The translations under genes and the position numbers were made by a program. From the NCBI RefSeq assembly GCF_000980815.1, contig NZ_CP011311.1:310001-374000 (forward strand): a DNA stretch of 64,000 nt, written 5' to 3'. Position 1 is the stretch's first letter; each line of letters begins with the position of its first letter. This stretch comes from Corynebacterium camporealensis. Lineage in GTDB: Bacteria; Actinomycetota; Actinomycetes; Mycobacteriales; Mycobacteriaceae. This document shows positions 1 to 64,000 of this stretch, piece by piece. Under the pieces are notes generated by a model. The model was not told the origin of the DNA. It was given only the letters and a program-made list of their open reading frames with translations, and made no database searches.

Positions 1-33
1 GTAAACCTCCGGCTTCGTCAAAGGGACGAAAGC

Positions 34-1278
34 TTATTCAGCTTTCACCGGGCTCCAGAGGGGAGTATCGCGGCGTATCTTGGCCACGCCTTGGCCGGTG
101 AGGCGCCAGGCACGGGCAATGAGGTCGCGGTCGTCGTCAGTAATCAGATTGCCCATCAGACGAGCTGCAGCAGGCATGAGTGCCTTGCCGACTGGGCCGC
201 GCAGTGCGACTGGACCTGCGAAAGGCAGGAACTGTGGATAGGTCAGCAGGCGTGCCGCGGTGCGCGCAAGCAGGAAAGCTTCGCCGTAGTGGGCCCGCAA
301 GGTTTCTGGCCACAGCAGGGTGAAGTCGCGCTCGTCGAGCATCTCCACGGCTAGCTGTGCGGTTTCCAGGCCGTAGTCGATGCCTTCACCGTTGAGGGGG
401 TTGACACACGCAGCGGCATCGCCAATGAGCATCCAGTTCGCACCCGCCACGTTGGACACCGCACCGCCCATCGGGAGTAGGGCAGAGGCGACCTTTTCAA
501 TCTCGCCGAGGCCCCATGCCTCGCGCTGTTGCGCGGCGTAGTGTTGCAGAAGCTTTTTGGTGTTGATGCGGGCGGGGCGCTGCGATGTCGACAGGGCGCC
601 GAGGCCGATGTTGACCTGACCGAGTTCCTCACCGAGGGGGAATATCCAGCCGTAGCCGGGTTGGACGGTGCCGGATTCATCGTTAAGCTCCACGTGCGAA
701 TGCATCCACGGCTCGCTGGCGTGGGTGGAATCAGCGTAGCTACGTGCGGCGATGCCAAAGACCTCGCCTTGGTGCCACGTGCGGCCGAGCTGCTTGCCGA
801 AGGTGGAGCGCACACCATCGGCGACAATCGTCCACTTCGCCTGGATGGTGTCGTCGCCGACTTGGAAGCTGGTGAGGCGATTGCCGTCAAGCTCTGGTTT
901 GGCGGCGGACCCGTGGATGGCCGTGACGCCGTGGTCGAGGGCTGCTTGGCGGAGTTGGGCATCGAAAAGCGTGCGCGGCAGGGCGGTGCCTTCGGTGCTG
1001 GGGTAAGTATCAGGCCACGGTGCGGTAACAGAACCGCCGTAGCCGTGCAGTTTCAAGCCCTGGTTGCGGTAGGTCGGATTGACCTTGATGCCCAGCAGAT
1101 CCAGCTGGTGCATGGCGCGTGGGGTGAGGCCATCGCCGCAGGTCTTGTCGCGGGGGAACTCGGCGGCATCGATAAGTGCGACCTCCCAGCCAGCGCGGGC
1201 GGCATGGATGGCAGCGGCTGAGCCGGAAGGCCCGGCGCCGACGACGGCGACATCGAAAAGCTTGGGCATGTCGACCAT
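34..1278 (-). CDS. menJ: Geranylgeranyl reductase family FAD enzyme, probable menaquinone side-chain reductase
   Basis: Predicted flavoprotein that saturates one isoprene unit of the menaquinone tail, as MenJ does in mycobacteria. It is 414 aa. An N-terminal Rossmann motif GAGPSG at residues 14-19 binds FAD. The C-G-D-G element at 47-50 and the late GDAAACVNPLNGEGI stretch (around 285-305) are typical of the geranylgeranyl reductase branch of the PHBH fold. It is divergent from the polyprenyl diphosphate synthase gene next door, which would make the tail that it reduces. Corynebacteria contain dihydromenaquinones, which fits. The start at 1278 could also be the internal ATG at 1269 (MPKLFD). 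Family assignment is firm; the exact substrate is inferred from context. Confidence 0.8.
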   Translation of the reverse strand: MVDMPKLFDVAVVGAGPSGSAAAIHAARAGWEVALIDAAEFPRDKTCGDGLTPRAMHQLDLLGIKVNPTYRNQGLKLHGYGGSVTAPWPDTYPSTEGTALPRTLFDAQLRQAALDHGVTAIHGSAAKPELDGNRLTSFQVGDDTIQAKWTIVADGVRSTFGKQLGRTWHQGEVFGIAARSYADSTHASEPWMHSHVELNDESGTVQPGYGWIFPLGEELGQVNIGLGALSTSQRPARINTKKLLQHYAAQQREAWGLGEIEKVASALLPMGGAVSNVAGANWMLIGDAAACVNPLNGEGIDYGLETAQLAVEMLDERDFTLLWPETLRAHYGEAFLLARTAARLLTYPQFLPFAGPVALRGPVGKALMPAAARLMGNLITDDDRDLIARAWRLTGQGVAKIRRDTPLWSPVKAE

Positions 1279-1375
1279 TGTTGCAGATTAAGCCGCCTCG
1301 ACTATGTTTCCCCCTAGGTAGTGGACTAGGTTAGTAAAGGATTATCAGGTAACTAGGAGCAAGGACCTTCTTTTC

Positions 1376-2371
1376 ATGAGCAACGGCGACAACTCCGTCG
1401 ACTTGGGCAACTCGCAGCTCAACGCTCGCGTGCACGAAGGCGTGGCGGCGGTTGAGGAATTGCTGCAAACCGAAATTAACCGCGGTGAAGCATTTGTCTA
1501 CGACAAAGCTCAACACCTAGTCGCCGCGGGTGGCAAGCGATTCCGCCCCGTGATGGCACTGTTGGCCTCGGAATACGGCACTGACCCTTACAACGCCAAC
1601 GTTATTAAGGCTGCTGCTTCCGTGGAAATGGTCCACGTTGCCACCTTGTATCACGACGACGTCATGGACGAAGCTGACCGCCGTCGCGGCGTGGAATCGG
1701 CGAACTCCCGCTGGAACAATTCCGTCGCCATTTTGGCCGGCGATGCGTTGCTGGCTCACGCATCGAGGTTGATGAGTGAGCTCGATACGCATACCGTTTC
1801 GCACTTCGCGGAGACCTTCGAAGAGCTGGTCACCGGACAGATGCGTGAGACCGAAGGCGCCGGCGAGGCCAACCCAGTGGAGCATTACCTGGCGGTTATC
1901 AAGGAAAAGACTGCGGTGCTGATTGCGTCGTCGTCCTACTTGGGCGCTTATCACGCTGGCGCTAGCCCGGAACATGCTGTGGCTTTGAAGCGCATTGGTT
2001 CCTATGTGGGCATGATTTTCCAGATTGTTGACGACATTATCGACATCTTCTCCGACCCGGGTGATTCCGGTAAGACCCCGGGTACTGACCTGCGTGAAGG
2101 TGTCTTCACTCTGCCGGTGCTCTATGCGTTGGAAGAGGACAACGAAGTAGGTGAGGAGCTGCGCGCCCTGTTGACTGGCCCGCTGACGTCCGATGCCGAT
2201 GTCGGCCGCGCACTGGAGCTTCTCCATGCTTCCAATGGCCGTGCTAAGGCCATGGCAGTCGTACAGCAGTACCTCGATGCAGTGGATGCTGAACTGCACA
2301 CCCTGCCTCAGAATGCTGCGACGTGCGCGCTGCACCAGCTTGCTGACTACACCGTGCAAAGAGTCGGTTAA
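1376..2371 (+). CDS. ispB: Trans-polyprenyl diphosphate synthase
   Basis: Condenses isopentenyl diphosphate units onto an allylic primer to make the long prenyl tail, most likely of menaquinone. It is 331 aa, normal for the family. The first aspartate-rich motif DDVMD is at residues 94-98, followed by the RRRG arginines. The second, DDIID, is at 219-223, followed by the GKTPGTDLREG segment. The position between menJ and tRNA-Tyr matches the corynebacterial menaquinone locus. An AGGAG element lies upstream of the ATG. Chain length cannot be read from the sequence with certainty. Confidence 0.87.
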   Translation: MSNGDNSVDLGNSQLNARVHEGVAAVEELLQTEINRGEAFVYDKAQHLVAAGGKRFRPVMALLASEYGTDPYNANVIKAAASVEMVHVATLYHDDVMDEADRRRGVESANSRWNNSVAILAGDALLAHASRLMSELDTHTVSHFAETFEELVTGQMRETEGAGEANPVEHYLAVIKEKTAVLIASSSYLGAYHAGASPEHAVALKRIGSYVGMIFQIVDDIIDIFSDPGDSGKTPGTDLREGVFTLPVLYALEEDNEVGEELRALLTGPLTSDADVGRALELLHASNGRAKAMAVVQQYLDAVDAELHTLPQNAATCALHQLADYTVQRVG

Positions 2372-2435
2372 CCTGCCGATTTGCCCCCGAAGGGGACGCG
2401 TGTAGTAGAGTTACTTCTCGCACCACAGAGTGCAT

Positions 2436-2517
2436 GCCAGGTTGCCCGAGCGGCCAAAGGGAGCGGACTGTAAATCCGCCGGCATTGCCTTCAGAAGTTC
2501 GAATCTTCTACCTGGCA
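2436..2517 (+). tRNA. tRNA-Tyr (anticodon GTA)
   Basis: Acceptor arms GCCAGGT and ACCTGGC pair. The anticodon stem is GCGGA/TCCGC with loop CTGTAAA, giving GTA at 2470-2472. A long variable arm makes it a type II tRNA, as expected for bacterial tyrosine tRNA. CCA is encoded at 2518-2520. A strong terminator follows at once. Confidence 0.95.
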
Positions 2518-2522
2518 CCACC

Positions 2523-2556
2523 AACACCCCACGGAAATCCGTGGGGTGTTCTTTTT
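2523..2556 (+). terminator. Rho-independent terminator after tRNA-Tyr
   Basis: A perfect 13-bp stem (AACACCCCACGGA with its complement) with a 2-nt loop is followed by CTTTTT. It closes the tRNA-Tyr transcript. Confidence 0.85.
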
Positions 2557-2624
2557 GGTTTTAACTCTTCACTGCGTTGGTGTCTTCTACGGGTTGTTCG
2601 GGCCTGTGTGTGGGGTGGGGCACT

Positions 2625-2830
2625 GGGTTGCTTTCCGGGCAGCTTGTCGTATTCGCGCGCGTTCCTGGGGTCCGAGCGAGGTTTTGGGGTGAAACGCGGA
2701 GCAAATGGACACCTAGGAGAGTGGCTCGGGTTGCTTTCGGGGCAGCTTGTCGTATTCGCGCGCGTTCCTGGGATCCGGGCGAGGTTTTGGGGTGAAACGC
2801 GGAGCAAATGGACACTCGGGGAGTGGCGAG
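2625..2830. repeat. Tandem pair of a 103-bp intergenic repeat
   Basis: Two head-to-tail copies, 2625-2727 and 2728-2830, differ at only a handful of positions. Each runs from GGGTTGCTTTC through GGGCAGCTTGTCGTATTC and AACGCGGAGCAAATGGACAC. A third, diverged copy lies at about 44230-44327 with the same 70-nt spacing between the GGGCAG and GGACAC landmarks. Neither strand shows a credible gene here. The rest of the tRNA-Tyr to tRNA-Thr gap (2557-3000) shows nothing I recognise. Confidence 0.85.
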
Positions 2831-3000
2831 GTGCTGACTGTGGCAGCTGCACAAAGAAGGTAGGTTTAAGCGTGCAATCATGGTGTATGAAAATATGCGA
2901 TACGCTGGCGATTTGTGTTCGTAGCTTAAGTCGGGTTACTCTTTTGAAGTCCGCAACGGAGAGCACAACGAAATATTGTTGAGTTCTACGGCGAGGATAT

Positions 3001-3073
3001 GCCCCCTTAGCTCAGTCGGCAGAGCGTTTCCATGGTAAGGAAAAGGTCGACAGTTCGATTCTGTCAGGGGGCT
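3001..3073 (+). tRNA. tRNA-Thr (anticodon GGT)
   Basis: Acceptor GCCCCCT pairs with AGGGGGC at 3066-3072. The D arm is GCTCAGTCGGCAGAGC. The anticodon stem TTTCC/GGAAA encloses ATGGTAA, giving GGT. CCA is encoded at 3074-3076. Confidence 0.93.
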
Positions 3074-3114
3074 CCATTCATGTCTCAGGACATTTGTTTC
3101 TGAGAAGTGAATAT

Positions 3115-3186
3115 GGCGGTGTAGCTCAGTGGTAGAGCAAGCGACTCATAATCGCTGTGTCGCGAGTTCAATTCTCGCCATCGCTA
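3115..3186 (+). tRNA. tRNA-Met (anticodon CAT)
   Basis: Acceptor GGCGGTG pairs, with G-U wobbles, to CATCGCT. The anticodon stem AGCGA/TCGCT encloses CTCATAA, giving CAT. CCA is not encoded (CAA follows). It is called elongator methionine because the acceptor starts with a G that is paired in the stem and the tRNA cluster context fits. A lysidine-modified Ile tRNA cannot be excluded by eye. Confidence 0.88.
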
Positions 3187-3223
3187 CAAGGACATCCTGC
3201 TTTGGTAGGGTTTCCAGGTGTAG

Positions 3224-3296
3224 AGGGGCGTGGCGCAATTGGTAGCGCAACGGTCTCCAAAACCGTAGGTTGCAGGTTCGAGTCCTGTCGCCCCTG
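3224..3296 (+). tRNA. tRNA-Trp (anticodon CCA)
   Basis: Acceptor AGGGGCG pairs with CGCCCCT at 3289-3295. The anticodon stem ACGGT/ACCGT encloses CTCCAAA, giving CCA. The T arm GCAGGTTCGAGTCCTGT is canonical. The 3' CCA is not encoded. Confidence 0.94.
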
Positions 3297-3304
3297 CAAA
3301 ATAG

Positions 3305-3332
3305 GCCGGCCACTTCGTGTGGTCGGCTTTTT
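3305..3332 (+). terminator. Terminator after tRNA-Trp
   Basis: Stem GCCGGCCAC / GTGGTCGGC (one G-T pair) with a 5-nt loop is followed by TTTTT. It separates the tRNA transcript from secE. Confidence 0.75.
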
Positions 3333-3347
3333 GTTTGTCTTGACCTT

Positions 3348-3356
3348 TGCTAGAGT
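3348..3356 (+). promoter_or_regulatory. Predicted extended -10 promoter for secE-nusG
   Basis: TGCTAGAGT fits the extended -10 pattern TGnTAnnnT. A start of transcription would fall near 3363, about 55 nt before the secE GTG. There is no convincing -35; that region overlaps the T-run of the preceding terminator. Confidence 0.45.
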
Positions 3357-3417
3357 TGTCAAAGTTAAGCAGGCTTATATGGCCTTCAGCGTTCAGTCTC
3401 CAAGGAGGACAACCGCC

Positions 3418-3732
3418 GTGAGCGATGAACAGGCAGGCGCACCGCGTCCTACTGGTAAGCGCCAGCTTTCGGGAGCTGCGGATACCACCACGTCGCAGGC
3501 CTACGAGGCGAAGCGCGATACCCGCGCACAATCCGAGGAGAGCCCCGGCGGCGGCGTAGGCGCCTTCCCGGGTGAGGTCGCCACCGAGATGAAGAAGGTG
3601 GTCTGGCCAACTCCGAAGGAGATGGTGCAGTACACCCTGGTGACCTTCGCATTCCTGATCATCATGACCGCCCTGGTATGGGGCGTCGACACGCTGGTCG
3701 GCCTGGGAGTTGAGCAGGTGCTCACTCCTTAG
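3418..3732 (+). CDS. secE: Preprotein translocase subunit SecE
   Basis: Membrane subunit of the SecYEG protein-conducting channel. The protein is 104 aa with a hydrophilic N-terminal half, the conserved EMKKVVWPTPKEM amphipathic motif at residues 57-69, and one membrane span at about 72-96. A GTG start is chosen at 3418 because AGGAGG lies 9 nt upstream. Reading further upstream in frame would run through tRNA-Trp and give non-family sequence. nusG follows about 120 nt downstream, after a terminator-like hairpin. Confidence 0.92.
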   Translation: MSDEQAGAPRPTGKRQLSGAADTTTSQAYEAKRDTRAQSEESPGGGVGAFPGEVATEMKKVVWPTPKEMVQYTLVTFAFLIIMTALVWGVDTLVGLGVEQVLTP

Positions 3733-3759
3733 TAGGATACAAACCTATAAGTCTTTCAT

Positions 3760-3798
3760 CCCGCCGGTTTCCGCACAGGAAACGGCGGGATACTTTTT
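3760..3798 (+). terminator. Terminator-like hairpin between secE and nusG
   Basis: CCCGCC plus GTTTCC pairs with GGAAAC plus GGCGGG around a GCACA loop, with one bulged G, then TACTTTTT. It may be a partial terminator, since secE and nusG are usually cotranscribed. Confidence 0.65.
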
Positions 3799-3853
3799 GC
3801 CTTAGGCTGGCGGGTAAACACCCGACGAGCCCCACGAGAAGATGGAGTAAACC

Positions 3854-4741
3854 ATGAGCGACGAGAAGAACGTCGAAACCGTAGAGACTTCGGTGGAGGC
3901 CGAGCTGATCGGCAGCGTCCAGGACCAGGCCGCAGAAGCCGTAGCCGACGCCGAAGGCGATGCTGCCCAGACCGCGGCGGATGAGTCCGCAGCAGAGGAT
4001 GCCGAGGACGTACCGGCAGAGGCTGCCGCAGAAGAAGCCCCGGCAAACCCGGAAGAGGCTCTGGCAGCTGCTGAAGAGACTGACCCGGATGCGGAGTACC
4101 GCAAGCGTCTGCGCGAGTACGTGCGTGAGCTGAAGAAGCTGCCGGGCCAGTGGTACATCATTCAGTGCTACTCCGGTTACGAGAACAAGGTGAAGACCAA
4201 CCTGGACATGCGTGCCCAGACCCTCGAGGTGGAAGACTCCATCTTCGACGTGGTCGTTCCGATTGAGCAGGTTCTCGAGGCCAACAAGGACGGCAAGAAG
4301 AAGCTCGTCAAGAAGAAGCTGCTGCCGGGCTACGTCCTGGTGCGCATGGAGCTTAACGATGCCGCATGGTCCGTCGTCCGCGATACCCCAGGCGTGACCT
4401 CGTTCGTGGGCAACGAGGGTAATGCAACCCCGGTGAAGATTCGCGACGTCGCCAAGTTCCTGCTCCCGAACGACACCGCTGCCTCCAAGGGCGAGGCTGC
4501 CGCCAACAAGGACGAAGGCGAGCAGGTTGTCTCCATGCCGGAGAAGGAGCTGAAGAAGGCTTACGCACACGACTACGAGGTCGGCGAGGCTGTCACCATC
4601 CTGTCCGGCCCGCTGGCATCGGTGTCCGCTACTATTTCCGAAATCGACCCGGAAACCGGCAAGATGCAGGGCCTGGTGTCCATCTTCGGCCGCGAGACCC
4701 CGGTGGAGCTGTCCCCGACCGAGATCGAGCGCATTTCCTAA
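3854..4741 (+). CDS. nusG: Transcription termination/antitermination factor NusG
   Basis: Binds RNA polymerase, suppresses pausing and links transcription to Rho or ribosomes. It is 295 aa, longer than the roughly 180-aa E. coli protein because residues 1-80 are an acidic, alanine-rich extension, a known actinobacterial trait. The NGN domain begins near 98 (GQWYIIQCYSGYENKV). The C-terminal KOW domain is at about 243-290 (VGEAVTILSGPLASVSA). It lies downstream of secE and upstream of rplK, the standard order. Confidence 0.95.
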   Translation: MSDEKNVETVETSVEAELIGSVQDQAAEAVADAEGDAAQTAADESAAEDAEDVPAEAAAEEAPANPEEALAAAEETDPDAEYRKRLREYVRELKKLPGQWYIIQCYSGYENKVKTNLDMRAQTLEVEDSIFDVVVPIEQVLEANKDGKKKLVKKKLLPGYVLVRMELNDAAWSVVRDTPGVTSFVGNEGNATPVKIRDVAKFLLPNDTAASKGEAAANKDEGEQVVSMPEKELKKAYAHDYEVGEAVTILSGPLASVSATISEIDPETGKMQGLVSIFGRETPVELSPTEIERIS

Positions 4742-4796
4742 GGCATTTTTCCAACACACGCTGCGAATTTGCCGCGGCGTGAGGATTTGGATCTAA

Positions 4797-4836
4797 GGCG
4801 CACGGTGTTCTAGACTGGAACGCCGTGCGCCTTTTT
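4797..4836 (+). terminator. Terminator after nusG
   Basis: A 14-bp stem (GGCGCACGG TGTTC with its complement, one T-G pair) with a 7-nt loop is followed by TTTTT. Very strong; it separates secE-nusG from the L11 operon. Confidence 0.85.
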
Positions 4837-4948
4837 CGTGCACACATGTACAAACGTAAATCCCCCGGTGGCCTGCAACAGGGCATCCGGACGGGCACTG
4901 TTATTCATCGTGGCAGTGACCCGGTACCACAGGAATTGAGGTAATTCG

Positions 4949-5392
4949 ATGGCTCCGAAGAAGAAGGTAACTGGCTTCATCAAGCTGCAGATCGAGGCAG
5001 GCGCTGCTAACCCGGCACCTCCGGTTGGCCCGGCACTGGGTGCCCACGGCGTCAACATCATGGAATTCTGCAAGGCTTACAACGCCGCTACCGAAAACCA
5101 GCGCGGCAACGTCGTGCCGGTTGAGATCACCGTTTACGAGGATCGCTCCTTCGATTTCAAGCTGAAGACTCCGCCGGCTGCCAAGCTGCTGCTGAAGGCC
5201 GCTGGTATCCAGAAGGGCTCCGGCGTCCCGCACACCGACAAGGTCGGCTCCGTGACCTGGGATCAGTGCAAGGAGATTGCACAGACCAAGTTCGAGGACC
5301 TCAACGCTCGTGACATCGACAACGGCGCCCGCGCTATCGCTGGTACCGCTCGCTCCATGGGCATCACCGTTGAAGGTATCCCGGCTAAGTAA
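4949..5392 (+). CDS. rplK: 50S ribosomal protein L11
   Basis: Forms the GTPase-associated centre with 23S rRNA and L10/L12. It is 147 aa, the usual length. The N-terminal PPVGPALG motif (residues 26-33) and the [17 protein letters not shown] region of the rRNA-binding domain are intact. These are the regions where thiopeptide resistance usually arises. It is followed by rplA after 90 nt. A short hairpin (AGGGATAATCCCT) in the spacer is the only structure seen there. Confidence 0.96.
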
Positions 5393-5482
5393 AATTACAT
5401 CGCTCCAGGGATAATCCCTGGCGCGTGGTAGGGCCCGCTTCGGCCCGATTGACCACACCAATTCGAGTAAAGGAATTGCATA

Positions 5483-6187
5483 ATGAGCACCAAGTCTAAG
5501 GCTTACAAGGCCGCTGCTGAGCTGGTGGACAAGTCCCGCCAGTACCGCCCGATCGAGGCCGTCAAGCTGGCCAAGGAGACCTCCTCCAAGAACTTCGACG
5601 CCACCGTTGACGTCGTCTTCCGCCTGGGCGTTGACCCGCGCAAGGCTGACCAGCTGGTTCGCGGCACCGTCTCCCTGCCGAACGGCACCGGTAAGGACGT
5701 TCGCGTTGCTGTCTTCGCTGAGGGCGAGAAGGCTACCGCTGCTAAGGAAGCTGGCGCAGACATCGCTGGCACCGAGGAGCTGCTCGAGGCTATCAACGCT
5801 GGCAACATCGACTTCGACGTTGCTATCGCTACCCCGGACCAGATGGCTAAGGTCGGCCGCGTTGCTCGCGTCCTGGGCCCGCGTGGTCTGATGCCGAACC
5901 CGAAGACCGGCACCGTCACCGCTGACGTTGCTAAGGCTATCGGCGAGGTCAAGGGCGGCAAGATCTCCTTCCGCGTTGACAAGGCTGCTAACCTGCACGC
6001 CATCATCGGCAAGGCTTCCTTCGACGCTGAGAAGCTGGCTGAGAATTACGGCGCACTCATGGACGAGATCCAGCGCCTGAAGCCGGCATCCGCAAAGGGC
6101 GTTTACATCAAGCGCGCTACCATCTCCACCACCTCCGGCCCGGGCATCCCGGTCGACGGTTCGGTGCAGAAGAACTACCTGGACTAA
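5483..6187 (+). CDS. rplA: 50S ribosomal protein L1
   Basis: Builds the mobile L1 stalk at the ribosomal E site and, in many bacteria, represses its own operon through the mRNA. It is 234 aa. The conserved signature [22 protein letters not shown] is present in the second half, with the [11 protein letters not shown] segment after it. AAAGGAATTG lies before the ATG. It is in one operon with rplK and is followed by a terminator. Confidence 0.96.
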
Positions 6188-6201
6188 TTACATCCAGCGC
6201 T

Positions 6202-6225
6202 AACCCATCCTGCGGGGTGGGTTTT
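6202..6225 (+). terminator. Terminator after rplA
   Basis: AACCCATCC pairs with GGGTGGGTT (T-G included) around TGCG, followed by TTC. Confidence 0.65.
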
Positions 6226-6242
6226 CGGCGTTTTATGCCCGC

Positions 6243-6248
6243 TACAAT
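6243..6248 (+). promoter_or_regulatory. -10 box TACAAT close to the start codon
   Basis: TACAAT sits 8 nt before the ATG at 6257, so the transcript would begin at or next to the start codon (leaderless or nearly so). No Shine-Dalgarno sequence is present. There is no clear -35. Confidence 0.5.
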
Positions 6249-6256
6249 TTTGGGCT

Positions 6257-6739
6257 ATGTGCCTTACTTATCCTGCGCATCTGCGCGGTGCGAGCCTGAA
6301 GCTTTCCGATGCCCCCTTGAAAACCTGGCAGCACACCAACGAATCCCTGCTCCTGGGACATGGCAAGGCAACTTTTGAGGCGGCAGCCGATAACCTCTTC
6401 AGCTTCCGCGCCCACGCCCGCGCTGGAGTGGAGGTCAGCCCGCACCCACAGCGTGAGGATGCTGTCATGCTGCGCTTTGGTCCGACGCTTTCGCCGTGTC
6501 TTATCCTGCAACGCGAGCGCACCAACAACCGTGCGGTGCTCGTTTACGGCACCCTGCCCGGCCACGTTGAGTGCGGGGAAGAGGCCTTCATCGTTGAGCT
6601 TCACGATGACGGCCGCGTCATGGGTAAGTGCTGCGCCTTCTCCCGTCACGCCTGGTGGCCAGCAAAACTAGCCCCCTGGGCAGCCCGCCGGGTGCAGCTG
6701 CACATCACCAGAAAGTATCTCGAAGGCATGCGCCCGTAG
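6257..6739 (+). CDS. DUF1990 family protein
   Basis: Function unknown. It is 160 aa and soluble. It has the features of the DUF1990 family: an early FxxAxxxLFSFRAH block (about 36-52), a RFGPTLSPCLIL block near 73, a VLVYGTLPGHVECGEEAF block near 93-111, and a C-terminal segment with HAWWPAKLAPWAARRVQ. The family belongs to the START/Bet v 1-like folds that bind small hydrophobic molecules, but no ligand is known to me. It is probably read from a leaderless transcript. It has no obvious operon partner; the lipoprotein gene downstream has its own -10 box. Confidence 0.7.
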   Translation: MCLTYPAHLRGASLKLSDAPLKTWQHTNESLLLGHGKATFEAAADNLFSFRAHARAGVEVSPHPQREDAVMLRFGPTLSPCLILQRERTNNRAVLVYGTLPGHVECGEEAFIVELHDDGRVMGKCCAFSRHAWWPAKLAPWAARRVQLHITRKYLEGMRP

Positions 6740-6740
6740 T

Positions 6741-6746
6741 TATACT
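6741..6746 (+). promoter_or_regulatory. -10 box for the lipoprotein gene
   Basis: TATACT immediately follows the stop codon of the DUF1990 gene. The start codon at 6774 has its own AAGGAG, so this transcript has a short leader. Confidence 0.45.
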
Positions 6747-6773
6747 GGCTCCCATCAAGTCCAAGGAGCCGAC

Positions 6774-7142
6774 ATGAAGACAACCAAGACGCTCGCTAGC
6801 GCACTGCTCTCCCTAGCGCTGCCTTTCGGTCTGGCAGCTTGCGGGGAAGACGCGGAAGAGACCGCCGCACCAGCGCCGTCGCCAGCCGCTACTGGCGACG
6901 TTGCTGCCGACGACGAGGGTCGGGATGATATCGGTACATTTACCGTTCAATGCGAAGTCTTAGAAGGCGACAAAGCCGTCGGATACGTGAGCGGTAACAG
7001 CGCACAGAACCACGAGGAAGCCGAAGACATCGCCGAGGAATTCCTCTCCCTCTTCGGACCAGATGCCGAGATGCAGGAGTGCGAACCCCAAGATGAGTAT
7101 CAGTCCCTGGGTGCGTACACCCTAGACCACGAACCGCTCTAA
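6774..7142 (+). CDS. Small secreted lipoprotein of unknown function
   Basis: 122 aa. Signal peptide of about 22 residues (MKTTKTLASALLSLALPFG) ending in the lipobox LAAC, so Cys23 would be lipidated and the protein held on the outer face of the membrane. The mature part is small and acidic, with an Ala/Pro/Asp-rich linker to about residue 50. A C-terminal module follows with two cysteines (in FTVQCEVLEGDK and MQECEPQDEYQSLG) that could form a disulfide. I recognise no domain. It ends one base before the convergent decarboxylase-like gene. Confidence 0.75.
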   Translation: MKTTKTLASALLSLALPFGLAACGEDAEETAAPAPSPAATGDVAADDEGRDDIGTFTVQCEVLEGDKAVGYVSGNSAQNHEEAEDIAEEFLSLFGPDAEMQECEPQDEYQSLGAYTLDHEPL

Positions 7143-8531
7143 CTAACGAACATCGATGGCGTCGAGTACCCATTCCTGCGCCGAATTCCGACGGATATTC
7201 TTCGCCAACGGAATCTGATGCGAGGCCGATTCCAGGATGTGCATGAAGTAGCCCGCGGTATTCGGAATGGCAATCGTATCGCCGACCGCGACGCCGTCCG
7301 GGAAATCGAGCTTGCGACGCAAAATGACCTCATCTTCGATGCAGTAGGCACCGACCATGAAACCGGTGCGCGGCTCACGTTCCACATCACCTGCGGTCGG
7401 CACGAGCGCAGGGTCCAGCAGCAAGTCATCCGCTGCAGTGCGGCATTGCGTGCGATTCATCGCCACACCAATCAACGGCAGCCCGTCGGAGCGTGACTTA
7501 AGGAAAGACACCTCGGTCAGGATTATGCCGCAGCCATCGAGCAGGCTGCGCCCAGGTTCCAGGTGCAGCGCAATATCGCGCTGCCTGAGCGCTTCCTTGG
7601 TGGTGCCGTGCTCGGGAGTATCGCCATCGAGAAGCTGGCCCAACCACTCACCGCGCGTCGGAGTCTGCCAGAAGGGATAGGTATTGCTCAGTGGGTCAGA
7701 CTTCCACGTAAACGGTTCACCGGTGCCGTCACGCTGTGCTTGGATGCGCTTTTGGTAGTGCTCCCACTGCGCGGGATCTTCCAGGTAACTCATCGGCACA
7801 CCACCGCCGATATCAATGAACTTCGTCGGCTGGCCCTGCGCACGCAGGTGGTCGACCAAGGAAATTGCTTCGCCCAGTGCTAGACGACGATCCGCTTCCG
7901 CATAACCGTGCAAATGCACATGCACGCCCACAGCCTCAACACCTTCTGGCCACTGCGCGTCCTTCCACTGACCGAGCAGCTCACCAAAACGCGTAGGCGG
8001 CAGCTTTGATGGATCGGGGGCTAGTCGCGGCGCGAGGCGGGCGCGCGACGGCATGCCGTCGCGCAGGGAGGAGGAATTCAAGCGCCCAATGCGTTCTAGC
8101 TCCGCGCGGGAATCACACGAAATCACCACGCCGGCGTCCAATGCGATGCGAAGGAGTTCGTCGGTTTTGATGGCAGCGCTGACGATGATGCGCTCGGGTT
8201 CCACGCCGGCATCGAGGACCTGGAGAAGCTCGTCGCGGCTCGCGACATCAATGCCATGTCCTGCGGTGCGTGCAGCATCAACGAAGGTCAGTGCCTTGTT
8301 TGCTTTGCGAGCAAAGAAGACTTTGGTGTTGACGCCGCGGGAGGTGCCGGCATCGATAAGCTCTGCGGCGTTACGCGGCAGCGGTGAGGCATCCAGGACG
8401 TTAACTGGGGAGCCGAACTCCTGGGTGAGCGCGCGGACCTGCTCTGGATTGCTGAGTAGCTCTTGCATCCAGGGCTCCCAGCGCGCGGCGAGAGGAACGG
8501 TTCCGTGAATCGGCAAAATCTTGTCGGTCAT
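7143..8531 (-). CDS. Type III PLP-dependent decarboxylase-like enzyme (Y4yA / SbnH-like)
   Basis: An alanine-racemase-fold PLP enzyme of the ornithine/diaminopimelate decarboxylase group. It is 462 aa from the ATG at 8531. The PLP lysine is expected at K76 in FFARKANKA. HVHLHGYAE and a glycine-rich IGGGVPM phosphate-binding segment follow. The start is chosen because it overlaps the stop of the preceding gene by ATGA; an in-frame start at 8555 lies inside that gene. It is the third gene of an overlapping cassette with an FAD protein and a cysteine-synthase-like enzyme. SbnH-type enzymes decarboxylate siderophore intermediates, which suggests a small-molecule pathway here. Substrate unknown. 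Confidence 0.72.
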   Translation of the reverse strand: MTDKILPIHGTVPLAARWEPWMQELLSNPEQVRALTQEFGSPVNVLDASPLPRNAAELIDAGTSRGVNTKVFFARKANKALTFVDAARTAGHGIDVASRDELLQVLDAGVEPERIIVSAAIKTDELLRIALDAGVVISCDSRAELERIGRLNSSSLRDGMPSRARLAPRLAPDPSKLPPTRFGELLGQWKDAQWPEGVEAVGVHVHLHGYAEADRRLALGEAISLVDHLRAQGQPTKFIDIGGGVPMSYLEDPAQWEHYQKRIQAQRDGTGEPFTWKSDPLSNTYPFWQTPTRGEWLGQLLDGDTPEHGTTKEALRQRDIALHLEPGRSLLDGCGIILTEVSFLKSRSDGLPLIGVAMNRTQCRTAADDLLLDPALVPTAGDVEREPRTGFMVGAYCIEDEVILRRKLDFPDGVAVGDTIAIPNTAGYFMHILESASHQIPLAKNIRRNSAQEWVLDAIDVR

Positions 8532-9829
8532 GGGTTGGCTACTTTCTCCGCCCACTGCGGGATTTGGTCGTGGTCTTTTCTGCTGAGCGAGTCATGCCCG
8601 GGCAGTTCGATTTCGTTCATGCGGCCAATAGCGACGGTACCGGGCACGTCCTGAAATGGTGCGGGTTTGCCTTGCGGGGCGATGGTGGCATCGATAAGCA
8701 GGTCAATCTCCGGGGCGCTGTTGTCGCCGCTCTGCCACGCTTCGATGGTCTCAGGCGAGGTGAAGTAGTCGAGTTGGATGGTGCCGGCGTCGATAAATTC
8801 CAGCATCCTGCGTGCCGTGACTGGTGGTGGTCCGAAGGCGACGCGTTCCAGCGTGCGGGAAAGCTCGCGGAAACCTGGCACGATGCCGTGGTCGACGTGG
8901 CGTTGCACGAAGTTGGAGAACAGCCCGCGGAAAGCCGCGCCGATGGCTGCGGCGGGATTGAGTGGGGCAGTGCCTTCGGCAATCTGGAGGGAATGCCGTA
9001 GTTCGCCGACACTATCGCCGGAGAAGTCGCTGCCATCGAGGACGGCGCTCAGGTCGTCGGTGTGGAAGTCACCGAGGGTGAGTGCGGCATCGATAAGCAC
9101 TGCTCGCAGCTCGGCATCGTTGACGGCGTTGTAGGCGCGCTCGTGCAGTTCCTCCGAGAACTCCGGGCCAGGTCGCGCGGGGTCGGGTTTGACCTCCATG
9201 AAGCGGCCGCTGCGGGTAACGGGGTAGATAACCTCGGCGGTTTCGCCGTAGCGCAAGCAGACATCGATGAAGGTCAGCGAGGCGCCGCGCACGCCGATGC
9301 GGCGGGGATTACGCGGCAGGTGCGCGCCGAAATAAAGACCGGTGACGGGCACTTCGCTGGGCTCGCGATGCAATGCGCCGGGGTGGTCATGGTCGTGACC
9401 GGTGCACAGCAGGACGTGGTCGAAGGGCTGGTCATCGACGAGGAATTCGTCGTTCTCGCGGGTAACTGTAGCGACGGTGCGGGGCAGGTGGCGCACGCTG
9501 ATGCTATCTGGGGCGCGCTGGATGGCGGCGTGCCAGCTATCGATGAGGAACTCGCCAACCTGTGCGCGCGGCGGGAAGGGATCGGTGCTGTCGATGCCCT
9601 GGTCGCGCCGCCAGTCGTTGAAGCTGCCCAGGTGAGTCTTCACGATGCTGCTGGCGACGTTGAGGCGCCAACAGTGCGGCTGGTCAGGGCGATATACTGC
9701 GCCCGCCCCGGCGGGGTAGGGGTCGAAGACGGTGATATCCACCGGGCGAGTGGCGCGATTGATGAGTTCTTCGACGGCCCAGAGGCCGCGTGGACCACCG
9801 CCAATAATCGCTATGCGGGTGTTAGTCAT
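8528..9829 (-). CDS. FAD/NAD(P)-binding protein of a biosynthetic cassette
   Basis: 433 aa. The N terminus carries a dinucleotide-binding motif IIGGGPRG (residues 8-15) followed by the acidic FDPYPAGAGAVY stretch, and then RLNVASSIVKTHLGSFNDW. This matches the NAD_binding_9 type of FAD/NAD(P) proteins, many of which sit in secondary-metabolite loci. A second GTG-like segment (VLLCTGHDHDHP) near 140 fits the NAD-binding half. It overlaps the upstream gene by 8 bp and the downstream gene by 4 bp, so the three are translationally coupled. The reaction is not known; oxidation or N-hydroxylation of the amino acid made by its partner is possible. Confidence 0.68.
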   Translation of the reverse strand: MTNTRIAIIGGGPRGLWAVEELINRATRPVDITVFDPYPAGAGAVYRPDQPHCWRLNVASSIVKTHLGSFNDWRRDQGIDSTDPFPPRAQVGEFLIDSWHAAIQRAPDSISVRHLPRTVATVTRENDEFLVDDQPFDHVLLCTGHDHDHPGALHREPSEVPVTGLYFGAHLPRNPRRIGVRGASLTFIDVCLRYGETAEVIYPVTRSGRFMEVKPDPARPGPEFSEELHERAYNAVNDAELRAVLIDAALTLGDFHTDDLSAVLDGSDFSGDSVGELRHSLQIAEGTAPLNPAAAIGAAFRGLFSNFVQRHVDHGIVPGFRELSRTLERVAFGPPPVTARRMLEFIDAGTIQLDYFTSPETIEAWQSGDNSAPEIDLLIDATIAPQGKPAPFQDVPGTVAIGRMNEIELPGHDSLSRKDHDQIPQWAEKVANP

Positions 9830-10832
9830 GAGAGGGATTTTCTAGTCGGGCGTGCAGCTCATCCTGGTCAATAGGGAAGTGTTCGGTGACCCAGTCGTCG
9901 TTGTAGATGGTGTTGAGGTAGGGCTGGCCGGCATCGTGAAGCACGGCGACGACCTGGGCACCTTCGGGAAGTTCAGGGGCCATGCGCTGGAAGGCAGCGA
10001 TGACGGCGCCACCGGATGCACCGGGCAATAGGCCCTCGGTGCGGGCGAGGCGGCGGGCGGCGATGACGGCGTCGAGGTCCGGTACGCGCTCGATGCCGTC
10101 GGGTTCGAATTGGGTGGACAGATCGGTGACCACACCAGCGCCATAACCAGGCAGGAGGCGAGTGCCGCGGGTGCCGCCGAAGAGGACGGAGCCTTCCGCA
10201 TCCACGCCGATGGTTTTCGTATGGGCGTCGACGCTGTCCAGCTTGCGGACGCATCCACCCAGCGTGCCGGTCGTACTCATGGCAACTAACAGGTGGGAGG
10301 GAGCGAAGCCGAGCTGCTCCAGAATCTCGGTCATCGTGCCCTCGGAATGGGCCTGGAATGCGGCCTGGTTGGAGTACTGATCCAGGTTGTGGGAGTTGGG
10401 GATGGCATCGAGAAGCTCTTGCACGCGGGAGCGGCGAGCCGTGAGCCAATCGCCGGTCTCAGGATCCGGGTGGTCGAGCATTTCGACCTCGGCACCGTAG
10501 GCACGCATGGTCGCGACGGTGGACTCGTTCACGCGCGGGTCAACGACGCAGTGAAAGTGCATGCCGTGCAGCGGGGCCAGTCGGGCAAGTGCCATGCCCA
10601 AATTGCCTGACGATGACTCAATCAAAGTCGATCCCGATTCGATGTCACCGTTGGCGATGGCATCTTCTAACAGGGCACGGGCGGTGCGGTCTTTTGCAGA
10701 ACCGCCAAGGTTGAACTGCTCGAGTTTGACGTAAAAGGAAAGGTCATCGCGGGGATTAATCGCATCCAGACGCATGAGCGGAGTATTGCCGATGGGTGGA
10801 TTATCCCGGTCGAAGATACGCTGCGTAGTCAT
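9822..10832 (-). CDS. Cysteine-synthase-like PLP enzyme (SbnA-like)
   Basis: Fold-type II PLP enzyme, 336 aa. The PLP lysine is K47 in NLGGSAKDRTA. The substrate loop ESSSGNLGMA (72-81) replaces the TSGNTG/SSGN of true cysteine synthases and resembles SbnA, which makes a diaminopropionate precursor from O-phosphoserine and glutamate. The GTGGT loop of cysteine synthases is replaced by STTGTLGG, also as in SbnA-like enzymes. First gene of the cassette, with a -10 box 7 nt before the ATG. No SbnB-type dehydrogenase gene is nearby, so the product need not be diaminopropionate. Confidence 0.75.
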   Translation of the reverse strand: MTTQRIFDRDNPPIGNTPLMRLDAINPRDDLSFYVKLEQFNLGGSAKDRTARALLEDAIANGDIESGSTLIESSSGNLGMALARLAPLHGMHFHCVVDPRVNESTVATMRAYGAEVEMLDHPDPETGDWLTARRSRVQELLDAIPNSHNLDQYSNQAAFQAHSEGTMTEILEQLGFAPSHLLVAMSTTGTLGGCVRKLDSVDAHTKTIGVDAEGSVLFGGTRGTRLLPGYGAGVVTDLSTQFEPDGIERVPDLDAVIAARRLARTEGLLPGASGGAVIAAFQRMAPELPEGAQVVAVLHDAGQPYLNTIYNDDWVTEHFPIDQDELHARLENPSHD

Positions 10833-10839
10833 TAGTCCA

Positions 10840-10845
10840 ATAGTA
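10840..10845 (-). promoter_or_regulatory. Predicted promoter -10 for the PLP/FAD/PLP cassette
   Basis: On the minus strand TACTAT lies 7 nt upstream of the ATG at 10832. No Shine-Dalgarno sequence precedes the start, so the message is probably leaderless. Confidence 0.5.
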
Positions 10846-11051
10846 GCGATTTATGTGCCGGCCTGCGTGAAAAAGCCAATTTTGGGGTGGACAAATGCCC
10901 GCAATGAGCTGGCAAATAACCCAGGTTGGCTGGGTGGGGATCACTAGTTTCTTGGACACTAGCCGTTAGGTTGCTGTGAGGATGGAAAAAGACCAGGTCG
11001 GGTGGTGATTAGGCAAGGATGTACTTCGTTTAACAGCGCAAATGCGAGGCG

Positions 11052-11057
11052 CATACT
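11052..11057 (+). promoter_or_regulatory. -10 box for the DUF2231 gene
   Basis: CATACT is followed by 6 nt and then the ATG at 11064, with no ribosome-binding site. This predicts a leaderless message. The 230-nt gap between this gene and the divergent cassette shows nothing else I can name. Confidence 0.42.
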
Positions 11058-11063
11058 TCAAGA

Positions 11064-11513
11064 ATGTTCACAACGATTGCTGGCATTCCAGCCCACCCCA
11101 TGTTCGTCCACTTCGCAGTTGCCTTTGCTCCAGTAGCTGCCCTTCTCATCATCTGGTGGGCACTGCGCTCCACCTCCCGGGGCTTCCAGATCCTCACCGC
11201 AGTCAGTGGCGTCATCGGCTTCATTGCCACCATTGTCTCCCGCAGTAGTGGCGAGGAGCTGTTGGCGATGCAAGGGCTCAGTGAGTCCAGCCCGGGTCCG
11301 CTGGCCGACCACTTGCTCTATGCCAACTTCATGCTCGGCGGCGAGCTGGTCATGCTCGGTGCTTTCTTTGGCGACATGCTGCTGCGCAGGTTCGTCGATA
11401 ACCGTGCACTGTGCATCATCTTGCGAGTACTCGGCGTGATTGGCGCACTGGTGGTCATCGTATTTACGGTGCTCACCGGCCATGCTGGTGCCGTACAAGC
11501 TTGGAGTAACTAA
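11064..11513 (+). CDS. DUF2231 family integral membrane protein
   Basis: 149 aa with four predicted membrane spans: about 12-34, 42-60, 84-105 and 117-141. The N-terminal IPAHPMFVHFAVAFAPVAAL, with HP and H placed at the start of helix 1, is the DUF2231 hallmark. The conserved histidines in this family have led to suggestions of haem or metal binding. No function is established. It is a single gene on the plus strand, divergent from the PLP cassette and upstream of the L10 leader. Confidence 0.7.
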   Translation: MFTTIAGIPAHPMFVHFAVAFAPVAALLIIWWALRSTSRGFQILTAVSGVIGFIATIVSRSSGEELLAMQGLSESSPGPLADHLLYANFMLGGELVMLGAFFGDMLLRRFVDNRALCIILRVLGVIGALVVIVFTVLTGHAGAVQAWSN

Positions 11514-11574
11514 GTTGCTCGGCAAGCGTTTTGGCGTATGTGGAAGTGCAGTGTAGGGTAACTAGCGAAGTTTG

Positions 11575-11716
11575 AACGGTCAGCCCGGCTGGCCGAGCTC
11601 AAGTTTCACCGAAGACCGTCGGTCATTCAGGTCAACGCCTGAATCGAAGGTCCCCGTAATGGGGCGGCCCACGCAGGAGACGCTTGTTGCACCTTAATCT
11701 TTGAAAAGATTTGTGC
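11575..11716 (+). ncRNA. Ribosomal protein L10 leader
   Basis: The region upstream of rplJ holds the expected autoregulatory leader. An ACCGAAGACCG segment is followed by paired arms around GTCGGTCATTCAGGTCAACGCCTGAA, then a GGGGCGGCCCACGCAGGAGACGC stretch. In other bacteria L10(L12)4 binds this RNA to control rplJL. The call rests on position and partial motif memory; a covariance-model search would settle the ends. Confidence 0.6.
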
Positions 11717-11744
11717 GCCTCGTGCTCTTGCACGGGGCTTTTGT
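11717..11744 (+). terminator. Attenuator terminator upstream of rplJ
   Basis: GCCTCGTGC pairs with GCACGGGGC (one T-G) around TCTT, followed by TTTTGTT. Its place just after the L10 leader and before rplJ suggests conditional termination of the rplJL message. Confidence 0.65.
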
Positions 11745-11819
11745 TGTTTGCGCATCGTGGATGCCAAGACAAGCCCCGCGGAATCATTTAGAGATGTTTT
11801 GGAAGGAGGCGAGAATCAC

Positions 11820-12341
11820 ATGGCAAACCCAAAGAACACTGCAGACCTTGCAGCACTGAAGGAAAAGCTGGCTGACGCCAACTCTGTCGTTCTGACCGAG
11901 TACCGTGGCCTGACTGTTGCTCAGCTGCAGGAACTGCGTAACGAGCTGGGTTTCGATGTTGATTACTCCGTCGCCAAGAACACCCTCTTCAAGATCGCTG
12001 CCGCGGAAGCTGGCATCGAAGGTCTTGACGAGCAGCTGACTGGCCCGACCGCAATTGCGTTCATCAAGGGCGAGGCAGTGGATGCAGCAAAGGTCATCAA
12101 GAAGTTCGCTGATGACAATGACGCATTCGTCGTCAAGGGTGGCTACATGGACGGCGGCGCACTGACCGCTGAACAGGTTGAAGCCATCGCCAAGCTGGAC
12201 AACCGCGAGACCACTCTCGCGAAGCTGGCTGGTGCCATGAAGGGTTCTATGGCAAAGGCTGCGGCTGTATTCAACGCCCCTGCTACCAAGATGGTCCGCA
12301 CCGCTGTTGCGCTGCAGGACAAGAAGGAAGCAGAAGCTTAA
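11820..12341 (+). CDS. rplJ: 50S ribosomal protein L10
   Basis: Anchors L7/L12 dimers to the ribosome stalk base. It is 173 aa from the ATG at 11820, with GAAGGAGG 7-13 nt upstream. A longer in-frame reading from 11748 would start inside the attenuator and has no ribosome-binding site. The N-terminal RNA-binding domain includes VLTEYRGLTVAQLQELR, and the C-terminal helix (from about 135) binds L12 dimers. Followed by rplL. Confidence 0.95.
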   Translation: MANPKNTADLAALKEKLADANSVVLTEYRGLTVAQLQELRNELGFDVDYSVAKNTLFKIAAAEAGIEGLDEQLTGPTAIAFIKGEAVDAAKVIKKFADDNDAFVVKGGYMDGGALTAEQVEAIAKLDNRETTLAKLAGAMKGSMAKAAAVFNAPATKMVRTAVALQDKKEAEA

Positions 12342-12426
12342 TTTCGCGTAAACCCAGACGGGTTGCGCCCACACACAAACCAACAACTTGGAACCGCAAA
12401 GGTTCCGCACAGAAAGGATGGCCATC

Positions 12427-12813
12427 ATGGCTAAGCTCACCAAGGACGAGCTCATTGAAGCTTTCAAGGAAATGACCCTCATCGAGCTCTCTGAGTTCGT
12501 TAAGGAATTCGAAGAGGTCTTCGACGTTGAGGCTGCTGCTCCGGTTGCTGCCGTTGCTGCTGGCGCTCCGGCTGAGGGCGGCGCTGCTGAGGAAGAGAAG
12601 ACCGAGTTCGACGTCGTTCTGACCGACGCTGGCGCTAAGAAGATCGGCGTCATCAAGGCTGTCCGCGAGATCGTCTCCGGCCTGGGTCTGAAGGAAGCTA
12701 AGGAACTGGTTGAGTCCGCTCCTAAGGCTATCGTCGAGGGCGCATCCAAGGATGACGCTGAGGCTGCTAAGACCAAGCTGGAAGAGGCTGGCGCTTCCGT
12801 CGAGCTCAAGTAA
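12427..12813 (+). CDS. rplL: 50S ribosomal protein L7/L12
   Basis: Stalk protein that recruits translation factors. It is 128 aa. The N-terminal dimerisation domain is [16 protein letters not shown], with an alanine-rich hinge at about 39-57 ([19 protein letters not shown]). The C-terminal factor-binding domain contains [12 protein letters not shown] and [11 protein letters not shown]. The start at 12427 is preferred over in-frame ATGs at 12388 and 12418 because AAAGGA lies 8 nt before it and the protein then begins MAKL as in relatives. Confidence 0.95.
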
Positions 12814-12829
12814 TTTCACTTGGACTTCA

Positions 12830-12864
12830 AATCCCGCTCACCGTTTCGGTGCAGCGGGATTTTC
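12830..12864 (+). terminator. Terminator after rplL
   Basis: AATCCCGCT plus CACCG pairs with CGGTG plus AGCGGGATT around TTT with one bulged C, followed by TTTC. Confidence 0.8.
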
Positions 12865-13191
12865 CCGTTTTCGGGTTCGAATGTACATGTCTGATGTAGC
12901 AGACATATTCATCCAATGGTCTCGGGGATTAGGTGTGGGGTTCTGGAGTCATTTTGGCGCTGATTCGGCCGAATTTTGGCTTCGATTCGGTGGGGTAGTC
13001 GGGTTGTATGAGTGGGCATCGATAAGCATGGTGCGTTAGTGCTGGTCAGAGTGATGTCTTCTGGTCGGAGTGGTGTGGGTTTCCAGGTGTGGGGATGTGC
13101 AGGAGGGGTGTGAGCTGCGGCCGTAACACTGCAGTACGCGCGGGGCGGTGGCTGCAGGTTTGGAAGGATTCGGGCTGTAGAATAAGGCCTC
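12865..13191. other. Gene-free stretch between rplL and the DUF3068 gene
   Basis: It contains a perfect 7-bp inverted repeat ATGTCTG-N6-CAGACAT (12887-12906, no T-run, so an operator-like site rather than a terminator). It also holds one copy of the GGCATCGATAAGC word (13015-13027) and two 16-nt near-repeats, CTGGTCAGAGTGATGT and CTGGTCGGAGTGGTGT, 19 nt apart at 13042 and 13061. No gene is visible on either strand. Confidence 0.55.
13178..13183 (+). promoter_or_regulatory. -10 box for the DUF3068 gene
   Basis: TAGAAT is followed by 8 nt and the ATG at 13192, giving a leaderless or nearly leaderless message. No ribosome-binding site is seen. Confidence 0.48.
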
Positions 13192-14208
13192 ATGTTGCCC
13201 AAGTCCCGTATTTTCTCTGTGCTCCTGCTCGGCCTCGGTGTTGCCTTGGTGGCTGCAGGTATCGTGGCGCCGGCTTTTCTGAACTACAACGCGCGTATGC
13301 CGTTGGATTTGGAGAAGTCGACGTGGACGCTGCACGACGAGTCGGGGCACGCGCGCATTTTGAGTGAGGAAGGTGAGGAGCCTTATGAGGGCCCGCTGAC
13401 TTATCAGCTGCACATGGATGTCCAGAATCCGGCGGATGAGGACAATGCGACTATTCGTGTGGGTGAGTCGACGATGCGCGGACAGGGCGAGGGACTGGAG
13501 GATTTGGCTTCGGCAAAGGTGTGGACCTATTCCATGGATCGTCTGACCGGTGAGGCGGTCACGCCGGCGAATTTGAGCCACACGATTGCCAGCCCGAGCG
13601 ATGAAGTCCCGATTGAGGGCTACTGGATGAAGTTCCCGGCCGATGCCGAGCAGACCACGTACCCGGTCTTTGACCCGACGCTGCGCCAGGCGCGCGATGC
13701 GGTCTTCCAGGAAGAAATGGACATCGAGGGCCGTACGGTCTACCGCTACCACCAGGAAATTGAGCCGGTGAACGTGGCGACGTTGTACTCCGCGCTGGGT
13801 ACGACGACGCAGCTGGAAGGCGAAGAAGAAGGCGAGACCGAGCAGGGCTATCTGTACCACTCGGGCACGCGTGACTACTTCGTGGACCAGGAGACCGGCA
13901 TGATTGTCGGTCTAGAGGTCGCGATTGATGATTACTACGGTGACCGGGCGGGCGTCGGAAAGGAGCGTGCTTTCGTCTTTGAGGGTGCCACCAGTGAGGA
14001 AGAGCGCGCGGAGCTGCTGGCGCAGGCCGATGAATTCCACAATCCAGTAGCGGCAAATATTGCACGCTGGGTCGCGATTATCGTCGGCGCCATCCTGATT
14101 CTGATTGGTTTGCTGGGTGCATTTGGAGCTTTTGGTGGCAAGAAGTCCCAGGGTAAGCGCCCTAAGGGCTCCCATCGTAAGGGAAATAGTGTGCCTGTGA
14201 GCAAATAG
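13192..14208 (+). CDS. DUF3068 domain membrane protein
   Basis: 338 aa, function unknown. It has an N-terminal membrane span or uncleaved signal at about 7-29. A large extracytoplasmic part of about 250 residues is rich in acidic and aromatic residues. A second span lies at about 284-310, followed by a basic cytoplasmic tail (KKSQGKRPKGSHRKGNS). This two-anchor layout is typical of DUF3068 proteins, which are largely restricted to mycolic-acid-bearing actinobacteria, suggesting an envelope role. It lies between rplL and rpoB. Confidence 0.72.
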   Translation: MLPKSRIFSVLLLGLGVALVAAGIVAPAFLNYNARMPLDLEKSTWTLHDESGHARILSEEGEEPYEGPLTYQLHMDVQNPADEDNATIRVGESTMRGQGEGLEDLASAKVWTYSMDRLTGEAVTPANLSHTIASPSDEVPIEGYWMKFPADAEQTTYPVFDPTLRQARDAVFQEEMDIEGRTVYRYHQEIEPVNVATLYSALGTTTQLEGEEEGETEQGYLYHSGTRDYFVDQETGMIVGLEVAIDDYYGDRAGVGKERAFVFEGATSEEERAELLAQADEFHNPVAANIARWVAIIVGAILILIGLLGAFGAFGGKKSQGKRPKGSHRKGNSVPVSK

Positions 14209-14499
14209 GCACGCGTCCACTTGCGGAATATCGCGAGGATGATGGTAGGCTGCCCTTGGAACAAAGCGCTGGGGAAGCGCTTTGCGGAACCACGTAGATG
14301 ATTCCCCCGAAATGCGCTGCAACACCAGGGGTGGGTTGCGCGCACCTTTACATGCCAGCTGGTTTAGTATAGGCTGTTTCTTTGCGCTGGAATCTGGATC
14401 TTCGGTGCACATTTAGCCTTTCGAGTAGGTGATGGCAAAACCTCACTTGACAAGGTGATTTTGTGCTTTCTGAACCCAGGTATTCCACAGCAGACCGAA
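14209..14499. other. Upstream leader of rpoB with a strong hairpin
   Basis: The stretch before rpoB contains a perfect 9-bp hairpin CAAAGCGCT-GGGGA-AGCGCTTTG at 14262-14284 without a T-run. It also has a TTGACA at 14447-14452 that lacks a well-spaced -10, and a TAGTAT at 14365-14370 that could be another -10. No gene is seen on either strand. Confidence 0.5.
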
Positions 14500-14508
14500 T
14501 GCTAAAAT
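14500..14508 (+). promoter_or_regulatory. Predicted extended -10 promoter for rpoBC
   Basis: TGCTAAAAT is an extended -10 element. Transcription would begin near 14515, about 45 nt before the rpoB GTG. Confidence 0.45.
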
Positions 14509-14560
14509 TACCAGCGGTTTTGCGCCTCGTCGGCCAGGGCGAGGAAGCAATCCGCGTGAG

Positions 14561-17500
14561 GTGCTGGAAGGACCCATCTTGGCAGTCTCCCGCCAGACCA
14601 AGTCAGTGGCCAATATCCCTGGAGCCCCGAAGCGATACTCGTTCGCGAAGATTAGCGAGCCTATCGCTCTACCGGGCCTCCTCGATCTACAACTTGACTC
14701 TTTTTCGTGGCTCGTCGGCACGCCGGAGTGGCGTGAAAAGCAGCAGGCCGAGCGCGGCGAAGACGCGCGCGTAACCAGCGGCCTCGAGGACATCCTCGAA
14801 GAGCTGTCGCCGATTCAGGACTACTCGGGCAACATGTCATTGTCCCTGTCCGAGCCGCGCTTTGAGCCGACCAAGAACACGGTCGACGAGTGCAAGGAAA
14901 AGGACATTAACTACTCCGCGCCGTTGTACGTGACGGCGGAGTTCATTAACAACGACACCAAGGAGATTAAGTCCCAGACCGTCTTCATTGGCGATTTCCC
15001 GCTGATGACGGACAAGGGCACGTTCATCGTGAACGGCACCGAGCGTGTCGTCGTGTCCCAGCTGGTGCGCTCCCCGGGTGTGTACTTCGACCAGACCATC
15101 GACAAGTCCACGGAGCGCCCGCTGCACTCCGTGAAGGTGATTCCGTCGCGTGGTGCATGGTTGGAGTTTGACGTCGATAAGCGCGACACCGTGGGTGTCC
15201 GTATCGACCGCAAGCGTCGTCAGCCAGTGACCGTGCTGCTGAAGGCACTGGGCTGGTCCGAGGAGAAGATCCGTGAGCGTTTCGGCTTCTCCGAGCTGAT
15301 GATGTCCACCCTGGAGTCCGACGGTGTGTCGAACACCGACGAGGCACTGCTGGAGATTTACCGCAAGCAGCGCCCAGGCGAGCAGCCGACCCGCGAGCTC
15401 GCACAGTCCCTGCTGGACAACTCCTTCTTCCGCGCAAAGCGCTACGACCTGGCTAAGGTCGGCCGTTACAAGGTCAACCGCAAGCTGGGCCTGGGCGGCG
15501 ATCACGATGGTCTGATGACCCTGACCGAGGAAGACATTGCCGTCACCCTCGAGTACCTGGTGCGTCTGCACGTCGGTGAGCGCGAGATGCAGGCTCCGAA
15601 CGGTGAGACCATTTCCATCAACACCGACGACATCGACCACTTCGGTAACCGTCGTCTGCGCACCGTGGGCGAGCTGATCCAGAACCAGGTGCGCGTCGGC
15701 CTGTCCCGCATGGAGCGCGTGGTTCGTGAGCGCATGACCACTCAGGACGCTGAGTCGATTACCCCGACCTCCCTGATTAACGTGCGCCCGGTTTCTGCTG
15801 CCATCCGCGAGTTCTTCGGTACCTCGCAGCTGTCGCAGTTTATGGACCACAACAACTCCCTGTCGGGCCTGACCCACAAGCGCCGCCTGTCCGCGCTGGG
15901 CCCGGGTGGTCTGACCCGTGACCGCGCCGGCATTGAGGTCCGCGACGTTCACGCTTCCCACTACGGCCGTATGTGCCCGATTGAGACCCCTGAGGGTCCG
16001 AACATTGGCCTGATCGGCTCCCTGGCCTCCTACGCACGCGTGAACTCCTTCGGCTTCATCGAGACCCCGTACCGCAAGGTTGTCGACGGTAAGGTCACCG
16101 ACCAGGTCGAGTACCTGACCGCTGATGAAGAGGATCGCTTCGCAATTGCGCAGGCTGAGGTCGAGCAGGACGCTGAGGGCAACATCATCGGCGACCGCAT
16201 CGAGGTCCGTCTGAAGGACGGCGACATCGGCGTGACCGAGGCTTCCGGCGTGGACTACGTCGACGTCTCCCCGCGCCAGATGGTCTCTGTGGCAACCGCC
16301 ATGATTCCGTTCCTGGAGCACGACGATGCTAACCGTGCACTGATGGGTGCCAACATGCAGCGTCAGGCTGTCCCGCTGGTTCGCTCCGAGGCTCCTTTCG
16401 TGGGCACCGGTATGGAGCAGCGCGCTGCTTACGACGCAGGCGACCTGGTCATCACCCCGAAGGCTGGTGTCGTGGAAAACGTCACCGCTGACCTCATCAC
16501 CATCATGGACGACGAGGGCCAGCGCGATACCTACATGCTGCGCAAGTTCGAGCGCACCAACCAGGGCACCAACTACAACCAGACCCCACTGGTGTCCATT
16601 GGTGACCGTGTTGAAGCAGGCCAGGTGCTTGCCGATGGCCCGGGTACCCACAACGGCGAAATGTCGCTGGGCCGCAACCTGCTGGTTGCGTTCATGCCGT
16701 GGGAAGGCCACAACTACGAGGACGCCATCATCCTCAACCAGCGCATTGTGGAAGAGGACATTCTGACCTCTGTCCACATCGAGGAGCACGAGATTGATGC
16801 TCGTGACACCAAGCTGGGCCCGGAGGAGATCACCCGCGAGATCCCGAACGTCTCCGAAGATGTCCTGTCTGACCTGGATGAGCGCGGCATCGTGCGCATC
16901 GGTGCAGATGTTCGCCCGGGCGACATCCTGGTCGGTAAGGTCACCCCGAAGGGCGAGACCGAGCTGACTCCGGAAGAGCGCCTGCTGCGCGCCATCTTTG
17001 GTGAGAAGGCTCGCGAGGTCCGCGATACCTCCATGAAGGTTCCGCACGGTGAGGTCGGCAAGGTCATTGGCGTTGCCCGCTTCTCCCGCGAGGAAGACGA
17101 CGATCTGGCACCTGGTGTCAACGAGATGATTCGTGTCTACGTTGCCCAGAAACGCAAGATCCAGGACGGCGACAAGCTGGCAGGTCGCCACGGCAACAAG
17201 GGTGTTGTCGGCAAGATCCTGCCGCCTGAGGACATGCCGTTCATGGAGGATGGCACCCCGGTCGACATCATCTTGAACACCCACGGTGTGCCGCGTCGTA
17301 TGAACATCGGCCAGGTGCTCGAGGTTCACCTTGGCTGGCTGGCTCACGCTGGCTGGAAGGTCGACGTGGACGATCCGGCTAACGAAGAGCTGCTCAAGAC
17401 CCTGCCGGAAGAGCTTTACGATGTCCCAGCGGACTCGCTGACCGCCACCCCGGTCTTCGACGGTGCCTCCAACGAAGAGGTCGGCCGCCTGCTGGCTTCC

Positions 17501-18055
17501 TCCCGCCCGAACCGCGACGGCGACGTGCTGGTCGACGGCGACGGCAAGGCAAAGCTTTTCGATGGTCGCTCCGGCGAGCCGTACATGTACCCAGTTTCGG
17601 TTGGCTACATGTACATGCTGAAGCTGCACCACCTGGTCGACGAGAAGATTCACGCCCGTTCCACCGGCCCTTACTCCATGATTACCCAGCAGCCGCTGGG
17701 TGGTAAGGCCCAGTTCGGTGGCCAGCGCTTCGGCGAGATGGAGGTGTGGGCAATGCAGGCTTACGGCGCTGCCTACACCCTGCAGGAGCTGCTGACCATC
17801 AAGTCCGATGACGTGGTTGGTCGTGTGAAGGTCTACGAGGCAATCGTCAAGGGCGACAACATCCCGGATCCGGGCATTCCGGAGTCCTTCAAGGTGTTGC
17901 TCAAGGAGCTGCAGTCGCTGTGCCTGAACGTGGAGGTTCTCTCCACCGACGGCACTCCGATGGAGCTGTCCGGTTCCGATGAGGACGACATGGACAGCCC
18001 GTCGCTGGGCATTAACCTGTCCCGCGACGAGGGTTCCTCGGCTGACATCGCCTAG
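14561..18055 (+). CDS. rpoB: DNA-directed RNA polymerase subunit beta
   Basis: Catalytic core subunit of RNA polymerase, 1164 aa, initiated by GTG ([12 protein letters not shown], as in other corynebacteria). The rifampicin-binding region is at about residues 420-450 ([23 protein letters not shown]). The residues equivalent to E. coli S512, D516, H526 and S531 are the sensitive type. Position 430 is His, where relatives have Gln (E. coli Q517). The C-terminal [22 protein letters not shown] segment is intact. The start codon has only a weak SD (GAGGAAG further upstream). rpoC follows after 116 nt. Confidence 0.97.
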
Positions 18056-18060
18056 TACCG

Positions 18061-18106
18061 CGAAATGACATTTCGGTCCCCGCCGGCCCTACCGGCTGGC
18101 GGCGGG
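18061..18106 (+). other. Paired hairpins between rpoB and rpoC
   Basis: CGAAAT-GAC-ATTTCG (18061-18075) is followed by a GC-rich hairpin built from CCCGCCGG and CCGG...CGGCGGG (to about 18106). There is no T-run, so a processing or stability element is more likely than a terminator. Confidence 0.45.
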
Positions 18107-18171
18107 CGTTAACCGTATAAATCTTAAAAGCCATCAATTCCTCGTATTCGAGGATGAAAGGGAGAATTTAC

Positions 18172-21100
18172 GTGTTCGACGTAAACCTCTTCGACGAGCT
18201 CCGCATCGGTCTGGCCACCGCCGACGACATTCGTCGTTGGTCCAAGGGCGAAGTCAAAAAGCCAGAGACCATCAACTACCGCACGCTCAAGCCGGAGAAG
18301 GACGGCCTGTTCTGCGAGCGCATCTTCGGTCCTACCCGCGACTGGGAGTGCTCCTGCGGTAAGTACAAGCGTGTGCGTTACAAGGGCATCATCTGTGAGC
18401 GCTGTGGCGTCGAGGTGACCAAGTCCAAGGTGCGCCGTGAGCGCATGGGCCACATTGAACTGGCCGCTCCGGTAACCCACATCTGGTACTTCAAGGGCGT
18501 TCCGTCCCGCCTGGGCTACCTGCTGGATCTCGCTCCGAAGGATCTGGAGCGCATCATCTACTTCGCAGCCAACATCATCACCTCTGTGGATGAAGAGGCT
18601 CGCCACCAGGACCAGTCCACTCTGGAAGCAGAAATGCTGCTGGAGAAGAAGGACGTAGAAGACGACACCGAGGCAGAAATTGCTGAGCGTGCCGCCAAGC
18701 TGGAAGAAGATCTGGCTGAGCTGGAGGCTGAAGGCGCCAAGGCTGATGCTCGTAAGAAGATCAAGAACGCTGCTGAAAAGGAAATGCAGCACATCCGTGA
18801 GCGCGGCGAGCGCGAGGTCGCACGCCTGGATGAGATCTGGAATACCTTCATCAAGCTGGCTCCGAAGCAGATGATCATCGACGAGACCATCTACGACGAG
18901 CTGGTCGACCGCTACGAGGATTACTTCACCGGCGGCATGGGTGCTGAGGCTATCCAGACCCTGATCCGTAACTTCGATCTCGAGGCAGAGGCTGAGTCCC
19001 TGCGCGAGGTCATCAACAACGGCAAGGGCCAGAAGAAGATGCGTGCGCTGAAGCGCCTGAAGGTTGTTGCAGCCTTCCTGCGCTCCGGCAACGACCCGGC
19101 AGGCATGGTTCTGGACGCAATCCCGGTGATCCCGCCGGAGCTGCGCCCGATGGTTCAGCTTGACGGTGGCCGCTTCGCTACCTCCGACCTGAACGATCTT
19201 TACCGTCGTGTGATTAACCGCAACAACCGTCTGAAGCGCATGATCGACCTGGGTGCACCAGAGATCATCGTGAACAACGAGAAGCGCATGCTGCAGGAGT
19301 CTGTGGACGCGCTCTTCGACAACGGTCGTCGCGGCCGCCCGGTCACCGGTCCGGGCAACCGTCCGCTGAAGTCCCTGTCTGACCTGCTGAAGGGTAAGCA
19401 GGGCCGCTTCCGCCAGAACCTGCTGGGTAAGCGTGTGGACTACTCCGGCCGTTCGGTTATTATTGTCGGTCCGCAGCTGAAGCTGCATGAGTGTGGTCTG
19501 CCGAAGCTGATGGCTCTCGAGCTGTTTAAGCCGTTCGTCATGAAGCGCCTGGTCGAAAACGACTACGCACAGAACATCAAGTCCGCGAAGCGCATGGTGG
19601 AGCGTCAGCGCTCCGAGGTGTGGGACGTTCTGGAAGAGGCCATTGCTGAGCACCCAGTGATGCTCAACCGTGCACCTACCCTGCACCGTCTGGGTATCCA
19701 GGCCTTCGAGCCGAAGCTGGTCGAGGGTAAGGCTATTCAGCTGCACCCGCTGGCTTGTGAGGCGTTCAACGCTGACTTCGACGGCGACCAGATGGCAGTT
19801 CACCTGCCGCTGTCCGCTGAGGCTCAGGCTGAGGCCCGCGTGCTGATGCTGGCTTCCAACAACATTCTGTCCCCGGCTTCCGGTAAGCCGCTGGCCATGC
19901 CGCGTCTGGATATGGTCACCGGTCTGTACTACCTGACCATGGACAAGTCCGAGGACGAGATCGGTGGCGAGGGTCGCTACCGCGAGGCCGACGAGAACGG
20001 TCCGGCACAGGGTGTGTACTCCTCCTACGCCGAGGCCATCATGGCTCGCGACCGCGGTGTGCTCGGCCTGCAGGCTCCGATCAAGGTCCGCATCTCCCAC
20101 CTGCGCCCGCCGGCAGAGATCGAAAACGAGCTCTTCCCGGATGGCTGGAACAAGGGCGATGCCTGGCTGGCAGAGACCACCCTGGGTCGCATCATGTTCA
20201 ACGATCTGCTGCCGTGGAACTACCCGTACCTCGAGGGCGTCATGGTCCGTAAGGGCGGCGTGGCTAACTCGGTACTGCTGGGCGATGTCATTAACGACCT
20301 TGCAGCCAAGTACCCGATGATCACTGTGGCTCAGGTCCTGGACAAGATGAAGGACGCTGGCTTCTACTGGGCAACCCGTTCCGGCGTGACGATTACCATG
20401 TCCGACGTGCTGGTTCTGCCGAACAAGACCGAGGTGCTCGAGTCCTACGAGAAGGAAGCAGAGCGCATCGAGCGCAAGTACTGGGAGCAGGGTGCTCTGA
20501 CCGAGCGCGAGCGCTACGACCGTCTGGTTGAGCTGTGGAAGGATGCAACCGACACCGTGGGTAACGCGGTCGAGGATATGTACCCGGACGACAACCCAAT
20601 TCCGATGATCGTGAAGTCCGGTGCTGCCGGTAACATGCGTCAGATCTGGACCCTGGCCGGTATGAAGGGCATGGTGGTGAACTCGCACGGCGATTACATC
20701 ACCCGTCCGATTAAGACCTCCTTCCGTGAAGGCCTGTCCGTGCTGGAGTACTTCAACAACTCCCACGGTTCCCGTAAGGGCCTGGCCGATACCGCACTGC
20801 GTACCGCCGACTCGGGTTACCTCACCCGTCGTCTGGTGGACGTGGCCCAGGACGTCATCGTCCGCGAAGAGGACTGTGGCACCCGCCAGGGCGTGCGCGT
20901 CCCGATCGGCGAGGCTCCGGCTGTCGAAGGCGGCAAGGCTACCCTGCACGAGCTGTGGGAGACCTCCGCTTCCGGCCGCGTCATCGCTTCCGACGTCAAG
21001 GACGACGAGGGCAACGTCATCGCCGCTGCTGGCGAGGACCTCACCGAGGAACTCACCGACAAGCTGCTGGACGCTGGCGTTACCGACCTGAAGGTCCGTT

Positions 21101-22173
21101 CCGTACTGACTTGCCAGACCCCGGCTGGTGTCTGCGCTAAGTGCTACGGCAAGTCCATGGCTTCTGGTCAGCTGGTCGACATCGGCGAGGCAGTCGGCAT
21201 CGTCGCTGCACAGTCGATTGGTGAGCCGGGTACCCAGCTGACCATGCGTACCTTCCACCAGGGTGGTGTCGGTGGCGACATTACTGGTGGTCTGCCGCGT
21301 GTTCAGGAGCTGTTTGAGGCTCGTAACCCGAAGAACCGCGCACCGATCGCTTCTGTCGACGGCACCGTGTCCCTGTCCGACGAGGGCAACTTCTGGACCC
21401 TGACCATCCACCCGGATGACGGCTCCGACGATGTTGTCTACGAGAAGCTGTCGAAGCGTCAGGGCCTGGCTCAGGTCCGCCGCCCGATGGAGTCCAACCC
21501 AGAGGCCATGATCGAGCGCTCCCTGCGCGATGGTGACCACGTGGAGACCGGCGAGCGCCTCATGCGCGGTGCTGCCGACCCGCACGATGTGCTGGAGGTG
21601 CTGGGCCGCCGTGGCGTCGAAAAGCACCTGATCGACGAAGTGCAGGCCGTGTACCGCACCCAGGGTGTGGCCATCCACGACAAGCACATCGAGATCATCA
21701 TCCGCCAGATGCTGCGTCGCGGTACCGTCATCGATGCAGGTTCCACTGAGTTCCTGCCGGGTACCCTGGTTGACCTTTCTGAGGCCAAGCAGATCAACGC
21801 CGCACAGGTTGCCGAAGGTGGCGAGCCGGCTCAGCTGCGCTCGGAGATCATGGGTATTACCAAGGCCTCCCTGGCTACCGAGTCCTGGCTGTCCGCAGCC
21901 TCCTTCCAGGAGACCACGCGTGTGCTTACCGACGCGGCTATCAACAAGCGCTCCGATAAGCTCATCGGTCTGAAGGAGAACGTGATTATCGGTAAGTTGA
22001 TCCCGGCTGGTACCGGTATCTCTCGTTACCGCAACATCTCCGTCAAGCCGACCGAGGCCGCACGCAACGCTGCGTACTCCATCCCGACTTACGGCGATTC
22101 CATCTACGGCGATGACGGCTTTGCCGAGTTCACCGGCGCCTCCGTCCCGCTGGATGAGGACTTCCCGTTCTAA
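18172..22173 (+). CDS. rpoC: DNA-directed RNA polymerase subunit beta-prime
   Basis: Largest RNA polymerase subunit, 1333 aa. It contains the N-terminal zinc site (CSCGKYKR with ICERCGVEV), the catalytic magnesium motif NADFDGDQM, the bridge-helix/trigger-loop region with [18 protein letters not shown], and the second zinc site ([17 protein letters not shown]). The GTG at 18172 ([13 protein letters not shown]) is chosen because relatives begin there. The in-frame ATG at 18154 would add six residues and overlaps the AAAGGGAG ribosome-binding site. A perfect terminator follows. Confidence 0.95.
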
Positions 22174-22186
22174 AGCGGTAAACGCG

Positions 22187-22232
22187 AAAATCCCCGTTCT
22201 GGCCCTGTTAAGGGGTATAGAACGGGGATTTT
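22187..22232 (+). terminator. Terminator after rpoC
   Basis: A perfect 14-bp stem AAAATCCCCGTTCT / AGAACGGGGATTTT with an 18-nt loop. Being symmetric with T-runs on both sides, it could work in both directions. Confidence 0.85.
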
Positions 22233-22252
22233 GCTATGCTGAAGCGGCAATC

Positions 22253-22346
22253 TAACGGGTGCTCCCGCGCTGGGGGCTGAGACTACAGACGAGACCGCCT
22301 GTAGAACCGTCGAACCTGATCCGGGTAATACCGGCGATAGGAAGGA
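22253..22346 (+). promoter_or_regulatory. TPP riboswitch (THI element)
   Basis: Shows the conserved thiamine-pyrophosphate aptamer pieces in order: ACGGGTGC, GGGGCTGAGA, then CGAACCTGATCCGGGTAATACCGGCG. The Shine-Dalgarno AGGAAGGA sits at its 3' end, directly before the TTG start of the transporter gene. TPP binding would therefore hide the ribosome-binding site and shut off translation. Confidence 0.93.
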
Positions 22347-22354
22347 TAGAAATT

Positions 22355-22981
22355 TTGGGTACCTCTGTATCTTCATCCCCTGCCACCGCTTCTGTTAAAC
22401 CGCAGCGCACGCTGTCGTGGCGCGTCATCGACATCGTGGTGGCCTCCGTGTTGGGCGTGGCCTGCGGCCTGCTGTTCCTGGTTTGGAATTCTGTTGGCTA
22501 CGCATGGTTCCTCGCCATGGATTCGCTCACCCCTGGCTTTGGTGGCATTGCTACTGGTGGCTGGCTCATTGCCGGTGTCATTGGTGGCCTTGTCATCCGC
22601 AAGCCGGGTGCGGCCATCTACGTCGAAACGCTTGCAGCATCTGTCTCGGCAGCACTCGGCTCGCAGTGGGGCATCGGCACGCTTTACTCCGGTCTGGCCC
22701 AGGGGCTAGGCGCGGAAATCATTTTCGCGATTTTCCTCTACAAGCGTTTCAACCTTGGTGTTGCTGCACTCGCCGGGTTGGGTGCGGGCGTAGGTGCCTT
22801 CATCCTCGAGCTGTTTACCTCCGGCAACCTGGCACGCTCCCTGGAGTTCAACATCTACTACCTCATCGCGACCTCGATTTCGGGTATCGTCATCGCCGGC
22901 ATCGTAGGCTACTTCCTGGTCCAAGCTTTGGCACGCACCGGCGTGCTGGATCGCTTCGCGGTAGGCCGGGAGGCACGTTAA
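22355..22981 (+). CDS. ykoE: ECF transporter S component, YkoE family (thiamine or precursor binding)
   Basis: Substrate-binding membrane subunit of an energy-coupling factor importer, 208 aa with about five membrane spans. The TTG start at 22355 is chosen because AGGAAGGA lies 8 nt before it and the upstream in-frame codons lie inside the riboswitch. The GFGGIATGGWLIAGVIGG and AAIYVETLAA segments are typical of YkoE, which is linked to thiamine or hydroxymethylpyrimidine uptake. TPP-riboswitch control and the following ATPase and T-component genes confirm the role. Confidence 0.85.
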   Translation: MGTSVSSSPATASVKPQRTLSWRVIDIVVASVLGVACGLLFLVWNSVGYAWFLAMDSLTPGFGGIATGGWLIAGVIGGLVIRKPGAAIYVETLAASVSAALGSQWGIGTLYSGLAQGLGAEIIFAIFLYKRFNLGVAALAGLGAGVGAFILELFTSGNLARSLEFNIYYLIATSISGIVIAGIVGYFLVQALARTGVLDRFAVGREAR

Positions 22982-24379
22982 GTGGCGGCCACGGGCATTC
23001 GCGCCCGGGGTTATGGTTGGAAGCACGCAAGCCGCAGCACTGCTGCGCTGCAGGACATTGATTTCGATATTCAGCCCGGTGAACGGGTGCTGCTGTGCGG
23101 CGATTCTGGTTCTGGCAAATCGACGCTGGTCTCCGCTATTGCAGGAGTTCTCGGCGGCGACGATGAAGGCCAGCAGTCCGGAAGCATCATGCTTTATGAT
23201 GCCTACGGCGACACCCAGCAACCCGGCCGCGACGTCCCCGTCGGCTTGGTCCTCCAAGACCCCGACTCGCAGGTTGTCTACGGTCGTGTCGGCGACGACG
23301 TTGCTTTTGGTTGCGAGAACCTCGGCATCGAACGCGACGAGATCTGGCGCCGCGTCCACCACGCTGTGGACCTTGTTGGCCTCGAGGTAGGACTGGACCA
23401 CCCCACGGACCGGCTGTCTGGTGGCCAGAAACAGCGCCTGGCACTTGCCGGTGTTATCGCCATGGGCGCAGGCGTGCTGCTTCTCGATGAACCCACCGCC
23501 AACCTCGACCCCGCGGGAGCTGCGTCTGTCATCGACGCTGTCGACCGCATCGTCGCTGACACCGGCGCGACACTCATCGTCGTCGAGCATAACGCGCAGC
23601 CCTGGGAGCACGTCCTCGACCGCGCCCTTTGTCTGGAACAGGGCACCATCGTCAGCGAAGGCCCCGTCGCCGATGTCCTCGCGACCCGTCCCGTGCCGCA
23701 GTTACCGTCGGCGCGAAAAGACATTGGAAACGGACACCAGACTCCGGCTCTTGCGTCTCAGGACCTATTGACCCGTTGGGGACCACCACGAAACTATGTG
23801 TTGCCGCGCGGTGCCTCGACGGTGATTACTGGGCCGAATGGCGTGGGCAAGTCCACATGGTTGATGACCATGGGTGGTTTGCTTAAACCACGCAAGGGAA
23901 AGGTGCAGGTAGCAGCTGATATTCGCGGGTCGGTCAAGGGTGCGCCCCATCAATGGTCGTCGAAGGATTTGGCCACCCGCATTGGCTTTGTCTTTCAAAA
24001 TCCGGAGCACAGTTTCATTGCGCGCAACGTGCGCGAGGAAATGGAGATTGGTGCCCGGGTGATGGGCGTGGATGAGGAGCACGCGGGCATCGATAGGCTT
24101 TTGGCTTCGATGCGCTTAGAACACGTCGCTGACGCTAATCCTTTTACCTTGTCGGGTGGGGAGAAGCGCCGATTGTCTGTCGCCGCGGCACTTGTCGCCA
24201 CCCCGGAGGTGTTGCTTCTCGATGAACCCACCTACGGCCAGGACCCGGAAACCTTTGCCGAGTTGGTGCGTCTGTTGCGCGAGCTTGCCGATTCTGGCAC
24301 CACCATCGCCTCGGTGACCCACGACCCGCAATTTATCGCAGCACTGGGGGACTACCGCGTGGAGGTGTCCAATGGCTAA
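22982..24379 (+). CDS. ykoD: ECF transporter duplicated ATPase subunit (YkoD type)
   Basis: 465 aa with two ABC ATPase domains in one chain, giving both nucleotide sites of the importer. Domain 1 has Walker A GDSGSGKS at 40-47, signature LSGGQ and Walker B LLLDEPTANLDP. Domain 2 has GPNGVGKST, LSGGEKRRL and LLLDEPTYGQDP. The GTG start follows the ykoE stop without a gap, and the 3' end overlaps ykoC by 8 bp, so expression is coupled. It sits on the inner membrane face. Confidence 0.9.
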   Translation: MAATGIRARGYGWKHASRSTAALQDIDFDIQPGERVLLCGDSGSGKSTLVSAIAGVLGGDDEGQQSGSIMLYDAYGDTQQPGRDVPVGLVLQDPDSQVVYGRVGDDVAFGCENLGIERDEIWRRVHHAVDLVGLEVGLDHPTDRLSGGQKQRLALAGVIAMGAGVLLLDEPTANLDPAGAASVIDAVDRIVADTGATLIVVEHNAQPWEHVLDRALCLEQGTIVSEGPVADVLATRPVPQLPSARKDIGNGHQTPALASQDLLTRWGPPRNYVLPRGASTVITGPNGVGKSTWLMTMGGLLKPRKGKVQVAADIRGSVKGAPHQWSSKDLATRIGFVFQNPEHSFIARNVREEMEIGARVMGVDEEHAGIDRLLASMRLEHVADANPFTLSGGEKRRLSVAAALVATPEVLLLDEPTYGQDPETFAELVRLLRELADSGTTIASVTHDPQFIAALGDYRVEVSNG

Positions 24380-25142
24380 CACGCGAGTAAACCTCTTAGC
24401 CGGCGTAAACCCGGTAACGCGCATTTTCGCGATGGCCGTCTTTGCCACACCGCTGCTGCTATCGGTCGACTGGGTGTCAGCAGCGGTCGCTTTGGTCATT
24501 GTGGCGGTGTTCGCGCCGCTGGTGGGTGCCGCGGACTTGTTGCGCCGGGGTTGGTTCCTCTTCGTCCTGGCGGCGCTATCGGGTGTGTCGATGTTGCTCT
24601 ACGGAGACCCGGGTGGAGAAATCTACTTCTCCTGGTGGGCAATCACGATTAGTGAGAACTCCGTCGAGCTAGCCATTGCGATTACCCTGCGTGTGCTCGC
24701 CGTTGCGCTGCCGATGATTGTGCTGGCACGCGATATGGAGGCAACGGAGATCGGCGATGCGCTGTGCCAGATTCTGCGCTTACCGCCGCGATTCGTACTG
24801 GGTGCCGTTGCAGCGGTGCGCATGTTTGCGATGCTCCAAAACGACTGGGAAACGCTTTCGCTAGCCCGTAGGGCACGCGGCCTGGCGGATGAGGGACGCA
24901 TCAAACGCTTAGCGACGATGGCCTTTGCCCTCCTGGTTCTCGCCCTACGGCGCGGCGGAAAACTAGCCACCGCAATGGAAGCTCGTGGCTTTGCGCGCGT
25001 TGGGACGCGCCAGCGAACGTGGGCTCGATCATCGACACTTGTGCGCAAGGACTACCTAGTTATGGTGGTAGTGGTGGGACTCGCAGCCGTGCCGGTGGTA
25101 GTTTCGGTGGTTACTGATTCCTGGAGATTCTTTGGATTATGA
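24372..25142 (+). CDS. ykoC: ECF transporter T component (YkoC type)
   Basis: Transmembrane coupling subunit, 256 aa with several membrane spans. The characteristic cytoplasmic coupling motifs ARRARGL (near residue 171) and MEARGF (near 206) bear the Ala-Arg-Gly triplets that dock on the ATPases. It overlaps the ATPase gene at its start and the P-loop gene at its end (ATGA), so the four genes form one transcript under the TPP riboswitch. Confidence 0.87.
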   Translation: MANTRVNLLAGVNPVTRIFAMAVFATPLLLSVDWVSAAVALVIVAVFAPLVGAADLLRRGWFLFVLAALSGVSMLLYGDPGGEIYFSWWAITISENSVELAIAITLRVLAVALPMIVLARDMEATEIGDALCQILRLPPRFVLGAVAAVRMFAMLQNDWETLSLARRARGLADEGRIKRLATMAFALLVLALRRGGKLATAMEARGFARVGTRQRTWARSSTLVRKDYLVMVVVVGLAAVPVVVSVVTDSWRFFGL

Positions 25143-25705
25143 CTGTAGATAGTGATTTAGACCGCCTACTTAATGACATTGAAAGGGCCGTCGCTTCGCG
25201 AAAACGGCCCATGCAACCGGTAACCGTATTAATTGACGGACCGTCTGGTGCGGGCAAGACGCTCGCAGCCAGTGTTTTAGCTGAAAGAACGGGGTGGCGC
25301 GTAGTTCACCTCGATGAGTTTTATCCTGGCTGGTATGGCTTGCAAGAAGGCTCCCGCATGGTGCACGAGCAAGTGCTGCGCGGGATGAACCCCGGTTACT
25401 GGCGGTGGAACTGGGAAGCTGGTGCCCCTGGCGACTGGGCCAGCCTCGATGTGCGTGACAGCCTCGTCGTCGAGGGCGTGGGCACCGTCACCGACGACAA
25501 CATCGAAGCCGCCAAGGAACGCGGCGCAGTGATCACCGTAAAAATCGACGGCCCGCGCGATGAACGCCGCGCCCGCGCCATCAAGCGCGACCCCGACTAC
25601 GACGAGTGGTTTGAGACCTGGGAAGAGCAGGAGAAAGAATACTTCGACACCCTCGCCGTCGATGCAGAATTTGTGTGGAAATGGGACGAAGACCCAGCCA
25701 CGTAA
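25139..25705 (+). CDS. P-loop kinase-like protein of the thiamine transport operon
   Basis: 188 aa. Walker A GPSGAGKTLAA at about 34-44 is followed by VVHLDEFYPGW, where the aspartate resembles the substrate-binding acid of uridine-kinase-like enzymes. A lid-like arginine-rich region DGPRDERRARAIKRDPDY lies near 142-160. It starts inside the ykoC stop codon. Its place in a TPP-controlled operon suggests phosphorylation of the imported thiamine-related compound, but the fold alone does not show the substrate. Other P-loop nucleoside kinases look similar. Confidence 0.62.
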   Translation: MTVDSDLDRLLNDIERAVASRKRPMQPVTVLIDGPSGAGKTLAASVLAERTGWRVVHLDEFYPGWYGLQEGSRMVHEQVLRGMNPGYWRWNWEAGAPGDWASLDVRDSLVVEGVGTVTDDNIEAAKERGAVITVKIDGPRDERRARAIKRDPDYDEWFETWEEQEKEYFDTLAVDAEFVWKWDEDPAT

Positions 25706-25753
25706 ATATGTGACCGGGCCTTCGGGTCCTGTCGCTGATGAATACTGAGCTAG

Positions 25754-26671
25754 TTAGAGCAGTTCATTGGCTTTAAGAACCTGTCGTACAGCCTCAGTTT
25801 CTTGTGCATTAAGCGCAGTAACTGGGGCTGGCATCGTATTGGACTCAAAGACACCGAGCAGCTGCAGGGCAGTCTTGAAGCCGCCTACGCCGCAACCGAA
25901 GCCGGCGACAGATGTTGCCAGGCGTGCGACCAACATGAGGTCGGCCAGTCGGTCTTGTTCCTCGCGGACGGTATCCCAGTCGCCAGCCTGGAAGGCAGCC
26001 CATTGGCGTACGTAAGCGTGCGGGTCGACGTTGCCGAGACCTGGCACGCAGCCATCGGCACCTGCCAGGTAGGCGCCATCGACAACAACTTCATGGCCGG
26101 TAAATAGCGCTAGCGGATGACCGGCTGCGCGATTAGCCAGCACGAGGTTGCGGAAGGACACATCGTCGCCCGAGGAGTCCTTCACACCAGCGAGAACGCC
26201 TTCGCTACCCAAGCGCACCAGCATCTCTACTGGCAACTTGGTGTGCACGCAGACGGGAATGTCGTAGGCGAAGACGGGTAGTTCACTGGCTTCGTGGATG
26301 GCACGGAAGTGGTTTTCGACCTGTGCCATTCCACCTAATGCGTAGAAGGGAGCGGTAACCACGACGCCATCAGCGCCGTAGCGTTCTGCAACCTTGACCT
26401 GCTCAATCACGCGAGCCGTCTGGGTATCGATGCAACCAACCAGCACGGGTAGACGACCATCGACGACGTCCATGGTCTCGGAGATGATCTGTTCGCGCTC
26501 GGTATTGGTGGCAAATGCACCTTCGCCGGAGGAACCGAGGATGAAAAGGCCGTGCACGCCGGCATCGATAAGCCGCTGCAGGTTCTTGGCGTATGACTCT
26601 GAATCCAGAGTGCCGTCAGGGTGACGGGCAATGACGACGGGTGGGACAACTCCCTGGGTAGGGATAGACAT
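25754..26671 (-). CDS. nanA: N-acetylneuraminate lyase-like aldolase (DapA family)
   Basis: Class I aldolase predicted to split N-acetylneuraminate into ManNAc and pyruvate. It is 305 aa. The Schiff-base lysine lies in AGVKDSSGD, the helper tyrosine in FAYDIP, and the carboxylate-binding loop is GSSGEGAF. The loop is usually GSTGE in lyases and GTTGE in DapA, so it is not decisive. The assignment rests on being last in the sialic acid importer operon. The start at 26671 is preferred over 26677 because GGAAAGG then has 6-nt spacing. Confidence 0.78.
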   Translation of the reverse strand: MSIPTQGVVPPVVIARHPDGTLDSESYAKNLQRLIDAGVHGLFILGSSGEGAFATNTEREQIISETMDVVDGRLPVLVGCIDTQTARVIEQVKVAERYGADGVVVTAPFYALGGMAQVENHFRAIHEASELPVFAYDIPVCVHTKLPVEMLVRLGSEGVLAGVKDSSGDDVSFRNLVLANRAAGHPLALFTGHEVVVDGAYLAGADGCVPGLGNVDPHAYVRQWAAFQAGDWDTVREEQDRLADLMLVARLATSVAGFGCGVGGFKTALQLLGVFESNTMPAPVTALNAQETEAVRQVLKANELL

Positions 26672-26713
26672 GCTCATCCTTTCCAGATGACGAGCGTTGA
26701 CACGCTCACAGTT

Positions 26714-27535
26714 TTAAAGATTTGGGTGCAACAGGGATGGAGCAGCACCCAACAGCTTGCGGGTGTAGTCGTCCTTTGGGTTGGCAAAGACTTCAGCAGC
26801 TGGACCATCTTCGCGGACTTCGCCCTTGTACATCACGGTGATGCGGTCGGAGATGTAGCGCACCGTTTGGATGTCGTGGGAGATAAAGACCATCGACAGC
26901 CCCAGCTTCGCTTTGAGCTCGGTCAGCAGATTCAGAATCTGCGCGCGCACAGAGACATCGAGTGCCGAGGTTGGCTCATCGGCGATGATGACATCGGGTT
27001 TGAGAGCGAGAGCACGGGCGATAGCGACGCGCTGGCGCTGGCCACCAGAAAGCTGGCCCGGCAGGGCATCGAGTGCGGAGGTAGGAAGACCGACTAAGCC
27101 GATGAGCTCCATGACGCGTTCTTGACGCTCCTGCGGAGTACCAACCTTGTGCACGTTGAGTGGGTCGATTAGTTGTTCGCGAACGGCCATGCGGGCATTC
27201 AATGCGGTCGAGGGGTCCTGGAAGACCACGGAGACCACACGGCCCATCTTGCGGCGGTGAGCCGGGGTGCGCTTGGTGACCTCTTCGCCTTTGAAGAAGA
27301 CCTGACCATCGGTGGGTGTCTGCAGACCACACATCACGTTTGCGGTGGTGGACTTGCCACAACCGGACTCGCCCACCAGACCGATGGTCTCGCCTTGGTG
27401 GAGCTTGAGGTTCACGCCGTTGACTGCCTTGACCCAATTCGGCTTGAAGATGGGGCCGGTACGGGACTTGAAGTGTACCTTGACGTCCCGGAGCTCAATG
27501 ATGGGCTCGGAACTAGCTTTCAAAGGAGTGCTCAT
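26714..27535 (-). CDS. siaI: Sialic acid ABC importer ATPase (SiaI-like)
   Basis: 273 aa ATP-binding subunit of an oligopeptide-type (Opp/Dpp) importer. It has Walker [10 protein letters not shown], signature LSGGQRQRV and Walker [14 protein letters not shown], with the C-terminal oligopeptide-transporter extension [11 protein letters not shown]. It works with the second ATPase fused to SiaG. The start abuts the siaG stop with no gap. In C. glutamicum the SiaEFGI system of this architecture imports sialic acid; the surrounding nan genes support the same substrate here. Confidence 0.82.
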
Positions 27536-29608
27536 TTACTTTTCCTTTCCCATTGCGGCGTACTCGGCGTCGCTGAGCTGTGGGCCGTCGAGCTCGCCTG
27601 CAGCTTCCTTGCGGGCTGCGTAGTGCAACTCGTCGGGAAGGTCTGCGTAGACGTGCATGGTGCCAGGTACTTCGCGCATCACAGGGCGGGTTTGCAGACC
27701 CACCGACGGGTGCGAGGAACGAGGTGCGAAGCGGTCGCCGTCGGGGAAGTCCGCGGGCGACGGCACAGCACCTGGTACCTGATGGAGTTTGCCGTGACCG
27801 GATTCGATGGAGAGAACTGCACCCAGCAGACCGCGGGTGTATTCGTGCTGCGGGTCGGTGAGCAGTTCCTTGGTGGAACCCTGCTCGATGACCTGACCGG
27901 CGTACATCACGGTGATGGAGTAGGCGACCTCAGCAACCAGTGCCAGGTCGTGGGAGACGAACACCATCGCAAAGCCCAGCTTCTGCTGGAGTTCCTTGAT
28001 GAGTTCGATGACCTGCTTTTGCACGGTCACATCCAGTGCAGTGGTCGGCTCGTCGGCGATGACCAGCTGTGGGTCACGGGTTAGAGCCATAGCGATGAGC
28101 ACGCGCTGACGCTGACCACCAGAGAGCTCGTGTGGGTAGGACTCGAGCGTGCGCTTCGGGTCCAGACCGACCAACTCAAGCAGTTCCTCAGTGCTGCGGG
28201 TACCGCCGCGGGAGGTTAGCTGCTTCATCTGGGTGCGAATCAACATCGATGGGTTCAACGCCGACAGCGCGTCCTGGTAGACCATCGAGATTTCATTGCC
28301 CAGCAGCTTCTGGCGCTCTTCAGCGCGCATCTTGAGCAGATCCTGGCCCTGGTAGATAATCTCACCGCTGATGTCGGCGGAAGGATCCAGCAGGCCCATC
28401 ACAGCAAGCGAGGTAATGGACTTACCACAACCAGACTCACCCACCAGGCCCATGGTCTCGCCGGCAGCGACAGAGAAGGACACATGGTCTACGACGTTGA
28501 CGTCACCGTGGCGTGGGAACTTGATGCAGAGGTCTTTGACCTCGAGCAGTGGCGTTGTATTCGGGGCAGGGGAGAAGCGGTCTTGTCGTTTCTCCTCAAC
28601 CTCCCGCAACGCGGCGAGTTTCTCTTCGAGGGACTCACGCTGTACGGCGTATGCACGAACCGGGTCAACCAGCAGCTTGTCGGCCTCACGGGCAGCATCG
28701 ACATCGTGGTCGTCGAAGGAGGGGCCCTTCGGTGCAGCGACCATGGCGTCGGTAATGCCCTCGGACAAGATGTTGAGGCAGAGCACGGTAATCATGATCA
28801 TCAGGCCAGGGAACAGTGCCTGCCACCATTCGCCGCGCAGCACGCCTTGCTGTGCGGAAGACAGGATATTACCCCACGTAGGAACCGGCTCTTGCAGACC
28901 TGCGCCAATAAAGGTCAGGGATGCCTCGAGGATGATGGCGTCGGCGACCAGCACGGTAGCAAACACCAGGACGGGTGCTGCACAGTTGCGAGCAACGTGC
29001 TTGACCAGAATCCACGGTGCACGAGCACCGGAGACGACCACTGCGTTGACGTAATCCTCGCCGTACTCAGAAAGCACGTTTGCGCGCACGATACGAGTCA
29101 GCTGCGGGATGTAGACGAAGGCAATGGAGAAGATAATCACGCCGAGCATGAAGCCCGGGCGGTTCGGGTCGCGGAAGACGACGACTGCAACCGCAACCAG
29201 GGCGATGCCTGGCACGGACATGACGACGTCCATGATGCGCATGATGACCTCAGAGACCGACTTGCGCGATACCGCGGCTAGGGAGCCAAAGAGAGCACCG
29301 AAGAAGAGTGCAGTCAGTGTGGCAAGAATGCCGACTGCCAGGGAGTAACGACCGCCGTAGAGCAGTCGGGACAACACGTCGCGACCCAGGTTGTCGGTAC
29401 CGAAGAGATATTCACCGCTGGGCGGCTGGCCCTTGATGTCGATGAACGTTGGATCGTGAGGTGCAAGCAGGGGAGCGAAGATGGCGCTGAGTGCAACCAG
29501 GACCAACACGACGAGCGAGATCTTGGAACCCAGGCGCATCTGCTTCCACCCCTTAAAGCGATGGGTGGTGTTGGGATCGGAAAGCTTGGTAGCAAGATTT
29601 TTACGCAT
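27536..29608 (-). CDS. siaG: Sialic acid ABC importer, fused permease-ATPase (SiaG-like)
   Basis: 690 aa fusion. Residues 1 to about 300 form a DppC-type permease with an N-terminal cytoplasmic segment, about six spans and the EAA-like loop around GEDYVNAVVVSGARAPWI. A linker of roughly 50 residues follows. Residues 350-690 form an ABC ATPase with [17 protein letters not shown] and VIADEPTTALDV. The same permease-ATPase fusion is known for SiaG of C. glutamicum. Two bases separate it from siaF upstream. Confidence 0.83.
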   Translation of the reverse strand: MRKNLATKLSDPNTTHRFKGWKQMRLGSKISLVVLVLVALSAIFAPLLAPHDPTFIDIKGQPPSGEYLFGTDNLGRDVLSRLLYGGRYSLAVGILATLTALFFGALFGSLAAVSRKSVSEVIMRIMDVVMSVPGIALVAVAVVVFRDPNRPGFMLGVIIFSIAFVYIPQLTRIVRANVLSEYGEDYVNAVVVSGARAPWILVKHVARNCAAPVLVFATVLVADAIILEASLTFIGAGLQEPVPTWGNILSSAQQGVLRGEWWQALFPGLMIMITVLCLNILSEGITDAMVAAPKGPSFDDHDVDAAREADKLLVDPVRAYAVQRESLEEKLAALREVEEKRQDRFSPAPNTTPLLEVKDLCIKFPRHGDVNVVDHVSFSVAAGETMGLVGESGCGKSITSLAVMGLLDPSADISGEIIYQGQDLLKMRAEERQKLLGNEISMVYQDALSALNPSMLIRTQMKQLTSRGGTRSTEELLELVGLDPKRTLESYPHELSGGQRQRVLIAMALTRDPQLVIADEPTTALDVTVQKQVIELIKELQQKLGFAMVFVSHDLALVAEVAYSITVMYAGQVIEQGSTKELLTDPQHEYTRGLLGAVLSIESGHGKLHQVPGAVPSPADFPDGDRFAPRSSHPSVGLQTRPVMREVPGTMHVYADLPDELHYAARKEAAGELDGPQLSDAEYAAMGKEK

Positions 29609-29610
29609 GA

Positions 29611-30558
29611 CTAGACCGCCCTAATGCGTGGGTTGATCAGGATGTAGAGCAGATCAACGATGATGTTGACAATGATGAAGGCGATGGCAACCACGAGAGT
29701 TGCGCCCTGCACCACGGTGACCCAGTTGAAGGAGATGCCGTCGATAAGCACACGGCCCATACCCGGCAGGGAGAAGATGATCTCAATAACGACCGCGCCA
29801 CCCATGAGGTAACCAACGCGCAGACCCAGCACAGTCACTGGAGTAATCAGCGCGTTGCGCAACACATTGCGGGCAATCACGGTGGTCTTTGGAATACCCG
29901 CACCAAGTGCAGTGCGGACGTAGTCGCGGTCGAGTTCTTCCACCATGGACGTACGTACCACGCGGGTGAGCTGACCAATAACTGGAACAGCCAAGGCAAC
30001 TGCAGGCAAGAACATACGAGCTGCCCAACCGGCGAAATCTTCAGTCGGGGAAGGCAGTGCTCCTGCCACGGGCAGCTTGCCCAGGAATACCAGGACCAGC
30101 AGGATAGCGAGCCAGAAAGAAGGCATCGCGATGCAGATAACGGAGATAACGCGAATCAGCTGGTCGACCCACTTGTCGCGGTACAACGCAGCAAGCACAC
30201 CGAGTGGGAAAGCGAAGATGACTGCGATAATCAGGCCCATGAAGGTCAATTCCAACGTGACCGGGAGGGCCGCAAAGACCTTCTCTGCCACGGAGGCGCC
30301 ATTTTGACCGTAGGTACCCAAATCGCCTTGGAGCATGCCAGCCAGATAGCTACCGAACTGGACGATCCAGGGGTCATAAAGACCGTTTTCCACGCGGTAG
30401 GCTTCTAGCTGTTCCGGAGTAGCGGAGTCACCCAGAGCTGAATACGCGGGATCGATGGGGGACAATGACATCAGCACAAAGACCAGGAAAGTCACACCCA
30501 CGACCATGATGGGAAGAGCGATAATCCTGCGGCCGATTAGTCGGATTAGATTGTTCAT
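29611..30558 (-). CDS. siaF: Sialic acid ABC importer permease (SiaF-like)
   Basis: 315 aa DppB-type inner-membrane permease with six predicted spans. It begins MNNLIRLIGRRIIALPIMVVGVTFLVF and has the coupling loop RDYVRTALGAGIPKTTV. The start at 30558 has AGGAG 10 nt upstream; an in-frame start ten codons earlier lacks one. It pairs with the permease half of SiaG. About 190 nt of untranslated sequence with a hairpin separates it from siaE. Confidence 0.83.
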   Translation of the reverse strand: MNNLIRLIGRRIIALPIMVVGVTFLVFVLMSLSPIDPAYSALGDSATPEQLEAYRVENGLYDPWIVQFGSYLAGMLQGDLGTYGQNGASVAEKVFAALPVTLELTFMGLIIAVIFAFPLGVLAALYRDKWVDQLIRVISVICIAMPSFWLAILLVLVFLGKLPVAGALPSPTEDFAGWAARMFLPAVALAVPVIGQLTRVVRTSMVEELDRDYVRTALGAGIPKTTVIARNVLRNALITPVTVLGLRVGYLMGGAVVIEIIFSLPGMGRVLIDGISFNWVTVVQGATLVVAIAFIIVNIIVDLLYILINPRIRAV

Positions 30559-30666
30559 CGGGAACGCGCTCCTGTATGAGGACAACAAGAATTGATTTAG
30601 TTATGAAGGCTGCGCGTCGCGCCGGTATGCGGCGTAACGAGAGCTGAAATCTTTGGGGTGTACCGG

Positions 30667-30699
30667 GCCGGAACCTGCTGTGTGGCGACAGGCTCCGGC
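30667..30699 (-). other. Hairpin between siaE and siaF
   Basis: GCCGGAACCTG pairs with CAGGCTCCGGC (10 of 11 positions) around an 11-nt loop. No T-run follows on the minus strand. Such stems after a binding-protein gene often protect the upstream message or thin out read-through, so the binding protein is made in excess. Confidence 0.5.
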
Positions 30700-30750
30700 G
30701 CGGCGGGCAAGCCAGCGACGGTGGCTTGCAGAATGCGGGGGCGCTGAGTC

Positions 30751-32313
30751 TTATTCGCTGACTTGCGCCGGGACAGCCCACAGGCCGGTGGTTCCGATGG
30801 ACTTGAAGTCGGAGACCTTATCGGCGTTGTAAGCGGTAATCATGGTGCGGTGGAACAGCGGGTAGATCGGGACCTCTTCAGACAGCAGGTCTAGAGCTTC
30901 GTTCCACTTCTGCTGCTGCTCGTCACCTTCCAGGGTGGTTGCTTCCTGAACGATGTCGTTGAGCTCTTGGTAAGCCTCCGGGTCAGACTCCTGCCAGAAG
31001 CTGCGCTTTTGAGTCCAGACGTTGTCGCCGTACCACCAGTTGATTAGCAGGGCCGGGTCGTTACCGAAGACGGAAGGATCGCCCGGTGCCAGAGCAACGT
31101 CGAAGGTTGGGTCGTCTACATCCAGATGGTTGGAGTACAACGAAGCCGAAGCCTCAGACTGCAAAGCAGTGTCGATGCCAACTTCCTTCAGATCGTTTTG
31201 AATCTGCGGAGCCAGGCTCTCAATCCACGGGTGGTCGGTGTTGACCAGAGTGATGGACAGGTCATCGACGCCAGCTTCGTCCAGCAGTTCTTTAGCCTTC
31301 TCCGGGTCGTAGTTGTAGACCGTGGACGCCTCGTGGAAGTTCGGGTGCGACTCCGGCAGGAAGGACTTAGCAGGCTTGGCCTTGCCGTCCATGTTGTTGG
31401 AAATCAACTTCTCGGTATCGATGGCGTAGAAGAATGCCTGGCGAACCTTCGGGTCGTTGAACGGTTCCTTCTGAGTGTTAAACAGCAGGAACGGCAGGTT
31501 GAAGCCATCGACTTCATCGACGGTCATGTTGGCGGCAGCCAGCATGTCAACGGACTCAGCCGGAACAGCCTCCATCACGTCAATCTCGTCGGCGCTAGCG
31601 GCGGTGTTACGTGCGGTGTCATCCTTGATGACGTCCCAGACCAGCTTGGAAGCACCAGCTGGGTACTCACCGTTGTAGTGCTCGTTAGGAATCGCGGTGA
31701 TCTGGGAGTCAGTGATGGACTCATAAGCGTAAGGGCCAGTGCCGATCGGCTGGTGGGTAAGGTCCTCATCACTTGCGGATTCCGGAACAATCTTGACCAC
31801 GGCCAAGCGGTTTTCCACCAAGGAGAAAGGCTGGTCCAGCTTGATAGTGATGGTGTTGTCATCCTTAGCTTCCACCGAGTCGATAAAGTCCAGCATGGTG
31901 GCATACAGGTTGCCGTCTTCCATAGCGCGGTCGAAGGAAGAAACCACGTCGTCCACGGTGACATCAGTGCCATCGGAGAACTTCGCACCGTCGCGCAGGG
32001 CGATTTCGAGTTCGGTGTCGGAGACCTCTGTTGGTTCACCAGCAGCAAGTGCCGGGTAGGTGGAGTAGTCGTTCATGTTGAACTCGTACAGACCTTCCAT
32101 CACATGCCAGTTGGTGCCCAGTGCGAGAGCAGAAGAAGTCTCAGACGGGTGGTAGTTAGTGGTTTCGTACGCCACGCCCAGGTGCAGTTCGCCTTTGCCG
32201 CCGCCTTCGCCACCGGAAGCGGCGTCGCCGGAATCAGAACCACCGGAGCAGGCGGTGAGGGTCAAAGCCATCGCAGCAACGACGGCGGTCAACCCGCGCT
32301 TTGCGTTCTTCAT
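30751..32313 (-). CDS. siaE: Sialic acid ABC importer substrate-binding lipoprotein (SiaE-like)
   Basis: 520 aa family-5 extracellular solute-binding protein. The signal peptide ends in the lipobox LTAC, followed by a Gly/Ser/Asp linker. The mature domain shows family features: LRDGAKFSDGTDVTVDDVV, the HQPIGTGPYAY segment near 190 and a late EEVPIYPLFHRT. The start at 32313 is chosen because AGAGG lies 8 nt upstream; the reading frame opens six codons earlier. First gene of the importer group, 73 nt after the alpha/beta hydrolase gene. Confidence 0.84.
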   Translation of the reverse strand: MKNAKRGLTAVVAAMALTLTACSGGSDSGDAASGGEGGGKGELHLGVAYETTNYHPSETSSALALGTNWHVMEGLYEFNMNDYSTYPALAAGEPTEVSDTELEIALRDGAKFSDGTDVTVDDVVSSFDRAMEDGNLYATMLDFIDSVEAKDDNTITIKLDQPFSLVENRLAVVKIVPESASDEDLTHQPIGTGPYAYESITDSQITAIPNEHYNGEYPAGASKLVWDVIKDDTARNTAASADEIDVMEAVPAESVDMLAAANMTVDEVDGFNLPFLLFNTQKEPFNDPKVRQAFFYAIDTEKLISNNMDGKAKPAKSFLPESHPNFHEASTVYNYDPEKAKELLDEAGVDDLSITLVNTDHPWIESLAPQIQNDLKEVGIDTALQSEASASLYSNHLDVDDPTFDVALAPGDPSVFGNDPALLINWWYGDNVWTQKRSFWQESDPEAYQELNDIVQEATTLEGDEQQQKWNEALDLLSEEVPIYPLFHRTMITAYNADKVSDFKSIGTTGLWAVPAQVSE

Positions 32314-32386
32314 TTTCAGTACCTCTTTCACAGGGGTCGTGCGGTGCGGCCCGCCGTCGCGGATGCACCAATTAGGGGCTATCTAG

Positions 32387-33190
32387 TTATGCCTCCAGGC
32401 TGAAAGGAGCTTTGGCAACAAACTCCTTTAGCTCTGAGAGGAATTCAGGGAGAAATTCGGGAACGATGGAGTGTGTTCCACCCGGCAATAAACGTCCGCT
32501 CAGCAGTGGGTTGCCTAGCGCAACAAGCTTGTCGATGCCGCTTTGGCGCACCAAACAATCTGGCCCGTCGCTGGTGATGATGCGCGCTGGGACTCGCAAC
32601 TGAGAAACCAGGTCAGTCCATTCATCGGAAAAGCTAACGATGCCCGTGGCAATCAAGTTGAGATCCACATTGGCCTGTCCCCAGACCCAGCCAATCTGTT
32701 CTTGCTTGCTCCACTCCGAGCGCAGCGTGGAGTTATCCACGATTGCGGTGGCGGGGTCAGTAGCCCAGCGATCCGTACGCTCCAATGCAGCGGTAACGCC
32801 ATCGGCATAAGCCCGACGTTGCGCGGCGCTGAGCCAGGCGGGATCTGCCAGCAGAAGTCCGCGTACCAGCTCAGGATGCTTAGCACCCAGCACTGTGGCG
32901 ATTGCACCGCCCATGGAATGACCTACCAATACAGCGGACTGATCGGTGATGTGGTGGATGTAGTCCACGGCCTCGGCTGCTGCAGCAACAGAGGCGCCGA
33001 AGGGATCGCTGAGTTCAGTGGATTCAAAGCGGCGGGATTGTCCGTGTCCGAGAGAGTCAAGGGCAAAAACATGGAAGTCGTCTTCCAACTGGCGGGTTAA
33101 TGTTGCCCACCACAGATTGGAGTTGCTTACGCCGTGGAGGAAGACGAGCACAGGCTTACCCGGGCACCCGCTTACTGAGTAGTGCAACAT
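32387..33190 (-). CDS. Alpha/beta hydrolase of the sialic acid island
   Basis: 267 aa. The nucleophile elbow is GHSMGG, the oxyanion segment FLHGVSNSNLWW lies near 20, and the late GGTHSI supplies the catalytic His. GGGAGGA directly before the ATG at 33190 decides the start; the open frame continues 50 codons upstream but that part looks non-coding. It sits just upstream of siaE in the same direction and may be cotranscribed. A role in removing O-acetyl groups from imported sialic acids would fit but is inference; esterase, lipase or lactonase activity is equally compatible. Confidence 0.72.
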   Translation of the reverse strand: MLHYSVSGCPGKPVLVFLHGVSNSNLWWATLTRQLEDDFHVFALDSLGHGQSRRFESTELSDPFGASVAAAAEAVDYIHHITDQSAVLVGHSMGGAIATVLGAKHPELVRGLLLADPAWLSAAQRRAYADGVTAALERTDRWATDPATAIVDNSTLRSEWSKQEQIGWVWGQANVDLNLIATGIVSFSDEWTDLVSQLRVPARIITSDGPDCLVRQSGIDKLVALGNPLLSGRLLPGGTHSIVPEFLPEFLSELKEFVAKAPFSLEA

Positions 33191-33226
33191 GGGGTCCTCC
33201 CGGGAAACGTCGATGCTGTTATTGCC

Positions 33227-33257
33227 TGAATCACACTGGGGGTAGTCGTGTGATTCA
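33227..33257. promoter_or_regulatory. Perfect inverted repeat TGAATCACAC-N11-GTGTGATTCA
   Basis: 10-bp arms, 11-nt spacer, 37-67 bp upstream of the hydrolase start. A weak minus-strand -10 (TATATC at 33263-33268) lies just before it, so the repeat would cover the transcription start. It may be an operator or a 5' leader hairpin. Confidence 0.5.
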
Positions 33258-33386
33258 TCTTCAGGATATAGGTATGACGTCTGATGCTGAACCCCGTTTG
33301 AGAAATTTAGCCCCACTAGAGGGGAGGAAACGATGAACAAAAAGGGTAGAGATGTGTCTTTTTGTCGTTGTTACGCATGTGAAAAC

Positions 33387-33422
33387 AGGCGCTACCTACA
33401 GGTGAAACTGCAGGTAGCGCCT
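33387..33422 (-). terminator. Terminator for the upstream hydrolase gene
   Basis: AGGCGCTACCT and AGGTAGCGCCT form a perfect 11-bp stem. On the minus strand it is followed by GTTTTC, so it would end the transcript of the gene at 33533-34444. Confidence 0.65.
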
Positions 33423-33532
33423 CTAAGAGTCAGATCTTCGGTCAACGTTCTGCGCAGGGAGAATGAATCCTCGGGTGTGGGAGGAATCATGTTTTAGTGT
33501 TCCTGCCCCCGCTTGGGGTTAATGACACTCAG

Positions 33533-34444
33533 CTACTTCGCAGAGTGATCTGCAACTGCGTTGCGCAGGAAGCGTCCGATGCTTGCCTGTCGCTCTTGCT
33601 GGCTATCGATGGGGTAATCCAGGGAACCGTGGAACGTGCCTTCCCACATGTGCAATTGGCAATTCACTCCAGCATCGACTGCATTCAAGGCGAAATCGAT
33701 GCCCTCGTCACGCAGCGGATCGACGGGATTGACCACCACGTACCACGCTGGCAATGAATTCGCGGCAGCATGGATGCGAGCTACTGCTTCGGATGCGGGC
33801 GGGTACACCTCCTCCGGTGAGGTGCTACCGCAGTACGCGCGCCAGGCATGCTCAGCAGCTCGGCGCGTCCAGATAGGTCCTTCGGCGAAGCTGTACATGG
33901 ACGACGTATCCAGGGTGGGATCCAGACAGGGTTCCAGGAAGACCGCTCCGGCAATCGACCGTCCGGGCACAGAAAGAAAGTCCACGAGTGCGGTGTACAA
34001 CAAACCGGAACCCGCGGAGTCGCCGTAACCAAGTAACGGCGCATCCGGATAGTGCTTAGCTGCCCATTCAAAGGCGGCGGCCACGTCCTCCTTGCCGGCG
34101 GGGAAGGGGTGTTCCGGTGCTAAGCGGTAGTCGGGCGAGACCACGATGACCTCATGTCGTTGCGCTAATTCAGTATTACGAGCGTCGTCGTAGATAGCTT
34201 TGCCGGCCACGTAACCGCCGCCGTGTGGAGCAATCATCACCGGAGTCGTCGGGGTGGCTGAAGGGGGCGTGAAGATGCGCAGCGTTATCCCGCGTGCTTC
34301 AGCAACGCTCAGCAACGAGTTGTCACTGTCATCTGCTGCAGAAGCAAAAATTTCTTCGCCCTCTGCGCGTAAGGATTCCACATCCCACGTCGTCTGTTTC
34401 GGGGCAGTGACATTGGCATGCAATTCGGGGTGTAGGTAAAACAC
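33533..34444 (-). CDS. HSL-type alpha/beta hydrolase of the sialic acid island
   Basis: 303 aa. The HGGGYVAG oxyanion motif near 74-81 and the nucleophile elbow GYGDSAG place it in the hormone-sensitive-lipase (family IV esterase) group. The acid is likely in VNPVDPL and the His in TFHGSLDY. It is divergent from nanR with about 120 nt between, so both may share regulation. Acetyl-esterase activity on O-acetylated sialic acid would fit the location but is not shown by sequence. Confidence 0.72.
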   Translation of the reverse strand: MFYLHPELHANVTAPKQTTWDVESLRAEGEEIFASAADDSDNSLLSVAEARGITLRIFTPPSATPTTPVMIAPHGGGYVAGKAIYDDARNTELAQRHEVIVVSPDYRLAPEHPFPAGKEDVAAAFEWAAKHYPDAPLLGYGDSAGSGLLYTALVDFLSVPGRSIAGAVFLEPCLDPTLDTSSMYSFAEGPIWTRRAAEHAWRAYCGSTSPEEVYPPASEAVARIHAAANSLPAWYVVVNPVDPLRDEGIDFALNAVDAGVNCQLHMWEGTFHGSLDYPIDSQQERQASIGRFLRNAVADHSAK

Positions 34445-34500
34445 GATCTTCCTCGATCTAGTTATCGGCTAAAGCGATTAGGCCATGTATTGGTCTGAAG

Positions 34501-34506
34501 TATGAT
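34501..34506 (+). promoter_or_regulatory. -10 box for the GntR regulator gene
   Basis: TATGAT within GTATGATG, 62 nt upstream of the regulator ATG. The same GTATGATG word occurs upstream of nagA at 37049-37056. Either both are -10 elements or the shared word is part of a regulator site. Confidence 0.4.
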
Positions 34507-34568
34507 GTTATCTGTTAGAAACATTCTGCGGGCTGTTGTCTTTACAGTTCGCTACGGAGGAGGACGCG

Positions 34569-35267
34569 ATGCCGCAGACCAGTAGCGCTGCTACTCAGGC
34601 ACAAGAAGGGATTATCGAATATATCCGCAGCAACCACCTCAGTGCAGGCGATATCCTGCCGAGCGAGGCTGTTTTGTGTGACGAGCTCGGGTTCTCTCGT
34701 ACCTCTATTCGCGAGGCAATGCGCACTTTGAGCTCGCTTGACATCGTGGAAGTCCGCCATGGCCACGGCACTTATGTCTCGAAGATGTCGCTGTCGCCGT
34801 TGGTGCGCGGCATGGTATTGCGCATCATGCTGAGCTCCGCTGATTCACTGCCCATGCTGGAGCATGTCGTCGATGTGCGTAGCACGATTGATTACAGCGT
34901 GGCCGAAGAATTAGCGCAGCAGTGGAACGAAGCAGATACGCAAGAACTCGAAGGCATCGTTGGTGAAATGCGCGCGGCCGGCCGTGCGGGCAGGCCCTTC
35001 TTAGAAGAAGATCGGCGCTTCCACCAGGCGTTGTTGGAGAATGTCTCCAATCCGCTGCTGCGGGAGTTCTCTGATGCGTTCTGGGAGATCCACATGGAGG
35101 TCGTCCCGCAGCTCAAAGTGGCGATGCCCGGCGATATCGAAGCCACCATCGATACCCACGCTGACATCGTCGAAGCATTGGGACGCGGCGACGTCGAAGA
35201 GTACCGCCGCCTTGTCGATCAGCACTACGAGCCGCTGCGCCGAGCTATCAAAGCCAACGAAGCCTAA
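34569..35267 (+). CDS. nanR: GntR/FadR-family transcriptional regulator, probable NanR
   Basis: 232 aa. N-terminal winged helix-turn-helix: residues about 10-75, with LPSEAVLCDELGFSRTSIREAMRTLSSL and the wing VEVRHGHGTYV. The C-terminal FCD effector domain is all-helical and carries likely metal/ligand His residues (RRFHQAL, TIDTHADIV, DQHYEPL). Start at the ATG preceded by ACGGAGGAGG. It sits amid sialic acid genes, so a sialic acid or amino-sugar phosphate is the likely effector. Its stop codon overlaps that of convergent nanE. Confidence 0.82.
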   Translation: MPQTSSAATQAQEGIIEYIRSNHLSAGDILPSEAVLCDELGFSRTSIREAMRTLSSLDIVEVRHGHGTYVSKMSLSPLVRGMVLRIMLSSADSLPMLEHVVDVRSTIDYSVAEELAQQWNEADTQELEGIVGEMRAAGRAGRPFLEEDRRFHQALLENVSNPLLREFSDAFWEIHMEVVPQLKVAMPGDIEATIDTHADIVEALGRGDVEEYRRLVDQHYEPLRRAIKANEA

Positions 35268-35986
35268 CGCAGCAGCGACGCAAACTGGGCAGTAATAAAG
35301 CCTGGGTCAGTAATCGCGGTTCCGGCAATAATTGCGTCGGCACCTGCCAGGCGTCCGTGAGCAACATCAGCAGGGGTATGGAATCGGCCTTCGCCGATCA
35401 AGAATGCGTCCTCCCCGACGAGCGTGCGGCCCTCGCGCAGGCAATCAAAATCAGGGCCCGTCGTCTTCTCGCGGTCAGGGGTGTATCCGGCCAAGGTCGT
35501 AGACAGCAGATCTGCACCAGCTTCATGCGCATTCGCGATATCTTCCGGGGTGGCGCAATCGGCCATAATAAGAGAGCCTTCAGCGTGGGCGACTCCTACC
35601 AAATCGGCGAAGGTAGACCCATCCGGACGCGGGCGCGATGTAGCATCAGCGCACACGACAGCAGCTCCTGCTGCGATAACGGCCTTGACCGATTCTTTGG
35701 TGGGCGTGATGTAGACACCGGTATCGCCTTCTTTGGTCAATCCAAAGACCGGAACGTTACACTCCTGGGCAATAGAAGAGATATCTTCGACACCGCCGTA
35801 GCCACCACAGCGAATCGCGGGTGCACCACCGTCGACGCAGGCACGAGCAATTTTGGTCAGCGCGTGAGTATCACGCAGTGCATGACCGTCTGCGGCTTGG
35901 CAAGAAACAATGAGCTGGCCACGAATAATCTCGATGAGCTCCGCACGCTTGTCCTCCAGCGTGGTGGCGTGAAAATCAAAAGTCAT
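35264..35986 (-). CDS. nanE: N-acetylmannosamine-6-phosphate 2-epimerase
   Basis: Converts ManNAc-6-P to GlcNAc-6-P. It is 240 aa with a TIM-barrel fold. Family motifs seen: IIRGQLIVSCQA at the start, GAPAIRCGGYGGVEDI, VITPTKE-like VYITPTKESV, MADCATPEDIANAHEAGADLLSTTLAGYT, and the late EGRFHTPADVAHGRLAGADAIIAGTAIT. It is 20 nt downstream of nanK in the same operon. The terminal bases overlap nanR on the opposite strand. Confidence 0.92.
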   Translation of the reverse strand: MTFDFHATTLEDKRAELIEIIRGQLIVSCQAADGHALRDTHALTKIARACVDGGAPAIRCGGYGGVEDISSIAQECNVPVFGLTKEGDTGVYITPTKESVKAVIAAGAAVVCADATSRPRPDGSTFADLVGVAHAEGSLIMADCATPEDIANAHEAGADLLSTTLAGYTPDREKTTGPDFDCLREGRTLVGEDAFLIGEGRFHTPADVAHGRLAGADAIIAGTAITDPGFITAQFASLLR

Positions 35987-36006
35987 GGGGAATTCCTTTC
36001 CAGTTA

Positions 36007-36945
36007 TTAAAGGGCGTGTTCACGTGCATAGGACGCGCCAGCAATGAGCTGGGCGTTACCGCTCAGTGCGCTGTCCAACACAGGGATATCGCGATTAGGG
36101 GCAAGAGCGGCATCCTTAATGCCGCGGCGCAGGGGATCAGTAATGAGTGTTCCAATACCGCAGACACCGCCGCCCAGCACGATCCCGGAAATATCAAAAG
36201 CGCTGACGAGGCCACCTAACGTACGCCCTAAGCCGTAGAGGTTTCCGTCGATGATGTTGCGGGCGAGTTCATCGCCATCGCGATAGCGGTGAATGACTTC
36301 CGGAAGATCGACAGGACAGGCGGCCGGCGAGGTCCACGGGATCTGGTGGGAATCAGGTTCTCTGCTCAACACGGCGTAATAGCGGGCAAGCGATGGGCCT
36401 GCGGCGATGTTTTCGGCACGATCGGCGTATCCGCGAAAGTCTGCAGTGACCAGTTCTGAAAACTCGCCAGCACTTCCAGTGGGACCACCGATGATTTCTC
36501 CGTCGTCGACAATTGCGCCGCCTACGCCAGTGCCTAATGCGAGATACAGCACGCGCCCAGAAAGTTGCTGCCCGGCACCAAGATGATGCTCGCCCCAGGC
36601 CCACATGCGCACATCGTTGTGGCAGGCCACTGGGGCATCACTGTGCTTGGCGACGATGGCACGCAAGTCCGTTCCTGCCCAGCCAGGCACCGTGGGGCCA
36701 GCGGACACAATGTCGCCTTGGGGCGCAAGGACGATCCCCGGTGCGCCAATAGCGATGCGAGTTGGAGCAGTATCAGCATCAGCAAGAGCAAGCTCTAATG
36801 CCACATGCAGTTGTTCTGCGACGGTAGAACCTGGCGGTTGGGAGGGAAGTCGCCCCTCGCCAAAGACTTCAGTGGGTACTGCATCATCCACCCATCCATA
36901 AGCGATTTTGGTTCCGCCTATATCGAAAGAAAGAGTGGCAGGCAT
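36007..36945 (-). CDS. nanK: ROK-family kinase, probable N-acetylmannosamine kinase
   Basis: 312 aa. N-terminal phosphate-1 motif SFDIGGTKIAYG and the second glycine-rich element LALGTGVGGAIV identify a ROK sugar kinase. Context between nanE and nagA points to ManNAc. The usual ROK zinc site (CxCGxxGCxE) and its partner His are absent; this stretch reads GGPTGSAGEFSELVTADFRG. The start at 36945 has CAGGAG 6 nt upstream; a longer frame from 37008 lacks one. It is divergent from nagA. Confidence 0.82.
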   Translation of the reverse strand: MPATLSFDIGGTKIAYGWVDDAVPTEVFGEGRLPSQPPGSTVAEQLHVALELALADADTAPTRIAIGAPGIVLAPQGDIVSAGPTVPGWAGTDLRAIVAKHSDAPVACHNDVRMWAWGEHHLGAGQQLSGRVLYLALGTGVGGAIVDDGEIIGGPTGSAGEFSELVTADFRGYADRAENIAAGPSLARYYAVLSREPDSHQIPWTSPAACPVDLPEVIHRYRDGDELARNIIDGNLYGLGRTLGGLVSAFDISGIVLGGGVCGIGTLITDPLRRGIKDAALAPNRDIPVLDSALSGNAQLIAGASYAREHAL

Positions 36946-37111
36946 GCGATCTCCTGGCAGTATTGAGGGGAAGGTAGAACACCTATTATGTGGCTGATAA
37001 TACATCATATGTGCGCTGCAAACAGGTCTTTTGTGTTAAACGATAGACGTATGATGAGTGATAGTGCATAGTGGGTATGAAAGCCTTGATGGCAAGAAAA
37101 GGATGGTCGCC

Positions 37112-38275
37112 ATGAACGTTGCTGCTGCAGAACAAATCAGTGAGCTGCGCGGACGCTTTGTGGGACCAGATGGCGAGTTCACTGGTCGGGTACGCATCGA
37201 TGGTGAGTACATTGCCGAGGTTGAGTCGGGGGCGTCGTCAGGTACTGACGAGGAGCTCACCTGGGTGCCGGGCTTTGTGGACTTGCATAACCATGGCGGA
37301 AACTTAGGTGCATTTCCCTCCGGGACGTTGGAGGAATGCCGACAGGCGGCAGATTTCCACCGTGCCCACGGAACGACGACGTTGTTGGCATCGTTGGTCT
37401 CCGGAAACCGTGCTGAGCTGTGCGAGCAAGCAGCAATTCTGGCGCAGCTAGCGGAGTCCGGCGACATTGCAGGTATCCATATGGAAGGCCCGTTTGTGAA
37501 TGCGGGCAAGTGCGGGGCGCAGGACCCCTCCCGCATCGTGGAGGGCGACCCGGAGTTGTTTGCCTCCGTCATTGATGTCGCAGGTGGACACCTTCGTGCG
37601 ATCACATTTGCACCAGAAACGGCAGCCGTACCAGAGCTTCTGGATTTGTGCGCCCATCACAACATTATTGCCGGCCTCGGACATACGACCGCTGATTATG
37701 AACTGACTGCGTCGGTGATCGCGCAGGCCCGTGAGCGCGGGGTGACGGTGACGGCAACGCACCTGTTTAATGCAATGCCCCCGGTCCATCATCGCGAGCC
37801 AGGCGCGGTCGCAGCGCTGCTCAACGCGGCGAAGGCGGGGGAGGCCTACATCGAATTGATTGCTGATGGCGTGCACCTAGCCGACGGCACCGTCGACATG
37901 GCGTATTCCGGACGCGCATTTGCGATTACCGATGCGATGGAAGCAGCCGGCGTAAGCGACGGCGAGTACAAACTTGGCCACCTGCGCGTGCAGGTCACCG
38001 ATGGCGTCGCGCGCGTGGATAGCGGCTCGATTGCCGGTGGTACGTCCACTCTGGCAGAGCAGTTCGCTCGCTTTGCCAGGCGCCACGGTCTGTCTGAAGC
38101 AGTCCGCTTTACCTCTACTACGGCAGCGCGCGTGCTTTACGATGCCGGGTGGCATCAGGCAGCCACGCTGGGTGAGGTGGGCATCGGAAAGCGTGCGAAC
38201 TTAGTGGGCCTGGATGAGCAACTGCGGGTGCGCAGAGTGATTAGTGCTGGAAGAGAATTAAGCAGAGAGGATTGA
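37112..38275 (+). CDS. nagA: N-acetylglucosamine-6-phosphate deacetylase
   Basis: 387 aa amidohydrolase. Metal and catalytic motifs: VDLHNHGG (first HxH), HMEGPFVN with the metal Glu, [24 protein letters not shown] with the second metal His, and the catalytic Asp in ITDAMEAAG. The product GlcN-6-P feeds nagB, one base downstream. The ATG at 37112 has AAAGGA 8 nt before it and is preferred over the GTG at 37058, which precedes any family-like sequence. Confidence 0.92.
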
Positions 38276-38276
38276 C

Positions 38277-39041
38277 ATGGAGATTTTGATTCGCCCGGAT
38301 GCGGCAGCGGTGGCACAGCAGGCAGCAGACATTCTGGAAGATTATGTGCGCGCAGGAAAGACGCTGGGACTGGCCACAGGTTCCACGCCGAATCCGACGT
38401 ACCAGGAGTTGATTCGCAGACATCGTGAGGCAGGGCTCTCTTTCGCGGAATGCAAAGCATTCTTGCTGGATGAATACTGGGGCCTGCCGCGTGAACACGA
38501 GCAGTCCTACTACTCCACAATTCGCCGCGAACTGACCAGCCATATTGATATTCCAGATGCCGAGGTGCACAGCCCGGATGGCACGAATACGGATTACCGA
38601 GCTGCCGGTGAGGACTATGAGCAGGCGATTACTAATGCCGGTGGAGTAGACGTGCAGATTCTGGGTGTTGGTACGAATGGCCATATTGGCTTTAATGAGC
38701 CGGGCAGTTCGCTCAGTTCTGTCACGCGCATTAAGACGCTGCACCCGCAGACGGTGACAGATAATGCCCGCTTCTTTGGTGGCGAAGAGGATGTCCCGCG
38801 CCACGTGCTGACCCAGGGGCTGGGAACCATTCAGCGGGCCCGGCACTTGCTGTTGCTAGCAACGGGCGAAGGTAAAGCTGGTGCCGTGGCCGCGCTGGCC
38901 GAAGGGCCATTGTCAGCGTTTTGCCCGGGTTCGGTACTGCAGCTCCACCAGCACGCAACAGTGGTGGTTGATGATGCTGCAGCAAGCAAATTGCGCAACA
39001 GTGAGTACTACCGCTTTGCTGATGCGAACAAGCCTGCGTAG
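38277..39041 (+). CDS. nagB: Glucosamine-6-phosphate deaminase
   Basis: Turns GlcN-6-P into fructose-6-phosphate and ammonia, the last step of sialic acid breakdown. It is 254 aa. Characteristic motifs: [14 protein letters not shown] near 35, the LDEYWGL catalytic Asp segment, and [15 protein letters not shown]. It follows nagA with a 1-nt gap, so it is cotranscribed. The 237-nt gap before rpsL shows no clear terminator. Confidence 0.94.
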
Positions 39042-39278
39042 CACGTAAAAGCAGGTTTTAGTCGCTTGCGACACGCGCGATTTCTTAATCTGTGGTGTGT
39101 GGTGTTAGGGTGTTAGAGGTTTCGCTTATCTTGAGCGAAAAGTCTGAACGGAAAGAACCGGCTGGTTGTTTCGACGTTCTGGACATGCGGCAGGACCCCG
39201 GAAAAGAGTCCCCATTTTTGCATGTTTGAGCGTCTTTAGCCCCAGCCACTCTCAAGAAGTCATAAAGAAAGACTGGTA

Positions 39279-39650
39279 ATGCCAACTATTCAGCAGCTGG
39301 TCCGCAAGGGCCGCCACTCGAAGCGCGCTAAGGTCGCCACCGCAGCGCTGAAGGGTTCCCCTCAGCGTCGCGGCGTGTGCACCCGCGTGTACACCACCAC
39401 TCCGAAGAAGCCGAACTCTGCACTCCGTAAGGTCGCCCGTGTGCGCCTGACCTCCGGCATCGAGGTTTCCGCCTACATTCCAGGCGAGGGCCACAACCTG
39501 CAGGAGCACTCCATGGTGCTCGTTCGCGGCGGCCGTGTGAAGGACCTTCCGGGTGTTCGTTACAAGATCATCCGTGGCGCTCTGGATACCCAGGGTGTGA
39601 AGGACCGCAAGCAGGCTCGTTCCCGTTACGGCGCAAAGAAGGGACAGTAA
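39279..39650 (+). CDS. rpsL: 30S ribosomal protein S12
   Basis: Decoding-centre protein, 123 aa. The [12 protein letters not shown] terminus, [17 protein letters not shown] (including the Lys equivalent to K43) and [11 protein letters not shown] (K88 equivalent) are all the streptomycin-sensitive type. It precedes rpsG by 6 nt in the usual str operon. Confidence 0.97.
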
Positions 39651-39656
39651 TCAAAA

Positions 39657-40124
39657 ATGCGTAAGAATGCTGCTCCAAAGCGTCCAGTAGTTAAGGACCC
39701 GGTTTACGGTTCCGAGCAGGTCACCATGCTCGTGAACAAGGTCCTGCTGGACGGCAAGAAGTCCACCGCTGAGCGTATCGTCTACGGCGCACTGGAACAG
39801 TGCCGCGAGAAGACCGGCACCGATCCGGTTGGCACCCTCGAGAAGGCTCTGGGCAACATCCGCCCGGATCTTGAGGTTCGTTCCCGCCGCGTGGGTGGCG
39901 CTACCTACCAGGTCCCGGTCGAGGTTCGCCCGGGCCGCGCTAACACCCTCGCCCTGCGTTGGCTGGTTACCTTTACCCGCCAGCGCCGCGAGAACACCAT
40001 GATTGAGCGTCTCGCTAACGAGATCCTGGATGCTTCCAACGGTCTCGGCGCTTCCGTGAAGCGTCGCGAAGACACCCACAAGATGGCCGAGGCCAACCGC
40101 GCCTTCGCCCACTACCGCTGGTAG
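39657..40124 (+). CDS. rpsG: 30S ribosomal protein S7
   Basis: Nucleates the 30S head and contacts the E site. It is 155 aa, with [19 protein letters not shown] and the conserved [18 protein letters not shown] segment. Unlike in many bacteria, fusA does not follow closely: 316 nt with a terminator-like structure and a new promoter lie between. Confidence 0.97.
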
Positions 40125-40142
40125 TTCAGGCTTATGCCGATG

Positions 40143-40238
40143 GCCCGTGCAACGACATATAGAACGTCTGCTTCCTGCTCGTAACCTCGGTTACGGGCCG
40201 CAAGGAGGCAAACTGATGCGTTGTGCGGGCTATTTTTA
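40143..40238 (+). terminator. Long stem-loop with T-run after rpsG
   Basis: GCCCGTGCAACG (40143-40154) pairs with CGTTGTGCGGGC (40219-40230), 12 bp with two G-U pairs, followed by TATTTTTA. The loop carries a second hairpin CGTAAC-CTCG-GTTACG and an AGGAGG. It probably ends the rpsLG transcript; the elaborate loop could also be regulatory. Confidence 0.55.
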
Positions 40239-40273
40239 TGACCTTTAAGCTGCCATAATCACAGCGCAAAGGG

Positions 40274-40302
40274 TTGTAAGGGAAGAAATTCGGCTATAGA
40301 GT
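40274..40302 (+). promoter_or_regulatory. Predicted promoter of fusA
   Basis: TTGTAA (40274-40279) and TAGAGT (40297-40302) are separated by 17 bp. A start near 40309 leaves a leader of about 130 nt before the GTG of fusA. Confidence 0.55.
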
Positions 40303-40440
40303 AGCTCCCGGTGCCACTTCGTGGCTGCGGTGCTGCCAAAACGGCCCAGTAGTGGCAAAATTGTACGAGACATATCCATAAAAGGCATCTGCTCCCAACA
40401 GCTGAGCAGTGTCGACGACTAACTAAGTTGGGGTAATACT

Positions 40441-42570
<2,130 letters not shown>

Positions 42571-42791
42571 CGCTTATCACCACACGCTAATCCTGTAAGG
42601 TCGGTGCGTCCCCGCCAGTGGGCGCACCTGCACCGCAGGACACGCTTTGGGTAGCGGTCTAGCTGAGCATTTCGTCTGCTAGTTACTACGAAGTGTTGAG
42701 CTGGCCGTTACCCTCCCTAGATCCTTTCTTAGTTTCTTGTAGAGGGGCAACGACCGCGAGTTTTCGCGGGGGTTACCTCCCATTTAGGCAG

Positions 42792-42821
42792 TTTGAAAAA
42801 ACTGCGGCGGAACTCTAGGAT
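42792..42821 (+). promoter_or_regulatory. tuf promoter
   Basis: TTTGAA (42792-42797) and TAGGAT (42816-42821) are separated by 18 bp, followed by GTGTAACTGGCAC. This closely resembles the well-known strong tuf promoter of C. glutamicum (from memory). The rest of the 379-nt fusA-tuf gap is leader sequence. Confidence 0.7.
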
Positions 42822-42903
42822 CGTGTAACTGGCACGTAAAGAAAGCGTCATTAGCGCTTTGGCCCTAATAAGAGGTCGGGTGCCAATGACAACTGTCAAC
42901 CAC

Positions 42904-42926
42904 GTGGCTGCGAAGGTCGTAGCCAC
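42904..42926 (+). promoter_or_regulatory. Hairpin in the tuf leader
   Basis: GTGGCTGCGA and TCGTAGCCAC form a 10-bp stem (one G-U) with a 3-nt loop, about 11 nt before the AGGAGG of tuf. The same stem is present in the C. glutamicum tuf leader as I recall it, suggesting conserved function in mRNA stability or translation. Confidence 0.5.
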
Positions 42927-42949
42927 CATATAGTCCAGGAGGACATACA

Positions 42950-44140
42950 GTGGCAAAGGAGAAGTTCGAGCGTTCGAAGCCGCATGTGAACATCGGCACC
43001 ATCGGACACGTCGACCACGGCAAGACCACCACCACCGCAGCGATCACCAAGGTTCTGGCTGACCAGTACCCTGAGGAGAACACCGCATTCGCGTTCGACA
43101 TGATCGACAAGGCTCCGGAGGAGAAGGAGCGCGGTATTACCATTAACATCTCCCACGTGGAGTACTCCACCCCGAAGCGCCACTACGCACACGTTGACGC
43201 TCCGGGCCACGCCGACTACATCAAGAACATGATTACCGGTGCTGCTCAGATGGACGGCGCTATCCTGGTTGTTGCTGCAACCGATGGCCCGATGCCGCAG
43301 ACCCGTGAGCACGTTCTGCTGGCTCGCCAGGTTGGCGTTCCTTACATCCTGGTTGCACTGAACAAGTGCGACATGGTTGACGATGAGGAAATCATCGAGC
43401 TGGTCGAGATGGAGATCCGCGAGCTGCTGGCTGAGCAGGAGTTCGACGAGGAAGCTCCGATCGTTCACATCTCCGCTCTGAAGGCTCTTGAGGGCGACGA
43501 GAAGTGGGTACAGTCTGTTGTCGACCTGATGCAGGCTTGCGACGATTCCATCCCGGATCCGGAGCGCGAGACCGACAAGCCGTTCCTGATGCCGATCGAG
43601 GACATCTTCACCATTACCGGCCGCGGTACCGTTGTTACCGGCCGTGTTGAGCGTGGTCGCCTCGAGGTTAACGAGGACATTGAGATCATCGGTATCAAGG
43701 ACAAGTCCATGTCCACCACCGTTACCGGTATCGAGATGTTCCGCAAGATGATGGACTACACCGAGGCTGGCGACAACTGTGGTCTGCTTCTGCGTGGTAC
43801 CAAGCGTGAAGAGGTTGAGCGTGGCCAGGTTTGCATCAAGCCGGGCGCTTACACCCCGCACACCCAGTTCGAGGGTTCCGTCTACGTCCTGAAGAAGGAA
43901 GAGGGCGGCCGCCACACCCCGTTCATGGACAACTACCGCCCGCAGTTCTACTTCCGCACCACCGACGTTACCGGTGTCGTGAAGCTGCCGGACGGCGTTG
44001 AGATGGTCATGCCTGGCGACAACGTCGACATGTCCGTTGAGCTCATCCAGCCGGTCGCTATGGACGAGGGCCTGCGCTTCGCTATCCGCGAGGGCTCCCG
44101 CACCGTCGGCGCTGGCCGTGTTACCAAGGTCATCAAGTAA
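42950..44140 (+). CDS. tuf: Elongation factor Tu
   Basis: Delivers aminoacyl-tRNA, 396 aa, GTG start with AGGAGG before it. GTPase motifs: GHVDHGKTT near residue 20, [19 protein letters not shown] and SALK. The C-terminal GMVEL-like [34 protein letters not shown] is complete. It is a single-gene transcript closed by a strong terminator. Confidence 0.98.
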
Positions 44141-44171
44141 GTGACACGCTCAGTAGAGCTTAATTAGAATC

Positions 44172-44200
44172 AGCCTCTTCCCACTGGGAAGAGGCTTTTT
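44172..44200 (+). terminator. Terminator after tuf
   Basis: A perfect 11-bp stem AGCCTCTTCCC / GGGAAGAGGCT with loop ACT, followed by TTTT. Confidence 0.9.
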
Positions 44201-44229
44201 CTGTGCCTAAGTTCGTTTTGGGGTCGTCC

Positions 44230-44327
44230 GTTGAGGGCAGCCTGTCCTTTTCCAACACGTTTCCCCCAATTTCCGCGGGCGGCAGCCAGGTACGCGGGGC
44301 AAAAGGACACCCAAGGGAGCGCTATGG
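44230..44327. repeat. Third, diverged copy of the 103-bp intergenic repeat
   Basis: GGGCAGCCTGTCCTTTTCC at the left and ACGCGGGGCAAAAGGACACC at the right align without indels to the copies at 2625-2830 (GGGCAG to GGACAC is 70 nt in each). The outer arms are conserved while the middle is not. In this copy the arms TGTCCTTTT and AAAAGGACA are a perfect inverted repeat. Confidence 0.65.
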
Positions 44328-44370
44328 CTAGGCGCAGCCTCGGCGACGCCGTCTACTAGTGTTGGGGGCT

Positions 44371-45069
44371 ATGCAGGATCCCACTCGTATCGATAAGACT
44401 CTGGCCGCGCTGCGCGACGCCTGGGAAGGTCAGCCGGACTTAGAGCTCGGCACCATTGTGGCGATGCTGGCTAATCAGGGCATTGGGTGGGGAAGCCCTG
44501 ATGAACAAACTCGTGCTGCGTTAGAGGCGATGTCGTATACGCATCCGCCGTTGCTGCCGATGGACGACAGTGGTCGTGTCGTGGGTCGCTGGTTGCTCGC
44601 GGGGGAGAAGCAACGCGTCACTATCGATGACTCGCACGTTATCGTGCGGCGCCCGGGTCCTGATGGGCAGCGGCAACCGGTGGTGTGGGAGTACTTGTCG
44701 TTGCGCCCCACTGGTCCGGGAAGGACGTTGGTGATTACTGATGCTGAAGGCTTTGAACACCGGCTGGGCGTTGTTCGTTCGTTAACGCGTTTGGCTGATG
44801 CGGGATCGCCGGAGGGGCTAAAGAAGAAGGCGATAGGAGATAGGGCCCTGATCATTCGTGTGGCGGATGGATTGTTCCTGCTAGACCACCGGTTGCACTA
44901 CTTCCGTCAGTTGCGGCGGGAGCTGGTGCATGAGGTCTTTGCATGGGAGCAGATAGAACAATGCCGCCCTGGCGCGGACCTGGTGGTCGCGCTCAAGGGC
45001 GGCGAGAAGCGCACCTTTGCGGCAGTTGAGGAAGTCCTCGTAGCCGAGGCGGCGCCGGCTACACGCTAG
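44371..45069 (+). CDS. Conserved protein of unknown function
   Basis: 232 aa from the ATG at 44371; a GTG four codons earlier is the alternative. It is soluble, with no signal or membrane span. The N-terminal 65 residues are helical (TLAALRDAWEGQPDLELGTIVAMLANQGIGW). The rest is predicted beta-rich with a DGQRQPVVWEYLSLRPTGPGRTLVITD segment that could form a barrel. I recognise no catalytic motif. Its 3' end overlaps the last gene of the Asp23 cluster by 11 bp on the opposite strand. Confidence 0.65.
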   Translation: MQDPTRIDKTLAALRDAWEGQPDLELGTIVAMLANQGIGWGSPDEQTRAALEAMSYTHPPLLPMDDSGRVVGRWLLAGEKQRVTIDDSHVIVRRPGPDGQRQPVVWEYLSLRPTGPGRTLVITDAEGFEHRLGVVRSLTRLADAGSPEGLKKKAIGDRALIIRVADGLFLLDHRLHYFRQLRRELVHEVFAWEQIEQCRPGADLVVALKGGEKRTFAAVEEVLVAEAAPATR

Positions 45070-45625
45070 AGGCGCGCACCTTGGAATAGTGCAGCTTGTA
45101 CACGGTATCGACATCCGCATCCGGGAAGGCGGCGCGGAAGTCTTCCTCGTTGGTTTCGGCAAGCTCTTCCAGCCGGGAGTACGGCAGGTCGGGACTTGCA
45201 GTAATCGTGTAGGTAATCGTGGGGCGCTTGCGCTGGTAGGCGACTTGGCGCTGAACCTTCTCCACGCCGGAGTGATTCTCGATGCTTTCGGCAATGGCGC
45301 TGGAGACAGCAGCCATTTGGGTATCGATGGCGCCTTCATCGTTAGAAGCCTCAGAATGCACCTTGTTGAAGCGGCGCTGACGCAAGTTAGCGACAACCCA
45401 CCACATACCTAAGATGATGCAGACTGCAGAGCCAATACCTAAGGCCCAAACCCACCAGGACTGTTCCGGAACCCCGGCCCAGACGTCGTGGTCGACCCAT
45501 TCAGCCAAGTCCTGGGCGAAGCCCACCTCAAAGTGAATGAGGATTGGCCACAGGCCTAGTGCGATGAGGATGACCGACAGTAGGAACAAGATGATGCGGT
45601 CGATGACAGAAAGTGCTCTAGACAC
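45059..45625 (-). CDS. AmaP-like membrane anchor of the Asp23 cluster
   Basis: 188 aa, GTG start. Two N-terminal membrane spans (about 10-30 and 58-80) form a hairpin. A cytoplasmic domain of about 100 residues with the ASPDLPYSRLEELAETNEEDFRAAF segment resembles the Asp23-interacting domain of alkaline-shock anchor proteins. It overlaps the gene upstream by 8 bp. It probably tethers the Asp23 proteins to the membrane as AmaP does in firmicutes; this is by architecture. Confidence 0.6.
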   Translation of the reverse strand: MSRALSVIDRIILFLLSVILIALGLWPILIHFEVGFAQDLAEWVDHDVWAGVPEQSWWVWALGIGSAVCIILGMWWVVANLRQRRFNKVHSEASNDEGAIDTQMAAVSSAIAESIENHSGVEKVQRQVAYQRKRPTITYTITASPDLPYSRLEELAETNEEDFRAAFPDADVDTVYKLHYSKVRASSV

Positions 45626-46175
45626 CGGTGCCCACCTCCTGCTGTGGTTGAACCTTCACGGAGACCTGCGGGTTGTTGGCGGCCTCAGATAGTGCGTGGT
45701 TAACGGAGTCTTCCACGCGCTGCTTGAGTTCAGCATCGTCCACATCGCCTTCGACGGTCACGGTGACCTTCGGGCCGACTGCCTGGGTGCTAGCACCGGC
45801 AACACCGGGGACATCGCGAGCAATTGCCGAGGAGCGACGGGCGATGTCGACGGAGCGGGTCCACATCGATGCCTTGTCGGATTCGATCTGGGTGTGGGTC
45901 TTGCGGCGCGGCTTGAACACCGCGATGAGCAGAATCAGGCCAACGATGATGGCAGCGACACCAGCCCAGACCATCCAGGTCTCCACGTTGTCATTGGCCA
46001 TGACATCGAAGAAGGGCTGGAACCAAGAGCCGGCGTTCGTATCAGAGGCTACGACCCAGGTCTCACGCGCACCGACAACACCGAGTGCGATGAGCAGTAT
46101 TCCGAGAAACACGCTCCAGCCGCGTACGGCCGGTGCAGCCTGGGGCGTTTGCCCGAAACCAGTTGGTTTATCCAT
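45618..46175 (-). CDS. DUF6286-like membrane protein of the Asp23 cluster
   Basis: 185 aa. Two membrane spans at about 19-41 and 67-89 are followed by a basic stop (FKPRRKTHTQ). A C-terminal Asp23-like alpha/beta domain follows, in which RRSSAIARDVPGVAGASTQAVGPKVTVTVEGD is the typical strand pattern. A strong TAGGAGGTA lies inside the end of the upstream gene, with an 8-bp overlap, so translation is coupled. Function unknown beyond membership of the envelope-stress cluster. Confidence 0.6.
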   Translation of the reverse strand: MDKPTGFGQTPQAAPAVRGWSVFLGILLIALGVVGARETWVVASDTNAGSWFQPFFDVMANDNVETWMVWAGVAAIIVGLILLIAVFKPRRKTHTQIESDKASMWTRSVDIARRSSAIARDVPGVAGASTQAVGPKVTVTVEGDVDDAELKQRVEDSVNHALSEAANNPQVSVKVQPQQEVGTGV

Positions 46176-47130
46176 GGCTACCTCCTAAGTAGGGCTGAAT
46201 GGTGATGGCGCGCAGTGGCTCCGGTCGCGGAATCGTTACGCGCGTGGGATGTGGATTTGCCGGAATGACCTGGAAATCGGCAAGTGGTCGCGGCTGTGGT
46301 GCACGTACGGAACGCACCGGCACTGGTGGTGGGGTGCTCACGCGACGCTGTGGTGCCGCGGGGATGACGTCACCACACGGGCGCAGCATTGCTGGTTCCG
46401 GAGTACGTGGTTCCCAAACTTGTTCGGGTGCGGGGTCCGGGACTTTGCGCAGTGGCTGTTCCGGTGCGGTACGAATCGGTACCTCGGGCATCTCCCGGGG
46501 TTCAGAGTCGATGCTGCGAACGTGTGGTTCCTTGCCACGGTCGATCTGACGCAGAGGCTGCGGTTGCGGAGTATCCGGAGTCCACGCCTCACGGGGGAAA
46601 GGAGTGCTATCGATGTTGCGCACGCGAACACCCTGTTTGGTCTGCGGTGCGCGAACTCGGAAGTCCTTGCTCGGCGGGGTCCAGGCAGTGATGTCCGGGC
46701 GGGCATCGACAGCAGTAGCTGAGACGCGCTCACCGGGGACGGCAGCACCAACGTTGACGTTGACGCGAGTGGTTGTATAGCCGGTCTGCTCCCGGATGGC
46801 TTCGGAGATAGCGCTGCGAGTTGCTTCAGCAACGCCGGTGACCGGGGAAGGCCAAATGACGGCGATGGTGGCATCGACAGCAACGACCTGCCGGTCCGGG
46901 TCAGTCTGGACTACCAGGCGTGGGAAACCACGGCCTGCCAGGCCCGCGAGCTTCGCATCCAGTGGAGTAGTGCCGGGAACGGTGTTGATGGCAGCGCCGA
47001 CGAGGTGCTCAAAAGTCCGCAGTGAGAAACGGTTTTGGCCCTTGTCCTTCGGATCTGCGACCGGTACAACACGTACGGCGTCAGCATCAGGTTTGGGCGC
47101 TGGGGCACCGGAGTTGGGCGAGTCTGCCAT
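46168..47130 (-). CDS. Asp23/Gls24-like protein with proline-rich tail
   Basis: 320 aa from the ATG at 47130, which overlaps the upstream stop by one base. The Asp23-like domain covers about residues 30-135 (RTFEHLVGAAINTVPGTTPLD and VVAVDATIAVIWPSPV). The rest is a proline/arginine-rich low-complexity tail with a recurring PLR-[IVQ] theme (QPLRQI, QPLRKV, VPVRSV, EPLRAI). The tail may bind the wall or another protein. An in-frame start 39 bases upstream is inside the DUF2273 gene. Confidence 0.62.
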   Translation of the reverse strand: MADSPNSGAPAPKPDADAVRVVPVADPKDKGQNRFSLRTFEHLVGAAINTVPGTTPLDAKLAGLAGRGFPRLVVQTDPDRQVVAVDATIAVIWPSPVTGVAEATRSAISEAIREQTGYTTTRVNVNVGAAVPGERVSATAVDARPDITAWTPPSKDFRVRAPQTKQGVRVRNIDSTPFPREAWTPDTPQPQPLRQIDRGKEPHVRSIDSEPREMPEVPIRTAPEQPLRKVPDPAPEQVWEPRTPEPAMLRPCGDVIPAAPQRRVSTPPPVPVRSVRAPQPRPLADFQVIPANPHPTRVTIPRPEPLRAITIQPYLGGSHG

Positions 47131-47324
47131 TAGCCTCGCCCCTTCTCCTTGCCGATGAGACCATTCCACACCGCCATCAGGTCAATGCGGCCATCGTAAT
47201 GCGCGCCAATGACACCGCCGATAGCGGCAAACAGCACTGCCAGCAGTACCGGCCACCAGCCCAGGCTGAGGAAGAACGCCAGCACCAAACCGGCGATGAT
47301 TCCCAAAGTTGTGTAGTTCTTCAT
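47130..47324 (-). CDS. DUF2273 small membrane protein
   Basis: 64 aa with two close membrane spans (about 5-22 and 24-41), then GAHYDGRIDLMAVWNGLIG and a basic end. DUF2273 proteins accompany Asp23/Gls24 genes in many Gram-positive bacteria and are thought to act with them at the membrane. It starts 10 nt after the preceding stop. Confidence 0.75.
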   Translation of the reverse strand: MKNYTTLGIIAGLVLAFFLSLGWWPVLLAVLFAAIGGVIGAHYDGRIDLMAVWNGLIGKEKGRG

Positions 47325-47333
47325 TGTGCTTCC

Positions 47334-47675
47334 TTAGTTGCTTCCGGGAGCGGAGCTGACGACGGCGTCGACACAGTGGGCATCGACACGCTTGAGCTCT
47401 GCACACTCCCGCATGGCTGCCTTCTGAACGTTCTTGGCTGCCTCAAACACAGGAACGTCTGCGTCGAGGTCTAAGTCGAAGAACACCTGCAGGTGCGAGT
47501 CATCGCGCGGGTTGGGGCGTTTGAGGCCAACGACTCGGTGGCCGGCGTAGAGAAGGGCATTCTCGCCGTAGCGACCACCGTTCAACTGGGCTACCCCCGG
47601 CACGGCCGTAGCCGCAGCGGCAATAGCGCGCGCCGTATCCTGCGCGAGCTCGAAGCGGGCTCGGGAGTTCGCCAT
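47334..47675 (-). CDS. Small Asp23-like protein
   Basis: 113 aa, soluble. The segment TARAIAAAATAVPGVAQLNGGRYGENALLYAG and the later LQVFFDLDLDADVPVFEAAKNVQKAAM match the fold pattern of Asp23/Gls24 proteins (helix, conserved VPGV, then strand-helix). It lies three bases after the main Asp23 gene. Two C-terminal cysteines (ECAEL and HCVDA) are a local peculiarity. Confidence 0.62.
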   Translation of the reverse strand: MANSRARFELAQDTARAIAAAATAVPGVAQLNGGRYGENALLYAGHRVVGLKRPNPRDDSHLQVFFDLDLDADVPVFEAAKNVQKAAMRECAELKRVDAHCVDAVVSSAPGSN

Positions 47676-47678
47676 GTT

Positions 47679-48170
47679 TTAGTTCTGGCCCTGGTTCAGA
47701 GCAGCCTGGTTGTCGGTGGAGTCTTCCTCAGCGTCTTCGTGCGGCAGTTTCACGTCGTGAACAACAACGTCGACGCGGGTGACGGTCAGGCCGGTCATGC
47801 GCTCAACAGCGTTCATGATGTTGCGGCGGATAGCCTCAGCCAGCTCGTGGATAGCAACGCCGTACTCAGCGATGATGGCGATCTCGATGGAAGCAGCACC
47901 CTCAGCAACGGTGACGGACACGCCCTGGCGAACGTCCTCGGAAGCGCCGAAGGACTCACGGATGGAACCAATCATGCGAGCGCCGCCGCCACCCAGGGCA
48001 GCAACACCGGAAACCTCGCGGGCAGCAACGCCAGCGATCTTGGAGACAACAGCGTCATCAATGGTGGTGGTACCGAACTCGGTCTCGAGGTTCTCGTTGA
48101 CCTCGCGCGCCGGTACAGCCTGCTCCTCGTTGACAGCCGGGGTGTTGTTCTTCTCGTTGTTGTTAGCCAT
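47679..48170 (-). CDS. Asp23/Gls24 family envelope stress response protein
   Basis: 163 aa from the ATG at 48170 (AAAGGTGG upstream). An acidic, Asn-rich N terminus of 35 residues is followed by the Asp23 domain: TTTIDDAVVSKIAGVAAREVSGVAAL, SVTVAEGAASIEIAIIAEYGVAIHELAEAIRRN and the strand LTVTRVDVVVHDVKL. First gene of a six-gene minus-strand cluster. Asp23 proteins coat the membrane inner face and guard the envelope; here partners are encoded next door. Confidence 0.85.
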   Translation of the reverse strand: MANNNEKNNTPAVNEEQAVPAREVNENLETEFGTTTIDDAVVSKIAGVAAREVSGVAALGGGGARMIGSIRESFGASEDVRQGVSVTVAEGAASIEIAIIAEYGVAIHELAEAIRRNIMNAVERMTGLTVTRVDVVVHDVKLPHEDAEEDSTDNQAALNQGQN

Positions 48171-48890
48171 AACGGCCACCTTTCTCCACAAAATGTTTGC
48201 AACGGTTGCTGCCGCACGAGCGGCATAACAACGAGATTAGGCCTATTCCACAGATTCTGCCGGGCCAGATCTAGATTGATTCCGAAACGTAACCTGGATT
48301 GACGCTTGTGATTTTGCCCACTGTTAAAGCAGAAGTTTGGAAAACAGCTCGTTACGTGCTTAAATACAAGGGTTGCTTTAACACAGCAACGGGATGACAT
48401 CCGGGTCGCAAGGCTCAGATGAAGTCGCGTTGTTGCTGGTAAAGCGAACATGACACCTTCGCAGTCCGCGAACTTCCCTTACGGAAGCAAGCTGGATGAG
48501 AAGGCCTTCTGATCGGGCTAGGTCCGCGTTTGAGTAGAGACATCCCGAGATGAAGACCGGAGAAGGGGCATGGCAAATAAACAGCGGCAGTACGAATAGG
48601 ACGTACAAGCTCTGCTAAAGCAAAGCTTGTACGAAGAGTGTTCCAAAACGTGTAATGCGTGAACACCGTCCTCTTTCGAAACTTTGACTTACGGGTCTTG
48701 TACCCCGTCGAGAGCACTGCATCTGGTTTGCCAGTCGCATCTCTTGGTCGTCATGACAGTCAGACAACTGGCGTTGTGCCAGGCCTCAAGCCCGGACAAC
48801 GTTATAGAGAAATCGAGAAGCAATTCCCACCGCTTCACGCCCCGGATACGCCGGGAATGTGAAAGTGGGGAAGCGAGGAAGAGGATAAGC
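48171..48890. other. 720-base gene-free stretch between the Asp23 cluster and rpsJ
   Basis: Lower in G+C by eye than its neighbours and rich in hairpins. These include GCCGC-ACGA-GCGGC near 48212, GTTGCT-N7-AGCAAC near 48372, and a strong 10-bp stem CGTACAAGCT / AGCTTGTACG at 48602-48633 with inner TGC/GCA pairing. A TTGACG (48299-48304) with GTTAAA 18 bp downstream may be a plus-strand promoter. No convincing protein is seen on either strand. It must contain the S10 operon promoter and leader; a stable RNA is possible. Confidence 0.5.
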
Positions 48891-49196
48891 GTGGCGGGAC
48901 AAAAAATCCGCATTCGGCTGAAGGCCTACGACCACGAGGCAATCGACGCTTCCGCAAAGAAGATCGTCGAAACCGTTACCCGTACCGGTGCCCGTGTAGT
49001 TGGTCCTGTGCCGCTCCCAACCGAGAAGAACGTGTACGCAGTTATTCGTTCTCCGCACAAGTACAAGGACTCTCGCGAGCACTTCGAGATGCGCACTCAT
49101 AAGCGCCTCATCGACATTCTCGACCCGACTCCGAAGACCGTTGACGCTCTCATGCGCATCGATCTTCCGGCAAGTGTCGACGTGAACATTCAGTGA
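48891..49196 (+). CDS. rpsJ: 30S ribosomal protein S10
   Basis: 101 aa. [15 protein letters not shown] at the start and the [19 protein letters not shown] loop are typical. The GTG at 48891 is chosen over an in-frame upstream ATG because GAGGAAGAGGA precedes it and the length is right. First gene of the S10 operon. Confidence 0.95.
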
Positions 49197-49228
49197 TCGA
49201 CGATTAGAACTTTGGTGGAGAACTAATA

Positions 49229-49885
49229 ATGAGTGAAAACGAGATCAAGGGCATTCTGGGCAAGAAGCTCGGCATGACCCAGGTCTTCGACGAGGACAAC
49301 CGCGTTGTACCGGTTACCGTCGTCGAAGCTGGGCCGTGCGTTGTCACCCAGATTCGCACCGCAGAAACCGATGGCTACAACGCCATCCAGATCGCCTTTG
49401 GCGACATCGACCCCCGCAAGGCAAACAAGCCTGCTTCCGGTCACTTCAAGAAGGCCGGCGTGACCCCGCGTCGCTACGTAGCCGAAATCCGCATGGACGA
49501 CACCTCCGCATACGAGGTCGGCCAGGAAGTTAAGGTCGACATCTTCGAGGGCATCACCTTCGTTGACGTCACCGGTACCTCCAAGGGCCACGGCTACGCT
49601 GGTGCTATGAAGCGCCACGGCTTCGCTGGCCAGGGCGCTGCCCACGGTAACCAGGCTGCTCACCGCCGCGTCGGCGGTATCGGCGGCGCTGCTACCCCGG
49701 GTCGCGTCTTCAAGGGTAAGCGCATGGCTGGCCGCATGGGCCAGGACCGCGTGACCACCCAGAACCTGAAGATTCAGAAGATCGATGCCGAGTCCAACCT
49801 GCTGCTCATCAAGGGTGCTATCCCAGGTGCACGCGGCGGACTCGTCACCGTCAAGACCGCAGTGAAGGGCGGTGCACACGCATGA
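49229..49885 (+). CDS. rplC: 50S ribosomal protein L3
   Basis: 218 aa; lines the peptidyl-transferase region. [17 protein letters not shown] at the start and [28 protein letters not shown] form the conserved loop approaching the catalytic centre. It overlaps rplD by 4 bp. Confidence 0.97.
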
Positions 49886-50544
49886 GCAACCTCAAGCTAG
49901 ACGTCCTTACCGCTGAGGGTAAGACCAACGGCTCCGTCGAGCTGCCTGCTGAGATCTTTGACACCGAGGCATCGGTAGCCCTGATGCACCAGGTTGTTAA
50001 CGCTCAGCTCGCAGGCGCTCGCCAGGGCACCCACAAGACCAAGACCCGCGGTGAAGTCCGCGGCGGTGGCCGTAAGCCTTTCCGTCAGAAGGGCACCGGC
50101 CGCGCACGCCAGGGCTCCATCCGCGCACCGCACTACACCGGTGGTGGCACCGTCCACGGTCCGGTTCCGCGCAGCTACGCACAGCGCACCCCTAAGAAGA
50201 TGATCAAGGCTGCTCTCTTCGGTGCACTGTCTGATCGTGCTCGCAACGAGCGCATCCACGTCATCGAGGAACTGGTTCCTGGCCAGACCCCGTCGACGAA
50301 GGCTGCAAAGTCCTTCATCGAGAACATCACCGAGCGCAAGAACGTCCTGCTCGTTGTCGGCCGCGAAGACATCAATGCTCGTCGCAGCGCCAACAACCTG
50401 CCGAACGTCCACGTGCTCGATGCCGGCCAGCTGAACACCTACGACGTTCTGTACTCCGACGACGTTGTGTTCTCTGTGGAGGCACTGCACAGCTTCATCA
50501 CCCGCGCTCAGGGCGCTAACGATGAGGCGAAGGAGGAGAAGTAA
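49882..50544 (+). CDS. rplD: 50S ribosomal protein L4
   Basis: 220 aa; tunnel-wall protein. The extended loop [29 protein letters not shown] is the macrolide-tunnel element and appears unaltered. In some bacteria L4 also represses the S10 operon through the leader. The ATG overlaps the rplC stop, and its own stop overlaps the rplW start by one base. Confidence 0.97.
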
Positions 50545-50846
50545 TGGCTAAGATCGCAAACCCGCGCGACATCGTTCTCGCACCGGTCGTTTCCGAGAAG
50601 TCCTACGGTCTGATGGAGCAGAACGTCTACACGTTCTACGTCTCCACCGACTCCAACAAGTCCCAGATCAAAGATGCCGTAGAGCAGATCTTCGGCGTGA
50701 AGGTCGACTCCGTTAACACCGTTAACCGTGCAGGTAAGCGTAAGCGCACCCGCACCGGTTACGGCCAGCGTAAGTCCACCAAGCGCGCCTACGTGACGCT
50801 CCGTGAAGGCAGCGACTCCATCGACGTCTTTGGCGCACAGGCCTAA
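50544..50846 (+). CDS. rplW: 50S ribosomal protein L23
   Basis: 100 aa; tunnel-exit protein that docks trigger factor and [27 protein letters not shown] and the basic loop [25 protein letters not shown] are characteristic. It starts at the A of the rplD stop (TAATG). Confidence 0.96.
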
Positions 50847-50871
50847 GACGGAGACGAAGTAAGGAAGAATT

Positions 50872-51708
50872 ATGGCTATTCGTAAATACAAGCCGACAAC
50901 TCCGGGTCGCCGCGCATCCTCCGTTTCCGAGTTCGAGGAAATCACTCGCTCGACTCCGGAGAAGTCCCTGCTGCGCCCGCTGAGCAAGACCGGTGGTCGT
51001 AACAACCACGGCCACATCACCACCCGCCACATCGGCGGTGGCCACAAGCGCCGTTACCGTCTGATCGACTTCCGTCGTAACGACAAGGACGGCATCCCGG
51101 CAAAGGTCGCTCACATCGAGTACGACCCGAACCGCACCGCAAACATCGCACTGCTGCACTACGCAGACGGCGAGAAGCGCTACATCATTGCTCCGAAGGG
51201 CCTGAAGCAGGGTACCGAGGTCGAGTCCGGTGCTAACGCAGATATCAAGGTTGGCAACAACCTGCCGCTGCGTAACATCCCGACCGGTACCACCATCCAC
51301 GCTGTGGAGCTCAAGCCGGGCGCTGGCGCTAAGCTGGCTCGCTCCGCTGGTGCTTCCATCCAGCTGCTGGGTAAGGAAGGCAAGTACGCCATCCTGCGTA
51401 TGCCGTCCTCCGAAATCCGCCGCGTTGATATCCGTTGCCGCGCTACCGTCGGTGAGGTCGGCAATGCTGACCAGATGAACATCCGTTGGGGCAAGGCAGG
51501 CCGTATGCGCTGGAAGGGCGTTCGCCCGACCGTCCGCGGTGTTGTCATGAACCCGGTCGACCACCCGCACGGTGGTGGTGAGGGTAAGACCTCGGGTGGC
51601 CGCCACCCAGTGTCCCCATGGGGCACCAAGGAGGGTCGTACCCGCAACCCGAACCGTTACTCGAACAACATGATCGTGCGCCGTCGTCGCCCGAACAAGA
51701 AGCGCTAA
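50872..51708 (+). CDS. rplB: 50S ribosomal protein L2
   Basis: 278 aa; needed for subunit association and the peptidyl-transferase centre. Conserved [15 protein letters not shown] near 56-70 and the C-terminal [14 protein letters not shown] with the critical His. GGAAGAATT lies upstream of the ATG. Confidence 0.97.
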
Positions 51709-51721
51709 GAGGAGGTAAACA

Positions 51722-52000
51722 ATGCCACGCAGCCTTAAGAAGGGCCCGTTCGTCGATGAGCACCTCCTCAACAAGGTGGATGCTCAGAACGAGAAAGGCA
51801 CCAAGCAGGTCATCAAGACCTGGTCTCGCCGTTCGACCATTCTGCCCGACTTCATCGGTCACACCTTCGCCGTCCACGACGGTCGCAAGCATGTACCGGT
51901 CTTTGTCGAGGACTCCATGGTCGGCCACAAGCTCGGTGAGTTTGCACCAACCAAGACCTTTAAGGGTCACGTCAAGGACGACAAGAAGGGACGTCGATAA
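51722..52000 (+). CDS. rpsS: 30S ribosomal protein S19
   Basis: 92 aa head protein: [42 protein letters not shown] and the [13 protein letters not shown] end are standard. AGGAGGT lies just before the ATG. Confidence 0.97.
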
Positions 52001-52003
52001 GCG

Positions 52004-52366
52004 ATGAGTGAAACCATCACCTCCGCATCCGCCACGGCCCGCTACGTTCGCGTCACCCCGATGAAGGCACGCCGCGTCATCGACCTGGTACGCGGTAAGT
52101 CCGTCAGCGAAGCCCTGGCCATCCTGAAGTACGCCCCGCAGGGCGCTGCTAAGCCAGTCGCTAAGGTAGTTGCTTCCGCAGCTGCTAACGCCGAGAACAA
52201 CTTCGGCCTGGATCCGCGCACCCTGGTCATCTCCGAGGCATACGCCAACGAGGGTCCGACCATGCGTCGTTTCCAGCCGCGCGCACAGGGCCGTGCATTC
52301 ATGATTCGTAAGCGCACCAGCCACATCACCGTGGTGGTCGAGAGCCAGCAGGAAGGGGCCAAGTAA
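52004..52366 (+). CDS. rplV: 50S ribosomal protein L22
   Basis: 120 aa; its beta-hairpin lines the exit tunnel. [23 protein letters not shown] and the hairpin tip [28 protein letters not shown] are intact. It overlaps rpsC by one base (TAATG). Confidence 0.97.
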
Positions 52367-53112
52367 TGGGCCAGAAGATCCATCCTCACGGCCTACGTTT
52401 GGGCATCACTTCCGACTGGAAGACCCACTGGTTCGCCGATAAGGACTACGCGAACTACGTAGCCGAAGACATCAAGATTCGTAAGTACCTGGAAACGGGT
52501 CTCGAGCGCGCCGGCATCGCCGACGTTGTCATCGAGCGCACCCGTGACCGCGTCCGCGTTGACATTCACACCGCCCGTCCGGGCATCGTGATTGGCCGCC
52601 GCGGTGCTGAGGCCGACCGCATCCGCCGTGCGCTGGAAAAGCTCACCGGCAAGATGGTCGCCCTCAACATCCTCGAGGTCAAGCAGGTCGACGCTAACGC
52701 CACCCTGGTTGCTCAGAACATAGCTGAGCAGCTGGTCAACCGCGTTGCTTTCCGCCGCGCTATGCGCAAGGCTATCCAGTCTGCAATGCGTCAGCCGCAG
52801 GTCAAAGGCATCAAGATCCTGCTGTCCGGTCGTCTGGGCGGCGCCGAGATGTCCCGCAACGAGCGCTACCACGAGGGTCGCGTTCCGCTGCACACCCTGC
52901 GCGCAGAGATCGACTACGGCACCGCAGAGGCCCACACCACCTTCGGCCGCATTGGCGTCAAGGTGTGGATCTACAAGGGTGACGTCGTCGGTGGCGTACG
53001 CGAGTCCGAACTGAACGCTCCGTCGCAGGGCCGTGGCCGCGGCGACCGTGGTGGTCGTCCGCGTCGTGGCGGCCAGCGTCGTCAGCGCGCACAGCAGAAG
53101 CAGGAGGGCTAA
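52366..53112 (+). CDS. rpsC: 30S ribosomal protein S3
   Basis: 248 aa; mRNA-entry protein with helicase role. The KH domain carries [15 protein letters not shown], and the C-terminal half has [27 protein letters not shown]. The last 35 residues are a Gly/Arg-rich tail ([20 protein letters not shown]), common in actinobacteria. Confidence 0.97.
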
Positions 53113-53115
53113 TCC

Positions 53116-53532
53116 ATGCTGATTCCTAAGCGCGTTAAGTACCGTCGCCAGCACCGCCCGAACCGTAGCGGTGTCTCCAAGGGCGGTAACCGCATCAACT
53201 TCGGTGACTACGCCATCCAGGCTCTCGAGCCGGCTTACGTCACCAACCGTCAGATTGAGGCCGCACGTATTGCCATCAACCGCCACGTCAAGCGCGGTGG
53301 CAAGGTGTGGATCAACATCTTCCCGGACCGTCCGCTGACCCAGAAGCCGCTCGGCGTGCGTATGGGTTCCGGTAAGGGCCCGGTCGAGAAGTGGGTGGCC
53401 AATGTGAAGCCAGGCCGCGTTCTTTTCGAGATGAGCTACCCTAACGAAGCCACTGCAATTGAGGCTCTGCGCCGCGCTGGCCAGAAGCTTCCTTGCAAGG
53501 TTCGTATCATCAAGAAGGAGGACCAGTTCTAA
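53116..53532 (+). CDS. rplP: 50S ribosomal protein L16
   Basis: 138 aa; binds near the A-site tRNA elbow. It begins [14 protein letters not shown]; later [33 protein letters not shown] is the family signature. Its stop overlaps the rpmC start. Confidence 0.97.
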
Positions 53533-53762
53533 TGGCAACCGGTACCCCCGCTCACGAGTTCCGCGAGCTCGACAAGGCTGAACTGGAAGACCGTCTGAGC
53601 AGCGCCAAGGAAGAACTTTTCAACCTGCGCTTCCAGAAGGCCACCGGTCAGCTGACCAACAACCGCCGCATCGGCACCGTGAAGCGCGACATTGCTCGCA
53701 TCTACACCGTGCTGCGCGAGCGTGAGCTCGGTCTTTCTACCAACCCAGGAGATGAGGCTTAA
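53532..53762 (+). CDS. rpmC: 50S ribosomal protein L29
   Basis: 76 aa two-helix protein near the exit tunnel: [32 protein letters not shown] and [19 protein letters not shown]. The ATG at 53532 overlaps the rplP stop; an upstream in-frame ATG lies inside rplP. Confidence 0.95.
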
Positions 53763-53764
53763 TC

Positions 53765-54058
53765 ATGGCAGAAGCAAGCAAGGCTCCAACTCCTAAGAAG
53801 GAGAAGGTCAAGGGCGCACGCAAGACTCGCATCGGCTACGTTGTCTCCGACAAGATGGCTAAGACCATCGTTGTCGAGCTCGAAGACCGCAAGCAGCACG
53901 CCCTGTACGGCAAGATCATGCGCTCCAACAAGAAGGTTAAGGCGCACGATGAGAACGAGACCGCCGGCATCGGCGACCGCGTTCGCATTGCTGAGACCCG
54001 TCCTCTTTCCAAGGACAAGTTCTACCGTCTCGTTGAGATCGTAGAGAAGGCCAAGTAA
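53765..54058 (+). CDS. rpsQ: 30S ribosomal protein S17
   Basis: 97 aa; a basic N-terminal extension (residues 1-20, [15 protein letters not shown]) precedes the usual OB fold with [16 protein letters not shown] and [22 protein letters not shown]. Last gene of this S10 operon segment; rplN is not next but about 7 kb away. Confidence 0.96.
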
Positions 54059-54090
54059 GAGAGAGCTGAAGGCTCTCCACAGCCGATAGG

Positions 54091-54138
54091 AAAGGCTCGT
54101 AACCTACCCGCTCAGGGTGGTTACGAGCCTTTCTCGTT
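54091..54138 (+). terminator. Terminator after rpsQ
   Basis: A perfect 14-bp stem AAAGGCTCGTAACC / GGTTACGAGCCTTT, with further ACCC/GGGT pairing in the loop, then CTCGTTTTT. Confidence 0.9.
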
Positions 54139-54143
54139 TTTAA

Positions 54144-54181
54144 CGCGCATCGACTGTCGATGCGCGCTTGTCGATGCGCGC
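54144..54181. repeat. Hairpin with one duplicated arm
   Basis: CGCGCATCGA-CTG-TCGATGCGCG is a perfect 10-bp hairpin, and the right arm is repeated at once as TCGATGCGCGC after CTTG. Alternative folds are therefore possible. It sits between convergent genes and may serve the minus-strand side. Confidence 0.6.
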
Positions 54182-54582
54182 TAGCGGCGGCGGCCATCCA
54201 TGGCCGAAATGATGGTGACAAACAGGGAAAGCACCGTGGCCATGGACAGGAAGAAGGTACCGACACGGTAGGGGACCGTGCCGACGGATTCGACGTTGCC
54301 GAAGATGTAGAGCCACAGCGCCCAGCCGATGATCTGCGCGATGGCGCCAATGCCAGACAGGCCACGCAGGCTGCGCTGGAGTTGCTGCTTAGGTGCGAAG
54401 AAGCCGCGGGAGGCATCCACTATGGCGAGGATGCTCAAGATGATGCACAGCCCGCCGGATAGCCATACCGGCAACAGTGCGGAAGTGCCTGCCAGTACGG
54501 GCAGTACGAAGGACAAAAACACCAGAACGAACAGCACGCCGTGCAGCACTAAAGAGCGGTTGGGGTAGGCGGCTGGTTGCAT
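54181..54582 (-). CDS. Four-span membrane protein of unknown function
   Basis: 133 aa with four hydrophobic segments at about 13-31, 36-54, 75-95 and 105-125. A short basic loop FFAPKQQLQRSLR joins spans 2 and 3. No family is recognised. AGGAG lies before the ATG, and a TACACT -10-like box further upstream. The neighbour upstream, a PfkB kinase, is on the same strand with a 57-nt gap. Confidence 0.65.
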   Translation of the reverse strand: MQPAAYPNRSLVLHGVLFVLVFLSFVLPVLAGTSALLPVWLSGGLCIILSILAIVDASRGFFAPKQQLQRSLRGLSGIGAIAQIIGWALWLYIFGNVESVGTVPYRVGTFFLSMATVLSLFVTIISAMDGRRR

Positions 54583-54639
54583 GGTGGCTCCTAACGCTTT
54601 GGGGATGAACTTGGTTTAGTGTAGTCCCCAAAGGCTGCG

Positions 54640-55524
54640 TTAGAGCAGTTCATCGACCTCCGCGCGGCGCGGGGCATCAGCGCCAGTACGCGCAATAGTC
54701 AGCGCGGCTGTCGATGCCGCGAATTCGAGAATCTCGTGCCAGTCATACGCGCTGAGCTGTTCTAGGTCTGCGGCGTCAAAGTTGCGCTCGGCAATCTTGG
54801 TCAAAAGCGCTGCCATCACGGCATCGCCGGCACCGATGGTGTCCGCGATATCGACCTTGACCGGCGGTACGTCGAGTTCCGTCGTTCCCGCACGGACGCT
54901 GAGGCCGTGCGCACCGTGGGTGGTCACGACGACGGGCACCTTCTTCAGGGACTCCACGCCGAGGAACTCTGCTTCGGCGTTCGAGACTTTGAGGATGGTG
55001 ACATCGTCAAGCAATGCCTGCAGAAACTCACGGTGCTCAGCGGTATCAGTATCCGGGCGGATGTTCGGGTCAACTGCAATGAGCGAGCCATTCTTGGCCA
55101 TGGTGTGCAGCACCTCCGCGTAGCGGGAGGCACCTGGCTCCATGGCGAGGGACAAGGTGCCAAAGTAGGCCACGCGGGCATCGTTAGCTACTAGCTCCAC
55201 CAGGCGATCTGCGGTGCCTTCGTTATAGAAGGAGTAGGTTGCTGAGCCACCCTCATCAAGCGAAGCAACCGCCAACGTCGTCGGTTCGTCACCCCGCTGT
55301 ACCAGGGAGGTATCGACACCTTCGTCCTCGAGGCGCTTGACCAATGCATCACCAAAGGCATCAGTGGACAGTCGCGACTGGAAACCGACCTGCGCACCCA
55401 AACGTGCAGCGGCAACAGCCACATTGAAGGGACCGCCACCCAAAGAGGGAGTCAGATCGGAAAGTTCGCCAGAAGCGGTGGGCACGAGATCGACGAGGCC
55501 TTCGCCGGAGACAAGAATCTGCAT
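54640..55524 (-). CDS. PfkB-family carbohydrate kinase, fructokinase-like
   Basis: 294 aa ribokinase-fold enzyme. The substrate-side motif GGGPFNVAVAAARLG lies near 29-43. The late ATP/anion-hole motif DTIGAGDAVMAALL contains the catalytic Asp, and the VDPNIRPD segment is typical of fructokinases. Which sugar is used cannot be read. A TAGTAT -10 box six bases before the ATG predicts a leaderless message. No partner transporter is nearby, so the pathway is unclear. Confidence 0.75.
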   Translation of the reverse strand: MQILVSGEGLVDLVPTASGELSDLTPSLGGGPFNVAVAAARLGAQVGFQSRLSTDAFGDALVKRLEDEGVDTSLVQRGDEPTTLAVASLDEGGSATYSFYNEGTADRLVELVANDARVAYFGTLSLAMEPGASRYAEVLHTMAKNGSLIAVDPNIRPDTDTAEHREFLQALLDDVTILKVSNAEAEFLGVESLKKVPVVVTTHGAHGLSVRAGTTELDVPPVKVDIADTIGAGDAVMAALLTKIAERNFDAADLEQLSAYDWHEILEFAASTAALTIARTGADAPRRAEVDELL

Positions 55525-55530
55525 ATGTCC

Positions 55531-55536
55531 ATACTA
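55531..55536 (-). promoter_or_regulatory. -10 box for the PfkB kinase gene
   Basis: On the minus strand TAGTAT is followed by GGACAT and the ATG at 55524; leaderless initiation is likely. Confidence 0.45.
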
Positions 55537-55589
55537 ACGAGGATGTGTGCAGCAGATTCCTGGTTACCTGGTCATTTACATCACTAGGT

Positions 55590-58016
55590 CTACCTCTGGG
55601 CAGCCATGACGGGTGTTTGAGCTGCCTGTGGTGACACTTGCACTAGTGGATTCGCGATGCGACCGGCGATCATCAGCGAAGAGTTCTGATCACCTAGGTC
55701 CACCATCCCGTGGGGATTGCGCAGCTGTAGACGATTCAGACAAGAGTGCTGGAAGTCCTCGGCCAGGAGAGGAAGGCCGGAAGGATACTCAGCCTCGTAG
55801 TCTTCAATGCAGGCGCGAGTAGCCAACCAGAATTCTTCTTCTGGCAGGATGTCGTGGTCATCCATGAGCGCAGCCAGGTGGCGCAAAACGCCATCGATGA
55901 TGTCGGTATGCAGGGACAGCGCCCGCTGTTCGAGGTCGAAGGAGCCATCGTCAGCTTGGATGCGGGCGAAGGCTTCCGGCACCTCGCGTTGTGCGTTGAC
56001 CACGGCGACTTCCTCACCTAAGTCCTTGAACCAGGAGCCGGTGGGTAGGCACTCGGTGAGTTCCACAATCACGTTCTCTGAGTGCGGCATAAAGACAATG
56101 TCGAAACCGGCCAGAGCGCGGATTGCCGGGCGGAAGTACACATCCAACAGTGCACGCAGCCAGTCGGCAGCACTATGCCCCGAACGCGCAATGAGCTCAC
56201 CTACCAAAGGTTTCCCAGCGGGATCGACGTGCAAGACTGCAGCCAAGGTCATCGCCGCTTTGCCTGGCTCTAGTTTCTCTAATGGCGAAGAACGCCAGAG
56301 CGCGGAAAGCATCTTCGTGTGCTGGTCGTCAGAGGAAGCTCCACTGTGCAAACTCGAGTGGTAGATATCGCCTTGGAAACCCACCGCGGCAATCTCAGGG
56401 AGCAAACGCACGTTGTGGTTGTGGAAGTCAGCGTCGTTTCCGAGAGTGTCCTGCAACCACTCATTAATCGCTGGGGTAGTGGACATGTACTTTGGGCTCA
56501 ACCCACGCAGGAATCCCATGTTGCGTACCGATGCTGCGGTCTTCACATAGGGTGCGGCGGGATCGCTGAGGTTAAAGAAGGTACGCAGTGACTGCTGCGG
56601 ATGCATAACCGCAGTATCGGTGCCTAGGTGAATAAGGTCGCCGTTGAGGAAGCTATCGGCGAAGTTCGTGGCAACGCGCATCTGCCACTGCCAAGGATGC
56701 ACGGGAAGCGGCAGGTAATCCGCGGGATCAATATCGCGTGCGCGAAGACGCTCCTTCCAGTCCTGCGGTGCTTGCTGGTTGAGGAACTCTTCTAGATCCA
56801 AGTCTTCTACAGCAGCACTGGTGAGTTTGTCTCGTCGGGCGGCGACCCATTCCAGGCAGGTAGAACGCCCCATCTCTGGTGCATAGCGACGAGCATCGAC
56901 TTCGCTGAAACCACCGCGACCAGCATTTGCGACAAAGCCAGGATGTCCTTCATACATGGCGGACTCGCACAACTGGAATGCGTTGGCTTGCTGGTGTGGT
57001 GTATCAGTTTCGGTAGCCAAGGTCTCAGCGAGAGTGGAGCTGCTGAGACGAGGCATCGCGAGAACGCGCGCACGCGCGGTGACTGTGGCAGAGATTTCTT
57101 CTAAGTAGTCGTGCAGGAAGTGCGCGGGGATTCCAAGTTCTGGTGCGGCGGCAGCAATAACTTCACCGATTCCGGGCAAATCCGCATACCCACGGGCACA
57201 GAGCGAATCGACGTCGATGCTCAGATGCTCGAGGTAGTGGGTATGCGCTAAGAACGTAAATTCGTAGCCACCCAGCTCAATCAAGTACTGGGCCGGGCCC
57301 AATCTGGTAGCTGGCAGTAACCTTTCGTGGTGGAATTCACGCAGCATCTTCGCCAAGATTTCGCGATTCGCGCGTTGCAGATAAGCGACCTGCAGGTGGC
57401 CATCGGTTGCAGCAGTTGCAGGTGCAGTTGATGACGTGGCGGTGGGAACTGCCAGCGCGCCTAGTTCGGAGCACGCGAAAGCGTCTGGGGTGCAGTACTG
57501 CACGCGTGCGGTCTTGGTACCCAGGTCCGCAGCCTCGAGTCCTGGATAATCCCGGAAACCAGCGCGGGCATTCTTCGCCAGAATCTTGTCGTTGCTTGTA
57601 TCGGGTTCAACGAGGATACGCGTGAAACCGCGGACATCGACAAGCCAGGAGATGACGGTGGCGAAGAGGGCATCGGAAAGCCCGTGCTCTGGGTGCGCTG
57701 GAGGTTGGGCAAGAAGGACATGCATGCCAATGTCGCCATCCTGGTGCGGGACGTGCTCGCGCAGCAGTACACGTGCGGGGTTGTAGGTTTCCACTAGGGC
57801 CAGCGGAGTGCTGTCGCGTTCGATGATCCACGCATCCTCATCGGCGCTGTTAGCGATGCGCTGGTACTCCTGCGCCACGGACTCCTCAGTGGCATCGAGA
57901 CTGTCCCAGAACTTTGCGTGCACGGAGGTCAGCCAGCTGGTGAGCAGTGCGGCATCGGCAAGCGGATGGACCGGACGCAGATGGAATTGACCGCGGTGAG
58001 TAGTAATCGTGTGCAT
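55590..58016 (-). CDS. Fused acyltransferase-NIS siderophore synthetase
   Basis: 808 aa. Residues 1 to about 190 form a GNAT acyltransferase of the IucB/MbtK kind (FHLRPVHPLADAALLTSW, DIGMHVLLAQPPAHPEHG, RILVEPDTSNDK). The rest is an IucA/IucC synthetase with GHPGFVANAGRGGFS, LPVHPWQWQ and the late FMPHSENVIVELTE and MVDLGDQNSSLMIAG. The fusion combines the roles of DesC and DesD of desferrioxamine synthesis: acylation of the N-hydroxy-diamine and ATP-dependent condensation. It starts directly after the monooxygenase stop. Confidence 0.82.
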   Translation of the reverse strand: MHTITTHRGQFHLRPVHPLADAALLTSWLTSVHAKFWDSLDATEESVAQEYQRIANSADEDAWIIERDSTPLALVETYNPARVLLREHVPHQDGDIGMHVLLAQPPAHPEHGLSDALFATVISWLVDVRGFTRILVEPDTSNDKILAKNARAGFRDYPGLEAADLGTKTARVQYCTPDAFACSELGALAVPTATSSTAPATAATDGHLQVAYLQRANREILAKMLREFHHERLLPATRLGPAQYLIELGGYEFTFLAHTHYLEHLSIDVDSLCARGYADLPGIGEVIAAAAPELGIPAHFLHDYLEEISATVTARARVLAMPRLSSSTLAETLATETDTPHQQANAFQLCESAMYEGHPGFVANAGRGGFSEVDARRYAPEMGRSTCLEWVAARRDKLTSAAVEDLDLEEFLNQQAPQDWKERLRARDIDPADYLPLPVHPWQWQMRVATNFADSFLNGDLIHLGTDTAVMHPQQSLRTFFNLSDPAAPYVKTAASVRNMGFLRGLSPKYMSTTPAINEWLQDTLGNDADFHNHNVRLLPEIAAVGFQGDIYHSSLHSGASSDDQHTKMLSALWRSSPLEKLEPGKAAMTLAAVLHVDPAGKPLVGELIARSGHSAADWLRALLDVYFRPAIRALAGFDIVFMPHSENVIVELTECLPTGSWFKDLGEEVAVVNAQREVPEAFARIQADDGSFDLEQRALSLHTDIIDGVLRHLAALMDDHDILPEEEFWLATRACIEDYEAEYPSGLPLLAEDFQHSCLNRLQLRNPHGMVDLGDQNSSLMIAGRIANPLVQVSPQAAQTPVMAAQR

Positions 58017-59351
58017 TTAGAAACCCCCAAACGTCTGGAAAGCGATGTTCTTTTCCACCGGGTAAACCTCCCGGCCACAAATCTCGCGCAGGATGATCGA
58101 GTTGCGCCACGGTCCCATGCCCAGGTCCGGAGCGTTGAGCGAGTGGACGTGCTCATCAGCATTAAGCACAAAGAGAGTGTTGTCTGCATCTACCTGGAAG
58201 TGCTCACCGACGTCCATCCGACCGGTGGCATCCTTTGCGATGAACTCGCTGCAAGGCTCCAAAAACTGCGGCATCTGTGGCGCCTTATAACCGGTACACA
58301 GGATGACCGCGTCAGTCGCATGTACTGCGCTGGTGTCGGTCTCCGCGTGATGTAAGCGCAACCGGTGCCGACCAGTGGAGCTATCCGTTGCCTGCTCGTT
58401 GGGTGCACAGGCAGCACTGACTCCTGCTCGCAGAGTGGTGCGGGATGTGCCATCCAAACTCAAACGGTAGAGCAAGTCATAGATGGCATTGATGGTCTCA
58501 CCGGAGATGCCTTTATATAAGTTGCGCTGGTTGCGGTTGAGCTCATCGCGCTTCGCCTCCGGCAAGCGACGAAAGTAAGAGGCGTACTCCGGCGAGGTCA
58601 TCTCCAAGGTCAACTTGGTGTATTCCATAGGGAAGAAGCGCTCGGAGCGAGTAAACCAATCCACGTGGGCTTCGGTGGTGCAAAGTAGGTCGGCATAGAT
58701 TTCCGCGGCGGACTGCCCGGAGCCAACGATGCTTATCGATGCCTGCTTGGCCAACCATTCTTTGTTGTGCAGATAGTCTGCGGAGTGGATAACTCCCTCG
58801 GCATCGAGTGCGGGATGCAGCTCCTCCGGTACGAAGGGCGTTGTGCCGACACCACTGACCACGTGGCGGGCAGCGATGGTGCCGTGTCCGGTGACATCGA
58901 CAAGCCATGGCGTATCGCCTTCCGGATTCGGGCGCACTGCCTTCACACGGGAATCAAAATGCACACTGTCTAACTGCCCTGCCACCCAGGTGCAGTAGTC
59001 GGAATACTCTCTACGCAGCGGGTAGAAGTCCTCCCGGATGTAGAACTGGTGAATTCGCCCCGACTGTTTGAGATAGTTCAGGAAGCTATAGCGACTGGTT
59101 GGATCAGCCATGGTGACCAGGTCGGCCATGAAGGGCACCTGGATAGTGGCTTCTGGAAGCAACATCCCGGGATGCCAGATGAACCCTGAGCGCTGCTCAA
59201 AGAACGCCACACTAAGCTCCCCGGATTCTACTAAGGGCTGACACAGCGCAGCCATCCCCAGGTTGAAGGGGCCGACACCTACTCCGACGATGTCGAAGGT
59301 AGGCATCGATGAGTGTGATGCAGCAGCAGAAGAAGAAGAAGAATCAGACAC
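58017..59351 (-). CDS. L-lysine/ornithine/diamine N-monooxygenase of siderophore synthesis
   Basis: 444 aa flavoprotein of the IucD/PvdA/DesB family; puts a hydroxyl on a side-chain amine to create the future hydroxamate. The N-terminal GVGVGPFNLGMAALC holds FAD, followed by the family segment FIWHPGMLLPEATIQVPFMADLV. The NADPH site is IVGSGQSAAEIYADL near 205-220, and the late LFVLNADEHVHSLNAPDLGMG is a signature. A Ser/Ala-rich start (MSDSSSSSAAASHSS) is unusual. Between decarboxylase and synthetase genes in one operon. Confidence 0.87.
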   Translation of the reverse strand: MSDSSSSSAAASHSSMPTFDIVGVGVGPFNLGMAALCQPLVESGELSVAFFEQRSGFIWHPGMLLPEATIQVPFMADLVTMADPTSRYSFLNYLKQSGRIHQFYIREDFYPLRREYSDYCTWVAGQLDSVHFDSRVKAVRPNPEGDTPWLVDVTGHGTIAARHVVSGVGTTPFVPEELHPALDAEGVIHSADYLHNKEWLAKQASISIVGSGQSAAEIYADLLCTTEAHVDWFTRSERFFPMEYTKLTLEMTSPEYASYFRRLPEAKRDELNRNQRNLYKGISGETINAIYDLLYRLSLDGTSRTTLRAGVSAACAPNEQATDSSTGRHRLRLHHAETDTSAVHATDAVILCTGYKAPQMPQFLEPCSEFIAKDATGRMDVGEHFQVDADNTLFVLNADEHVHSLNAPDLGMGPWRNSIILREICGREVYPVEKNIAFQTFGGF

Positions 59352-59417
59352 GGAAAAGTCCTTTCGTTGGAGATTAAAGAGGTGTGCGTCAGCAAGAGGT
59401 GAGGGCGGATTCGCAAG

Positions 59418-60878
59418 TTAGCGAGTACGAATCAACGCCTCCGAGTGAGCACGAACGATGGCATTGAGCACGGCCTGGATGTCTTCATCACGAAGAGTCG
59501 GGTCGAGAATTGTGAACTTGAACAGTGGAGTGCCGTGTATTTCAGTCACCGCCACTGCGGCCTGACCTGAGTCAAAGAGCTCATCGCGGATGCGGTAATA
59601 CTCAGCGGGATGTGGGGAGTCGGCGGACTCTGTTGCCTGGAGTTCGAACAAGACAGTGCTCAGTTGCGGGGTTTCCCACAGTTGAAGTTTGGGGAAGTCG
59701 TCGACAAGGGCAGCTGCGCGCCGGGCCAACGCGCAGCAGGTATCGAAGGACGCACCGATGCGTTCTTGACCTATGGTGCGCAGCGTGACCCAGAGCTTGA
59801 GCGCGTCAAAGCGGCGGGTGGTTTGCAGTGAGATATCCGCGAGGTTGGGCCGAGAAGACTCAGCTGGGTTGAGGTAGCTGGCATTCCATCGGATGTGTTC
59901 AAGTCGCTGGCCTTCGGCAAAGAGCACGCAGGAACAGGCCACTGGCTGGTAGAAGCCTTTATGGAAATCCAGGGTGACGCTGTCCGCCTTTTCGATGTCG
60001 TAGAACAACGATGCGGATTCCGGGCCCAACAGGCCGGCACCGCCGTAGGCGGCATCGACGTGGACGGGCACGTCGTGATGGTGTGCGATATCGATGACTT
60101 CGCTTAGCGGATCGATGCTGCCGCGATCGGTACTTCCAGCGGTACAGATAACCGCGGCGGGGTATTTCCCCGCCCGGCATACTTCTCGCAAGGAAGCTTC
60201 CAGCGACAACGGACGCATCTGTCCGTGGAAGTCCTCGGAAATCTCGACGATGCTGTCGGGGCTTAATCCCAGTAGCTCGACGCCACGGGCGATGGAGTAG
60301 TGCGCACTCGGTGTGCACAGAATGCGAAGTTTGCTTAAGGCTTCGAAGTGGGAATAGCCCTGAGCTTGAAGCTCCTGCAGGGCCTGGTTGCGGGCAACGG
60401 TAAGCGCTTGCAGGTTTGATTGAGTACCACCGGTGGTAAAGACACCTTGTGCACTCTGACCGAAACCGACCAGGTCTGCTGCCCAACGAATGAGCTTTTG
60501 CTCGATGGCTGCGGCAGGCCCTGCTTGGTCCCAGGACTCCACGGCAGTGTTGAGTGAACTCGCGAGGACCTCAGCAGCAACAGCTGGAATAGCAACCTGG
60601 CAGTTGAGATGCGAGATGTAGCGCGGGTGGTGATAGAACACCGCTTGTTTAAGCCACAACTCTTCCAGTTCGCTTAAGCAGTCGGAGAACGAACTGCAGG
60701 GTTGGCGGAAGTCGACATCGTGAAGCGCTGCAATGGCATCCTGAAAGTCCTGGCAGGGTGGTGAATCAGCATAAAGGTGCTGTGCTGCACAGGTGCTTGC
60801 TTCCTGCACTGCGGACAGAAAATCGGCAGGTGTCTCACCACTGCCCACTAAGTGCGATTTGTTTAATGGTTTCGGCAT
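59418..60878 (-). CDS. PLP-dependent amino acid decarboxylase of siderophore synthesis
   Basis: 486 aa group II decarboxylase (DesA / diaminobutyrate-decarboxylase type). The PLP lysine lies in DSVTLDFHKGFYQPVACSC, the cofactor Asp/His region is PVHVDAAYGGAGLL, and TTGGTQSNLQAL is the glycine loop. Decarboxylation of lysine (or ornithine/diaminobutyrate) would supply the diamine for the next enzyme. First gene of the siderophore operon, with two DtxR-like boxes upstream. Confidence 0.84.
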   Translation of the reverse strand: MPKPLNKSHLVGSGETPADFLSAVQEASTCAAQHLYADSPPCQDFQDAIAALHDVDFRQPCSSFSDCLSELEELWLKQAVFYHHPRYISHLNCQVAIPAVAAEVLASSLNTAVESWDQAGPAAAIEQKLIRWAADLVGFGQSAQGVFTTGGTQSNLQALTVARNQALQELQAQGYSHFEALSKLRILCTPSAHYSIARGVELLGLSPDSIVEISEDFHGQMRPLSLEASLREVCRAGKYPAAVICTAGSTDRGSIDPLSEVIDIAHHHDVPVHVDAAYGGAGLLGPESASLFYDIEKADSVTLDFHKGFYQPVACSCVLFAEGQRLEHIRWNASYLNPAESSRPNLADISLQTTRRFDALKLWVTLRTIGQERIGASFDTCCALARRAAALVDDFPKLQLWETPQLSTVLFELQATESADSPHPAEYYRIRDELFDSGQAAVAVTEIHGTPLFKFTILDPTLRDEDIQAVLNAIVRAHSEALIRTR

Positions 60879-60903
60879 GGCGGCAACCGTAGCAGTAATT
60901 GAG

Positions 60904-60922
60904 TGAGGTTAGGCTTACTTTA
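60904..60922. promoter_or_regulatory. DtxR-like iron box 1
   Basis: TGAGGTTAGGCTTACTTTA resembles the DtxR consensus TTAGGTTAGCCTAACCTAA at about 13 of 19 positions and lies 26 bp upstream of the decarboxylase start. Iron-loaded DtxR bound here would block the siderophore operon. Confidence 0.68.
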
Positions 60923-60949
60923 GAGGTGGCGGTGCCAGTCCGCGTTCAT

Positions 60950-60968
60950 TTAGGTAAGGCTTACCTGC
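60950..60968. promoter_or_regulatory. DtxR-like iron box 2
   Basis: TTAGGTAAGGCTTACCTGC contains the palindrome AGGTAAG-G-CTTACCT and matches the DtxR consensus at about 14 of 19 positions. Two boxes in tandem, 46 bp apart centre to centre, suggest tight iron control. The rest of the 60879-61238 gap has the rplN promoter region, which I cannot place exactly, and a GGCCGGTCGGCC palindrome. Confidence 0.75.
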
Positions 60969-61238
60969 GCTGAACCTATTTTTGTGAATTGTGTCATGCA
61001 TGTCGGGGTGCGAGTGGCGGGAAGTTTGTGTGACTGGAGGGAAATTTGGTTTTAGCGGCCAGAATGTGGTTGAATGCTTGGGTTGCATAAGGCCGGTCGG
61101 CCGGTGGTGCGTTTCCGAACCCCGCGCCGAGACCCCTCGACTCATGTTCGTTGCTGAACCTTATGCTGCAAAGCAAGTAGACCGCGTGTGTCAAGGCCGG
61201 AAATCTTGACGCACATAATCCAGGTCAGGAGACCCATA

Positions 61239-61607
61239 GTGATTCAGCAAGAATCGCGTCTGCGCGTCGCCGACAACTCTGGTGCCCGGGAAATCCTGGT
61301 CATCCGCGTTCTCGGCGGCTCCGTCCGACGCTTCGCTGGCATCGGTGACGTTGTCGTCGCCACCGTGAAGGAAGCCGTCCCAGGCGGCAACGTGAAGGAA
61401 GGCGACGTCGTTAAGGCTGTCATCGTTCGCGCCAAGAAGGAAACCCGTCGTCCAGACGGTTCTTACATCCGCTTCGACGAGAATGCAGCTGTCATTCTCA
61501 AGGGCGACAACGAGCCGCGTGGTACCCGTATCTTCGGCCCGGTTGCTCGCGAGCTTCGTGACAAGAAGTTCATGAAGATCGTTTCTCTCGCACCGGAGGT
61601 GATCTAG
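61239..61607 (+). CDS. rplN: 50S ribosomal protein L14
   Basis: 122 aa; forms an intersubunit bridge. It begins [19 protein letters not shown], and the RLGGSV-like [11 protein letters not shown] and [32 protein letters not shown] are standard. The GTG at 61239 is chosen because GTCAGGAGA precedes it and L14 proteins begin here. First of a three-gene spc segment. Confidence 0.95.
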
Positions 61608-61611
61608 TCTT

Positions 61612-61926
61612 ATGAAGATTCATAAGGGAGATATGGTGATCGTCATTTCGGGTCCGGATAAGGGCGCGAAGGGCAAGGTCATCGAAGCATACCCGTCCCG
61701 CGACAAGGTCCTCGTTGAGGGCGTTAACCGCATCAAGAAGCATGTTGCTAACTCCGCGCCGGAGCGTGGCGCTGAGTCCGGCGGCATCGTAACCCAGGAA
61801 GCTCCGATCCACGTGTCCAACGTTGCGATTGTTGACTCCGAGGGCAACCCGACCCGCGTGGGCTACCGTTTCGACGAAAACGGCAAGAAGGTCCGTATCG
61901 CGCGTAGCAACGGGAAGGACATCTAA
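61612..61926 (+). CDS. rplX: 50S ribosomal protein L24
   Basis: 104 aa assembly initiator with an N-terminal KOW motif ([19 protein letters not shown]) followed by [10 protein letters not shown]. Four bases after rplN. Confidence 0.95.
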
Positions 61927-61928
61927 AA

Positions 61929-62480
61929 ATGAGCGAGAATTACACCCCCCGCCTGAAGGCTCGTTACCGCGAAGAGATCAAGAAGACCCTGGCTGACGAG
62001 TTCAACTACGACAACGTCATGCAGATCCCGGGCGTTACCAAGGTTGTCGTCAACATGGGTGTTGGCGAAGCTGCACGTGACTCCAAGCTGATCAACGGCG
62101 CTGTTGCTGACCTGACCGCTATCACCGGTCAGAAGCCGCAGCTGCGTCGCGCTAAGAAGTCCATCGCAAACTTCAAGCTGCGTGAGGGCATGCCGATCGG
62201 CGCCCGCGTCACCCTGCGTGGCGACCGCATGTGGGAGTTCCTGGACCGCCTGCTGACCATCGCACTGCCGCGTATTCGTGACTTCCGCGGCCTGTCCGAC
62301 CAGCAATTCGACGGCCACGGCAACTACACCTTCGGTCTGTCCGAGCAGTCCATGTTCTACGAGATCGACATCGACAAGATGGATCGCCCGCGTGGTATGG
62401 ACATCACCGTGGTGACCACCGCAACCAACGACGACGAGGGCCGCAAGCTCCTGCGCGAGCTGGGTTTCCCGTTCAAGTAA
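61929..62480 (+). CDS. rplE: 50S ribosomal protein L5
   Basis: 183 aa; binds 5S r[37 protein letters not shown] and the C-terminal [28 protein letters not shown] are typical. The operon segment ends here with a terminator; rpsH and the rest of spc are not in this window. Confidence 0.96.
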
Positions 62481-62495
62481 AGCTACTTAAGCTTT

Positions 62496-62524
62496 AATCC
62501 CGACCTCACTGAGGTCGGGATTTT
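62496..62524 (+). terminator. Terminator after rplE
   Basis: A perfect 12-bp stem AATCCCGACCTC / GAGGTCGGGATT with loop ACT, followed by TT. It may serve both rplE and the convergent transporter gene. Confidence 0.82.
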
Positions 62525-62530
62525 GGTGTT

Positions 62531-63723
62531 TTAACGGCCTTGTTGATTGTTGACTTCGCGGACGAATAGCAAGGCAGGGATGACACTGAGTGCGCCAATG
62601 CCAGCACATGCCCATAGGCCCTGGGCTAACGTCCAGCGGTGACCAATGGCACCCAGCGGAGTATCCCACATTGCCGAAATCGACGTAACCAGTGTGTTTT
62701 GAATAGTGGTGACACGGCCGAAAGCTTCTTCGGCGATGAGTTCGTGCAGTGTGGCAAAGATGACTGCCCCGGCCGCGGGTGCGGTCAGTACAGACAGGCC
62801 GAGTGGGATCACCATCCAGAGTGTGGCCTCAGTCAGCGCTGCGACCGTAATGCAGAGCGTAATCCACAAAGTCGTACCGACCTGCAATGCGGCAAAAGAA
62901 AAAGTCTTCTGGAAAAAGCGTGTGGTGAGTGCACCGGCAATACCGATGGCTCCGATGGCCGTGCGTGCCAGACCGATGATCCAGCCCGCGTATCCACTTG
63001 CCTCCAGTGACAGGATTGTGAGAAACAGCGCGCCGTTAATTGCACAGTTGGAACCCATCTGCATCACGATCAGTCGCCGCAGCATCCGAGAACGCGCTAC
63101 CAAACTCAGTCCCTCTGCCGTCGTGCGGATGATGGTGGTGCTGGAACGTGTTGGTGGATTGAGCTCTGCATCAATGAAGATGTAGAAGGCGGCTGTTAAT
63201 GCACTACCTGCCGCAAGCACGACGAAGGGGAATGCGGCAGCGATATCCAACAGCACGCCACCGATGAACGGCCAATAAGCCCTGCGAACTGCATGCGGGC
63301 CTGGATAAAGCCCTGCGCGGTGGCTATGTCTTCTGCGGCAACCAATTGGGGCAGCGAGGGATTGGCGCTGGCTTGGCCGATGGAGTGGGCGAACATCGAT
63401 AAGCCCAGCAATGTGGCAAAAGCCCCCGCGCTAAATGTAGCTTCACCTTGAACAACTACGAAGGCTAAGCCCAGATTGCATAGCGCCGCCACCACATTGG
63501 CGCCCATGATTACGGGCTTGCGGTTGTATTTGTCAGCGGCTGCACCGCCAATGATTCCGCCGAGTAGCGCCGCCAGACCACTAATGGTTCCCAGCACACC
63601 AGCTAGCGTTATGCTGCCGGAAAATCTGAACGCCACAATCGGCACCGCTATTCCTGCCGCCACTCCGCAGATCTGAGCTATCACGTCAGAAAACAGATAT
63701 AGCCGGAAATTCTTCGTGTGCAT
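62531..63723 (-). pseudogene. MFS transporter interrupted by a one-base frameshift
   Basis: Together the two frames give about 397 codons of a 12-span major-facilitator protein. The N-terminal part (63723 down to about 63270) has GGIIGGAAADKYNRKPVIMGANVVAAL, the loop 2-3 signature. It then leaves frame in ...FAGLIGRSS. The other frame continues as GGVLLDIAAAFPFVVLAAGS to the stop at 62531. Loss of one C (GGCCCG to GGCCG) near 63269-63272 explains the break. The start at 63723 has AAGGA 7 nt upstream. Near the siderophore locus, so it could have been its exporter; a sequencing error is the alternative. Confidence 0.78.
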
Positions 63724-63961
63724 GGTCGTCCTTGTGTACTCAACCTTCGTCATGACAGGTTGCGTTAAGTAAACCAGATTACATTCGCTGAAAAAGTAAA
63801 ACGGTTATTAATAGTCGCGTGCTATGGGCGAAGGCGCAGGAATGAGTGGGCAGGTGCTCTTCATTTTGATTTGGCTTGGGTGCCCCTGTTCGTTGCTCAG
63901 GAACTAGGGCGCGAAGTAGTGTTATGGAGGAATTCTTAACTTAAGCTGGAGGGATGATGCT

Positions 63962-64000
63962 ATGTCGCTGAACGAAGCAGCTGCGGGCGCCATTAATAAG
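63962..64000 (+). CDS. Start of a gene cut by the window edge
   Basis: Thirteen codons (MSLNEAAAGAINK) run to the end of the window. GGAGGG lies 8 nt before the ATG. Too short to identify. The 238 nt upstream hold only the promoter region. Confidence 0.4.
   Translation, partial: MSLNEAAAGAINK

Follow-up and report, generated by a model that had tools for sequence, protein, structure and literature searches.

What maintains a directional 12-mer, GGCATCGATAAG, that recurs across a 64-kb window (the whole stretch of Corynebacterium camporealensis DNA analyzed here, 64,000 nucleotides)? The exact 12-mer occurs seven times in it, against a mean of 0.01 in 100 dinucleotide shuffles, and the core ATCGATAAG nine times against 0.19, bearing out the over-representation and the nine cores claimed by a sequence-only reading of this DNA. 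The coordinates in that reading were mostly right, with small errors: 1166 should be 1165, 26571 should be 26561, and the copy on the minus strand spans 58732-58743 (not 58731-58743). Five sites in minus-strand genes do read Leu-Ile-Asp-Ala as CTT ATC GAT GCC, but in only four genes, because 8687 and 9086 lie within one (8528-9829; gene calls throughout are from our own simple caller). As had also been claimed, one copy includes an ATA codon (that at 58732, GCA TCG ATA AGC, on the same strand as its gene) and one is intergenic (that at 13015, in no called gene). The 8:1 bias of cores toward the plus strand, in contrast, proved to be local chance, as the 94 copies of the 12-mer across the 2.45-Mb genome (hereinafter G000) are divided 47 to each strand. 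In this genome, GGCATCGATAAG is the most frequent spelling of a bipartite word, G-n-CATCG-N2-AAGC. Counting the 12-mer alone underestimates the signal: of CATCGNNAAGC, the window has 34 copies, 22 on the plus and 12 on the minus strand, with 30 inside called genes and four between them (Table 1). The 1165 site is outside these 34 because its following base is T; the core at 44389, which is without CATCG and the final C, was rejected as a member of the bipartite word.

Table 1. Sites in the window; every row is a copy of the word CATCG-N2-AAGC unless the remark says otherwise.
Position	Strand	Remark
678..688	+	in gene 34-1278 (-)
960..970	+	with GG
1165..1176	+	reported 12-mer GGCATCGATAAG; T as following base
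1251..1261	+	
4351..4361	-	with GG
6301..6311	-	with GG
6598..6608	-	
7625..7635	+	
8351..8361	+	reported site 8349
8689..8699	+	reported site 8687
9088..9098	+	reported site 9086
9932..9942	+	with GG
10406..10416	+	with GG
12185..12195	+	called gene on same strand
13017..13027	+	intergenic; reported site 13015
16627..16637	-	
17413..17423	-	
17554..17564	-	
23479..23489	-	
24214..24224	-	
26563..26573	+	reported site 26561
27965..27975	+	other frame (opp1)
32527..32537	-	outside called genes
38134..38144	-	with GG
38182..38192	+	gene on same strand
41505..41515	+	gene on same strand
54166..54176	-	outside called genes
55002..55012	+	
57635..57645	+	
57671..57681	+	with GG
57953..57963	+	with GG
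58731..58741	-	reported minus-strand site; frame same1, ATA codon
58895..58905	+	
60716..60726	+	
63394..63404	+	outside called genes; reported core 63395

Across the whole G000 genome, CATCGNNAAGC occurs 1,337 times against 18 for the reversed control, and the full word GGCATCGNNAAGC 578 times against two. The spacer is strictly two bases (279 copies in 464 kb versus 4-18 at gaps of 0, 1, and 3-8), eight of the 11 fixed positions are nearly invariant, and an extra G is favored at -5, -11, and -14 (counted from the C of CRTCG) in both of the dialects described below. The word is bipartite and asymmetric, spanning about 25 bases with its weak outer Gs. Its density in the analyzed stretches is slightly high (0.60 versus 0.545 per kb genome-wide) because these were picked to contain 12-mer sites; the genome-wide counts are unbiased. 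No clear bias toward gene ends was seen, and pairs less than 300 bases apart comprise 28 in the same and 21 in opposite orientation. In the density and spacing statistics, whose bins come in part from a region that was picked partly because listed words are absent there, the four low-GC bins among the 65 of 10 kb average 0.25 words versus 5.0-6.4 elsewhere; this low-GC DNA is probably acquired.

Could the word be a by-product of coding, i.e., a favored peptide and codon context (Leu-x-Asp-Ala as CTT NNC GAT GCC)? That frame does hold 199 of the 256 genic copies, and the peptide L.DA is itself frequent (190 observed versus 89 permuted). However, a control in which synonymous codons were shuffled within the 417 called genes yields only 15.8 copies in all and 4.5 in that frame (opp2). 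The other frames are likewise enriched (same2, 39 versus 9.8; opp1, 10 versus 1.35; same1, 7 versus 0), and 23 copies lie outside called genes, refuting an explanation that we accordingly regard as having a negligible probability. The G form of the word gives comparable figures in three species (34 versus 1.7, 33 versus 3.05, and 39 versus 2.75). Relative to the coding strand, 209 genic copies in G000 are reverse complement and 47 forward. Another source of numerous copies on both strands would be the debris of a dispersed mobile repeat; but the flanks have nothing in common except the weak spaced Gs, the copies are located within reading frames, and one letter flips in concert between species, leaving this origin with next to no credence. 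Together with the strict spacing and in-place flips, these results strongly support selection on DNA rather than on protein, as earlier claimed, or else drive.

That claim had been coupled to a segregation, recombination, or chromosome-architecture signal. Chi and KOPS sites are, like the present word, over-represented directional chromosomal words, and they follow the replichores; known Chi sites are also shorter than about 25 bases. In G000, we found no replichore skew of the 12-mer for any origin position (the best split is 22, against a mean of 18.2 for shuffled data; p=0.29) and none of the word in the analyzed stretches (102/103 and 40/34, contig base 1 being taken as the origin here and in the next genome). 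The stretches of a second genome with the A form of the word, G006, show a weak lean (68/55 and 31/43; 111 of 197 combined) that we do not count as skew, and the strand totals of the G form, summed over 165 genomes, are equal (29,966/29,956). On the absence of skew in G000, we rejected both KOPS-type and Chi-type functions, and the segregation and architecture claim is left unsupported. A site for a nucleoid, FtsK-KOPS, or SMC-loading protein would agree with the near-random spacing along the genome (CV 1.09 versus 1.00). Against it stand the lack of polarity toward the terminus in G000, the low density in the probably acquired low-GC DNA, and the 60 of 242 congeners in which the word is not clearly found; moreover, a switch of specificity would be expected to knock out about a thousand sites together. 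We hence deem it very unlikely. A Chi-like site instructing a nuclease-helicase of the AdnAB/RecBCD/AddAB type after DNA breaks would account for a directional, over-represented word conserved in place, and even for the lean in G006. We nevertheless think it unlikely, given the missing skew in G000, the length of the word, and the difficulty of reconciling repeated whole-genome dialect flips with a housekeeping repair signal.

The dialects emerged from a survey of 242 Corynebacterium genomes: 17 have the A word, 165 a G dialect, GGCGTCGNNAAGC (scored at 50 or more copies per genome; maximum 976), and 60 neither clearly, while in 199 genomes of other genera of the order the word is near background. 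G words number 1-41 in the A species, and A words do not exceed 66 in any of the other genomes, such that none of the scanned genomes has both at high count. At least four A/G changes are needed on a locus tree (one locus and a single FastTree run, some of the TadA, TadB, and TadC rows being fragmentary); a ten-genome clade containing two of them has a support of 0.999, and the deep nodes of the A clade 0.29-0.70. The sites themselves, counted species by species, change in place. For instance, between G006 and C. tuberculostearicum, 19 of 25 aligned A words read G and A was retained in none, against a background of 1.5% flipped and 18% unchanged, whereas between G000 and G006, both with the A word, 27 of 59 are kept (background 13.8%) and none flipped. 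Other comparisons weigh against this pattern: conservation is absent between G006 and C. macginleyi (3 of 9 kept; background 0.37), only 1 of 5 words is kept between C. striatum and C. tuberculostearicum, both of the G dialect, and four comparisons of C. striatum with A genomes, covering 3-8 words each, show one flip apiece. Among genomes lacking the word, no other dialect stood out in G014, G171, and G070; G071 has an unrelated word, TGACGNCGCG; and de novo searches of G083 and G087 brought out no word, with CATCGNNAAGC weak (nine in 100 kb each).

Dialects could also be explained by switches in the specificity of a methyltransferase, were the word linked to DNA methylation or restriction, and an uptake tag might itself include methylation. 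Restriction sites, however, are usually avoided in genomes, and no recognition type known to us fits an asymmetric word whose two parts are separated by a 2-base spacer. There is a precedent in HIP1 of cyanobacteria, an over-represented word that is rare in exceptional species and linked to orphan methyltransferases (PMC4390886, available part); unlike this palindrome, the Corynebacterium word is directional, spaced, and split into dialects, and it is not palindromic. We judge such a link to be highly improbable.

Tags by which bacteria recognize their 'own DNA' for uptake are best known from two Gram-negative groups. Descriptions of such words exist for the Neisseriaceae and the Pasteurellaceae (PMC2346458, in part). 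The Neisseriaceae DUS dialects, as presented in the available text of PMC3630211, resemble the Corynebacterium word in being short and directional, with hundreds to thousands of copies and single-letter differences between related species. They differ in their unrelated sequence, with the Corynebacterium word consisting of two half-words around a free 2-base spacer, in a Gram-positive genus, without an excess of inverted pairs, at the low end of copy number, and with a putative uptake effect and receptor. The Pasteurellaceae USS share with it a commoner orientation in coding strands, as reported for uptake sequences (PMC2346458, same portion), and no general genome orientation bias. They are unrelated to it in sequence; the Corynebacterium word favors individual Gs at intervals in its flanks and shows no clear gene-end bias. 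We found no earlier report of the word in the open-access papers searched, and a search by its sequence returned no title on genome words among the matches listed; a study of spaced motifs (PMC5217627, accessible portion) attributes CRISPR-related pairs to three genomes of Corynebacterium.

We therefore propose that G-n-C-[A/G]-TCG-N2-AAGC probably serves Corynebacterium as a DNA-uptake sequence, which the competence machinery would read with a drifting receptor specificity. Consistent with this are its copy number, strict spacing, and direction, its occurrence in both orientations without replichore skew in G000, its upkeep at the DNA level, an enrichment not seen outside the genus, its scarcity in low-GC DNA, the one-letter dialects, which share the extra Gs, are not found together at high count, and flip in place genome-wide, and the encoded machinery: the Tad locus, ComEA, ComEC, and DprA. 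Tad-dependent transformation has been published for another actinobacterium, Micrococcus luteus (PMC4322843, available part). A DNA receptor of this machinery (Tad/Flp pilus, ComEA-ComEC) would bind the word on incoming DNA, so that word-bearing fragments of the same species would enter and recombine more often, and this bias would copy words into the genome (drive) and hold them in place. Were the receptor's preference for one base to shift, near-match sites would become favored and the set would convert site by site, and the dialects so formed would restrict exchange from one species to another. The recombination part of the earlier claim would be partly right if the word indeed acts at DNA uptake for transformation. 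Weighing against this proposal are the lower density of words outside called genes (0.374 versus 0.636 per kb), the lean in G006, the lack of an inverted-pair excess of the neisserial terminator type (a feature found in only some uptake systems) among word pairs, the counts of 578 full and 1,337 looser words, which fall near the bottom of the range of 943-5,918 given for Neisseriaceae or under it (PMC3630211, as above), and the absence, among the open-access papers that our searches listed, of any demonstration that Corynebacterium is naturally transformable.

The competence genes also weigh against it in that they do not discriminate, being present in species without the word: T2SSE (TadA, the Tad-pilus ATPase) and DprA families were recovered in 80 of 80 genomes tested and the ComEC domain in 49 of 50, and we rejected the presence or absence of these near-universal genes as a discriminator. 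In many genomes without the word, T2SSE matches score lower and are often partial, which we tentatively read as phylogenetic distance rather than loss; the weak DprA matches in word-less G084 and G157 (60 and 129 bits) are too few for an argument. A search for alignment columns separating A from G genomes found none in the helicase or in the three pilins (Flp, TadE-like, and TadE/G-like), whose gap-free columns number 52, 91, and 98. With gaps allowed, there were 3-4 in ssd, two in ComEA, and 1-2 in TadA, TadB, and TadC (some TadA and TadB pieces in the initial scan being fragments), none of them convincing. In one TadA column, 12 of 14 A genomes have Q whereas the four G genomes read have R; we set it aside as a receptor lead since TadA is expected in the cytoplasm. 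Residue-dialect association in the Tad proteins and ComEA gave no convincing receptor candidate.

To the fuller scenario, a Gram-positive genus with a Tad-competence uptake word whose receptor flips between two one-letter dialects, with replacement by the unrelated TGACGNCGCG in at least one species, and with switches that rewrite hundreds of sites in place and raise a mating barrier, we assign about an even chance. If the uptake role is true, a dialected word in 182 of 242 species would imply that natural transformation is widespread in the genus or was so until recently, and genetic work would be helped by adding the word to DNA. Species barriers to recombination in skin and airway bacteria could then be explained, and the evolution of uptake specificity would become countable through repeated one-letter switches and the in-place conversion of sites.

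The seven 12-mers and nine cores described by the sequence-only reading are present in the window (310,001-374,000 of a single contig of 2,451,810 bases), with three small slips in their coordinates; five sites do encode Leu-Ile-Asp-Ala in minus-strand genes, though these genes number four, not five, and one 12-mer lies in another frame with an ATA codon and one is intergenic. The genome (G000) holds 94 copies, 47 on each strand, against none of the reversed control. K-mer enrichment over 464 kb recovered further spellings, GGCATCG followed by GAAAG, TTAAG, GCAAG or ACAAG, and common to all of them is a bipartite word, CATCG-N2-AAGC (hereinafter the A word). Its spacer is strict, with 279 copies at a gap of 2 versus 4-18 at gaps of 0, 1 and 3-8, and the whole genome contains 1,337 copies (665/672 by strand; control 18), or 578 when preceded by GG (control 2). 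In a one-base profile the outer G, CATCG, and the first A and the G of AAGC are near-invariant; the second A of AAGC and, in G000, the last C (to T) are partly tolerant; and the second G and the spacer are free. Weaker preferences for G at -5, -11 and -14 fall on third codon positions in the main frame; outside called genes, G at -11 and -5 persists in G000 (0.83 and 0.65 of 23 copies) and is less clear in G006, a second A genome (0.55 and 0.45 of 11). A sub-dialect, GGCATCG-GC-AA, was seen in G143 (L093-L097), where the two spacer bases hardly vary (over 32 words, 0.84 for G and 0.81 for C).

We counted 256 word copies in 417 called genes, against 15.8 expected by synonymous-codon shuffling and 8.1 by codon permutation. 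The earlier proposal of selection on DNA, not protein, is borne out by the codon-preserving shuffle, in which every combination of strand and frame relative to the gene (opp2, same2, opp1 and same1) exceeds expectation; the peptide L.DA is also doubled (190 vs 89). A one-letter variant, CGTCG-N2-AAGC (the G word), likewise exceeds synonymous-shuffle expectation in three species. The strand skew by replichore that a segregation, recombination or chromosome-architecture signal had been expected to show is absent in G000 (102/103 and 40/34), and the split in G006 leans weakly (68/55 and 31/43). Chi and KOPS show skew, which the word lacks in G000; HIP1 is palindromic, which this word is not. Spacing along the chromosome is near random, and a search among close word pairs found no inverted excess. 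Bins of 10 kb below 55% GC hold 0.25 words versus 5.0-6.4 elsewhere (4 bins of 65). One 20-kb stretch, L178 (GC 0.53), has no copy and is probably acquired DNA; its called-coding fraction is low (0.54). Defence genes and a Cas9 gene lie in the two 20-kb stretches that follow, where the word counts are 5 and 4.

Coordinates of features in G000 and, in the last line, in another Corynebacterium genome, G001
Feature	Position	Strand	Content	Basis
Word-free stretch	L178 (G000 545,001-565,000)			
Defence island	L179 (G000 565,001-585,000)		DrmD-like helicase, type IIG restriction-methylase, UvrD-like helicase	best PADLOC hits
Cas9 gene, near defence island	L180:8930-12217	-		
Tad locus	L003:2359-6829		ATPase T2SSE, two T2SSF, DUF4244 small pilin-like protein, TadE/G-like protein	
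Split ComEC	G001:C4:524862-525658		ComEC domain match divided between two reading frames	

Among 242 Corynebacterium genomes, GGCATCGNNAAGC (A) reaches 136-578 copies in 17 and at most 66 in all others, and GGCGTCGNNAAGC (G) at least 50 in 165 (maximum 976; strand totals 29,966 forward and 29,956 reverse) and 1-41 in the 17 A species. The remaining 60 hold 20-49 copies of GGCGTCGNNAAGC (11 genomes) or fewer than 20 (49); in one of them, G083, the A word is weakly enriched (CATCGNNAAGC at 159 copies against a control of 10). When ten genomes were searched de novo for spaced words, the A word or a closely overlapping spelling came top in G000, G006, G143, G151 and G063, the G word was returned in G005 and G036, which have intermediate A counts (38 vs 1.6 expected and 37 vs 2.8), and nothing clear emerged in G083 and G087. 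In G004 a repeat masked the word, and the G word emerged afterwards (34 vs 2.2 in 80 kb); this strong repeat, GTCGGNNNNGTCG (L073-L076, 85 in 80 kb), is probably a repetitive gene. Across 20 loci, C. tuberculostearicum, C. striatum and C. silvaticum side with the G dialect and C. sp. KPL1814 with the A dialect; the locus of C. macginleyi, whose genome G147 is of the A dialect, leans A (5 vs 1), that of one MAG is even (4/4), the C. phocae locus has 1/0, and three Mycolicibacterium loci carry neither word. In 199 genomes of other genera of the order the combined word occurs 3-57 times, mostly near the reversed control; some small genomes outside the genus exceed control few-fold (e.g., 13 vs 2), never approaching the carriers. 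G071, which belongs to neither dialect, carries 43 copies of TGACGNCGCG within 100 kb (L202-L206). The enrichment is confined to a gap of 1 (gaps of 0 and 2-5 give 2-4 copies), and 37 copies lie in genes versus 2.7 by synonymous shuffle; ATGACGNCGCGG occurs in G071 321 times genome-wide (161/160; control 0) and at most 37 times per genome in the other 241. In this genome the first word may have given way to an unrelated one.

In a phylogeny of the Tad-helicase locus from 41 genomes, whose deeper nodes are weakly supported, the A dialect is nested inside G-dialect species, with a minimum of four A/G changes. Two of these lie within a ten-genome clade (support 0.999), where G000 and the G006 group are A and G036, G073, G004 and G005 are G. 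We read site fates from aligned orthologous DNA, species pair by pair. From G006 to C. tuberculostearicum (79% identity), 19 of 25 aligned A words are G at the same base, none A and 6 neither, against a background in which ordinary 11-mers flip in 1.5% and are identical in 18%; in the reverse view 19 of 28 flipped and 3 stayed. A words of G000 flipped in 6/11 (G004), 8/26 (G005) and 5/17 (G036), none remaining the same, whereas in G006, also A, 27/59 are kept (background 13.8%) and none flipped; in the word-less G014, 0/13 are kept (background 9.5%). Against this trend, 3/9 words of G006 are kept in C. macginleyi (background 0.37) and, with both species G, 1/5 of C. striatum in C. tuberculostearicum; C. 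striatum against A genomes gives one flip per comparison (3-8 words each). On balance, word sites tend to keep their positions, with a single letter shifting together across them. G004, G005 and G036, near the A clade, also carry 40-58 A words, versus at most 10 in many other species, as though left over from an earlier dialect.

Some reader would recognize about 25 bases, its preference at one base having changed several times. A cellular protein dependent on a thousand working sites could, we infer, hardly change specificity; a transformation receptor could, because biased uptake would afterwards convert near-matches one by one. Of this mechanism, the data here show the word, its upkeep as DNA, the dialects, the in-place switches and the genes of the machinery; receptor binding, biased uptake and drive would be its further steps. 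G000 encodes the Tad locus, ComEC, DprA and a ComEA with HHH and a weak SLBB match; no receptor was found among the Tad proteins and ComEA. The split ComEC of G001 is a frameshift or assembly error. One study reports that Micrococcus luteus transformation requires tad genes and that Tad plus ComEA/ComEC is frequent in actinobacteria (PMC4322843). In copy number, presence on both strands, dialects, and genic location with one orientation commoner, the word resembles the DNA uptake sequences of Neisseriaceae and Pasteurellaceae (DUS/USS), as PMC3630211 and PMC2346458 describe them. As membership of that class is defined by an uptake effect and the likeness here comes from sequence, we regard the word as a putative member, which by analogy would work in Corynebacterium as DUS and USS do.
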